The notes under the pieces: generated by a model
Databases searched by the model: none
What the model was told of the DNA's origin: nothing
The model's input: the letters and a program-made list of their open reading frames with translations, nothing else
In this document: one piece after another, positions 1-64,000 of the stretch
Layout of the letters: each line of letters opens with the position of its first letter
Numbering within the stretch: the stretch's first letter is position 1
Made by a program: the position numbers and the translations under genes
NCBI GenBank assembly: GCA_963965975.1
Contig: OZ014417.1
Coordinates: 7,250,821-7,314,820, forward strand
Direction of reading: 5' to 3'
Source of the DNA: Xestospongia bergquistia
Taxonomy: Eukaryota > Porifera > Demospongiae > Haplosclerida > Petrosiidae
Length of the DNA stretch: 64,000 nucleotides

Positions 1-63
1 AATAAATAAATGGATGGATGGATGGCGAGATAGACAGACTGATAAACAAGAATAGTTACATAC

Positions 64-1858
64 ATCTTCCACAAGTAATGGCAGCATATCCTCCTCCATA
101 AGAACTACAACCAGAAGATCCAGTAGTGTTACTACACTCAAACCTATCATTACAAGTTAAGTTAGTAACCACATAGTTAGTATCAGTCAGAGGAGGAGCA
201 GTAACACCAGATGGAGTCCCAATAAATCCAGCTATGATAAAATACAGAATTAAGTCAATCAAAATAGTAATAAAATTAAAATGATGAAACTAAAAAAAAA
301 AGGTACACGGTACAAAAAGGACTGACTACAATTGATAACACACAATTTATAAACAACTACACAATTAATATTAAATTATTGAGATTGTTACATTCAACAT
401 AAACTAATTATTAAAACATGAACTACATCAAACAATAAAACAGAACAAAAACATATACAAATAGATACTATATTCATCTTACTTTGACCTCCACAATATC
501 ATTGTGCATAGCAATATTTAATTTAGTATATGTATCCATATAACAAAACATACCAAGATTACACTGTATTATAAAGTCTAGTCCTCCAATATAGCAGTGC
601 TCATCAGCAAATTCACCATTGCATTCTTCTAATGATTTAGCATCATCAGAACAATTAAAATGATTGTAATAGATTGTTCCAGGTAGAGGAGGTCGAATGT
701 CAATGAGTGGTATATCAGAAGAAAATTGAGTGCCACCTTTCAAAGAAAAAAGAGGGGATAGTTGAATATGGGAAAGTCAGAAATATTGATAAAAATGACA
801 TGACTAGTTCATCAATTAATCAAAGCTCAGAACAGTGCATATCATGACCTACCTGAGAATCCTGCATTTTTACAAATGATATCTGCTATATTATCACTGT
901 TTGTTCTATCATTACAAACAGCTGCCCAAGCTCCAAAGCTACAGCCCAGAGGAATGCCAATAATCACATTCTTTCCATCAACTACTGTAGTATAGTTATT
1001 GAAGAATGCTCCTTCAGTACAATCTATTGGAGATAAACAAATTTCTTTTAAGACCAAAATAACTAAGAAAATAATGTGGATTATTAGTTTGATTAATTAA
1101 CTAATGAATAAACAACTAGTTACAGATAAAACTCATGTTGGAGGTGACATACATCTTCCACAAGTAATGGCAGCATATCCTCCTCCATAAGAACTACAAC
1201 CAGAAGATCCAGTAGTATTAGTACATTCCAACTGATCGTTACAAGTTAAATTAGTAACCACATTGTTAGTATCAGTCAGAGGAGGAGCAGTAACACCAGG
1301 TGGAGTACCAATAAATCCAGCTATGATAAAATGTATAAGGTTATCAATAAAAGATGAAAATTATATAGACAAATTTGAAGTATTTTTTTAGAGTGAACAT
1401 TAGCAATGCATTAATGTCATCTGACTGATCAATTGAACTTACTGATAAGAGAAAATCCAGTAGAAAATAAAGAAACTCTAGTTACTACATTGTAGTCTAG
1501 AATAGTACCATTACAGATAGGGAGCTTGTTTCCATTGACACAAACTGTAGGAGTTCCTGTGTAATAACTGACAGAGTTAGAGGTTGTGTTGACAGAAGTG
1601 TTGAAACTCAATTGACCAGGATAGCAAGAAGGTGTACCTAGAGATAAAATATTTGTATATGTAGCGTAATCAAGTAATTAATCTCTGTCTCTCTTATTAA
1701 TAAACGATTGTTCAGATTAAAATAATCTATCTAGTCTAACACTAATCATACCTCGTTCACATTCAATGTAGAGAGTATCAATATGACTACTACAGAGGCC
1801 TTCAGTAGTTGTGTTAATAGAACAATCAGAGAAGGAGTTAATATTCATAGGACAATTA
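64..1858 (-). pseudogene. SRCR gene remnant (gene A), 3' end beyond window
   Basis: Six half-SRCR exons can be read, each with AG acceptor, GT donor and phase 1 at both ends: 1752-1858 (C-terminal half, cut short), 1443-1637 (N half), 1153-1320 (C half), 853-1023 (N half), 554-736 (C half) and 64-231 (C half). The four exons at 554-1637 match the two-domain unit of gene B at 28675-30064. The 1752-1858 piece matches the exon at 43141-43305 but loses similarity at 1858, with an in-frame stop about 50 nt further upstream and no initiator. No N-half exon lies between 231 and 554, so the last exon would add an unpaired half domain. In the 1443-1637 exon a cysteine conserved in its relatives is serine. 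No signal peptide exon was found before the leader at 3021. I read it as a decaying paralogue, though the rest lies beyond position 1 and it may still be transcribed. Confidence 0.6.
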
Positions 1859-1905
1859 ATGAAAATAGACAAAAAGTTTGCTTGTACTTTAGGCACGAGG
1901 TCAAA

Positions 1906-2742
1906 AAACCTTCATGCATTTGAGATGCTACTGATCAAGTGCTTTAAGTAGATATTAAAGTAGGTATTGGGATTATTATTCTTTATATAGGAAAATGGAC
2001 TTGGCAAGATACATAGTACAATAGTGAATAACTCTTTCCTCTTCTTTATGTGTTTCTGTATATGCAACAGTGATGGCAATGATATGCTGGCATGTTTTGT
2101 TCAATCAAGAAAACATGTACACAGGTGTGAGTGGGGGACACATACCATTTAACTGGACTAGTATGCTAATTGTATTTCTCAGTTAGCACATGCATTGACC
2201 TTAAAATGACCCTTGTACTCTGCTTTTCACACTAATAACTACTAAACTATTTAAGTTTATAACTTGCTTTGCATTATTGTTGTTAAAAAATTAGGTCTTT
2301 AACATTTATTATATTTCTCCTATATAAATAAAATGTAACAATATCATATAAGTGGAAACTTTTAACTGATGAACATATACAGGTTGACACATTATTAGAA
2401 ATTACCTATTCAAACCAGCATAATTATGTTAACTAATATAATAATATTTGACCAAATTATTAATGTACAGATTCTCATTGCACTATCAATGAGTAAAATA
2501 CCACTAAGATTGTCTAAGCTTTCCCTCGTGAATATTTTATTTCATCTCTTTACTCTACACATTACATATAACATAGCCTTCAGGCTATAGTACAAAATTA
2601 ATAGTAAAAAGATAAAAATTTCAAATTTTGACATTGCTAAATAAGTAAGGCATGCATTGCATGACATGTGGCCTACAGTGCTGCATAACAAAACCAACTA
2701 AAGCCTTAGGAATCAGATGTATAATAATTATCATTACAATAA

Positions 2743-2810
<68 letters not shown>

Positions 2811-3020
2811 TAGTGCTGTGATATCATTATTAGTGAGTTTGAAGCAGAAAGTAATAACTGCTGCAACAACTATGGTGTTTATAATTAGCTGACTACTACC
2901 ATTGGATTACTAATAGATATTTCTGTGGATCATGTTACCAACTGTGCATGTTCAACATTTATTAATGGAAATTAAGAACTGAAATGATTAACTCGAAATT
3001 TGTAACTGCGGTATGCTTAC
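1906..3020. other. non-coding stretch with TA microsatellite
   Basis: AT-rich sequence between the truncated SRCR exon and the gene A leader. No exon with a signal peptide or SRCR half is visible on either strand. A (TA)n run lies at about 2744-2800, followed by a short CA run. If gene A is transcribed from 3.1 kb, this is its first intron or a decayed 5' region. Confidence 0.5.
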
Positions 3021-3166
3021 CTTTGGTGCTTGCTTCTTCGAGCAGACTTGTCTCGTTAGAAGTACTTCGCACACAAGAGAAACTTCAAAGAGTGAAAGGT
3101 TACCAATTATCTAAAGTACCAGCTGTTATAAGAGTTCAGTAGTTGTTTTAACTCCGCCTACTTCAG
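3021..3166 (-). promoter_or_regulatory. leader exon and promoter-like copy for gene A
   Basis: On the minus strand a non-coding exon appears to end at 3021, followed by the donor GTAAGC. It aligns with the leader exon of gene B at 51677, with roughly three quarters of 46 positions identical, including the stretch CGAGCAGA and GTCTCGTTAG on the plus strand. Upstream are a TATAACA-like box (about 3124-3130) and a GC-rich motif (3151-3166) resembling the one upstream of gene B. The transcription start was not determined. Confidence 0.5.
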
Positions 3167-3169
3167 ATA

Positions 3170-5270
3170 ACTATATAGGCTATAGCTGTATATAAACTGT
3201 ACATAAAGATAACTGTAAAAGTAATAGTTGATGAGAATAAGTAGTGCTGGAATAAGTATAGAAGCTATGAGCATAGAACATCTATGGTCAGAGGATTGGT
3301 CACTGAATTAATGACTATCGGGATGCCATATGGCCGCGATGAATAGATGGGTAGATAGAAATGAATTGACAAACAGATAGGCATGATTGGATGATCATGT
3401 CATCTTTCATCTCCTGCCTTTGCCATTACAAACTAAATCCATCTTACTGGGCACAAGTTAGACTCATTTAGTAAAGAAACTTGTACACCATGTTAGCAAT
3501 AGATACAAAATTAAATTTAGCAAGTTCATGTGTTTTGTAATATAACAACTATATTAATTTTTAAATAGATTGATATAGGGATGGTATAGGGATAAAACAC
3601 TGATGGATTGATATAAAACACTAACAGTAGTGACAATAGAACTTCATTCCTATATGATAGCATGAAATCAAGCACATTAATATCAAAGATGATTGACAAC
3701 AATGGTACTGATAGCAGTGTATTTGCGTGTTATTATTAGAAAGAGACAGATATGACCTAATATTAACCACATAGCTATCATAACACTTCAAGTGTTAAAA
3801 CTAACAGTTTATAATCCTATATGAACAATGAATGGTACGTTGTCTCATGATCAGGTGTTTATGTGCATGTGTTACTTACATAAATGAAGGAAAATGTCAA
3901 GATGATTAATGAAATGAATGCTAGTACATGCCTTTGGTACATCCTAAGGCTGGCAAGGACATAGCTCAAAGACTAGGATGTAATTTGGTACAGGTACGCA
4001 TGCCTCTGGTTCACATTGCTGAGGCATGGACATGTCCTAATTTGATGCATGTCCAACTGTTGTAGCAAAGTATATTCAATTCTTATTTCTATCAGTCTAA
4101 TAGTTCTTGCCTCTGCATGTACCAGAGCTGTCTGGAAATGATTTGTGTATTATGTAAACAAGAGTAGATTCTGTCTGTGATAGTTGCAGTCTCAGAGTGT
4201 CAATGAGTTCAATTGCTTATTTGAACCCTTGAGAACTATGTCCTAGTCCATGTTCTCACCATGTGCCACAACTACATCCCATTAGATCATTTCATTGTTC
4301 ACTCTTACCATTTATTTCATTGATCGTCCTTACAAGCAATGTCATTAACTATCCATAGCTGACAAAGAGAGGCCGAAAATGAAATAACTTGTAAGTGACA
4401 TTGAGACTAAAGTCATGCAGAGCCAAGAACAGTTTTTTTGGTAGATACAGAGGTAAGAACTAGAACGAAGTTCTCATACATACAGAGGCAAGAGCTAGAA
4501 TGTATTCTACTCCTGTAAGGAGGATCATCAATAAAATAAATTAGAAAGTGTTCAAGTTATGGATGTTTACATATACATACTAGAACAATCTTTTTTGCCT
4601 TGGCATGTACCAAAGGCATGAACCAGAACACAGCATGTATTATAACTATGTCCAGTCATGTATGTGTATGTACCAGATCTATACGTCCTAGTATGTACCA
4701 GATCAGTAGAATTATATGTTGCATGTATCAGAACTGCATTGGGAAATGAATGTATGTAAATAAAGGTTGGCTCTGAATGTGATATTTTATGATGACATTG
4801 AGTTTATTATCATTGCCTTCCTATTTCCTGCTCAATAGCTTGTGGAATGTCAATTAATTCTGTAACAGTCAATCTGTTTTGTTCCAATGTGACCATGTAA
4901 GTCACTTTAATGACTTTATATTGTTTTAATACATAACCTTATGTTTGTCCTTATTGTAATAACTTGCTTATGAGTTATACAACTACCTATTTTACTTCAG
5001 GAGTGTATAGAAGAGCATTGTACTACTATATAGTATTTTTCTATACATAACTTAGGAGTTCAATGCTCACTTTCTCACGTATTCCTGCTTATATATATAT
5101 ATATATATATATGAATGTATGTATGTATGTATAAACTGCACTACGTTACAGAGGGTGCTTATCATAGTAATTTGGTAGAGAGAATGGGCAATGGTAGACA
5201 TATTTTTCTCTCTATATAGAAGGACTGAATTCAATTTATAGTCCAATTTCATGTTTACCTTATAATATGG
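3170..5270. other. intergenic, repeat-rich, no gene seen
   Basis: No supported ORF or exon chain. The region contains many degenerate variants of a catg/gtaccag motif (for example near 3930, 3998, 4120, 4610, 4670 and 4690), an inverted repeat annotated separately, and a (TA)n run at about 5091-5112 followed by TATG repeats. It separates the 3' end of gene B from the gene A leader. Confidence 0.5.
3927..4620. repeat. inverted repeat, possible fold-back element
   Basis: The 24 bases at 3927-3950 (beginning CATGCCTTTGGTACAT) pair with the reverse complement of 4597-4620 at 22 of 24 positions. Shorter related motifs in both orientations lie between the arms. This fits a degenerate fold-back or MITE-like element about 690 bp long. 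No terminal duplication or coding capacity was seen, so it may be only a palindromic repeat cluster. Confidence 0.3.
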
Positions 5271-5277
5271 AGTAAAA

Positions 5278-5459
5278 TTTATTTCAAAAGTTGATTATTA
5301 GCAGCAGTCAAAATAGGTTAATTAAATCACACAAAAATTAAAGAGCTGACAATAAAAGGATGAAAAGATGCTATAATTAAGTACAAGAGACTCTAATATA
5401 AATCTAATAACTATAACGATTGGCATTAGTTTACAAAAACTTAATTAAGTTACTTAAAG
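5278..5459 (-). terminator. 3' UTR and poly(A) signal of gene B
   Basis: The stop codon of gene B is at 5460-5462 on the minus strand. AATAAA occurs on that strand at 5278-5283, about 180 nt downstream, and is the first canonical poly(A) signal I see. The cleavage site is inferred to lie shortly below 5270. Confidence 0.5.
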
Positions 5460-7521
5460 TTAAATTTTCTTATCTTCATCTTGCATAGCCTCTTCATTAG
5501 TGATAATAGTGGGAGACTCTTTAAATTTATCACCTTTATCCATCATAGTAGTAGTAACATAGCGAGGCTCTTCATCAGACTACAAAAAACAGAAGGTAAA
5601 CATGTGAATGCATGTGATGTTACTTCTTAATGATCATTTAGATGAATGTATGCATAGATGAATGGGATAGACAGTACAATTTGGTGGATCATTGACTTCC
5701 TCTAGGTGCAGTCCAAACTTACATCATGCTTTTCCTCAGTGTTATCTTCAATGTTATTGGTATCAGTCAAGTAATTTCCAGAGGTATCCAAACCATACTC
5801 TTCTTGCTGTGATTGAGTGGTCCTAATTCGCACAGCTAGTTCATATTTACCAGTACGACCAGTAATACGACCTAAGAGAGTAAGCCAGATCTCACGAGTG
5901 TCTTCAGTTCGAACCAAAGTTAGAACAAACAGCAAGATAGAGTGGATGATAGCCAAGAAACTAAAAATGTATTGGGTTGCAATTGAGACATCACCAGTAA
6001 TGTTGGCTTGAGTGCCAACTAAAGCAAAGATCCAGATGACATCAAATACAATTAAAAGAATCATTCCAACAAAGAGATGGGTGACAACAGAGTCTTTCCG
6101 GACTTGTTTTTCAGCTGTGGTCATTGATGAAGAATGAGCTAGCACAACAGATATGAGATGGAGTATCAAAGAAAGAACAGTCAATACCGCAATAGGAATG
6201 ACATAGCCATAATAGAATGTAGTCTCCTGAGGTCGGCAGCTGAATAAAAGAAAGAGAGAGAGAGAGATCGATTCCTATAACATCATCTACTAAAACTTAC
6301 AAAGCATTGTCCACAACATAATACTGATGTCCAGCAGCAGCAGAAATGATAACAGCTAGTGTAGAAATAACTGTAAAGGAAAGATAAGCAGTAACAGTAA
6401 CATTAATGGAATCTTTAATGCACTTTACTCACTCAAGTTAGCAATGAGCATGATAGAGAAGTAATAACGTGTAAATGGATTAGATCCAATGCCCATTTTA
6501 AGTTTAACAAAATAGAACAGTGCTTCAGTGAATAAGAACATAAAGTAGACAATACTGAAGAAGTGAAAGAACCCAGAGAATACACCACAGAATCCTATAA
6601 TAAAGGGGAAATTACTATAATCTACTATCAGTAGTTCAGTAAGCCCTAGACTAGTAAACATCAGGACTTACTACAGTGACCTAAGATAGCTACCACTAAT
6701 GTCAGTACATACCAGAGTAGCCTATGATAGTTACAATTAGTAAGCTCTAAATCAACGTGATGTAGTTACTATATAGTACCTGTTATATCAGTAAATGTTG
6801 CTGCAGTGGCAATGATGAACACAACATAGAGAACCAAAAGTATCAGATGAGATGCAATGAAGATACGTCCTTCAGGACAATGACGTTGGGAGCTAGAAGG
6901 ACAAGGCAAATAGATATTACTCTGAAGTTGTGTTTGACCACATGTCTGATAGATGCCATCAGATCATATTAGGACATTATATTATAAATATGCTACTTTG
7001 CTCTATATTTATTGGCATACTATAACAATTTAACTTGATGCTAATGACTATCTTATATTAGATTGGTTGTAGTTCAAACATTTGTTAATATCAGTAATTA
7101 GTAACTTTGTAAGCTTATAACAACAACAACCATGTGATTGATCAATAATTGAGCTAATGAGCCTTATAATAATAGTCATAATAGTATAACTTATTGACTA
7201 TTACTTAGGTCATCAACAGTTACATTAATAGTATAAGAATGTGTACTAGCCCTCAGTTTATTTTAATACTTGTACTTTAACTATCTCTTTTGCTAACTAT
7301 TCTCTCGGTCCTCACAAAATCTACCAATTATTATAAGAATAGACAGTGTTTAATATAACTTACGATGATGCAATGTGACTGATAACTGCCAGGACAATAA
7401 AGATAAGTGACAGACCCAGACCTATAAACAGGATAACTTGAGCTTCATATTCAAGTTCTTCAGTTGGAGGAGGTACTGTTGTGGGTGTAGGTGCGGGTGT
7501 GGGTGTAGCTGTCTCTATATC
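5460..7521 (-). CDS. 7TM domain and cytoplasmic tail exons of gene B
   Basis: Exons 7364-7521 (Thr/Pro-rich stalk plus TM1), 6780-6892 (TM2), 6433-6594 (TM3), 6301-6370 (TM4), 5723-6239 (TM5-TM7 and proximal tail) and 5460-5579 (acidic C-terminal tail). TM2 ends in FTDIT and splices to GFCGVF, which puts the conserved TM3 cysteine after a very short first extracellular loop. The partner cysteine in loop 2 (CRPQE) starts the 5723-6239 exon. TM6 (HLFVGMILLIVFDVIWIF) and TM7 are clear. The order and spacing match class B2 (adhesion) receptors. The tail is rich in Ser, Thr, Glu and Asp and has no domain I recognise. A short open stretch at about 6673-6720 was rejected as an exon because it breaks the frame. 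Confidence 0.88.
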
Positions 7522-10500
7522 CTATGTACAATTGACAAGTTAAATAGACAAATAACATCACAATGTTTTACAGCATATTTGAGGCATTTAAAGTAATATC
7601 TTTGACTATCCATGAACATTAAAGTAGAGAATACTACATGTAATCTAATGTGGGCTATAGTATTAAGAAGATATTCCCTTACCACAATGATAGTAAAACT
7701 TGAGAGATGGTTACATGAACATTGAATAGTTGTGTCACTTGGATTGCTAGTCATAGTACATCCATCAGTGGACCAATCTAAATCTAAATGTGAAAATAAC
7801 AAAAGAAGATTTGTAAATATACAAGAGCAGTGTTTGATTTAAGCAGATATCATCTAGTATCAGTATATCAATACTTACTTGTAATACTCCAATAGACACA
7901 ACGAGGTGTACCAGCAACATTTGTATTTCTTTGGAATGATAACTGAATAGAGTCTGACAAACCAGTGACAGTTATACGAGATCCATTTGAATAGACATCA
8001 GCAGATATGACAACACTAACTGTTTGTACTTGATTGGTAGTATTATCTCGTACATATAAATCACTGTCTGTAAAGACACCAAATGACACACGAGCTGAGG
8101 CAATTGATCTTCCTTGGAACAAAGAGTTTGGCAAAGAGAGAGAGCCACTAGGATTGGAAGAATCTCCCGACAGAGAATCATCATCAAGATCACCATTGCT
8201 ATTCAATTCTACAGAGAAACTAAGTCCAGTGAAGGTAGATACTTGAACTTGTTGAACTTGTAATGCTAGTTTAGGACGAGTAAATGTAACATTATCTCCT
8301 CCTCCAAGATTGACATTAGCTGCAATATTATCAAGGAAGTCCAAAGCTCTGAAAAGAGAATGCAGCACACATCAGGTATTAGATTTGCAGTTAAAAGATT
8401 ACATAAATTCCTTCTATGTGCATACTCACATAACAAACAATGCATGTATCTATAATACTAAACAATACGTGTATCTGTAATGCTAAACAATACATGTATC
8501 TACAATTGTTGGAAAACCATCTTACTTTTGAGGTCCTCCAGTACTTTGTTGACTTCTTTGAAGGGCATCAGAAGGTACATCAAGTAAATTATCAACAGTA
8601 GTCAGTAAATCATCTAATATCTACATGGAATATAGTGTATAATTATAGAGATGTATATGGAGAGGTTCTTAACTTACATCAGGATTATCAAGTGCATCGT
8701 CAGTAAAAGTATCTAGTAGATCAACAGTAATGCCAACATCAACATCACTGAAAGATGCAGCACTTGATGAAATAGTTGATAACTGGTCAGCTGCATCAGA
8801 AGTATTGGCCACCTAAATAAAGCATAAAATGATAATTCCATTTTTATTATCATATTCTCATTTGAGATTTTTTTATGCTATTGTAAATCCTAAAACACAT
8901 AATTATTAGTCTTCTTTAATATCTTTATTCTATTAAAGTTTTTTATTATAATGTTGCATCGATAATCCATTCTCAGGTACTTACATGTCCTCTAAATCCT
9001 ACTCTAACAACCTCAAATCCATTCTCATATAACCTTAATTCCATTCTTAACTTACAGTAGAGAGTTCACAGAGGCTTATGGTAGTAGCATCAAATACACA
9101 CTGAGCAGTATTTGGAGTGGTCCAAATACCAATTGATGTAAAGTCACCAGTACAACTTCGAGTAGCAAATGCACCAAATGCTCTTGTCTGAAAGTAAAAG
9201 AAACAATTCACATGAATAAAGAGGAATAATAAGGAATACTTGGAATACTGTGAACAACTGCGGAATATTACAGATTAAACAATGGAGAAAGGCTTACAAT
9301 GTTTCCACATGGACAAGAGACCTGAACATTCTCTCCAATTCCAACTTCAGGCCATGTAATAGTGATAGATGTACCAGAAAATATCAGTAATGTTTCAGAA
9401 AGGCATCCATCTGTAAAAATTAAAGGATCGACATTGAACCAGTCCATTGTACATATTAGAGTAAAGGTACTAATTAATGTATATATAATACAGTCTGTCC
9501 AGTGAAATCTGTTTGACTAGTACATTATTTTGCCCTTAAGATTCAGAAATTATTAATACTACTGACCAAATCTGGCTACAGGAGAGAAACTGAGAGAAGG
9601 ATTTGATTGAGCCACTTCAGAGAGAATATTGTCAAGACCACCAGTAATTCCACTTGTATCAGCATCAACAGCAACACGCATAGTGAATATAATCTGAAGT
9701 CTACAGTAGAGAAGTTGATTATAGACAAGTCATAACACATATACATTGTCTCTCTCTCTCTTACCTAGGCAATGTTAGAGCACTGATGTTATAAACTATC
9801 ACTCCAGGTGACACTTCTTCATTGAGGAACATATCTCGTGCCTATAAATAAATTTATTCCTTTATAGTACATACAATTTTGATAAATTCATAAAATATTT
9901 CTTGTACTTAATAATAGTTACACATTAGTCTACTAATAATAGAACAACAAAAAATGTGTGAAAAGTATAACTTACTTGTTGTACAGCATCTTCTATTGGA
10001 TTTTGTCTCTTACGACGACTACTTGGATTGATGGTCACTTTAGACAAGTATTGTCTTACATCTAGTATAAAAAAATAAAATAAAATAATGAGGTTAGTAA
10101 TAGTAATAATATAGTAATATTGTATACCAATCCTTCCTTAACAAGCTATACAATATGAAGTTCTTGTCTTAATGAGAGATTTTCTTATAATCCATTTGTA
10201 CCAATCCCAGTATTAGTAAGTAATTGACATACCTTGAATGGTAACTAGAACATTAGAAGACTGAGCAGTCCCTTCAGAGTTTGTTGCACGACATCTGTAT
10301 TGGCCACGATCTTCGGGTGTAACTTTCTCAATAACAAAATAGGGCAAGTTTCGTCCAGTTAAAATTTGTCCTCCTTTAAGCCATTCTATTCTAGGTTGTG
10401 GTGCACCTGTAACTATACAGGTCAAATTGATGAGACTGCCAAGTGTGACATTCTGAGGAGTGGGTGGAGTCACGATAGAGGGTGGTGAATTAACAGTTAC

Positions 10501-13500
10501 TATGATCGAGAGAGAAAAGAAATGTTAAGGGAAAGTGCAAAAGAAGAGTTGCATGTAACGTAGTGTGGTACATTTATGCTATAATCTTGCCAAAACACAC
10601 ATTTATATAATCATCACAACAAAGTAGCTTTTAATTATACATCTGATAGCCAATTGGTACAATAGAACCAGTGTTTTTGTGAAATTGAATTTTTCTGAAA
10701 CCTCCATCAAATTAACATTAAAAAATAATTCTTGCATTGGCAGACAGAAGCAATCACATAAATTACAGTATTGCATGCTGTTAGATATTTTTACCAGGTT
10801 GATCGCAGTTAGTTCCAATAAAGTTAGCAAAACATTCACAATAGTAGCTATTGTCTCCATCAACACAATAACCATTGACACAAGGAGTTTGTTGAGTATT
10901 AGGTGGATTAATGAGACACTCATTACGAACTAACAGAGAAAGAAAAACAATATAATGTATGTTCTTAGAGTGATGAATGATTGTAAGTAATAGCAGTACC
11001 TATATGTACTGATGCAATGTTGAAGGCTGTAACTAATTCTATCTTTAAAATTGCATCTAAATTATATATTAATACAACTACACTTATATAACAACCTTAT
11101 AATAGAATGTTCTCTAGATTAACCGTAAACTTACTTTGTACAGTGACATTGAAGGAATCAGTGATTGAGGGAAGTATGGTGTTAACTGGAGGTACAGGAG
11201 GAGTACGACATCTATACAAACCACCATCTCCTTGAAGTACTTGCTGGATTCTTAGATTGCTAGAGGTAGTGTAGAGGAGTGTAGTTGGGTTTTGTACTGG
11301 GACACCAGTAATGATTTCTACTCCTCCAGATGACACTAAGAGTTCATTGTCTTTGAGCCATGTTACTGTGAGTCCTGGGAAACTATCCATAACAGCACAA
11401 CTGAGAGAAAGTTGGTCTCCTTCAATGAATGCTGATTGAAGGCCTGTTAAGGCAACTGTTGGAGGAACTGGAAGCAAAAAGAAAGAGATCCATTAAATAT
11501 CATTATTTCGGTAAACTTACCAAATACAGTCAGAGTAGACAAACTGGTGTTAGGATCACCTGCAGAGTTATTACCAGTACACTTATAATTTCCACTATTC
11601 TGGAAAGTAACACTTGATATGAACAAAGTTGTGGTGTAACTGTTGTTGCCAATAGAAAGAAGATTGGAGATAGTATACTGTCCACCAGATGTAATAAGTT
11701 GAGAACTGCCATTAAGAGATATAAAATGCCACTGGATTGAAGGAATTGGTTTAGCACGGAAGACACAAGTAAATGAAACATTGGAGTTTTGTAAGACTGT
11801 CACATTCATTGATGGTTGAACTATGGCTGGAGGGACTGAATAGCAAAAAAAGAGTACAAAAATAATTGTGTTGACTTAATAGACACTACTAAGTTGTACC
11901 TAATTCAATCTTTTACTTTATTTAACACAATAAGCAGTATGAACTTAAATAATAATCAAGTAAGACAATAACAATATTAAAAGAGGACATTATAGTCAAA
12001 CATGACTTACTTTGTACTGTCACAGTAAAGGAATCAGAGATTGAGGAAAGTATGGTGTTTACAGGAGGTACAGGAGGAGTACGACAAGTATATATACCTT
12101 CATCTTCTAGACTAACTTGCTGGATTCTTAGATTGCTAGTCGTAGTATAGAGGAGTGTGGTGGGGTTTTGTACAGGAGTACCAGTACTTATTTCAACTCC
12201 TCCAGATGACACTAATGTATTACTGTCTTTGAGCCATGCTATTGAGAGTCCTGGGAAACTATTGATGACTGTACAATTGAGAGAAAGTGAGTTTTCTTCA
12301 TTAGGTGGTACTTGTGGTCCTGTTAGTGTAACAATTGGAGGAACTGCAAGCAAAAAGGCGAGAATGATCAATTAAATATTATCATTCCAATAAATCTTAC
12401 CAAATACAGTCAGAGTGGACAAACTGGTACTAGGATCACCTGCAGAGTTACTACCAGTACACTTATAATTTCCACTATTCTGGAAAGTAACACTTGATAA
12501 GAACAAAGTTGTGGTATAAATGTTGTTGCCAATAGAAAGAAGATTGGAGATAGTATACTGTCCACCAGATGTAATGAGTTGAGAACTGCCATTAAGAGAT
12601 ATAAAATGCCACTGGATTGAGGGCATTGGTTTAGCACGGAAGACACAAGTAAATGAAGCATTGGAGTTTTGTAAAACTGTCACATTAATTGATGGTTGAA
12701 CTATGGCTGGAGGGACTGAATAGCAGAAAAAGAGTACAAAAATAATTGTGTTGACTTAATAGACAATACTAAGTTGTACCTAATTCTATCTTTTACTTTA
12801 TTTAACATAATAAGCAGTATGAACTTAAATAATAATTAAGTAAAACAATAACAATACTAAAAGAAGACATTATAGTCAAACATAACTTACTTTGTACTGT
12901 CACAGTAAAGGAATCAGAGATTGGAGAAAGTATGGTGTTTACAGGAGGAACAGGAGGAGTACGACAAGTATATATACCTTCATCTCCTAGATTAACTTGC
13001 CTGATTCTTAGATTGCTAGTCGTAGTATAGAGGAGTGTGGTGGGGTTTTGTACAGGAGTACTAGTACTGATTTCAAATCTTCCAGATGACACTAATGTAT
13101 TACTGTCTTTGAGCCATGCTATTGAGAGTCCTGGGAAACTATCGGTGACTGTACAATTGAGAGAAAGTGAGTTTTCTTCATTAGGTGGTACTTGTGGTCC
13201 TGTTAGAGTAACAGTTGGAGGAACTGCAAGCAAAAAGAAGATAATGATCAATTAAGTTTCATTATTCCAATAAATCTTACCAAATACAGTTAGAGTGGAC
13301 AAACTGGTACTAGGATCACCTGCAGAGTTACTACCAGTACACTTATAATTTCCACTATTCTGGAAAGTAACACTTGATAAGAACAAAGTTGTGGTATAAC
13401 TGTTGTTGCCAATAGAAAGAAGATTGGAGATAGTATACTGTCCACCAGATGTAATGAGTTGAGAACTCCCATTAAGAGATATAAAATGCCACTGGATTGA

Positions 13501-16500
13501 AGGAATTGGTTTAGCACGGAAGACACATGTAAATGAAGCATTGGAGTTTTGTAAGACTGTCACATTTTTTGATGGTTGAACTATTGCTGGAGGGACTGAA
13601 TAGCAGAAAAAGAGTACAAAAATAATTGTGTTGACTTAATAGACAATACTAAGTTGTACCTAATTCAATCTTTTACTTTATTTAACATAATGAGCAGTAT
13701 GAACTTAAATAATAATCAAGTAAAACAATAACAATACTAAAAGAGGACATTATAGTCAAACATGACTTACTTTGTACTGTCACAGTAAAGGAATCAGAGA
13801 TTGAGGAAAGTATGGTGTTTACAGGAGGAACAGGAGGAGTATGACAAGTATATATACCTTCATCTCCTAGATTAACTTGCTGGATTCTTAGATTGCTAGT
13901 CGTAGTATAGAGGTGTGTGGTGGGGTTTTGTACAGGAGTACTAGTACTGATTTCAACTCCTCCAGATGACACTAATGTATTACTGTCTTTGAGCCATGCT
14001 ATTGAGAGTCCTGGGAAACTATCGGTGACTGTACAATTGAGAGAAAGTGAGTTTTCTTCATTAGGTGGTACTTGTGGTCCTGTTAGAGTAACAGCTGGAG
14101 GAACTGCAAGCAAAAATGGAGAGAATGATAAATTAAATATTATCATTCCTATAAATCTTACCAAATACAGTTAGAGTGGACAAACTGGTACTAGGATCAC
14201 CTGCAGAGTTACTACCAGTACACTTATAATTTCCACTATTCTGGAAAGTAACACTTGATATGAACAAAGTTGTGGTGTAACTGTTGTTGCCAATAGAAAG
14301 AAGATTGGAGATAGTATACTGTCCACCAGATGTAATAAGTTGAGAACTCCCATTAAGAGATATAAAATGCCACTGGATTGAGGGCATTGGTTTAGCACGG
14401 AAGACACAAGTAAATGAAGCATTGGAGTTTTGTAAGACTGTCACATTTTTTGATGGTTGAACTATTGCTGGAGGGACTGAATAGCAGAAAAAGAGTACAA
14501 AAATAATTGTGTTGACTTAATAGACAATACTAAGTTGTACCTAATTCTATCTTTTACTTTATTTAATGTAATAAGCAGGATGAACTTAAATAATAATCAA
14601 GTAAAACAATAACAATATTAAAAGAGGATATTATAGTCAAACATGACTTACTTTGTACTGTCACAGTAAAGGAATCAGAGATTGAGGAAAGTATGGTGTT
14701 TACAGGAGGTACAGGAGGAGTACGACAAGTATATATATCTTCATCTTCTAGACTAACTTGCTGGATTCTTAGATTGCTAGTTGTAGTATAGAGGAGTGTG
14801 GTGGGGTTTTGTACAGGAGTATTAGTACTGATTTCAACTCCTCCAGATGACACTAATGTATTACTGTCTTTGAGCCATGCTATTGAGAGTCCTGGGAAAC
14901 TATCGATGACTGTACAATTGAGAGAAAGTGAGTTTTCTTCATTAGGTGGTACTTGTGGTCCTGTTAGTGTAACAATTGGAGGAACTGCAAGCAAAAAGAA
15001 GATAATGATCAATTAAATATTATCATTCCTATAAATCTTACCAAATACAGTCAGAGTGGACAAACTGGTACTAGGATCACCTGCAGAGTTACTACCAGTA
15101 CACTTATAATTTCCACTATTCTGGAAAGTAACACTTGATATGAACAAAGTTGTGGTGTAACTGTTGTTGCCAATAGAAAGAAGATTGGAGATAGTATACT
15201 GTCCACCAGATGTAATGAGTTGAGAACTGCCATTAAGAGATATAAAATGCCACTGGATTGAGGGCATTGGTTTAGCACGGAAGACACAAATAAATGAAGC
15301 ATTGGAGTTTTGTAAGACTGTCACATTTTTTGATGGTTGAACTATGGCTGGAGGGACTGAATAGCAGAAAAAGAGTACAAAAATAATTGTGTTGACTTAA
15401 TAGACAATACTAAGTTGTACCTAATTCAATCTTTTACTTTATTTAACACAATAAGCAGTATGAACTTAAATAATAATCAAGTAGAACAATAACAATACTT
15501 AAAGAGGACATTATAGTCAAACATGACTTACTTTGTACTGTCACAGTAAAGGAATCAGAGATTGAGGAAAGTATGGTGTTTACAGGAGGTACAGGAGGAG
15601 TACGACAAGTATATATACCTTCATCTCCTAGACTAACTTGCTGGATTCTTAGATTGCTAGTTGTAGTATAGAGGAGTGTGCTGGGGTTTTGTACAGGAGT
15701 ACCAGTACTGATTTCAACTCCTCCAGATGACACTAATGTATTACTGTCTTTGAGCCATGCTATTGAGAGTCCTGGGAAACTATCGGTGACTGTACAATTG
15801 AGAGAAAGTGAGTTTTCTTCATTAGGTGGTACTTGTGGTCCTGTTAGAGTAACAATTGGAGGAACTGCAAGCAAAAATGGAGAGAATGATCAATTAAATA
15901 TTATCATTCCAATAAATCTTACCAAATACAGTCAGAGTGGACAAACTGGTACTAGGATCACCTGCAGAGTTACTACCAGTACACTTATAATTTCCACTAT
16001 TCTGGAAAGTAACACTTGATATGAACAAAGTTGTGGTGTAACTGTTGTTGCCAATAGAAAGAAGATTGGAGATAGTATACTGTCCACCAGATGTAATGAG
16101 TTGAGAACTGCCATTAAGAGATATAAAATGCCACTGGATTGAGGGCATTGGTTTAGCACGGAAGACACAAGTAAATGAAGCATTGGAGTTTTGTAAGACT
16201 GTCACATTCATTGATGGTGGAACTATTGCTGGAGGGACTGAATAGCAGAAAAAGAGTACAAAAATAATTGTGTTGACTTAATAGACAATACTAAGTTGTA
16301 CCTACTTCTATCTTTTACTTTATTTAACACAATAAGCAGTATGAACTTAAATAATAATTAAGTAGAACAATAACAATACTAAAAGAGGACATTATAGTCA
16401 AACATGACTTACTTTGTACTGTCACAGTAAAGGAATCAGAGATTGAGGAAAGTATGGTGTTTACAGGAGGAACAGGAGGAGTACGACAAGTATATATACC

Positions 16501-19500
16501 TTCATCTTCTAGACTAACTTGCTGGATTCTTAGATTGCTAGTCGTAGTATAGAGGAGTGTGGTGGGGTTTTGTACAGGAGTACTAGTACTGATTTCAACT
16601 CCTCCAGATGACACTAATGTATTACTGTCTTTGAGCCATGCTATTGAGAGTCCTGGGAAACTATTAGTGACTGTACAATTGAGAGAAAGTGAGTTTTCTT
16701 CATTAGGAGGTACTTGTGGTCCTGTTAGTGTAACAATTGGAGGAACTGCAAGCAAAAATGGAGAGAATGATCAATTAAATATTATCATTCCAATAAATCT
16801 TACCAAATACAGTCAGAGTGGACAAACTGGTACTAGGATCACCTGCAGAGTTACTACCAGTACACTTATAATTTCCACTATTCTGGAAAGTAACACTTGA
16901 TATGAACAAAGTTGTGGTGTAACTGTTGTTGCCAATAGAAAGTAGATTGGAGATAGTATACTGTCCACCAGATGTAATAAGTTGAGAACTGCCATTAAGA
17001 AATATAGAGTGCCACTGGATTGAAGGCATTGGTTTAGCATGGAAGACACAAGTAAATGAAACATTGGAGTTTTGTAAGACTGTCACATTCATTGATGGTT
17101 GAACTATGGCTGGAGGGACTAAACAACAGAAACAAAGAGTATAATATTAATCATGGTGGCTTAGAAAACGAGTTTATTAAATGATATTATTGATAGGGTA
17201 CAGTTTGAATTATAACTAATAATATTAATGCGTTACTAAATATAGAATACTTACATAATACATTGACAGTCTCTGTTGTTGTATTAAGAACAGTTCTGTC
17301 ATATCTAAAGTCAGTAATATTGATCATACAAATATACTCTCCAGCATCAGACAACATGAGATTATCAAAATCCAGTACAACTTGAATAGCATATAATACA
17401 TCACTATGACACACATATTGAGAACCATTATAATAGCATGCTGGCCGTGTTAGACTAGTCACATTAATATTATATTGATCAGGAGTGTTGGTTAGTCTTT
17501 GGCCATTTCGATACCAACCAATGGAATTAACAGAGAAGTTACCAACTTGAAGATGTTCAAAATAAGCAGTACAAGTCAGTGAGAGTGTGTTATCAGGACC
17601 ATCTATAGCCATACCATCACTTGTACTGTTGAAGAGGACTGCATCAAAGGAGAGATTAGTAAGAGAGAGAGAACAATATAGATAAAAATTAGAATGACCA
17701 GTAAAATGTACATGTAGGCCATAAACAAACTCTTTGAAAACCCTCAAACATAGCACACAACTTTGCTTATTTAAAATGCTTCAATGTAAAATGTTGCCAA
17801 TCTTTGCTAAAAAAAATAAAATGATTTCTATTTACACAAACACACAATGGTAGCAATCCTACATGTACATACAATAGATGGATACTTTTAAAATACTATT
17901 GGACTCCTGTTGTAAAGTTGATGAAATGATTTATAAGCAACATCTACTATTCTACAAAGATATAGACAAACAAATAGGACATTACCAATGACTGGTTCAC
18001 AAGCAACTGCTGCAGTTTGTTGAGAAGTACAAGAGTTGAGTAAATCCCCGTTAATTGGAGTACAATTAGAGAAGGAGCCCTCGGCTCCATTACATTGTAA
18101 ACCAGCTAGAACAGGAGGATACGAGTTGCCACCAAATAAACCAGCTGTCAAATTTTGAGCCACTATAAATGGAATAAATAAATACTTGTAAATCAAAACA
18201 GTAACAGTTGAAAGTAGTAGTCTGTAATAGATTATTTCCATTTCATTGTTATTTATTAACATTTTGTACAGGTATTTATAACATAGCATTACATATAGGA
18301 CAAAAAATAATTCTGAACATTTTATTAAATCAGTTTTAGCAAACTAGCTTGTGGTATTTTAAAGTTCTATCTTTATATGTAAACCTCTATTATTTTATAA
18401 TCCACAAATGGTTTATAGCTCACAGTTTCTGTTAAATCCTGCAAGTGCACATGATACTGCAGCATCTTGTTGATCAAAGTTAGTACCACAGATAGTTCTC
18501 CATTCACCAAAGTAACAGAACTCCACTCTACCAGTATAGTTGTTAGGACCATCTGCTATCCTGACTGTTCCATGTCGACACATACGTGGCGCTGTAGAAT
18601 AGATAAATGAATGAATGGATTGATGGAGGGATTATAAATGGATGGATGTAAAAAGTGGGTGGATGAACAGAAGCAATGACATATGTATCCATTTTCTAAC
18701 TTACCATCTCTACAGGACAGGAATACCACACCCCCTTGGCTATCACATGTGTTATTACTCATGGACTGAGTGAAGTTACAATTGTCATATTGACTGAAGA
18801 TAGGACAAGTGATACTAGTAGCTACTCTTGTATTCATTGGTGTAGTATAGTTAGCAAAAGTACCAGCTACAGGTCCAAGAGTATAATCTATAAGATGACA
18901 AAACAATTAGGACAACTTAATTTTGTTTACAATTGAAATAGACATTTTTCTTCCATACTATTATAATTTATTATAATAATAATTTGCTACAATACCTCTT
19001 CTTAGTTATAATAACGTTATGGTAATAGTCAAGACATACTTGATATTTTGTTATTATAGCTAGTCACATTGCAATTGCATTAAAACAATGATTCAAACAG
19101 CTGATAAAAAAATTATATTTAGTGTACAACTATATATATATAATTATACATATTACTATTAATTACCTATTATATATAATTATATATTTTACTATTAATT
19201 ACCTATTATATATAATTATATATGTTACTATTAATTACCTATTATATATAATTATAGATGTTACTATTAATTACCTATTATATATAATTATATATGTTAC
19301 TATTAATTACCTATTATATATAAATATAGATGTTACTATTAATTACCTATTATATATAATTATAGATGTTACTATTAATTACCTATTATATATAATTATA
19401 GATGTTACTATTAATTACCTATTATATATAATTATAGATGTTACTATTAATTACCTATTATATATAATTATAGATGTTACTATTAAATATCTATTATATA

Positions 19501-22500
19501 TAACTATATATTTTACTATTAAGCTAACACACTTAGGTGGACAATGCCCTGATAATAACTGACCATAATATCCTGATCTGGTACAGATATAACGTAGGGA
19601 AATGTTACTAGCACCATCTCTACATATTGGTATGTATTCATTATTATCACAGATTTCAATAAAACCAGATTGGATGTAATCATTGTTTATTCGACCATTT
19701 CCACCAGCAGTGAATATAAGATCACGTTGATAACAGACATTATCTAAAAGAGAATAATAATTAATAATGTAATGTATGGCCCATGAAGTTAAATCTATGG
19801 AATGATTCAAATACTGTTATATTAAGGAAAAGTATTTTTATTGTTATTTACTAGCTTTATAATGATATAACATTATACTTGTGTAATTACATGAGCATTA
19901 GATGAATTTTGTTATATTGCATAATTTGAACTATATACTGTATTACTACTGATTACTATACTTACTGTTAATACAAGAGATGATACTATTACCACCATAT
20001 GCAGAACAAGTTGTATCATTAGTAATTGTAACATTGCAGTTATCAAGATTACTTCCAGTTATTGGACAAGTGATGTTTGTAATAACATTCTGTCTAGTAT
20101 TAATGCCATAGATTTCTGTGTCACCAAAAATGGGATATGGGAACCCAATATAACTTTGACCACATACACGATTGACAATTGATGGAGCTTTAGGGGAGAG
20201 AGAGAAAGAGAATCAAATGCTTTTATTATCCTTTAGTAACTCACTTAAAGTATCATTACAGAATGAAGCATAGTATTCTTGTCTGCTACTGACACAAACT
20301 TCAGGTCGACCAATACCAAAAGAAAAGCCCATTGGATTTCTACCATAGCTACTAAATAAGAGCATGTTAGTAGAGTACCCAGGACACCTAGTATTATCTG
20401 AGTAAGAGTGAGTGAGGAGGGAGAATCATAAAAGAGCAAGTATTCATATCACTTACTTCGACGGCATTGTAATATGACATTCACTTGTTGATCTACACAG
20501 TTTGAAGCATTAGCTGGAACTGCATTGTTAGTACAATCAGATAGTGAATAAGAGTTATTACTACACACAAAGTTAGAGTAGATTCTGTCAGTGTTAGATG
20601 ACCCATACAAAGTAGAATTATAAGTTAGGAATGTACCATCTGAATATAGAGATAAAAGAGAAATAGTTCATTCATCCACCTATCAATTCTTTCCATCCAT
20701 TTATCTTATTGAATACATACTTCTAAAGTTGTAGTTAATATCAGAACATGCTAAGTCAGCAAACTGTTGACTCAAACTACTAGTATTACAGACTGAAGTC
20801 CAACGACTATCAATGCACACTTGAAGTAGACCAGACACTAGAGCATCACCATTAGGAAGATAGCTCACTCTTTGATTGATTATGCGAGCATTACCACTAT
20901 AACATTCTAGGAAGGAAAAGATAAATAATCAGTTCTAACTAACATCCTTTGTAACATGACCAATGTTTTACTCTACTTAACAACCAAAGTCTTACTCAAT
21001 CTAGTGACTAATGTTTAACTAACAAATGTCCTAAGTAACTTTATCTTATCATAATATTTACTTACCTTCAGTACAGCGTACTGCAACTCGTCCACTGGGG
21101 CATTGGTCAATAGTAGATACATTATATGTACAACCAGCAAGACTATAGCCACTATTGCGACATGAGACATTAGTAAGGACAATACCACTCTCACTCATGC
21201 TATAATGAGATGACCATGGCACAATAGAATAGGTAGCACCTAAAAATAGAATATTTCATGTAATAAAAATATTTGAAACTATAGTTAGCAGTAGCTTAAA
21301 CTACAGGACATTCAAAATTATAACTATTTAGTTTAATTAAATATCTAAGTCTTAATTTAAACATAACAAAATTCTTACTAAAACCTTTAGCTATCAACTA
21401 ATATGTATCAGTCATTAATATACTATAAAATTCTCTAACTATAGCTATAATACCTGAAGACAAGTAGTAACCTCGATCTTCACATGCACGAGTCACTAGA
21501 GTAGTAATATTCAGATAATCAGCACAGATATCAACATAGGTCTCATTGTAACATGCAGTCAGGCGCCCAATGGTCTCTCTACCACTAATATAATATCCAA
21601 TGGAGGAGTAATTACTCAGGGAGACAGAATTACTTGAACAGACAGGGGAAGGTGTAGGAACTAAATGAGACATAAAAGGATGGAGAAAAAGAGAAATAAA
21701 TAAATGTCAATAGTTGTTATCTTCTTACCTCTTCTACATGAGAAAATAGTAATACCACCATATGTAGAACAGTCAGCTTGAGTGATATTGAATGAGCATG
21801 AGCCAACATCAGTGCTGAAACAAGAAATGTTAGAGACTACATAATCACTGTAGTAAGTAGAGTAATCACTAGGACTTCCTAGCAATGTAGAAAATACTGG
21901 CACTGGAGAGAGAGAAAGAAAGAGAAATTACTTTCCATCACTCTTACATTAGAGTAAACTGTAATTCTACAGTACATAATGTTATCTATTAAATACCTGA
22001 ACCATATCTAACTCTATTGCAAAAGAGTTGAGCAAATGTATTGTTATCAATAGCACTCATACACACTGGAGTGTACTGTCTAATTGAAGGGCACACCTCT
22101 ACACGACCAGTCTCAACATATCCACCATTGTTGAAATAAAAGTAGCTTCTATTACCAAATCGTGCATCATAATTGGAGGAACATGGAGTAGACGGTATTG
22201 GAACTATAGGTAGAAGATAATTGATATCAATTTGGTAACAGTAGAGTATTCTTTATAAGTAAGGAACATTGTATCTATGATACATAGAACAGGTATATTT
22301 TAGTGAAATCCCTCATAAATGATTGGCTGAATTAAGGACACCATTTCTTGTGCATGCGCTATGGTGTATCATTCAATTGACAATAGCTCTATATTATAAT
22401 ATAATGGTTCTAAACTCCTAAAGTACCCATTATATAGAGGTTATGATGTGTAGGTATATGTAGTACATACTGGTACATTGTACAACAAAGTCTAATTCTC

Positions 22501-22945
22501 CAGTATAGCAGTGGTCTCCAGCAAATTGAGGAGTGCATAAATCAAATGAGTCTGTATTATTTGGACATGTGAACTTGTTGAAATAAACTGTTCCTGGGAG
22601 AGGACTGCGACCATAGAGTGATGAATTTGAAGAAAGTTGAAGACCACCTATGTACATAGAGAGAAGAGAGTAATTGTCTTTTCTCTCTAATTTCCTATGT
22701 CCTATGCTACAGAACAAGGGGATCCTTTTGATCATGACTGACCTGTGAAACCTGCAGAGCTACATACAAGTTCTGCTACATTAGGAGTATTTGTTCCATC
22801 ATTACAAATAGATGACCAGGCTCCTTGATTACATTGTTGAGGAATACCAATAACCACATTGTTTCCATCAACTACTGTAGTGTAGTTATTGTAGAATCTC
22901 AGGACTCCGTCAGAACAGACTATTGGAAAGTATACAAGTAAAGTA

Positions 22946-22984
<39 letters not shown>

Positions 22985-25900
22985 TTGAGGAAAATAATGC
23001 ATAAATGAAAGGACAGCAAATAGATAAATTGTTGGATGAAAAAGTGATCACATACATCTTCCACAAGTGATGGCAGCATATCCTCCTCCATAAGAACTAC
23101 AACCAGAATATCCAGTAGTATTAGTACATTCAAAGTTATCATTACAAGTCAAGTTAGTAACCACATTGTTAGTATCAGTCAGAAGAGGAGCAGTAACACC
23201 AGATGGAGTGCCAACAAATCCAGCTATAATAAAAATAAACACAGTTTTGAACCAACTCAATATTGATGTTACTACATTTGTATTTAAAGCAAAAGGTCTT
23301 AATCTTTTGAATTTTTTATTAAAATCTAATCAATACTATCAAACAAAATAGAATTAGATGATGAGGAGCCCTGCCTAGTAAGTGAAATATGACAGGCAAC
23401 AGACTGCTCTGACTTACTGATAAGAGAACCTCCAGTAGACTGCTGACAAACTGAAAACAGTACATAGCGATCTAAACTAGTACCATTACAGATAGGTAAA
23501 CCACTTCCATTCACACACACTGTAGGAGTTCCTGTTAAGTAACTGACAGAGTTAACAACTGTCTCAACTGAAGTGTTAAAACCAACTAGACCAGGATAGC
23601 AAGCAGATGGAGCTAGAGAAAGATTAAGAAGACATAAGCTATAATTTCCTCTTTGAACATACAACTCAACTCAAACCTATACTTCCAACCAACCATCTAG
23701 GCAATAAATATTTAATTCTTTAGACTGAGCAGTGAGAATAAATTAATAACAATAAAAACAACAACCAGATCTAACAGTAAATAGAACAAGCCATTCAAAT
23801 AAAGACACAGACCCAAACTACATAAACAGAGACCCAGATTCTAACTATAAGTAACACATATATGCTATTTATAATTTTATCTCCAAAACATTATAACATT
23901 ATAATAAGTATGGTTGTGCATTGTGTATAACAAACATACCAAGATTGCACTGTATTACAAAGTCTAGTTCTCCAGTGTAGCAATGTTCTCCAGCAAATTG
24001 AGGAGTGCATTCATCTAATGAAGCAGAATTATTGGGACATGTAAAGTGGTTGTAATAGATTGTTCCTGGGATAGGACTGCGACCATAGAGTGATGAATTT
24101 GAGGGAAGTTGAACACCACCTTTAGAAGGAATATCATTAAGTTGTACTACAATATAATTTGGTACTGTGCGTTTTAAACAACATGTCTTTTTGATTTGTT
24201 GATCAAATATTTAACACAGATGTACAAGTGTAAATCATGACTCACCTGAGAATCCTGAAGTTCTACAGAATATATCTGCTAGATTATTACTGTTTGTGCC
24301 ATCATTACAAATAGCTGCCCAAGACCCATTGCTACAGCCCTGAGGGATACCGATAATCACATAGCTTCCATCAACTACTGTAGTATAGTTATTATAGAAT
24401 CTTCCTTCATCAGAACAGTCTATTAGGGAAAATAGATTGTTTTGACAAGAACATATAGCTAATAGGAAAATACATGAATTTTTATATGGAAAGGTAATGA
24501 ATTAACAGACACAAATAACTAGTCACAAACAAACAAAAGTTGTGGGTGACATACATCTTCCACAAGTGATGGCAGCATATCCTCCTCCATAAGAACCACA
24601 ACCAGAAGATCCAGTAGTGTTAGTGCACTGAAAGTAATTGCTACAAGTCAAGTTAGTGACTACATAATCAATATAAGTCAAAGAAGGGGTAGTAACGCCA
24701 GGTGGAGTACCAACAAATCCAGCTATAATAAAAAGATACTGGTATAGTCATTAAGACAACATAATATTGTATAAATGTTTTGGAGACAAATATTAAAGTA
24801 GTAGTTATCCGCCTGAACATTTGTTATTGCATTAGTTTAATAGACAATATAATAATATATATACCAATCAGAAAAATTATGCTGTGATAAAAGAATAAAA
24901 AAAAGTGTAAATAAAAGAACTAGCATAAAGGTATGTCTACTAATTATTTCAACTTACTAAGAAGAGAAAAGGACTCTTGACAAACTCTAGTCAACACATT
25001 GTAGTCTAAACTAGTACCATTACAGATAGGGAGCTTGTTTCCATTGACACAGACTGTAGGAGTTCCTGTGTAATAACTGACAGAGTTAGAGGTAGTGTTG
25101 ACTGTAGTGTTGAAACTCAATCCACCAGGAGAGCAAGGTGTCACTGGAACTAGAAATTAAAATATAATTTTATGTAATTACAAACAACTAAAAATTTAAT
25201 TTTAGAAACTAATGCTAGAACATATAATAATTAAATTTCTATCTGTATATGCAGGACATACTAGTACACTGTACTACAAAGTCTTGTTCTCCAGTATAGC
25301 ATTGGTCTCCAGCATATTCAGGGGTGCATGAATCAAATGAGTCTGAATTATTTGGACATATATAATGGTTGTAATAGATTGTTCCTGGTAGAGGACTACG
25401 ACCATACAGTGAGGAATTTGAAGGAAGCTGTATACCACCTATAGAACATGAGAGAGAGAGAGAGAAAGAGTACATGAAATGGTTTTCTCTATAGTTTTAC
25501 AACATACCATAGGCATGATTCAATCATGACTTACCTGTAAAACCTGCAAGTCTACATACTAGTTCTGCTATATTATTACTATTAGTCCCATCATTACAAA
25601 TAGATGACCAGGCTCCTTCATTACATTGTTGAGGGATACCAATAATCACATTCTTTCCATCAATTACTTTTGTAAAGTTGTTATAGAGTCTCAGTACTCC
25701 ATCAGAACAGACTATTTGAAAGAGTGCACACATTTAAGAGATAAACAGAAGAATGAGTAAATGGATGGATAGATAGATAAATGAAAAAAATGGCTGAATG
25801 GACATACATAGACAGATAGTCAAAGAAAATGACAAATAAAATACATTTTCTCCACATACATTTAGTACAAGTGATGGCAGCATATCCTCCTCCATAAGAA

Positions 25901-28900
25901 CTACAACCAGAAGATCCAGTAGTGTTAGTACACTCAAACTTATCATTACAAGTAAAGTTCGTAACCACATAGTTAGTATCAGTGAGAGGAGGAGCAATAA
26001 CACCAGATGGAGTACCAATAAATCCAACTATAAAAAAGTGATAAATATTAATCCCACAAAACTATTAAATTGTAAATTTGGTGATTTTAAAGAAAAAAAA
26101 CTTCGCATTATGATGACGCAACTAAATAAAGCAATATTTAACCCTTATATCATTGCATCAGTGAGTGATGTAGTAACATCAATACTGTAAAGCATATAGA
26201 TGCACAATTCTCAAGAGAAATTTTGATTCAACTAAAACCATTATCCATGTTTATGATAACTATTGATAAACTAAATTGACTAAAGCTGTAATCACAGGAA
26301 TACCTTTGTGCTTATAATATTATGTTCAATGTATTAATTTCATTTTATTCTATTATAACAGATATAACAGCTCTTAGCTTACTTATGAGCTTAGCAGATC
26401 TCAGACAAAATCTAGAAACTGCATTCTTATCCAAACTAGTACCATTACATACAGGGAGACTACTTCCATTGACACAGACTGTAGGAGTTCCTGTGTAGTA
26501 ACTGACAGAGTTGGAAGTTGTGTCGACTGGATTAAAGATTATAGCTTCACCAGGAGAGCAAGTATATTGACCTAGAAAAGATGTATTCATTCTAAGACAA
26601 GTACTTTGTTCTAGATTACTCATACTTGAAATACTCTGAAATCAGAGACCTATACCCAGACTAAAGAAGGAAACATTCAAATTTTGAAGTACTCTGAAAT
26701 CAGAGACCCATACTCAGACTAAAGAAGCAAACATTCAAATTTTGAAGTACTCTGAAATCAGAGACATGTACCCAGACTAAACAAGCAGAGACTCAAGATT
26801 GAAATTGTTTCTTTACAAAGCAATAATGTATAATATAATATATAATATATATAGAATACAACAATTTTTAACACTTTTTATTGAAAGAGTATATATAATC
26901 TCTATAACATACCAGTACATTGCAAAATATAGTCTAATTCTCCACTGTAGCATTGAGCCGTTGAAGCAACTTGAGACTCAGAGCAATTAGTTATGGACGC
27001 AGAACCATTAGGGCAAGTAATGTTGTTGAAATATAATGTTCTTCCAATAGGAAGGCGACCATAGATTGATGAATTTGAAGGAAGTTGGACACCATCTGTA
27101 TAAGTGAGGAAGAAGAGTAGTGAGAGAGCACAAACAAGTAAGTTAACAGATTTTAACAATATTATCTGTATCTGGAATTTTATTATTTCAACAAATCATT
27201 TATATTTTTCACAAGCATCTAATTATTATTTTCTACTAGACATCAATCTCTAAAACTATACACTAACAAGTGCATGATATATCTTTATTGTACCAAACGA
27301 ATCTCTCAAAATCTTTTTGACTCACCATCAAAACCAAAAGTCCTACAAAACGTTTGTGCTACATTGGAGCCAACTGTACCATCATTACAATAAGATGCAT
27401 ACAATCCAAAGAAACAGACCACTGGGGTACCAACAACAACTAGGTTTCCATCAACTATTCTGGTGTCATTATTGTATATTACTCCCTCTTCTCCTGTGCA
27501 ATCTATTAGAAAGAAATGATTTAGATACATTGTTGAATGTATAAAAAATGGGATAGTGGCTTAATAGATGATTAGATGGATGGATGTGTGGATAGATACA
27601 GAACAAATGGAACAAGTACAAGTTATATATGGCATACATATGATACAAGTGACAGCTGCATATCCTCCTCCATAAGAACTACAACCAGAAGATCCAACTG
27701 TGCTAGTACATTGTTCACCTTCTGGACAAGTTAAGTTAGTAACAACATAGTTAGTATCAGTGAGAGGAGGAGCGGTGACACCAGGTGGAGTACCAATAAA
27801 TCCCACTATGATAAATTATTAGAAGAGTAAATATAATTACTATAAAGGTGTGAAATGGTAATGACAAAAGCTATGGAAACAAGGTAAAGAACAAGGTCTA
27901 TCATTATATGTTGCTTTCATTTTCACATATAATATAACCTTTATTGTTAACAAGTGTCCAAGACAAATAATTGAAGTTTCTAGATTTACAAATACTACAT
28001 TGTAGACATGTATTCAAGTAAAATGTAGTGAAGGCCAGTCAAATAATAACTTGTTATAGAGGTTTGTTCTGGTGCTATTAATGTTCTTACATACTAAAGT
28101 AATTCCTAATATATTGATGAAATGTCAAAACAAATAAAAGTTAGCTATAATTGTGTCTAAAATACATAAGCATAGGAAATATAGACTTTTTCCTTGTCAT
28201 TATAGAGTCTTTTCTTGGAGTAAAGATAAAGTATTGTTTGATATGTTAATTCATTTAGTTTATTAATAGAGTGTGATTATTTATTTTCAAAACTTACCAA
28301 TAGTGCTAAAACCAGTAGAGAACAGACAAATTCCACCAACTGCATTCTCATCCAGGCTAGCACTACAGATAGGGAGTCTGCGTCCATTGACACAGAATGT
28401 AGGAGTTCCTGTGATATAAGTTACAGAGTCAATAACTGTGTAGACTGAAGTGTTGAAAGTAAGTTCACCAGGAGAGCAGGTAAGTGTAGGCGTAGCTAGA
28501 GATGATAAATCAAGTACATGAATATTAGAGCATGTAAAGACTGCAACTGAAACTAATACTATGGTAAACTAAAATTAATGCTGAAGATACTTGTATATCA
28601 CTACAGATATTGACTCAGAGGTTAGTTATGCAAATAATAAAACATACCAACTGTACACTGTACAACAAACATACCAATATTACACTGTATTACAAAGTCT
28701 AATTCTCCAGTATAGCAGTGCTCATCAGCAAATTGACCATTGCATTCATCTAAAGATTTAGCATCATCTGAACAATTAAAGTGATTGTAATAGATTGTTC
28801 CTGGTAGAGGAGGACGACCATAAAGTGATGAATTGGAAGGAAGTAGGATACCACCTATGAGAAATGATGGAATTTCAAAAATGTCAAAGCACATAATTAA

Positions 28901-31900
28901 AATTACACTATGTATATTTAAATTATATGTTTACTTGATTAATTCATTAAAGCTTTAACATATATCATGACTTACCTGAGAATCCTGCATCTCTACAAAT
29001 AACATCCGCTACATTAGCACTATTTGTGCCATCATTACAAACAGCTGCCCATGCTCCAAAGCTACAGTCCAAGGGAATGCCAATAGTCACATTCTTTCCA
29101 TCAACTACCATAGTATAGTTATTGTAGAGTGTTCCATTAGTACAATCTATTGGAGAAAAAAACAACTTTTTTTAAAGATCAAAATAACTAAATAAGTAAA
29201 TACATGTAATGGATGGATTAATAAAGGAATGAGTGAACAACTAGTTATAAACAAAACTCAAGTTAGAGGTGACATACATCTTCCACAAGTGATAGCAGCA
29301 TATCCTCCTCCATGAGAACTACAACCAGAATATCCAGTAGTGTTAGTACACTCCAAATCATCATTACAAGTCAAGTTAGTAACCACATAGTTAGTATAAG
29401 TGAGAGGAGGAGCAGTAACACCAGGTGGAGTACCAATAAATCCAGCTGTATTAAATGATAAAAGTATAGTAATAAACTTTCTTTTTGAAAGTATAATTCA
29501 AATAATGGTACTAAAACTATTTCAATAGCACTCGTGTTAAAACTGATGAATACTAGGACTCCACTGTGATTGAGATGAAAATGCTAAAAGCTAGATATAT
29601 CTCTTTTAAGTCAGTAGATTTTGATTATGCTTGTTTGATGCACTCACAGTAAAGAAAATTGAATCCATTGGATGTATTGTTGCAATGTACATTATGAGTA
29701 ACTGATTGGTTTATTAGTAATTACTGATTGTTAACAACAATAATAATCATAGGATCATCTGGCTTCTTGAACAATATTACAATATATAACAAGTCACAAA
29801 TATATAAATATATGTATAATTGAACATCAGTAAAGTGTCTAAATCATCTGACTGATCACGTTAACTTACTGATAAGAGAAAATCCAGTAGAAAATAGACA
29901 AACTCTAGTTAATACATTGTAGTCTAAACTAGTACCATTACAGATAGGGAGCTTGTTTCCATTCACACAGACTGTAGGAGTTCCTGTGTAATAACTGACA
30001 GAATTAGAGGTTGTGTTGACTGTAGTGTTGAAACTCAATTGACCAGGATAGCAAGCAGGAGTAACTATATTGAAAGTAGAGTTAATTCCATCTAATGACA
30101 TAATAAACAGCTAAGCAAGAGTAGACATTAGATGACTTAAGTTATAGACTCGCATTAAAACTAGGCAGATGTTTATAATGTAAAAATAGTGTTTTTTAAT
30201 AGACTAAAAAACCAATTAAAACTAATGGAACTACAATTATCTCTAAGACAAAGTGTAGTTCCACTTACCATTTCTGCCAGAACATAGAACAACATAGTCT
30301 AGTTCTCCAGTATAACATGATGGAGCAGTAGCAAAATTAACAGTACAATCATTAATACTAGTAGCATATGAAGGACAGCTAAAATTTCTATAGTATGGAG
30401 TTCTAGGAGGACTGATCCCATAGAGAGATGAATTAGATGGTAAGAGAGTACCAACTATACAATGAGAGATACAGTTATGAAGACACACACATTAATGCAT
30501 GAACTTCTAGTGAATGATTCTAATTGTAATACTTACACTGATAGCCTGCATCTCTACAGATATAAAATGGGCTATTAGGATTGTTAGATCCATCATTACA
30601 CAGGGATGCCCAAGACCCCAAAACACAACGTTGTGGAATACCACCAAAAGCACTGCTTCCATTGATAATTGTAGTAAAGTTATTGTATAATCTGAAATCA
30701 CCATCACGACATACTATCAAAAGAATAGAGTAAGTGTAATAGTGTTAGATAGAGAGGAAAAGAAAGAGTGAGAAAGAGATTTCTACATACTTCTTTGACA
30801 GGTGATAGTAGCATAGTCTCCTCCATAATTCTTACAACCCATATTACTAGAAACAGTAGTATTAGTACAATTGAAGGAGTCAGAACAAGTCAGTTGAGTT
30901 ATTACTGTTGTTATATTTGTGGTATTAGCTAAAGGAGGGGTCATGATACCAGAAGGTGTCCCAACAAATCCATCTAAGAAAACAAATACCAGGTAGTAAG
31001 AAACAAATATAGAATACATCATCACATCATCTTACTAATTGTATATAATACTTTTTTTGTTTTACAAGCACTAAGATTCTTGATGCAATAACAACACTCA
31101 ACACCTTATATCTACTACATTCATTATACATCTTACAATTAAAAAAAATCTGTTCCTGTATTATAACTGTAACAAACGTTGGATCATCATATTGAACAGT
31201 GCACAAATTGTAATAAATTTAATTCAAATATATTGTGATACCATAGTATATTCATTAGTTAAAAATATTATTGTTATTTGAAGTTGTTACTTACAAAGGA
31301 AACCAAAAGATAAACATATTGTGTTGAGTTCTGCTGGTCCAAATGTTGTTGAGTTACAAAGAGGGACAAAGTCTCCATTAAAACATGTTATGGGACGTCC
31401 TGTGAGATAAGAAACATTATTGCTAACAGTTGTATTGATGGCATTGCTGAAATTGAACTGAAGAGGATAGCAGGAAGGGAAATCTAAAAGAAAGAATGAC
31501 AGTAAATAGTTAACTGGAATAAACAATTAAGTTAAACAGACAAATGCTCAAACAGTATATGAAGATACAAACTCAAACTACAAACAGAGAACTCATTACA
31601 ACAAATAAATGATATATTATAAAAAAACAAGGTACTGGTTTAAAACTAAAACAAATAATTAATTAATAAATTATAAAAACTCAAAATAAACAAGACAAAT
31701 AAACTGATATATATATATATTATATATTCCCTTACATGTCACACATTGTATTACTGCTGGTCCACCATATCCAGAACAACTACTCACGGTATTGACATTA
31801 TTAGAACATGATGTTAGATTAACAGCACTTGGTGGACAAGTAAAGTTAGAGTAATAAACATTATAGAAATTGTAAGTTTGATTAACATATTGAGTTGTGA

Positions 31901-32223
31901 CAAAACCAACTATAAAAGAAAAAGGATAAATAATTAAATGAAGAGATGGTAGACAAGGTTGATGAATAGATGAGTAAATAAATGAAGACAAAGGTGTTAT
32001 CTATTGGTTCAGTTACTTACCATGATGTCTATTATACTGACATATTAGGTTTGCTTCATGGTCAGTGAAACCATTACCACATACTTGACCGTATGCACTG
32101 TTTAAACACAACACAACCTGATAGAAAACACTATATTGAGTAGTCTCATATTGATAGCCAAGATAGTTCAAATTAGGTTGGAATTGTTGACATGGTCGTG
32201 GTACTGAGAGAGAGAGAAAGAGG

Positions 32224-32270
<47 letters not shown>

Positions 32271-33055
32271 TAATCCTCCATACTACTAATACAAACTTAC
32301 AGTTCACACATGTGATAACAGGACTATTAGGAAAGGATTGACAGCCATTGGTACTTGAAGACACCTCATGATTACAACTAGAGAGATCATAGTTCAAAAC
32401 TGGACATGTCAAATTAGATATAACAGTAGTGGCTACACTGTTTACACCAAAGTCAGATGTATTACCAATAATAGGATAAGGACGACCACCTATAAAGAGA
32501 TAAAATTGTTAAAATACAAATGTGTCTTTAAAAATGTATCTATTACTCCAGATAAAAATGATATACACATATAGTAATGCCATAAATATTATTAATTTAG
32601 AGATACTTTTATCTGGCAGTACAGTTTGTAAATCCTCTAGAAATTTTAAGTGCATAATAATATAATTAGTTATATAAAGTCAATGTCTTCTTTAATTTAA
32701 TGTAAAGTTTAGAAAAGTAATTATAATCCAATAATTATAATCTGATGTCATTCATTATTTTCTATAACTCAGTTATATGGTATTACTAGACTAAAGAGCT
32801 AGTCAGTATCTATATAGTATACTACACTAACCATAATATCCTCGACTAGAGCCACAGAAAGTCACAGTTTCTGTTTGATTTAAGTCTGTACAGAATGGAG
32901 CATAGCTACCATTTACACATATCTCTGGTCTTCCAATTATAAAAGATGTACTGTTAAAATATGTTCCATAGCCTTGTTCAGCTAAACGAGTGTTATCAGA
33001 TGAACAAGAATCTGGTTGAGAAGCTAAAAGCAACAAAAAAAACAAAGGTATTATG

Positions 33056-33087
<32 letters not shown>

Positions 33088-34487
33088 CAGAGAGAGACAG
33101 AGAGAGACAGAGAGAAATGGGACTTACGACGAACACAAGTGATAACAGCAGGTCCTCCATTATTATTACATCCATTAGTACCAGTAGTCAAATTATAAAA
33201 ACAACTATAATCATTCCAATACCTTACACCAGAGTTACAAGAAAGGTTGTACACACCAGTAGAAGTATAATCATAACGAAATTGATTGTCTCGACCAAAC
33301 AAAGCATAAGGATAGCCTACATAACTACTGCCTAGAGAAGTCTGACAGAGAACATTAGCCAGTTCAGCTGTTAGTCCATCATTACAGACATCAGTGTAAG
33401 TTCTATTAACACAAACTTGAACATTTGCTATTTGATAAGAAGTTCCATTAGGGTATTGTCCATTGATATAGTTAGTTGAATAATAGTTGTCACCAAATCT
33501 CACATTATAAGAAGAGCATGTGTCTCTGGATAAAATTGAAGCTAAAAGAAGTTAAAAATAATTGTTAATCTATATAATTACTGTTCAAAGATCTATTTGT
33601 CTGACTATCCACCAATCTATTTACTTATATACTATCATTCATCCATCAATTCATCCTTACCATCATAACAATAGAGTACAGCACTGTCCATATTGTTAGT
33701 ACACAATGTATTATTAAACTGGATAGAACAAGATGAAGGACTGTAATAAGTATAGTACTGAGGACAAGAGAGATTCAGGTACATACCAGCATCACTCTTA
33801 CCACCAGAAGGATTACTAGAGACAACACTACCATCTATAAAGAAAGTATCAACATCACTACTTAACACAAATACAAATGTAGATAAAAATATAATGTTCT
33901 TTTATCAATGATGTATCAGCAATGTTATAATAGGTACTTACTCTCATAACCAAATTGTCTGCAAAATATCATGGCATCCCTCTCTGTGATACTTCCACGA
34001 CAAACAGAGCCCCATCGTCCTGAATCACAAAATTCTATGAAACCATAAGTTCCTGAAGTGTCATTTTCATAATAACTAATAGACGTTTGTGTGAGACGAA
34101 CTTGACCATAATTTCTGCATTCTATAATATATATGATACAATTTGTAATTAATAATACAAACTATCAAGCAAATGATATATGTTTACAACATTAACTGAT
34201 TATGCTTATTATTGTTAATTCTAGTTATAAACTCATACTTAAATTACACAATTTAGGCATTAGGTTATATAGAGTCTCATCTCTATAATTATATATAGTA
34301 TAGATATTACCTCCTGTACAGTTAACTGTTAAAGGTTGAGCAGTACATTGTCCCATACTGATAGTTTGATTACAATTGAAAGAAGAGAATCCACCACTCC
34401 TGGGATCATTTTGACAGTAATGAAGCACAATATTAAGATTAGAGTCAGATGAAGAATATATTGTATTGTAAGGGATGATTGTATAGT

Positions 34488-34526
<39 letters not shown>

Positions 34527-37500
34527 CTACCAACAACAACAACAATGATATCTTACTCGAGATATAAGAACTTTGACTACTGCAGGCCGTACTAGCAAAG
34601 TATTCAGAATATGATGTATCACTGCAGACATCAACAAAGTTGTTATCAATACAAACTACAACTCGACCAGTATAGGAAAATGGACCCAGAGGTGAAACAT
34701 ACTCAGAGAAATTAGCTAGAGTAACATAGCTACCACTACATTCAGAGGTCCCTATAAAACATATTAAGAAAATGACACGTACAGTAAATTGACATTAGTC
34801 CATCTATCTTGTCTGAAGAATCATTCATCATTTCCTTTGTTCAACTATTCTATCAACTCACTTACCCAACCACTCATTCAATTCAACCATTAAATCATCC
34901 AACCATTCATCATTTTATCATCTCTCTTTCTTACTCATCCACCCAATCACCAATCCATACATCCATAGCCATTCACTTACTCTCAATACAAGTCAGTACA
35001 GACTCATAACCATATGAACTACATCCTCCATTACCCATTGTATAGTTACATCCACTAATGTCATTAGCTTCAGGAGAACAAACAATATTTGTTATTACTT
35101 CATTTTCATATACATAATAGTCTGAGGGCTTTCCAATATATTGACCCCAAAGAACTCGATTATTACCTATATATAATAGAATTATATATTATATACAATA
35201 GTTATGAGAACATTAATGTTAATAGTGAACTGAAAACAGATTATGATCATCTACAATATTAGTTAATGATTTTTATTCATTCTAAGGAAAGAATACATAA
35301 TATTGATGACAACATAAATTTGTCACCTGAATGGAGACATTATAGTGTAAAACACATTATGTATAAATGATATCACTAGTATTGGGTATAGTATCTGATA
35401 AAGTTTGTCTTGTATGTTAAACAAATTCTATTCAACTCACTAGAAACAGCATTCTTACAAATGCCATCCAAAGCCTCGATGTCTGGTAGGGAACCTCCAG
35501 TGGTATTCAATCCTTGGTTACATACTTGATAGAAAGTATCATTGACACAGACCTCTACACGACCAGTTCGTATTGAAGTATTATTGGAAAATGAGAAAGT
35601 ACTACTGTTACGAAGAGTAAAGAGACCAGCACAAGCTGGAGTAACTAAGAAAAGAAAATATATGATAAGAAGAATTGATGATGAATAAAATTAAACTTTG
35701 AAAAAGAAATATTTGAATGTTAAACTTTAACTATAAAGGAGAACCAAAAGTTAGGATCTCTTTCTCTCTCTTTTTTTCTCTCTCTCTTTATATAAATATA
35801 TTTATCTTACTTCTAGTACAAGTGGCATAGATGGTAGAATATTGAGAAGTACATGAGCTGTTAGTAGTATTTGTAGTAGTACTGATATTACACATTGGTA
35901 GAAGAGAATAGTTAGATGGACAATTAATGGAGTCAATGATAGGACCAGTATTTGATCTAGATGTTGTATAATAGGATGATCCATCTAGAAAAAGGAACAA
36001 GGAAGAGAATTAATTTGACATACAATATAAGAGCAATTAATAATATAAGATTATATATCAGTATAGATTGATTTATAAAATAAATATAATCATATATAAT
36101 ATAATTATGTTCCTAGATGTACCAATCAAAGTTAAAAACATATTTATTTAAATATCAATGGCATTAAACATTACATTATTGACGCCAATACTTAACTTTC
36201 ACAATAACAAGTTACACATAAATAATTACCATACAGACATGATGTATATATTATATTGTACATGTATATTATAGTCTACAAACTGCAGTGTACAAAGAAT
36301 ATGATGTCTGGTTCTTACTGTAATAGTTCAGTTGATGACAGGTAGCATTTACTACAGCAGTAGCATTGAGATTGGCATCACTGTAACCACAGACATAATG
36401 ATATTCATTGTTATAACAGACTTGGAGATAACCATAAATTCTTTGGACACGTCCATGGTAATCAATATAGGAGTTGGTATAGTTGGAAAAAAGTCTGACA
36501 TCTCCATTAGTACAGATTGGAACAGGTATGACTGTAAGAATAATAAATATGACATAAAAATAAATAGGTTTGTTGCTATTTGCTATATTTGTTTGACTGC
36601 ATGAAAACACACAGACACAAGTTCTCTCTTTAAGCAAGAGTTATAAACTCGCATTAAAACTAGACAGATATTTATAATATGAAGATTGAGTCTTTTGAAT
36701 AGACTAAAAAACTAATTAAAACTAATGGAATTATGCCTTGTCTCTAAGTGTAGTTCCACTTACCATTTCTGCCAGAACATAGCACAACATAGTCTAGTTC
36801 TCCAGTATAACATGATGGAGCAGTAGCAAAATTAGCAGTACAATCATTAATACTAGTAGCATATGAAGGACAGCTAAAATTCCTATAGTATGGAGTTCTA
36901 GGAGGACTGATCCCATAGAGAGATGAATTAGATGGTAAGAGAGTACCAACTATACAATGAGAGATACAGTTATGAAGACACACACATTAATGTATGAACT
37001 TCTAGTAAATGATTCTAATTGTAATACTTACACTGATAGCCTGCATTTCTACAGATATAAAATGGGCTATTAGGATTGTTAGATCCATCATTACACAGGG
37101 ATGCCCAAGACCCCAAAACACAACGTTGTGGAATACCACCAAAAGCACTGCTTCCATTGATAATTGTAGTAAAGTTATTGTATAATCTGAAATCACCATC
37201 ATGACATACTATCAAAAGAATAGAGTAAGTGTAATAGTGTTAAATAGAGAGGAAAAGAAAGAGTGAGAAAGAGATTTCTACGTACTTCTTTGACAGGTGA
37301 TAGTAGCATAGTCTCCTCCATAATTCTTACAACCCATATTACTAGAAACAGTAGTATTAGTACAATTGAAGGAATCAGAACAAGTCAGTTGAGTCATTAC
37401 TGTTGTTATATTTGTGGTATTAGCTAGAGGAGGGGTCATGATACCAGAAGGTGTCCCAACAAATCCATCTAAGAAAACAAATACCAGGTAGTATGAAACA

Positions 37501-38661
37501 AATATAGAATACATCATCACATCATCTTACTAATTGTATATAATACTTTTTTTTTGTTTTACAACCACTAAGATTATTGATGCAATAACAACACTCAATG
37601 CCTTATATCTACTACATTCATTATACATCTTACAATTAAAAAAATCTGTTCCTATATTATAATTGTAACAAACCTTGGGTCACCATATTGAACATTGCAT
37701 GAATTATAATAAATTTAATTCAAATATATTGTGATACCATAGTATATTCATTAGTTAAAAATATTATTGTTATTTGAAGTTGCCACTTACAAAGGAAACC
37801 AAAAGATAAACATATTGTGTTGAGTTCTGCTGGTCCAAATGTTGTTGAATTACAAAGAGGGACAAAGTCTCCATTAAAACATGTTGTGGGACGTCCTGTG
37901 AGATAAGAAACATTATTGCTAACAGTTGTATTGATGGCATTGCTGAAATTGAACTGAAGAGGATAGCAGGAAGGGAGGTCTAAAAGAAAGAACAACAGTA
38001 AATAGTTAACTGGAATAAACAATTAAGTTAAACAGACAAAGGCTCAAACAGAACTCATTACAACAAATAAATGATATATTATAAACAAACAAGGACCTGG
38101 TTTAAAACTAAAACAAATAATTAATTAATAAATTATAAAAACTCAAAATAAACAAGACAAATAAACTAATATATATATTATATATTCCCTTACATCTCAC
38201 ACATTGTATTACTGCTGGTCCACCATATCCAGAACAACTACTCACAGTATTGACATTATTAGAACATGATGTAAGATTAACAGCACTTGGTGGACAAGTG
38301 AAGTTAGAGTAATAATAATTATAGGAATTGTAAGTTTGACTAACATATTGAGTTGTGACAAAACCAACTATAAAAGAAAAAGGATAAATAATTAAATGAA
38401 GAGAGGGTGAATAGATTGATAAATAGATGGGTAAATAAATGAAGACAAAGGTGTTATCTATTGGTTCAGTCACTTACCATGATATCCATTATACTGACAT
38501 ATTAGGTTTGCTTCATGGTCAGTGAAACCATTTCTACACACTTGACCATATGCATTGTTTAAGCACAACACAACCTGATAGAAATCACTATATTGAGTAG
38601 TCTCATATCGATAGTCAAGATAGTTCAAATTAGGTTGGAATTGTTGACATGGTCGTTGTAC

Positions 38662-38701
<40 letters not shown>

Positions 38702-39494
38702 ATCCTCCACATTACTAATACAAACTTACAGTTCACACATGTGATAACAGGACTATTAGGAAAGGACTGACAGCCATTGGTACTTGAAGACACCTCACGA
38801 TTACAACTAGAGAGATCATAGTTCAAAACTGGACATGTCAAATTAGATATAACAGTAGTGGCTATACTGTTTACACCAAAGTCAGATGTATTACCAATAA
38901 TAGGATAAGGACGACCACCTATAAAGAGATAAAATTGTTAAATATAAATGTGTGTTTATAATTATATCTATTACTCCAGATATAAATGATATATACATAC
39001 AGTAATCTTATAAATATTATTAATTTAGAGATACTTTTATCTGTCAGTACAGTTTGTAAATCCTCTAGAAATTTTAAATGCATAATAATATAATTAGTTA
39101 TATAAAGTCAATGTCTTCTTTAATTTAATGGAAAAGTCTTCTAATTCTAATCCAATAATTATAATCTGATGTCATTCATTATTTTCTATAACTCAGTTAT
39201 ATAGTATTACTAGACTAAAGAGCTAGTCAGTATCTATATAGTATACTACACTAACCATAATATCCTTGACTAGAGCCACAGAAAGTCACAGTTTCTGTTT
39301 GATTTAAGTCTGTACAGAATGGAGCGTAGCTACCATTTACACATATCTCTGGTCTTCCAATTATAAAAGATGTACTGTTAAAATATGTTCCATAGCCTTG
39401 TTCAGCTAAACGAGTGTTATCAGATGAACAAGAATCTGGTTGAGAAGCTAAAAGCAACAACAACAACAAAGGTAATATGGAGAGAGAGAGAGAG

Positions 39495-39572
<78 letters not shown>

Positions 39573-42500
39573 GGGACTTACCACGATCACAAGTTATAAC
39601 AGCAGGTCCTCCATTATTATCACAACCATTATTATCAATAGTCAAATTATAAAAGCAACTATTATCATTCCAATAGGTTACACCAGAGTTACAGAAAGCA
39701 TTGTACACACCAGTACTAGTATAGTCGTAACGTAATTGATTCCCTTGACCAAACAAAGCATAAGGATAGCCCACATAACTACTGCCTCGAAGAGAGTGAC
39801 AGAGAACATTAGCCAGTTCAGCTGTTAGTCCATCATTACAAAGATCAGTGTAAGTTCTATTAACACAAACTTGAACATTTCCAATTTGATAATAAGTTCT
39901 ATTAGGATATTGTCCATTGACATAGGGAATTGAATAATAGTTGTCACCAAATCTCACACTAGGAGAATAGCATGTGTCTCTGGATACAATTGAAGCTAAA
40001 AGAAATTAAAAATAATTGTTAACCTTTATATTTACAATTCAACCATCTGTTTACTGACCATTCACCTACTAATCTATTTACTTATATATTATTATTCATC
40101 ATCAATTCATCCATACCATCATAACAATAGAGTACAGCACTGTCCATATTGTTAGTACACAATGTATTATTAAACTGGATAGAACAAGATGAAGGATCGG
40201 AATAAGAGTACTGAGGACAAGAGAGATTCAGGTACGTACTAGCATTGCTCATACCACCAGAAGGATTACTAGAGACAATACTACCATCTATAAAGAAAGT
40301 ATCAACATCACTACTTAATAAAATTGTAGATAAGTATATGATATTCCTTTATCAATGATATATTAGAAATGTTTTAATATGCACTTACTTGCATAGCCAA
40401 ATTCTCGGCAAAATATAATGGCATCCCTCTCTGTGATACTTTCACGACAAACTGAGCCCCATTGTCCTGAATCACAAAATTCTATAAAACCATAAGTTCC
40501 TGAAGTGCCATTTTCGTAATAGCTAATAGACGTTTGTGTGAGACGAACTTGACCATAATTTCTGCATTCTGTAATATATAAGATACAATTTGTAATTAAT
40601 AATACAAACTAGTAGTAGTACCAAGTAAATGATAAATGTTTACAATATTAACTAATTATGGTTATTATTGTTAATTTTAGTTATAAACTAATATTCAAAT
40701 TACACAATTTAGGCATTACGTTATATAGAGTCTCATCTCTATAATTATATATAGTATAGATATTACCTCCTGTACAGTTAACTGTTAAAGGTTGAGCAGT
40801 ACATTGTCCCATACTGATAGTTTGATTACAATTGAAAGAAGAGAATCCACCACTCCTGGGATCATTTTGACAGTAATGAAGCACAATATTAAGATTAGAG
40901 TCAGATGAAGAGTATATTGTATTATAAGGGATGATTGTGTAGTCTGAGAGAGAGAGAGAGAGAGAATACTACCAACAACAACAACAATGATATCTTACTC
41001 GAGATATAAGAGCTTTGACTACTGCAGGCTGTACTAGCAAAGTATTCAGAATATGATGTATCACTACAGACATCAACAAAATTGTTATCAATACAAACTA
41101 CAACTCGACCAGTATAGGCAAATGGACCCAGAGGTGAAACATACTCAGAGAAATTAGCTAGAGTAACATAGCTACCACTACATTCAGTATCAGAGGTTCC
41201 TAAAAGATATTAAGACAATGACACGTCCAGTAAATTGACATTAGTCCATCTATCTTGTCTGAAGAACCATTCATCTTTTCCTTTGTTCAACTATTCTATC
41301 AACTCACTTACCCAAACTACTCATTCAATTCATCCATTAAATCATCCAACCATTCATCACTTTATCATCTCTCTTTCTTACTCATCCACCCAATCACCAA
41401 TCCATACAACTATAGCCATTCACTTACTCTCAATACAAGTCAGTACAGACTCATAACCATATGAACTACATCCTCCATTACCCATTGTATAGTTACATCC
41501 ACTAATGTCATTAGCTTCAGGAGAACAAACAATATTTGTTATTACTTCATTTTCATATACATAATAGTCTGAGGGCTTTCCAATATGTTGACCCCAAAGA
41601 ACTCGATAATTACCTATATATAATAGAATTATATATTATATACAATAGTTATGAGAACATTAATGTTAATAGTGAACCGAAAACAGATTATGATCATCTA
41701 CAATATTAGTTAATGATTTTTATTCATTCTAAGGAAGGAATACATAATATTGATGACAACATAAATTTGCCACCTGAGTGGAGACAACATAGTGTAATAC
41801 ACATTATGTATAAATGATATCACTAGTATTAGGTATAGTATCTGATAAAGTTTGTCTTATATGTTAAACAAATTCTATTCAACTCACTAGAAACAGCATT
41901 CTTACAAACGCCATCCAAAGCCTCAATGTCTGGTAGGGAACCTCCTGTAGTATTCAATCCTTGGTTACATACTTGATAGAAAGTATCATTGACACAGACC
42001 TCTACACGACCAGTTCGTATTGAAGTACCATTGGGAAATGAGAAAGTACTAGTGTTACGAAGAGTAAAGAGACCAGCACAAGCTGGAGTAACTAAGAAAA
42101 GAAGATATATGATAAGAAGAATTGGTGATGAATAAAATTAAACTTTGAAAAAAAAATTTTGAATGTTAAACCTTAACTATAAAGGAGAACCAAAAGTTAT
42201 GATCTCTTTCTTTCTCTCTCTCTCTCTCTCTTCCTGTCTCTTCCTCTCTACTTCTTATGTAAATATCTTTATCTTACTTCGAGTACAAGTGGCATAGATG
42301 GTAGAATATTGAGAAGTACATGAGCTGTTAGTAGTATTTGTAGTAGTACTGATATTACACATTGGTAGAAGAGAATAGTTAGATGGACAATTAATGGAGT
42401 CAATGATAGGACCAATATTTGATCTAGATCTTGTATAATAGGATGATCCATCTAGAAAAAGGAACAAAGAAGATAATTAATTTGACATACAATATAAGAG

Positions 42501-45500
42501 CAAATAATAATATAAGATTATATATCAGTATAGATTGATTTATAAAATAAATATAATCATATATAATATAATTATGTTCCTAGATGTACCAATCAAAGTT
42601 AAAAACATATTTATTTAAATATCAATGCCATTAAACATTACATTATTGACGCCAATACTTAACTTTCACAATAACAAATTATACATATGTAACGTATCAT
42701 ACATGATATATAATGTATATACTATATTGTACATATATTTGTACATACATATAGTCTATATACTACAATATTTATTTATAAAAATAATATGATGTCTAGT
42801 TCTTACTGTAATAGTTCAGTTGATGACAGGTAGCATTTACTACAGCAGTAGCATTGAGATTGGCATCACTGTGACCACAGACATAATGATATTCATTGTT
42901 ATAACAGACCTGGAGATAACCATAAATTCTTTGGACACGTCCACGGTAATCAATATTGGAGTTGGTATAGTTGAAAAAAAGTCTGACATCTCCATTAGTA
43001 CAGATTGGAACAGGTATGACTATAAGGATAATAAATATGACATTAGAATAAATAGGTTTGTTGCTATTTACTATATTTGTTTGACTGCATGCAAACACAC
43101 AGACACACATTCTTTCTCTCTCTCTCTCTCAATCTTTTACCTCGTTCACATTGAATGTATAGGGTAGCATTATGAGTACTACAGAGACCATCAGTAGTTG
43201 TGTTAATAGAACAATCAGAGAAGGAGTTAACATTCATAGGACAATTAATGGTATCAATAATAGGATTATTTTGTGATAAAGAAATAGAATAGTGAGTATA
43301 GCCAGCTGGGATAGAAAAGAGAAATTATAAATTATATTTTGTAACTAAACTTATACATCCCAAACTTAAAGTTATACTTTAAAAAGTGCAGAAAGATCTG
43401 TTTATTAAAATTAAATAATTGAGTTGGACTAACAATAAACCTTCATCCAATTATTAAACAATAATTTATCAACATAAATCAATAATGTACATTTACTCTC
43501 TATAATACAGTAACATTGTTAAGTATATAACTTACAGCTATAACCTAAGAGTTGACAGGCACTCTGCGTTATATTATTTAGATCATAGTTGATTTCACTC
43601 TGAGCAGCACACACAAAACGATATCGATCATCAGTACATATTTGAAGATATCCATTAATATACTCAACAAGTCCACGAGAATCAGTATAGTTAGAAGTAG
43701 AATTGACAAAAAGTTGAATTTGACCATCACTACATGTTTCTATAGCTAAAGAAAGTGATAAAATGTGACTCTTTGTGATTTAATATGTCTAACAATGATA
43801 AAATATGACATGATACATTATGTCTTATATATTACTCATTATGACCTATTATGACACAATAGTCATTATGATTATGACTCATAATGACATATATCATAAA
43901 CATATAATACTTACAGTTAAGACATATTATAGAAGCCACATAATCATGAGAAGTACATTCTCCAGTATTTGTAATACCAATACTACAAGAGGATAGACTA
44001 GTAGCAGATTGTGGACAAGAGATAGTGTCAATAATAGTGCCTGGAGAATATAGTCCACTGTTTGGAATAATGTCAGAACCTAACAAAGAGAGAATAATAC
44101 TATTAATATCTAAGACATTATATATAGTCATGATTTGTACACATTAACAAAAAAATATAACAAAATATATATGCAATGATAATAATAGCATTTCCAATTT
44201 TCCATGTACATAGGATAAATAACAACACTAACATTATTAATAATAGGAAGAGTACACTTACCATCTCTATATCCCAAGTCAGTACAAACAATTTGTGCAA
44301 TTGTATAATCAATAGAAGCAAAAGTATTATTAGCACAGATACTGTAGTATGTTCCATTATAACACACTTGTAGGTAACCACCAAAGCCTTGATATGGAAA
44401 GCCATCACTAGGAGGAAATGATTGTTGATATTGTATTCTGTACTGGCCATTGTAGGAGCATTCAGGAGTAGGGGTAGGTGGAGTAGTTGAAACTAAGAGA
44501 GAGAGAGAGAGAAAGAGAGAGAGACAGAGAGACAGAGACAGAGACAGAGACAGAGAGACAGAGACAGAGACAGAGAGACAGAGACAGAGAGTGAGAGAGA
44601 GAGGGAAAGAATCAATTATTCACATATTTATACTCTCACTTACTACTTGTACAAGAGATAACGGCATCACCACCATAACTATTACAGCTATCAGTACTAA
44701 CAACCATGGCAGTAGCAAAGTTACATGAATAGTATTCAGTACAGTTCAAGGAAATAAGGACTTGTTGAGCATTTGTAGAGTTTCCATACATATCTCTAGA
44801 ACCACCAATAGGATAAGTGTAGATAAATCGATCTATGGTAAGAAATGAAATAATAAAAGTAACTAATAATGTCATATTATAATGATATTACAATGAACTG
44901 CTTTACTAGTTAACTGTTGTTATATGTATGTAATGTACAATTAATACCATTCTTGTTAATTTCCTTTACTATAATAGCTAGATATACTACAGTATATATA
45001 TCAGTAATATTTACTGCTGTATCCATATGAATTGTAGCAGATATATTCAGCTAATGTTTGGTCCAGAGCATCATTACACACTGGAGTATAGACATTGTTG
45101 ATACACACTTCAACATGACCCACAACAACATGGCTACCATTGTTGAAATATCCAGAGCCAGTGTTAACTAATCTAGTTTGAGTCCCAAAACATTGATATG
45201 GTTCTGTAGAGTAAGAAATTAAAGTCAATAAAAATAGTTTCATTTACATTTTAAACTGCACATGAAAAATATGGACTCTATGAATTTGTATAAGATAAAC
45301 TTTAAAGATACAATCTTTCTTCTTAATCCTTCTTACCTTGTCGACATGTGACTATACCTGCTCCATCATAATTTTCACAGCCATTACCAGTTTGATATAA
45401 ACTCTTACAGACACCAAGATTGGAAGCATTCATTGGACAAATATAGTTATATACACCATTAGTGGTCAGAAGAGGAAAGTAATCAACTGCTTCATAGCCA

Positions 45501-48500
45501 AACAGTGAATAGTTATAAGCTCCTCCAAGATAATTGACTCCACTACATATATCCATAGCTTCAGATGAATGTAATATATTTGAACAGATAGCTGCATAAG
45601 TGTAGTTTGGAGTACAATATAAAGGATAACCAATGTGATATTGAGTGCCATTGGAATAGGAGATTGTTGCTTGATCGTTTAGGGACACTGATTGACTTGA
45701 GTAACAGTTATTGTCAACTGAGAGAAAGAGAGAGAGGAACAAAAATTAACCTAAAATTGTTTTGGAAGATATTGACTTTACAATGAAACATTGACTAGAA
45801 CTACAAGATAAGATATTTAGTAGCAGTGTCTGAGGAAGGCTAATAGCTTTAGGGTGCTAGAAATATAAGCAGAGAAGCAAGCTAGTAAAAAGCTTCAGCC
45901 ACATTCAGTCACACCCATCGCTGTAGTGCTCCTGGTTAGCATTAATGAAATTTATTTAAGTTCATTTGTCATGTAAACAATATAATATGATCCAAAACAA
46001 TTATAAGATCACCAAGAACTAACATCATACATCAGAAAAACAAAGAGCTATATAGCTACTGTGTCCATGACACAATATTAATACATTATGGTACATAAGT
46101 ATAATACTAATACATTATGGTACATATAAATAATACTAAAACATTATGGTACATACATATAATACTAATACATTATGGTACATACATATAACACTAATAC
46201 ATTATGGTACATACATATAATACTAATACATTATGGTACATACATATAATATTAATACATTATGGTACATACATATAATACTAATACATTATGGTACATA
46301 TAAATAATACTAATACATTAAGGTACATACATATAATACTAATACATTATGGTACATACATATAATATTAATACATTATGGTACATATAAATAATACTAA
46401 TACATTATGGTACATACATATAATACTAATACATTATGGTACATACATATAATACTAATACATTATGGTACATACATATAATATTAATACATTATGGTAC
46501 ATACATATAATACTAATACATTATGGTACATATAAATAATACTAATACATTATGGTACATACATATAATACTAATACATTATGGTACATACATATAATAC
46601 TAATACATTATGGTACATACATATAACACTAATACATTATGGTACATATAAATAATACTAATACATTATGGTACATACATATAATACTAATACATTATGG
46701 TACATACATATAATACTAATACATTATGGTACATACATATAATATCAATACATTATGGTACATATATACAATACCAATATATTATGGTACATATAACACT
46801 AATACATTATGGTATATACATATAATGCCATACCTGCAACACATTGTATGATAGCATCAAATTGATGTGAGGTACACGATGGATCATCAGTAAAATTGTA
46901 AGAACAATCACTGAAGGAATAGAAGTATGAAGGACAGCTGACATCAATCAAGACTTGGTCAGCATTGCTACTACCATATGAAGAATCATATTTAAAGAGT
47001 GTACCACCTTAAAGAAGAGAAATATATAGTAAAACTCTGTGCATCCTAGTAAAACAAAGCAAGTACTAATGGTACATTAATTAAATTCAGTAAAATCAGT
47101 AAAACATAGTTAAACAAATTATATAAGTCAGTATACTAAAAGTGATGCTTACCAGTGTAGCCAAGACCAGAACATGTAGCTTGAATACCCATTAGAACTG
47201 AGTGTGTCAAATTACTACTATTATAACATATAGAAGACCACTCTCCATTAACACACACTTCAAAAATACCAGCAATAGCTAGCGTACCATTATTTAATTG
47301 ATAGGTATTGTAGTTCCAAATCCTTGCATCACCTTCAGTACATACTGTGTTAAAAAGGAGGAAAATGAAGGGAGAAAGAGAAAGGAAGGGAATAAAAAAA
47401 GAGAGGGAAGGAGGGAGGAGGGAGGAGAAAAGAAGGGAATAAAAAAGAGAGAGGGAAGGAGGGAGTGAGAGAGAAGGAGGGAGTAAGAGAAGGAGGGAGG
47501 GAGAAGGGAAAAGGGAGAGAGCAATATTATATGTACAAGAAGATCAAAGTACTTTTACCTTCTCTACATTGCACAATGACTGGTGTACCACTGCAAGTAT
47601 TGGAGATATTATAAGTACAAGATCCTAAGTAGCCATATGGACAGTCTATGTTCCTGGCATAGAGTCCACTAGAATTGCTACCATAAAGATCGCTATTCCA
47701 GGGAATAATTGTTGCATTACCTAAGTTAATAGGATAGAAAAACATGCTAATTGGTATCTACACACAATTGAAGTGTATGAGTCAAAATTTTACGTGGTTA
47801 TCTATACAAACTTTAATACAATGTTCCTATATACTTGATAGTTACAGGGAAGAACATGATGGTAGACATTGTATTTAATATTGCTAATGTACAAAATATA
47901 CAACAGAAATGTATGTAATGGAATGTTTATAATGTAAACAAAAGATAAATACTTAAAATATCATTTCTATGGAAATTCTATATTATCCATTAATCTCACT
48001 GTTTCTGTAGCCAGCATTATTGCAGGCAAGTGTAGTTAACTGTGTGACATTCAAGCTATCACTGCAGATATCAACATATTGCCCATTATTGTCACAAGCT
48101 TCAAGTCTGAATGTTGTAGTTCGTCTTACAGCATACTTCATAGTAATTTGATAAGATCTTTGGAAATTACCACGGATGCATCGTTGCTCTATTAAGAGAC
48201 AGACAGAGAGAATGTTATTATAGCTATAACTTGGAATGGTAATTGTGTGTTACTAACCATTAATACATGTGACAACTCCATTAAATCCACTAGAACAGGA
48301 ACTAGATACATTGTATAAACATTGACTGTCAAAGTCAGTGATGTTAACAGGACAAGCAATACTAGTGAATACTATATTATAAGTATAGTTTGTTAAGTTA
48401 TAATCTTGGAATTGACCAAACCCAGGAAATGGTAATCCACCACCTATAGAGAGAATATTGAATATTTTAAATCATCTTAGCAATAGAGTCATCTTCTATG

Positions 48501-49863
48501 GAAACATTGTAATTATAAAAGTTAATTCAAGGGGAATCTAGTTTTATACACAGTGGATAATGTACCATTGTATCCAGAGCAGAAGTAATCGACATGTTTT
48601 TGAGTGATGGCAGACAAACAGATTGGTCGATAGATGTTGTTATAACAGACTTGAGGTATAGCCACATTGAGTGAGCCTCCATTGGGCAAATTAAAGTGTG
48701 TGTTGTTAGCAAGTCTGTAGTCACCATCATTAATACAGTAGTATGGGTTTGCAACAACTAGAGAGAAAAAATAATGAGAGGAGAGCTAAGTGTACAACAC
48801 TGCGTAGTCTCCTAGCCTATAAACAATACTGTTTAACAATGTTTAACTTCAATGATAGCCAAGAGGCTAGATCCCTTGGCCGCCAATGCCCCTACACAAG
48901 TACTTAATTATATTGTATTATCTATTCCCTTACATCTTCTGCATGCTAGATACGCATCACCATTAATGTCACATGTACTAGTATCATCCACATCAATGTT
49001 ACACAAGTTTAAGCTTGAGTACCTATAGGTACAATTGATGTAATTAATGATAACAGAATCATCACGAAATCCATAACTTGGTTGCCATATGGCTCCATCT
49101 GTGTATGAGCATGTATATACATGCACAAATGTGTGCATGTGTGTGTATGTAAGAGAGAGATTAAAAGACAAAGAGAGACAGAGAAAAAGATAATTGATTA
49201 TTGAAATATTAGCAATCTACTAAACATAAAAAAGGTAGTGTCGTATGTACAATTCTATTTTACTGTCAAAGCCTGTCATTACATGAATGTTCTAATCTAA
49301 TAAGAGATATATTGTATATTACATGCACTTTAATGCTAACTTAAGTTTATATAAATAACATGTATTAATTTTAGGGATTTTCATTAATACAAGATAAGGG
49401 TTAAATTTTGTACAATACAAGCTAAAAGTTCATTTCATAGATTAGAATGGACATGCCTCAGGAGTCAATAAAATAAATTATTAGAGGGTCTACATGTACA
49501 AGATCTGATAGATTTAAAAAGCTTGAAATCAATTAAACTATAATGTAATATACAGTGAACTCTAGTCACTTACCATAATAGCCTAGATCTCTGCAGGCTC
49601 TTTCAGCTACATAATCATCAATATAAACATCAGTACCATTCAAACACACATTAATAAATGTGTTGTTATAGCACAACTGAAGTGTACCAAAAACAAGTTC
49701 ATATGAACCATTTAGTCCAACAACTTCGTTCCTTGTTTGGCGATTCTTCAAGTTAACTTGTCCTTTATAACTGCAATAACTTTGTGAGTTTACTAGTAGG
49801 ACATAACTAGTTAACAATAGAGCTATGAGGTTAATCACTAATGAACCCTTCATGATGAAAGAG
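5460..49863 (-). CDS. giant SRCR-Ig-EGF-HormR-GAIN adhesion GPCR (gene B)
   Basis: A single exon chain runs from a signal-peptide exon (ATG at 49851-49853) to a stop at 5460. I delimited 114 coding exons by AG/GT sites. All phases fit, and the lengths sum by hand to 23511 nt, giving 7836 residues plus stop. Domain order: signal peptide, 42 SRCR, Ig, 14 Ig in seven tandem pairs, a 19-residue orphan exon, EGF, Ig, an unassigned segment with an RRKR site, HormR-like, GAIN/GPS, 7TM and a roughly 55-residue tail. Extracellular exons are nearly all phase 1-1. Between 17 and 49 kb no exon carries a second signal peptide, stop or UTR signature, which argues for one gene. Adhesion GPCRs are known to self-cleave at the GPS and signal through G proteins; the ligand here is unknown. 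Transcript data could still split or shorten the model. The component exons are described in the block entries. Confidence 0.8.
7683..8812 (-). CDS. GAIN domain and GPS cleavage motif exons of gene B
   Basis: Exons 8678-8812, 8526-8620, 7879-8348 and 7683-7783. The first two encode a helical, Ser/Asp-rich segment typical of GAIN subdomain A. The 470-nt exon encodes the beta-rich part and ends in RCVYWSIT. The last supplies the rest of the GPS, with DWSTDGC and CSCNHLSSF. The two tryptophans, four cysteines and the H-L-S cleavage tripeptide fit a GPS competent for autoproteolysis between Leu and Ser. That would leave a short tethered agonist beginning SSFTIIV before TM1. Cleavage itself is inferred from the motif. 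Confidence 0.88.
9056..9410 (-). CDS. HormR-like domain exons of gene B
   Basis: Exons 9298-9410 and 9056-9187 encode a segment with an early GC, a W-P motif, SCPCGN, then ATRSC, IWTTP and two more cysteines. The spacing (Trp, Gly, Cys-Pro, Arg-x-Cys, Trp, Cys) is that of the hormone-receptor (HormR) domain that often precedes GAIN in adhesion GPCRs. A degenerate sushi-type fold is the alternative. The exon junction is phase 0, unlike the phase-1 exons of the upstream ectodomain. Confidence 0.6.
9567..10061 (-). CDS. unassigned ectodomain segment with furin-like site, gene B
   Basis: Exons 9976-10061, 9765-9841 and 9567-9700 encode about 98 residues between the last Ig and the HormR-like domain. 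The first exon contains SSRRKRQ, a good furin-type site. The rest alternates hydrophobic strands (VIVYNISALTLP, IIFTMRVAV) with a helix-like stretch. A SEA-like fold is possible but not demonstrated. Phases 1-0, 0-2 and 2-1 fit the neighbours. I do not recognise a specific family. Confidence 0.6.
10233..10499 (-). CDS. membrane-proximal Ig domain exon of gene B
   Basis: One phase 1-1 exon encodes a complete I-set type Ig domain: NLTCIV (B-strand Cys), IEWLKGG (core Trp), then EDRGQYRCRATNSEG (F-strand D-x-G-x-Y-x-C). It is more canonical than the 14 tandem Ig domains and clearly not a recent copy of them. It lies between the EGF exon and the furin-site segment. Confidence 0.85.
10795..10929 (-). 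CDS. EGF-like domain exon of gene B
   Basis: A 135-nt phase 1-1 exon with six cysteines spaced as in EGF: NEC, then TPCVNGYC, then YYCECFANFIGTNC. The final G-T-N-C ending is typical. It appears to be the only EGF module in the window. Its strongly preserved pattern supports the splice chain here. Confidence 0.85.
11000..11056 (-). CDS. 57-nt orphan exon of gene B
   Basis: A small phase 1-1 exon (AG acceptor at 11057-11058, GT donor at 10998-10999) adds 19 residues (AILKIELVTAF and following) between the last tandem Ig domain and the EGF exon. It is not part of a known domain that I recognise. Skipping it would preserve the frame, so it could be an alternative exon. Confidence is lower because of its length. 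Confidence 0.5.
11135..17118 (-). repeat. seven tandem 880-bp units, each two Ig exons (14 Ig domains)
   Basis: Each unit holds an Ig-A exon of 333 nt and an Ig-B exon of 315 nt, both phase 1-1. Ig-A: 11135-11467, 12011-12343, 12891-13223, 13771-14103, 14652-14984, 15532-15864, 16413-16745. Ig-B: 11521-11835, 12401-12715, 13281-13595, 14162-14476, 15042-15356, 15923-16237, 16804-17118. Ig-A has LNCTV, IAWLKD and IYTCRT; Ig-B has FTCVFRAKP, IQWHF and NYKCTG. Units 2-7 differ by only a few residues and their introns are almost as similar, so the array is recent or homogenised. Unit 1 (11135-11835) is the most diverged: its Ig-A has GLTVTWLKDNE and DGGLYRC. The outermost Ig-B (16804-17118) also carries private changes. 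Because of the near identity, copy number in the assembly could be wrong. Confidence 0.88.
17255..17638 (-). CDS. Ig domain exon linking SRCR and Ig arrays, gene B
   Basis: A 384-nt phase 1-1 exon encodes an Ig-like domain: LSLTCTAYF, then IGWYRNGQ, then SDAGEYICMIN. It has an inserted loop with two extra cysteines (ACYYNGSQYVC), probably a second disulfide. It is longer than and distinct from the tandem Ig exons. It marks the switch from SRCR to Ig modules. Confidence 0.8.
17986..22203 (-). CDS. SRCR block V of gene B (six SRCR domains)
   Basis: N-half/C-half exon pairs in transcript order: 21997-22203/21729-21902, 21454-21660/21066-21239, 20721-20906/20457-20639, 20245-20397/19966-20187, 19564-19743/18705-18887, 18424-18591/17986-18162. 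All are phase 1-1 and multiples of three. The 18424-18591 exon is the most canonical SRCR half in the gene (VEFCYFGEWRTICG). In the pair at 20 kb the intron sits earlier than usual, so the second exon also carries the end of the N half (NRVCGQSYIGFPYPIFGD). These six domains are mutually divergent and so older than the neighbouring blocks. The exons have many N-x-S/T sequons, as expected for a secreted ectodomain. Confidence 0.8.
19125..19520. repeat. 36-bp minisatellite in a gene B intron
   Basis: About ten tandem copies of a 36-bp AT-rich unit (containing TTACTATTAATTACCTAT) fill most of the intron between exons 18705-18887 and 19564-19743. The period is a multiple of three and the plus strand is open across it, giving a meaningless 12-residue repeat. 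Confidence 0.85.
22471..30064 (-). CDS. SRCR block IV of gene B: five copies of a two-domain unit
   Basis: Ten SRCR domains as N/C exon pairs in transcript order: 29870-30064/29278-29445, 28976-29146/28675-28854, 28298-28495/27638-27805, 27326-27502/26913-27095, 26383-26571/25860-26027, 25535-25711/25262-25438, 24958-25149/24555-24722, 24246-24419/23940-24119, 23418-23612/23056-23223, 22743-22919/22471-22647. Two domain types alternate. Type alpha has C-Y/S-P-G ... TGTPTVCVNG then GF.GTPSGV ... GGGYAAITC. Type beta has DC.(D/E)G ... YNNYTTVVDG then LPSNSSLYGR ... CYTGELDFV.QC. The real repeat unit is therefore four exons of 1.1-1.7 kb, present five times. All exons are phase 1-1. Confidence 0.85.
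26624..26796. repeat. 58-bp direct repeat in intron
   Basis: About three tandem copies of a 58-bp unit containing ACTCTGAAATCAGAGAC, itself a short near-palindrome, in the intron between exons 26383-26571 and 26913-27095. No coding role is apparent. Confidence 0.7.
30269..36531 (-). CDS. SRCR block III of gene B (nine domains, duplication copy 1)
   Basis: Exons in transcript order (N half/C half): 36319-36531/35811-35984, 35441-35644/34981-35166, 34557-34751/34311-34487, 33942-34121/33661-33834, single-exon domain 33128-33541, 32832-33023/32301-32489, 32021-32203/31736-31909, 31295-31483/30791-30973, 30537-30713/30269-30454. The last four exons are a diverged version of the two-domain alpha/beta unit of block IV. 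The 33128-33541 exon holds a whole SRCR domain with no central intron. The 33942-34121 half is fairly canonical (FIEFCDSGRWGSVC). All exons are multiples of three and phase 1-1. Confidence 0.82.
36764..43019 (-). CDS. SRCR block II of gene B (nine domains, duplication copy 2)
   Basis: Same order as block III: 42807-43019/42278-42451, 41888-42091/41428-41613, 40999-41199/40767-40943, 40389-40568/40117-40287, single-exon domain 39582-39995, 39256-39447/38730-38918, 38478-38660/38194-38367, 37791-37979/37286-37468, 37032-37208/36764-36949. Most exons differ from copy 1 by one to four residues. The 39582-39995, 40117-40287 and 40389-40568 exons differ much more. 40999-41199 has two extra codons and 40117-40287 one fewer than its counterpart. 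Confidence 0.82.
43141..49098 (-). CDS. SRCR block I of gene B (N-terminal domains)
   Basis: After the signal-peptide exon, in transcript order: 48934-49098 (C half of domain 1), 48566-48757/48258-48443, 48000-48188/47559-47720, 47153-47344/46834-47007, single-exon domain 45337-45717, 45015-45203/44644-44832, 44262-44492/43915-44079, 43536-43745/43141-43305. The domains are divergent but keep the SRCR cysteine pattern and hallmarks such as VCVNGEWSSIC. The 44262-44492 exon begins with a Ser/Thr/Pro-rich linker. The C half at 43141-43305 is the one whose relative survives, cut short, in gene A. Confidence 0.8.
46070..46825. repeat. roughly 30-bp minisatellite in a gene B intron
   Basis: About 25 tandem copies of TACTAATACATTATGGTACATACATATAA-like units, in two length variants (TACATACATATAA and TACATATAAATAA endings), fill most of the 1.1-kb intron between exons 45337-45717 and 46834-47007, the longest intron inside the SRCR region. 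Confidence 0.85.
47350..47520. repeat. purine-rich GGGA/GAAGG tract in intron
   Basis: A strongly strand-asymmetric purine run on the plus strand (AGGGAGGGA and AAGGGAATAAA variants), hence pyrimidine-rich on the transcribed strand. It lies upstream of the acceptor of exon 47153-47344 in gene B, so it may serve as an extended polypyrimidine tract. Confidence 0.6.
49574..49863 (-). CDS. first coding exon of gene B: signal peptide and SRCR N half
   Basis: The exon starts after a CT-rich acceptor (AG at 49864-49865) and has a 10-nt leader before ATG at 49851-49853. The N terminus is MKGSLVINLIALLL and continues hydrophobic to about residue 20, with likely cleavage after V-N-S. The first SRCR half follows, with LQLCYNNTFINVC and the D-L-G-Y-Y-G end found in other N-half exons. 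The short leader in this exon implies an upstream non-coding exon, which is found at 51677. Confidence 0.85.
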
Positions 49864-49900
49864 CTAGGAGAGAGAGAGAGAGAGCAGAGACAGAGACAGA

Positions 49901-49931
<31 letters not shown>

Positions 49932-51527
49932 TAGAGAAATTAGTGGAGCCTCAGAAGATTCTCCTTAATATAGAGGTGTTCTTCATGTCATATCATGATC
50001 AAAAGCACCTATACATTGTAGCAGTTATGTGTGTGTTTCACTCTTAGTTCTACAAAATACTAGTGACATTGGGTCACACGTTTTGATTCCAAAGAAATAG
50101 GCAATAAAATAGGAGTCTTTTACATTGTGACTGCATTGCTCTTTGGAAAACAGTCTTACTAACCAAGATGCATTAACAAAATGAAAGGCTTTTACCTTTA
50201 CATGCAAAATATGCTAGGTTATCCTAAAATAAGCTTTAGTAATAAATGTTGCCTTTCAAAAGTTATATTTTATTATGCATTCAACAATCAAAGAGGTCAA
50301 ATGAAATGAATGCAGTGTCTGCTGATACACACAGAAACAAATGAATGTAGTTACTTATACAGGAAGTGTTACAACAATAGGTAAGACTGATGAAGTGTCA
50401 AATTTAAAGACACTCAATTTACAGCTGATCCTATGTATGCAATATCTCTTCAATTATGTTATTATGATACTATAACATCAACACCATCAAATAACTTTAG
50501 GATTATTTTATAGAAGCATAATCTACTAAGATATTTAGACAAAACAGCTTCTACAACATTTCTTATGCACTGTTATTATAAAAACAAACAGCTAATAAAT
50601 TACTACAGCAAAGTCACTAATTTATGGCAATTACTATGAGATCAATGCAGCATTATCACACATATAAGTTATGAAACTGTATAGTCATCTTATACTATGA
50701 TCTATAGTGTAGGCAAACAATATCACATTACAGTATAGAATCCCAATAATATACAAGTTATAACATTATATAGTCATCTTATACTACAATCTCAATGAAA
50801 CTCTTATAGTGTATGCCAACAATATTACACAAAAGTATAGTATCCTGATAATATCAAGATATGCGGAGTTTGCAAGTGAAAACGATATCATATTACTGAC
50901 GAAGATTCTTTGCATGTTTTTGAAACAAAGAAGATTGTTTGTATTACAAAACTTGAATAATTGGCAAGTGGTAGTCTACCACAATATAGAGTATGCCTTG
51001 CACAATTCAAGTGACTAGCTGATTTGTTGGGTGAAAAACTGTTTTTCTTAGATATTACATAGTTATTGTTTTTCTAAGTTTTCACTAAGCAGTGCCAAAG
51101 CTCAATTACTATACTTGAACTAAGTTAGGGTCAGCAACCAATAGCCACTCAGCCATTAGCTTGTAGCTTTGTTAACAACCTCTGATTATTAACTGTATAA
51201 CAAAGCTATAAAATGGCAGAGAATTTTGCACTGTAGAGCAATTACATATAAGTCAGTACTGACATAGTTGCTCATTCAAAACCATAAAAGGAGCACATTT
51301 TCAGCAGGGACTCACTAGCAAACCTAGTATGTCAGTTCTATTTAATACTCACATTCTCTCTCACACATACGCACACACACACACTATAGGATCTCCACTA
51401 CACACAACTTCAACATTATTCAATCTATAGCAAATATGTCTAGGCCTGCATTGCTGCATACTTAGCAACATTATAATTGCATGTACGCTTCAATAAGCAT
51501 ATATAACAACAATTAGTGATAGATATA

Positions 51528-51589
<62 letters not shown>

Positions 51590-51676
51590 AAATAGTGAGC
51601 AATAGCCTGCAACAATATTACCAATCTGAGTTGCATACATTAAATGAAAGTAAAGTTGTAACTGTATCATACTTAC
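49864..51676 (-). other. first intron of gene B, no gene seen
   Basis: The 1.8-kb stretch between the leader exon and the ATG exon. The part next to the acceptor is a GA/GACA microsatellite on the plus strand (about 49866-49945). A long (TA)n run lies at about 51530-51585. Short ORFs at 50025 and 50809 have no features of real genes. Confidence 0.55.
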
Positions 51677-51795
51677 TTTTGATGCTTGCTAAACCGAGCA
51701 GATCCGTCTCGTTAGCAGCATTGAAGGGTGAAGGGTGGAGAAGCTACACTTCTTTTATAATAATTAGTTTCGTCTAGCTCCTCCCACTTTAGTTG
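51677..51795 (-). promoter_or_regulatory. leader exon and core promoter of gene B
   Basis: A non-coding exon ends at 51677 before the donor GTAAGT on the minus strand. TATAAAAG lies at 51752-51759 (minus), which puts the likely start near 51720-51730. A GC-rich GTGGGAGGAGCTA motif lies just upstream (about 51774-51787). The same arrangement with diverged sequence is present at 3021-3166, which supports it as a real promoter. Start and exon length are inferred. Confidence 0.55.
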
Positions 51796-52230
51796 AGATT
51801 GACGGATGTGGGATCATGTAGAATTTGTAAATTGAGACAGACGTATAGATGACCGACGACAGGTGAGTGAATGTATACATAGTTATATCAAAATGAAACT
51901 AAAGCCATCCAGACACAAGGTTTATATACATACTATCATCAGTTAGTGTGATGGAAAACAAAAATGTGTTCATTTGTGTACTGAATGTTTTTGCAAACTC
52001 ATTGTGTGCTATGTTTATTATTAAAAGAATCTTGTACATGTGTGTACAGTATGTACTTGTAATAGGTGTTAATTTGAGTAAGTATGTAATTACAACACTG
52101 TTACTATTAAATGTAGATATGGCCAGCAAAAGGAGTCATCTTGCAATAACAATTATACAATAGTAATTGAGTTTAACACATGTTTGTACACTTAGGAAAG
52201 GGTGTTTTGGTATGTCACTTATCTCAAGTT

Positions 52231-52347
52231 TTATTCAGTATATAGACACAATAATTTGAAGAAGTTTGTCAGCAAAACTGCTGCTTTGTCATTTGTGCTT
52301 GTTGAAATTTGTTTGACTTGCCTGGCAATATAACAAGGCTCGTCAAC
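52231..52347 (-). CDS. possible last exon of an unidentified minus-strand gene
   Basis: A 39-codon open stretch follows a good acceptor (TTTATTTCAG), ends in TAA, and has AATAAA overlapping the stop at 52230-52235. The encoded end begins VDEPCYIARQVKQIS and continues hydrophilic, then LLTNFFKLLC. Composition is more coding-like than the surroundings. No upstream exon could be chained with confidence. It sits about 440 bp upstream of the gene B promoter. Family not recognised. Confidence 0.3.
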   Translation of the reverse strand, partial: VDEPCYIARQVKQISTSTNDKAAVLLTNFFKLLCLYTE

Positions 52348-53063
52348 CTGAAATAAACAATCTTCCTAAATTAATAAGTTATTTTAAGACACACAACTGG
52401 TTGAAAACTATAAGATATCAACAAGGCAATGGCTAATAATGTTTGGTTGCAGCATTAGGCAACAAAAGCACACCCTTCCCAAAGGACAAAACATGCCATC
52501 ACAAGAGACTAGAAAGAATAAGTACATGGAATATCTTATACCAATCTTTAATGGAACTTAGTTATTTAATTATTTATTACTCAACTTCATTAATTTAGCC
52601 TGCAGGCAAAATGACACTAATTTAAAACTAGTAGGCAAAGTGGGAGTAGACAAAGTGGGGCATTCCCAGATTATAGATCTGACATATATATATAACTTTT
52701 GTGGTAAGATTATGTTACCTGGCTAGAAACCTGCAATATGCCAATTACAACCAAACCACATTTTAATCTATAAGTGTGAACTATGCATTTAATACTATAC
52801 AAACATTATATTTGTAAATGCAAACAATTAAAATTCTGAGATCATAGTAAAATTAAACAGGCTAAGTAGAACTTACTTCATTAAATAATTAAGCTCACCT
52901 TGTTAGAACTATACCATTTGATCATTTCATTGCTCTTATACTTACTCCTCCCATTTAATTCAACTCGAGTACATTTCTACCATTTATTTCATTGACAGTC
53001 ATTGTTGCTATGACTAGCCATTTATTTCATTTAATTATCTTTATATTATTTTTATCATAGCAT

Positions 53064-53094
<31 letters not shown>

Positions 53095-53109
53095 AGATAA
53101 AGAGATTAA

Positions 53110-54110
53110 GAGAGAGAGAATAGTTTCTAGATTCAATCAATATCATGATTACATCATCAATGGTCCCTATAGTAGCCTGAGACCATGTGTTACTATTTTT
53201 AGTAAGAGATACAGAAGAGAGAGAGGGAGAAAGACAGAGAGAGTAGTTTCTAGTTTCAATCAATATAATGATTACATCATCAATGGTCCCTATATTAGCA
53301 CAAGACCATGTGTTAGTAAGAGAGATACAGAAGGGAGTTTCTAGATTCAATCAATATCATGATTACATCATCAATGGTCCCTATATTAGCACAAGACCAT
53401 GTGTTACTATTTTTAGTAAGAGATACAGAAGAGAGAGAGAGAGAGAGAGAGAGTAGTTTCTAGATTCAATCAATATAATGATTACATCATCAATGGTCCC
53501 TGTATTAGCCTGAGACCATGTGTTACTATTTTTAGTAAGAGATACAGAAGAGAGAGAGAGAGAGAGAGTAGTTTCTAGATTCAATCAATATAATGATTAC
53601 ATCATCAATGGTCCCTGTATTAGCCCGAGACCATGTGTTACTATTTTTAGTAAGAGATACAGAAGAGAGAGAGAGAGAGAGAGTAGTTTCTAGATTCAAT
53701 CAATATCATGATTACATCATCAATGGTCCCTGTATTAGCCTGAGACCATGTGTTACTATTTTTAGTAAGAGATACAGAAGAGAGAGAGAGAGAGAGAGTA
53801 GTTTCTAGATTCAATCAATATCATGATTACATCATCAATGGTCCATGTATTAGCCTGAGACCATGTGTTACTATTTTTAGTAAGAGATACAGAAGAGAGA
53901 GAGAGAGTAGTTTCTAGATTCAATCAATATCATGATTACATCATCAATGGTCCCTATATTAGCCCAAGACCATGTGTTACTATTTTTAATAAGAGATACA
54001 GGAGAGAGAGAGAGAGAGAGAGTAGTTTCTAGATTCAATCAATATCATGATTACATCATCCCTATAGTAGTATGAGACCATGTGTTACTATTTTTAGTAA
54101 AAAATGTTGT
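53110..54110. repeat. 112-bp satellite with GA spacers
   Basis: Nine direct copies of a roughly 90-bp core (TAGTTTCTAGATTCAATCAA ... CCATGTGTTACTATTTTTAG), separated by AGAGATACAGAAG plus variable (GA)n. The copies near 53330 (shorter) and 54022 (internal deletion) are abnormal. A (TG)n run at about 53066-53095 flanks the array. No coding role. Confidence 0.85.
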
Positions 54111-54225
54111 CACATCAGTCCCGCCCACACATAGATAGTATATCACATGTTGACTTGTGAATATTATAAAATATCAATTATGTTACTATAACTATATTTA
54201 TACAGGAAATGGTTGAAATAGACAA

Positions 54226-54280
54226 TAGTCTCCCACTTAAAATTCTAAATGCTTATATGATATTTTCATGTGGGAGACTA
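54226..54280. repeat. 55-bp perfect-stem hairpin
   Basis: TAGTCTCCCAC at 54226-54236 is exactly inverted at 54270-54280, with a 33-base loop. Adjacent TA dinucleotides could be a target duplication, so a very small MITE-like hairpin is possible. A related GGGAGACTA occurs singly near 55532. Confidence 0.45.
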
Positions 54281-55033
54281 TACTTGTAATTGATGAGGCA
54301 TGCTAACCATCTATATTATAGTTACAAATATAATAACAATAGTGACAATTTATAATATACATGTTAATCTCTATCAAGTAGTGTCATAAAGATAATAATG
54401 TGATATGTAGTACATAACTCAAACATGTGGCATATCTCTACCTCACTACTGTGACACATCTAATTTAATACCATAGGCTGCCAGGAGGAAGCATCTATGT
54501 ATACATAAAAACATAGCCTTTACATAATAACTGTAGGTTGACATACATAATTATATCCCATTATTGTAACATACATGTACTGTAATAAAAGTCCTTACCA
54601 TATAGTATATAATATGATGTCTGTGTATTTCATGATCTTACATTTGATGTTCTGACTAAATGATCTGATTAACCACTTCTGTACATCAGTTATATTACAG
54701 ATTGACATAAATTACACATGCTCTATGGTACACTGAACATAATATAACCGACTACAGTATTTGTATTGAACTAACATATTAATAGAACTGACATTCTGTA
54801 TATGTAGCATCAATATTATGTATAGTGTATGTTAGTTCTGTGACATATACACACATACATCATGTATTGTACTATAGTCAATCCAGGAAGTCCACTATGA
54901 TGTAGTGACTATAAGTATTCTTAATTATATTCATGACTCATATACACTGAATGGCAAATCTTTGTATAATTAACTACCATTCAAGGTTCAAGGTATTAGT
55001 TAACACAAATCTTTCCAGTACCATAACTGTTAG

Positions 55034-55315
55034 TTAACACCAAGTTGGGGTCATCAATATTGTACTAATTGCTTCATAAATACAACCTTCAACTTCAAAA
55101 AGGCTTTTGTGATTTGCTTGTTGTGTGTGGCTTCTATTTAATTTATAACTTATAATTTCACACCCATTATACATTCCTCCCTGGAAATATGATATGTGAA
55201 CCAAAAGTCGACTCAATGACACTGCAAATACCATGGGCAAACATCCACCCTCATTTACATAATAATTCACTTCCTTACATAGTTCTGATACATGTGACCT
55301 AGTTCCAATACACAT
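55034..55315 (-). CDS. unidentified 93-codon ORF
   Basis: This ORF is open on the minus strand and more balanced in composition than its AT-rich surroundings, with segments such as SHVSELCKEVNYYVNEGG, VFAVSLSRLLVHISYFQGG and FEVEGCIYEAI. It ends shortly after MTPTWC. No signal peptide, clear splice acceptor or known domain is seen. It could be a single exon, a gene fragment or chance. Confidence 0.25.
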   Translation of the reverse strand: MCIGTRSHVSELCKEVNYYVNEGGCLPMVFAVSLSRLLVHISYFQGGMYNGCEIISYKLNRSHTQQANHKSLFEVEGCIYEAISTILMTPTWC

Positions 55316-55965
55316 AATACAATCTTTAATAACATTACAAATAGAATGATCATGGTATGTATAATGTAATTTACATATAGTAGTAACATGATCAATGAGT
55401 GTATATTCATATAGTTTAATTTATATTCATTATTAATTATATTAGGTTTATACAGCAGCAAACGACTGTAGGAAAGCAAGCACATGTGGTTAATGATAAT
55501 TAATAAAAGTGTAAAATTCAAGTCTCATTTAAAGGGAGACTATCAGCTATATCTTAGTCCATCCTGCAGGGATACCCTACCAAACGTATGCTGATAATCA
55601 CCTTAAAGGTCATAATGGATTGCAGACGCTGTCCTATCAAGTTTTAGATATTACTGTTCTAGAAACATTCACTTCCTACAGTGGCAATTACCATAGTAAT
55701 CTCACAGTGTCAGTGAAACATCACTGTACATTGTTGGCAAGGGTTCTCCTTGTGTTATTTACGTTTACATGAAGTAATGATGATAGCATAGAGTAGTGAC
55801 TGATTTTAATAGTGAGACAATAAGTAGTAGTATAGTTTGATAGGCATTCTTAATAATATTCATAATATGGAATGACTCACATACCAACCAAATCACAGAA
55901 GCCTGACTGACATGCACATAATCGAACTGACCAAAATATTTGTAATATAACTATCATTTATAGTG

Positions 55966-56200
55966 TATATTAGTTCTATTATGTACAGTGTATATCAGTT
56001 CTATTATGTACAGTGTATATCAGTTCTATTATGTACAGTGTATGTTAGTTCTATTATGTACTGTGTATATCAGTTCTATTATGTACAGTGTATATCAGTT
56101 CTATTATGTATAGTGTATGTTAGTTCTATTATGTACAGTGTATATCAGTTCTATTATGTACAGTGTATGTTAGTTATTTTATGTACAGTATATGTCAGCT
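55966..56200. repeat. 25-bp minisatellite
   Basis: About nine tandem copies of AGTTCTATTATGTACAGTGTATATC with TATGTT variants. A single related copy (TAGTGTATGTTAGTTCTG) occurs at about 54820-54842. Confidence 0.8.
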
Positions 56201-57420
56201 TGTTTTGGTTTGTTATAAGATCCATTAACTTGTTCTTAAATTAATTGAATTAATTGGGCTATTTGGTTGGTTGTTATATGATGTGACAGGCTTTGGTGAA
56301 GATTGGAGACACAAAAGTAGTAATTTGAAATACTTCATAGCATCAATTTTGTATCACGTGAAATTAGTGACAGGTGTTATTATCCAATAACATTGTTACT
56401 TCAATAGTATGAATTACTTACAAATACTATGTAGTTTAATCAAAATTTTAACTCACTATGAATATTATTAAAACTAGTATATACTGGTCTATATAGTAAT
56501 AGTCTCTAAGGCAGTATGGTTTGGTACAGACAGGAAAATAAGTATCCTCATTAGAGAAATGACTGATACAATTACTGTAAACTAGTATATTGTCCATTGT
56601 CTAGATGTAAAGAGTTTACTATCCATTACATTAACCAATAATGGTTAAGTTCTCAATCCAGTAGTCTCCGTCCTCATTAGTATAATGCTGTTCGATGTCC
56701 TTGTGCAATCCTGTAAGTGTTAGGATTACAACAATTATGTTTGGAAGTAGAATTGCTACCAGGACTCAGTACATGTACACAGTTGGTATTATAGACATAT
56801 ACAGATATGTAGTTACTTAATGACCTTCTAATGATAACAAAGAGGGACAAGAATAGACTTTTTTATTCACCTAAAGAAGTAACATTACCACATACACCAT
56901 TCAAAGTATTGGATACTTAGTTGTAGTCATAGGACAGTGGCTTGATTATCGAGATAGATAATGACCATTTGTTTTATAGAATAATGAATATAGTTAAAAT
57001 ATAACACATTATATAAATTCCACAGTTAGAAGGAAGAAGGGTACCATGGTCAATAAATATTTATAACCTCAATTTGTGTCATCCATCTACAACTATGTAC
57101 AGAAGTTGGAATGTAAAAAGAAGCTTAATCCCTTAAAATAACTTACAGTACATGTACTTACCTCAATTTGCGTCATTGTCATCATAAAAAGATCACAGTT
57201 GACCAATAAACCTGCAATAGTACTGAAATACATTAAGACAATAGTACTGAAATACACATTGAAGATAATATTCTATAGTACATGTCCTGCAACACTTTAT
57301 CTATTGTGAGAATACATAATACTAAAGAAACTCTAAATTTCAGCAGAAACTTCTATAATATTAACAAAGTGTCTGTTAATATATTAGGCATAGTAATTCT
57401 AAATTCCTTAAATTATTTTC

Positions 57421-58425
57421 TTAGCACATCTAACTTTAAAGGAACAACTATATGACAAAGGTCCAATGTTTGGTTATTGATAATGAGCTAAGGATCAATG
57501 GTATATTCAGTACTCAGTACATCACAGGGGTAACTATGATGTTCCAGATGACACCGCACGTGGAGGTAGTGCTTTATTGCTGTCTCCCCACCCTTCCACC
57601 CTCTCATTCTCTGAAAGGCCACATCAATATGACTGTTTCACAAACTAGTAGGGAGGGCTTAAAATTTTATTGACATACAAGTTCATGCTCTGCAGCTGGT
57701 AAATTGTAGATCAATATCGTGAATCTGTTCACAAGAAAGCCAACCATTTCCACATTCAAGATGACCGAAGAGAACCATATTCACATTGACTATTAATTAT
57801 AATATGGTAGATACATCATGATTAATACAACAGATACAAAAGGGTTAATACATTATGATTGTTTTACAGACACTGGGGTTACATACACACAAGGAAGTTA
57901 ATGCACACCAAGATTAATACAACAGACACAAAAGGATTGATGCATTACGATTATCAACAGACACTGGGGCTAAATACACTTCAGAAGGTTGACGCACATC
58001 ATGATTAATGTAACAGACAAATCAAGAGGTTTAATATATCAGGATATAACATGACACATCAGACTCAAGGAGGTTAATAATACACTAGACACAAGAAGGT
58101 TACAACACACATCAGAACAACTTGTACAAGGGAATTAATACACACAGGATTATACAACATGACACATGGGGGTTAAATATACATACATCAGACAAAGAGG
58201 TTTATACACATCAAGATTAATATGACAGCAGTTTAATACACATACATCAGATACATAATAATTATAATAATAATAATAATAATAATAAGTGTTAATTCAT
58301 ATACATCAGATACATAATAATTATAATAATAATAATAATAATAATAAGTGTTAATACATATACATCAGATACATAATAATAATAATAATAATAATAATAT
58401 GTGTTAATTCATATACATCAGATAC

Positions 58426-58474
<49 letters not shown>

Positions 58475-58575
58475 GTTTTTAATATATATTAGTCTAAAAC
58501 GATGCATTCTGATTTCTTTTTTATAATAATAATAATAATAATAATAATAAGTGTTAATACATATACATCAGATAC

Positions 58576-58606
<31 letters not shown>

Positions 58607-58631
58607 GTGTTAATACATATACATCAGATAC

Positions 58632-58662
<31 letters not shown>

Positions 58663-58687
58663 GTGTTAATACATATACATCAGATAC

Positions 58688-58724
<37 letters not shown>

Positions 58725-58849
58725 GTGTTAATACACATACATCAGATATATAATAATAATAATAATAATAAGTGTTAATACACATACATCAGATACATAA
58801 TAATAATAATAATAATAATAATAAGTGTTAATACACATGCATCAGATAC

Positions 58850-58880
<31 letters not shown>

Positions 58881-59614
58881 GTGTTAATACATATACAACA
58901 CAGGTTAATTACTATGACACGTTAGACACGAGGAGGTTAAATAAACATCAAAACTGACATAGGAGGTTAAAACAACATCAGACAGTCACACAGAAGGTTA
59001 ATAATATACATTAATAAATTACACACAAGACAAGAGATGGTTACAATGACATCAGAAAAAATCGCATAAATACAAACAGACAAAAATACAAGGGATTGTA
59101 GTATGTGGGAGGGTCAGATCAAGTTTAATATCAAAAAATAATTGTAATAAATAAGGTGGTCATGAAAAGGTCAATTAAAATATGTATGAAGGGTCGCATC
59201 AGGAAGGTCATGATATCAAGTTAATATCATGACTCAGTTATATGATTGTCATCCAGTGATAAAGTCATATATGATCCTGGTATTATTGACTGAGGTCATA
59301 TATAAAGGGCAAGTTTAATACATACCTTCACAAAATACAACGATGAAAAAGACACAAGGAAATTAGATAAAAGATGAATAAAAGCAAAGCAATGCTGAGA
59401 CAATGCATGAACTCTTCTTCACTATTCAGATCAACACCAAGCTGCCTACTAATGCCGGCCTCAAACCTACAGCTGGCCATACAAATCTTTGACAAGTTAT
59501 TGATGTTCATGTCTAAAACAAACTATATTAACCTCAAGACTCACGAGGCACGATACATTTGATGTCCATCTCCACAATAAGCCTAAGTTAACCTCAATAT
59601 TAACGATGCATGAT
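57421..59614. other. 2.2-kb segment present only in CDK9 unit 1
   Basis: Unmatched in unit 2. It contains degenerate GGTTAATACAC-type repeats (about 57830-59060) and the TAA arrays. It also holds two minus-strand exon-like stretches. One, about 57698-57785, ends in a stop followed by AATAAA and includes FGHLECGNGWLSCEQIHDID. The other, about 59370-59519, includes MASCRFEAGISRQLGVDLNS after a TTTTAG acceptor. They could belong to one small gene or a decayed insert. No family recognised. Confidence 0.35.
58240..58890. repeat. compound TAA / 29-bp array
   Basis: About ten alternations of (TAA/ATA)8-16 with GTGTTAATACATATACATCAGATACATAA. The interspersed unit resembles the degenerate GTTAATACAC repeats on either side (57830-58240 and 58890-59060), suggesting a larger ancient array invaded by triplet expansion. 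Confidence 0.8.
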
Positions 59615-59984
59615 ACAATGATCTTAGTTGTATAGGTTCTGTGAGCTCATTAGTTCAATCATTTCAGGTGGATGGCAAAAGTTTGTACAATCCTCTGTAG
59701 GAGATAAGTCTTTCACACCTTCCTTTGTAATTACTCAATGGCACAGTTGTACATATTTTAGACAAAGTGCTAAAAAAGTTCTAAACATTTTTTAAATGTG
59801 CTTTAAAAAGTGCTAAACTGTTCAAAACATTTTAAAATGTGCTAAAAAAGTGTTACATAATTTCTAGCGCTAAAATGATGCTAAAAGTCTTGCTCATGTC
59901 CTAAATTTAGCATTGATTGTGCCAATCTGGTAACACTGATTCTCCGAAGTGCATTATAACTTTGTCGAAGGTGGAGCTCTAGCC

Positions 59985-61804
59985 ATGATGAGCCGCAGTT
60001 CAGTTGGACCAGTTCGTGGTTCTGCCAATTTTCCATATTGTCCAGAAGTCTCTAAATATGAAAAACTAGCTAAAGTTGGTCAAGGAACATTTGGGTAAGT
60101 CATGAACGCGAAAGATCTTTTATTTGAATAGATATCTATAAATTAATTGAATCTTGATATATTTTTAGGGAGGTATTCAAGGCACGAGATCGCGAGACAG
60201 GTCGTCTTGTAGCTTTAAAGAAAGTATGTATGGACAAAGAGAAAAAAGGGGTAAGTATAAACATTATATTGCATCAGTAATTCTGGCAATATTTGAATAG
60301 CCTTAAATTCTAATTAATTTGAAATGTAAATGTATTAATTAATGTTACATTAAAGCATATTTCTATCTGCTAGGACACAATCCAAAGTTTATATAATATC
60401 ACTTGATGTGGTGACAATTCTCTTATACTATAGAGTTAATATTCTTATACTAGAGTTAATATAGTCATGATGTTTGCTCCATGTAGTACACACGACCACA
60501 TAATGTGGTATAATGTGGTCTTCCTACCTATAAATACACCTGCACTTGAAAACAGACTAGTTTACAATGAGCATACAACACATGGATGAAGTATAGTGTA
60601 ATATTTTGAAATATTGTCTAATAATGGTATCCTGTTTATGACGGTAGTTTGTGCTAACAACATGGACTTATAATTTAATAACTAGTTATAACTTAATGAG
60701 CTAACCTATTTAGTTTCCACTAACTGTCAAATGTGTTGTAAGGCACTAGACAAGTACTAATACTTACTATATTGAGGTTACTATAATTATGTACATGTTA
60801 TTTATAAATTTCCTTAATTTTAGTTTCCGATAACAGCATTGAGAGAAATACGTATACTACAGGTACTAAAACACAAAAACATCATCAATTTGGTTGAAGT
60901 ATGTCGTACCAAAGGTAACCCTTACTACACACAAAGACACCATTGTTGTTATGATTACATCTTTTCTACAGCTACTCCCTACAGTAGAGACAAAGGGAGC
61001 ATTTACTTGGTGTTGGATTTCTGTGAACACGATTTGGCTGGTCTTCTTGAATGTAAAGAAGTCCATTTCTCTCTGGGTGAAATCAAAAATATTATGCAAC
61101 AACTCTTTAATGCTCTTTTTTACATACATGTCAATAACATACTACATCGCGACATGAAGTCATCTAATATTTTGATGACACGTACCGGAGAATTGAAGCT
61201 TGCAGATTTTGGACTAGCTCGTGCATTAAATAAAGGCCCAAATCAACGTTACACTAATGGAGTAGTAACATTGTGGTACCGTCCTCCTGAACTCTTATTG
61301 GGTGAGCAAAATTATGGCCCTCCAGTTGATATGTGGAGTGCTGGATGCATTATGGCCGAGATGTGGACTCGACGTCCGATACTGCAAGGAAATACAGAAC
61401 AAAAACAAATTACTCTTATATGTCAATTGTGTGGATCAATTATTCCCGAGGAATGGCCAGGAGTTGATAAACTTGAACATTATCAAAAGTTGGAACTGCC
61501 AGCTAAAGAGAATAGGAAAGTACGAGAGCGTCTCCGTCATTTTGTTGAAGATCCTTATGCACTAGACCTCATTGAGAAACTTCTAGTTTTGGATCCAAAA
61601 AAAAGAATTGATGCTGATGCCGCTTTGGAACATGATTTCTTTTGGAAAGATCCGCTTCCAACAGATCTCACTCGTACTTTATCAGCACTCCGCAGTTCAA
61701 TGTTTGTAATGCATACTGGAAGTCATAGACCAGTAGTTGCTCCACGACCTGGTCGACTACCTTCAAATGTAGTAGCCAGTCATCTTCGTGATCGTGTATT
61801 TTAA
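59985..61804 (+). CDS. CDK9: cyclin-dependent kinase 9 (P-TEFb catalytic subunit)
   Basis: Exons 59985-60094, 60169-60250, 60824-60914 and 60972-61804 give 1116 nt, 371 residues, matching the usual CDK9 length. Visible features: glycine loop KVGQGTFGEVFKAR, VALKKV-type lysine segment, PITALREIRIL helix (PITALRE motif), CRTK, CEHDLAGLL, HRDMKSSNI catalytic loop, LADFGLARA, T-loop NQRYTNGVVTLWYRPPE with the activating Thr, WTRRPILQGNTEQ, DPYALDLI, and a C terminus ending DRVF as in other CDK9. With cyclin T this kinase phosphorylates the RNA polymerase II tail to release paused elongation. It is known as an essential nuclear kinase. The first of two adjacent ATGs was chosen. The last intron (60915-60971) is only 57 nt and open in frame, so a read-through product is conceivable; the known family sequence supports splicing. 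A possible ATTAAA poly(A) signal lies at 61864. Confidence 0.95.
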
Positions 61805-62210
61805 TTGTCATAGCTGTTTTTTATCAATTTTATTGTTACTGACATAACAATAATGATATCATTATTAAATCATCAAAACGAACAAAAGGGAGGGAATGTA
61901 TTGAGGGATATATATGTATATAAAAAAAATTGAGATCATTTTAAAACCCTAATATGAGTTGAAACTATTATTACAGTAAAAGAAGACAACTCTGGTGAAT
62001 TGTCTCAAAAACAATAAGTCCAGCTAGAACATCAGATATACATGAATAGAGGTTTTTATCACCTAAAGAAGTAACATTACCACATATACCATTCAAAGTA
62101 TTGGATACTTAGTTGTAGTCATAGGACAGTGGGTTGATTATCGAGATAGATAATGACCATTTGTTTTATAGAATAATGAATATAGTTAAAATATATAAAT
62201 TCCACAGTTA
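61805..62210 (+). other. 3' region of CDK9 and start of duplication unit 2
   Basis: The 3' UTR includes ATTAAA at 61864-61869. Unique sequence continues to about 62050, where similarity to 56866-57050 begins. No gene is seen. Confidence 0.5.
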
Positions 62211-62552
62211 GGTCTACTTACTATACAACATAGATAGCATTGAAAATAAGTAGTTACTTCAGTGACAAGTCTAATGTTCTCATGTTTCATAATTCAGTTG
62301 AAGTCTTGATCTTCTCTTTACAGGATGAAGTTATGTTTAGAAAACAAAAAGAAATAAGGTCATATTTTTTATTGATGGAGTGTTTTCATTAGTTTTATTC
62401 CCAAGGAACCTCATGTCAGCAGCTGAGATCATTGAACAGCTTACTAATCGAATGCCATATCTTTTGTAATACAATCATATCTTTACATTATAGTGATAAA
62501 CTGTATTAATTACAAACTTCTATCAAATGTGTATACCATACACAAGTAGACC
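62211..62552. mobile_element. 342-bp MITE-like insertion in unit 2
   Basis: It begins GGTCTACTT (62211-62219) and ends AAGTAGACC (62544-62552), a perfect 9-bp inverted terminus with partial extension. The flanks join into the uninterrupted unit 1 sequence around 57030 (CACAGTTAGAAGGAAG), so it is an insertion relative to unit 1 or was lost there. A TA target site is possible but flank substitutions blur it. Internally, two short exon-like stretches occur: DEVMFRKQKEIR after a TTTACAG, and NLMSAAEIIEQLTNRMPYLL before a stop. No transposase, so non-autonomous if mobile. Confidence 0.5.
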
Positions 62553-62749
62553 TGAAAGGAAGAAGGGTACCATGGTCGATAAATATTTAGACTGTACTAA
62601 CCTCAATTTGTGTCATCCATCTACAACTATGTACAGAAATTGGAATGTAAAAAGCTTAATCCCTTAAAATAACTTACAATACATGTACTTACCTCAATTT
62701 GCGTCATTGTCATCATAAAAAGATCACACACAGTCGAGCAATAAACCTG

Positions 62750-63130
62750 CAATAGTACTGAAATACATTAAGACAATAATACTGAAATACATTAAGACAA
62801 TAATACTGAAATACATTAAGACAATAATACTGAAATACATTAAGACAATAATACTGAAATACATTAAGACAATAATACTGAAATACATTAAGACAATAGT
62901 ACTGAAATACATTAAGACAATAATACTGAAATACATTAAGACAATAATACTGAAATACATTAAGACAATAATACTGAAATACATTAAGACAATAATACTG
63001 AAATACATTAAGACAATAATACTGAAATACATTAAGACAATAATACTGAAATACATTAAGACAATAATACTGAAATACATTAAGACAATAATACTGAAAT
63101 ACATTAAGACAATAATACTGAAATACATTG
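62750..63130. repeat. 24-bp minisatellite expanded in unit 2
   Basis: About 15-16 near-perfect copies of TACTGAAATACATTAAGACA plus AATA. The unit 1 counterpart at 57218-57262 has only two copies. The array is open on the minus strand as an eight-residue repeat, which is a by-product of the period. Confidence 0.9.
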
Positions 63131-63454
63131 AAGATAATATTCTATAGTACATCTCCTGCAACACTTTATCTCTAAAAAATATACCTCTAATTGTTAAAAT
63201 ACGTAATACTAAACAATACTTTAATTCAGCAGAAACTTCTATAATATTGACAATGTCTAGAATTATATTAGGCATAATAATTCTAAATTCCATAATTAAA
63301 TTATTTACAATGATCTTAGTTGTATAGGTTCTGTGAGCTCATTAGTTCAATCATTTCAAGTGGAGGGCAAAAGTTTGTACAATCCTCTGTAGGAGATAAG
63401 TCTTTCACACCTTCCTTTGTAATTACTCAATGGCACAGTTGTACATATTTTAGA

Positions 63455-63625
63455 GATAGTGCTAAAAAAGTTCAAAACATTTTAAAATGTGCTTTAAAAA
63501 GTGTTAAAAATGTTCAAAACATTTTAAAATGTGATTTAAAAAGTGTTAAAAATGTTCAAAACATTTTAAAATGTGATTTAAAAAGTGTTAAAAAATGTTC
63601 AAAACATTTTAAAATGTGCTAAAAT
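63455..63625. repeat. 35-bp repeat upstream of second CDK9
   Basis: About four copies of AAAATGTTCAAAACATTTTA followed by AAATGTGATTTAAAAAGTG, each containing a palindromic AAAATGTT/AACATTTT core. The unit 1 counterpart (about 59765-59850) has about two. It lies about 140-300 bp before the CDK9 start codon, so it could affect the promoter. Confidence 0.8.
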
Positions 63626-63760
63626 GTGTTACATAACTTCTAGTGCTAAAATGATACTAAAAGTCTTGCTTATGTCCTAAATTTTTTACTGATTGTGCCA
63701 ATCTGGTAACACTGATTCTCCGAAGTGCATTATAACTTTGTCGAAGGTGGAACTCTAGCC

Positions 63761-64000
63761 ATGATGAGCCGCAGTTCAGTTGGACCAGTTCGTGGTTCTG
63801 CCAAATTTCCATATTGTCCAGAAGTCTCTAAATATTTAAAACTAGCTAAAGTTGGTCAAGGAACATTTGGGTAAGTCATGAACGCGAAAGATCTTTTATT
63901 TGAATAGATATAAGTTATCTATAAATTAATTGAATCTCGATATATTTTTAGGGAGGTATTCAAGGCACGAGATCGCGAGACAGGTCGTCTTGTAGCTTTA
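63761..64000 (+). CDS. second CDK9 copy, 5' end only
   Basis: Exon 1 63761-63870 and the start of exon 2 at 63952 are visible; the rest lies beyond the window. The upstream region from 63307 matches that of the first copy. Residue changes seen: N to K in SANFP, and E to L in SKYEKL, the latter from a two-base difference. Start, splice sites, GQGTFGEVFKAR and reading frame are intact, so nothing here marks it as dead, but intactness cannot be judged from 53 codons. Confidence 0.75.

Follow-up and report, generated by a model that had tools for sequence, protein, structure and literature searches.

Results

The window, that is, the whole 64,000-nucleotide stretch of Xestospongia bergquistia DNA analysed here, carries a gene of 113 coding exons on its minus strand; the features of this gene described below lie on the same strand. 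The exons are all joined in phase, from an ATG at 49853 to a TAA at 5460, and the predicted product is 7,835 residues long, with no internal stop and no frameshift in its 7,835 codons. From the N- to the C-terminus, the protein comprises a signal peptide, 42 SRCR domains, 15 Ig domains, one EGF-like domain, one further Ig domain, an RRKR site, a GAIN/GPS region and seven transmembrane segments (7TM). The SRCR domains are encoded by exons 1-81, the Ig domains by exons 82-96 and 98, the EGF-like domain by exon 97, GAIN/GPS by exons 99-107, the 7TM by exons 108-112 and the tail by exon 113. Introns 1-97 are without exception of phase 1, and intron length in the gene has a median of 159 bp and a maximum of 1,116 bp. 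A sequence-only reading of this DNA had proposed a protein of ~7,800 residues, with 42 SRCR and 16 Ig domains and with a signal peptide linked to GAIN/GPS and 7TM in one chain. The length, both domain counts and the linkage were recovered. The unbroken phase and the lack of stops also held, but we counted 113 coding exons where 114 had been given.

The chain was recovered using a gene finder seeded on the repeats of the same window and then retrained on them, and all exon joins in the gene are computed predictions. With default penalties the finder overran both gene ends, adding an extra exon of 95 bp on the 5' side and, across a 3.6-kb intron, SRCR relics on the other. The gene ends were set by hand, at the signal-peptide ATG on the 5' side and at the earliest in-frame stop of the last exon on the 3' side. 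The finder's join to SRCR pieces at 56-1886, relics between the window gene and its neighbouring paralogue P2, was dropped. When start and end penalties were set to zero the gene was split into six pieces, and bonuses of +3 gave far more; loosened penalties also led the finder to invent dozens of tiny genes outside the window gene. In a hydropathy scan of the whole protein, 11 segments passed the threshold. Seven of them fall in aa 7485-7733 and one in aa 3-21; the other three are borderline, lie within SRCR domains and score 1.62-1.84, comparable to TM3 at 1.79.

Exon 1 (49574..49853) contains the start codon, the signal peptide (hydrophobic aa 3-21) and the first half of SRCR domain 1. Its counterparts lie at C7:7342349-7342633 (87%), 7218628-7218912 (83%) and 7185079-7185357 (76%), and the paralogues P1 and P4, like the window gene (P3 in the paralogue numbering), are each preceded by a signal-peptide exon. 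No further signal-peptide exon of the exon-1 type was found inside P1, P3 or P4. The gene had been proposed to start at 51795, but we place the coding start at 49853. In a blastn comparison with P4 (2.2 kb of P4 upstream DNA), no similarity extended beyond ~40 bp upstream of the ATG. The window gene may have a distant 5' non-coding exon.

The 42 SRCR domains span 17986..49853; 39 are divided between two exons and three lie whole in one exon. Eight cysteines are invariant in all 42 domains, with a ninth in domain 28. Pfam SRCR matched 30/42 domains at E<0.01, the remaining 12 missing this threshold, while a leave-one-out HMM scored all 42 at 39-91 bits compared to at most 9.4 bits for shuffled sequences (50 per domain). 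Against solved structures, the best matches of the SRCR profile were CD163/M130 and other SRCR arrays. These three results together place the domains in the SRCR superfamily. Despite their eight invariant cysteines, they are not of group B, whose eight include C1 and C4: aligned to CD163 domains 1-3, the C1 and C4 positions are occupied by non-cysteines (group numbering from general knowledge). The two extra cysteines are located after the GRVEV-like strand and at the domain start, beyond the aligned part. Sponge SRCR group C is described, in the accessible part of the source, as having six shared cysteines and one novel C1 (PMC10855680), and this novel C1 may correspond to one of the extra cysteines seen here. 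For one single-exon SRCR domain, structure prediction from a three-row alignment gave a pLDDT of 31. Within the array lies a tandem duplication (30140..43117), in which 30140-36629 and 36639-43117 share 92.1% DNA identity. The copies correspond to exons 16-32 and 33-49, with nine SRCR domains each and a dN/dS of 0.52 between them; exons were paired by best score rather than by order, so divergence may come out low.

The Ig region (exons 82-98, 10233..17638) contains 16 Ig domains, all matched by Pfam Ig, and one EGF-like domain before the last Ig. Exons 83-96 form seven two-Ig units at a spacing of ~880 bp, with a DNA likeness of 86-95% on self-comparison. The EGF-like domain (exon 97, 10795..10929) was assigned from its cysteine pattern by eye, its weak Pfam EGF matches falling under the cut-off. 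Exon 99 (9976..10061) encodes the furin-like RRKR at aa 7024, which is also found in P1 and P4. A HormR-like stretch (HRM 19-20 bits, under the cut-off of 26.2) and a GAIN domain ending in GPS follow in exons 100-107 (7683..9841). The GPS matched at 49-51 bits (cut-off 22.5), and a GAIN domain with GPS is a mark of class B2 receptors. Exon 107 (7683..7783) contains the GPS with HL^SS at aa 7448, followed by a tethered-agonist-like start, SSFTIIV. This agrees with the adhesion GPCR cleavage motif as worded in a part of the literature, H-X-S/T (PMC13062082). The N-terminal fragment up to the intact HL^S would comprise ~7,450 residues, leaving the 7TM and a short tail. Exons 108-112 (5723..7521) encode the seven transmembrane segments, which are of the secretin/adhesion type (7tm_2, 34.4 bits; cut-off 20.6), and exon 113 (5460..5579) the intracellular tail and TAA, with a protein sequence identical in P1 and P2. 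The GAIN-7TM part aligned over ~500 residues with ADGRG6 (E 4.2e-25) and ADGRG2 (1.3e-24), its best solved-structure matches, and also with an ADGRL3 chain.

The tandem paralogue P4 contains the whole domain chain, in the full order, within 25.5 kb, with 23 SRCR and four Ig domains and its own signal-peptide exon. Its exon phases match those of the window gene save for one spurious small exon. P1, a second paralogue, has the same order over 64 matched exons, with 19 SRCR domains modelled (23 expected) and 12 Ig domains. P1, P4 and the window gene share the same junctions and phases, and their SRCR-Ig introns are of similar length (347, 348 and 352 bp among the three). Non-zero exon-length differences were divisible by three in 4/4 cases for P1 and 11/12 for P4, leaving out P1's first 16-bp finder exon and one spurious P4 exon; the P4 exception comes from a donor choice next to the spurious exon, whose own pairing also accounts for one of the 11. 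Overall, dN/dS was ~0.45. By region it was 0.43 (SRCR), 0.50 (Ig/EGF), 0.37 (GAIN) and 0.51 (7TM and tail) for P4/P3, and 0.54, 0.32, 0.31 and 0.05, respectively, for P1/P3. In the same genome, among the matches listed, 10/145 GPS had a same-strand SRCR no more than 6 kb upstream compared to 0/145 in each of three other placements. Loci with SRCR ahead of GPS therefore also occur elsewhere in this genome.

Discussion

Judged from the sequence, the window very probably holds one gene for a giant class B2 (adhesion) GPCR with the order SRCR-Ig-EGF-Ig-GAIN-7TM. Its best support comes from P4, which repeats the entire order, from P1, which repeats the order over its matched exons, and from the signal-peptide exons, which occur only at the starts of P1, P3 and P4. 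It is quite unlikely that a secreted SRCR/Ig gene and a separate adhesion GPCR gene were falsely merged by exon chaining. The joins are computed and the finder splits the gene at zero start/end cost, but junctions, phases and similar intron sizes are kept in P1 and P4, no second exon-1-type signal-peptide exon lies within the gene and no intron exceeds 1,116 bp. A degenerating pseudogene, which the truncation of neighbouring P2 at its 5' end might suggest, is extremely improbable given the intact reading frame and the overall dN/dS. Copy numbers could in part be an assembly artefact, since 10,453 bp are common to P2 and window positions 2017-12469 at 99.99% identity, reflecting either a false duplication or a very recent real one. 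We regard this as improbable: the intragenic repeats differ by 5-14% in DNA (dS 0.05-0.07), above the level of a doubled single haplotype, and P4 has SRCR and Ig numbers of its own.

A less remote alternative, possible though doubtful, is that the locus has several products: the full-length receptor together with a shorter Ig-GAIN-7TM form from ~18241, or a soluble SRCR-Ig form produced via early poly(A). Alternative isoforms are frequent in genes of this type. A start-like frame, a possible alternative start, lies in the intron preceding exon 81 (18163..18241), and its 34 residues, extending into exon 81, are all conserved in P1 and P4. This intron is 96.5% identical overall between P3 and P4, a likeness that some other introns also show (7/42 pairs with a length difference >120 bp were omitted). 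Eight start-like candidates, at five distinct places, were found in 19,964 intron bases. Intergenic DNA gave 13 in 12 kb, but this control is rough because frames there cannot continue into an exon. Seven of the eight continue directly into the following exon, and the acceptor tract before an exon can mimic a hydrophobic peptide. When six candidates were rechecked (each of the other two begins three bases into one of the six), only 18241 was open in both P1 and P4. A start there would fall mid-SRCR and leave half a domain.

For the single giant receptor, a mode of action can be proposed by analogy with other adhesion GPCRs. GAIN would cleave itself at HL^S, with both parts staying associated, and the SRCR domains, carried at the tip of a long Ig spacer, would engage ligands present on microbes, matrix or other cells. 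Ligand binding or pulling would then expose the tethered agonist (SSFTIIV...) and trigger a G protein, and processing at the RRKR site might trim the array further or release it. Phase-1 exons would permit gains and losses of domains by unequal exchange with the frame intact, which would explain the paralogue differences in SRCR and Ig number. A role in allorecognition is speculation, and microbe sensing is at most a possible role. As a long shot, the cluster could be a rapidly remodelled recognition locus of G-protein-coupled self/non-self or microbe receptors, whose SRCR and Ig numbers shift by unequal exchange between paralogues and presumably between individuals, which would give every animal a giant-receptor set of its own. 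If made as one protein, the product would be a G-protein receptor with an immune-type module array coupled directly to it. With varying array size and fixed internal junctions, the cluster offers a natural system for relating ectodomain length and module number to signalling, and it also suits the question whether giant adhesion GPCRs serve recognition in early-branching animals.

The SRCR arrays of CD163/M130 and others are single-pass or secreted. CD163/M130 shares the SRCR family with the window gene, which has two other cysteines in place of the group B C1 and C4. ADGRG6 and ADGRG2 are alike in GAIN-7TM, but their ectodomains are unrelated to that of the window gene and much shorter; that of ADGRG6 consists of CUB and pentraxin domains. 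ADGRV1/VLGR1 is named the largest adhesion GPCR in the accessible part of a 2026 review (PMC13197933). Like the window gene product, it joins a GAIN-7TM part to a repetitive ectodomain of great length. The ADGRV1 ectodomain is built of Calx-beta and EAR repeats, and the human protein has ~6,300 residues; beside this size, the window gene product, if made as one protein, would probably rank among the largest known GPCRs. No Pfam match to Calx-beta or EAR was found in the 42 SRCR domains, the 16 Ig domains or the Ig-EGF-Ig-GAIN-7TM end. Closer in kind are two Amphimedon queenslandica adhesion GPCRs with multiple SRCR repeats, Aq712029 and Aq715659, from a study in which sponge adhesion GPCRs are also reported to carry Ig, EGF, HRM and GPS domains (Krishnan et al. 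2014, PMC4302439). Both resemble the window gene in joining an adhesion GPCR to several SRCR domains; the accessible part of the study gives no repeat number. SRCR domains in adhesion GPCR N-termini also appear in an amphioxus GPCR survey (PMC2246102); these receptors share the SRCR N-terminus but are chordate, and the accessible part of the survey mentions no large array. The earlier statement that no such receptor had been described thus needs narrowing, since SRCR adhesion GPCRs are published from Amphimedon and amphioxus. The kind of receptor is already known; as far as the open-access literature searched goes, the new features of the window gene and its paralogues are the scale, the long Ig array, a domain order of SRCR-Ig-EGF-Ig-GAIN and an array length that varies among paralogues.

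Gene model and encoded domains

The window (C7:7250821-7314820) was modelled with a custom semi-Markov gene finder. Its seeds were reading frames repeated within the window and a generic splice consensus, and retraining followed. The finder converged on a single minus-strand chain. The default chain overran both ends; manual trimming set the start at the signal-peptide exon's ATG (49853) and the end at 5460, the first in-frame stop within a well-formed last exon. The trimmed window gene, P3, has 113 coding exons and encodes 7,835 residues with no internal stops; introns 1 to 97 share phase 1 (intron median 159 bp, longest 1,116 bp). Minisatellites occupy a large share of the two longest introns (window 46074-46826, 29 bp x 26; 19130-19522, 36 bp x 11). 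The outcome depends on the start/end penalties, as tested on a larger region: -10/-6 gave one gene of 122 exons running into downstream relics, -4/-2 gave one gene of 114 exons (7256280-7302279), 0/0 split the window gene into six pieces and produced tiny spurious genes by the dozen, and +3/+3 gave far more than six pieces.

Eight cysteines are invariant in all 42 SRCR domains. Pfam SRCR detected 30 of the 42 at E<0.01, and a leave-one-out HMM, trained after removal of the tested domain and its relatives at >=50% identity, scored 39-91 bits on 42/42 (best shuffle 9.4). The SRCR profile matched CD163, CD5-like, CD6, MARCO and DMBT1 in the PDB. Set against CD163, the domains lack the group B cysteines C1 and C4 and have two others, so they are not group B despite having eight cysteines. 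All 16 Ig exons matched Pfam Ig families at E<0.001. The GAIN domain through the 7TM region formed one continuous alignment with ADGRG6 and ADGRG2. GPS matched at 49 bits and 7tm_2 at 34 bits; the HRM match (19-20 bits) was under the cut-off of 26.2. Hydropathy revealed one segment at aa 3-21 and seven at aa 7485-7733, with three further borderline segments, about as high as TM3, within SRCR domains. The protein carries RRKR at aa 7024 and HL^SS at aa 7448.

Paralogues and internal starts

Among the sequence evidence, the best test of the window gene being one gene is the cluster on contig C7, where four GAIN-7TM copies lie in tandem. P4 (C7:7317085-7342633) is a complete relative with signal peptide, 23 SRCR, 3 Ig, EGF, Ig, GAIN/GPS and 7TM. 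P1 (C7, stop 7190746, first exon 7218912) has 12 Ig and 19 modelled SRCR; its first exons were placed in a stretch outside the model, and therefore 23 SRCR are expected. P2 (C7:7234643-7241526) is truncated at its 5' end, and a search for signal-peptide exons of this family found none for it. A fourth such exon (G000:C7:7185079-7185357, 76% identity) possibly marks a further cluster member. To a P4-like gene the window gene adds nine SRCR through an internal 6.5-kb duplication, ten more SRCR and six additional Ig pairs. Its dN/dS was 0.45 against P4 (4,132 codons) and 0.46 against P1 (4,489 codons); no segment of either comparison reached 0.6. For exon pairing, P1's first finder exon (16 bp) was excluded beforehand, and the one of 65 P4 exons without a partner was discarded as spurious.

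The sequence-only reading had proposed a single receptor, to be refuted by an internal promoter plus signal peptide. Introns held eight signal-peptide-like starts in 19,964 bases, compared to 13 in a 12-kb intergenic stretch serving as a rough control. One of the eight, at 18241, reads into exon 81, the last SRCR exon, and keeps 34/34 residues in P1 and P4. However, its product would open mid-SRCR, and P3 and P4 agree at 96.5% over the whole intron (the 35 introns compared have a median of 93.2%, and five exceed 96.5%). For these two reasons we think that the frame is probably an acceptor-tract mimic; a shorter isoform starting near 18241 is the less likely reading.

Window 2017-12469 is 99.99% identical over 10,453 bp to G000:C7:7231200-7241652 in the P2 region, 21.6 kb apart. 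Either the 3' part of the gene was duplicated very recently or the assembly contains a false duplication. SRCR half-domain exons at window 56-1886, some fused or with cysteines lost, lie downstream of the window gene as a relic in the interval between it and P2. On the plus strand, a single-exon protein kinase reading frame (60824-61801, Pkinase 193 bits) belongs to a block with two copies at 94% (59614-62038 and 63306-65820, the second extending past the window end).

SRCR domains upstream of GPS elsewhere in the genome

The 146-Mb genome (21 contigs) yielded at least 145 GPS matches, many clustered on C2, C3, C4, C5, C7 and C15; its adhesion GPCR set is very large. Scoring covered the best 150 of 4,312 SRCR and the best 150 of 166 GPS candidates; 150 of 163 SRCR matches were used. 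At least 10 of the 145 GPS matches had SRCR on their own strand no more than 6 kb upstream, and none among the matches listed had it within 6 kb downstream or on the opposite strand. Within 10 kb, the matches listed gave 12 upstream and 0 downstream on the same strand, and 0 upstream and 3 downstream on the opposite strand; the SRCR-GPS counts are lower bounds because scoring stopped at the best candidates and SRCR exons split as in the window gene are missed. SRCR-before-GPS is thus, on these predicted matches, a recurring design in this genome.

Discussion

Sequence comparison demonstrates the predicted anatomy of the window gene and purifying selection on it. The receptor would be displayed at the cell surface and would self-cleave, its SRCR array binding ligand and its Ig array acting as a spacer. 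Activation may proceed through a tethered agonist, and array length may change via exchange between phase-1 units. Allorecognition as a role would be speculative.

The claim that no such receptor had been described holds for scale, with no report of an SRCR adhesion GPCR of this size found in the open-access literature. It does not hold for SRCR on adhesion GPCRs: Krishnan et al. 2014 (PMC4302439) describe multiple SRCR repeats on two Amphimedon receptors, and PMC2246102 describes SRCR on amphioxus ones. The main text of a 2025 choanoflagellate GPCR survey (PMC12716839) has zero mentions of SRCR or scavenger. In the sea star Acanthaster, 7tm_2 is tabulated among the domains of SRCR proteins in PMC10855680. 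Pita et al. 2018 (PMC6208332) observed that microbial patterns elicit a response from SRCR and GPCR genes in a sponge; these are other genes, and the finding is the closest hint at function.
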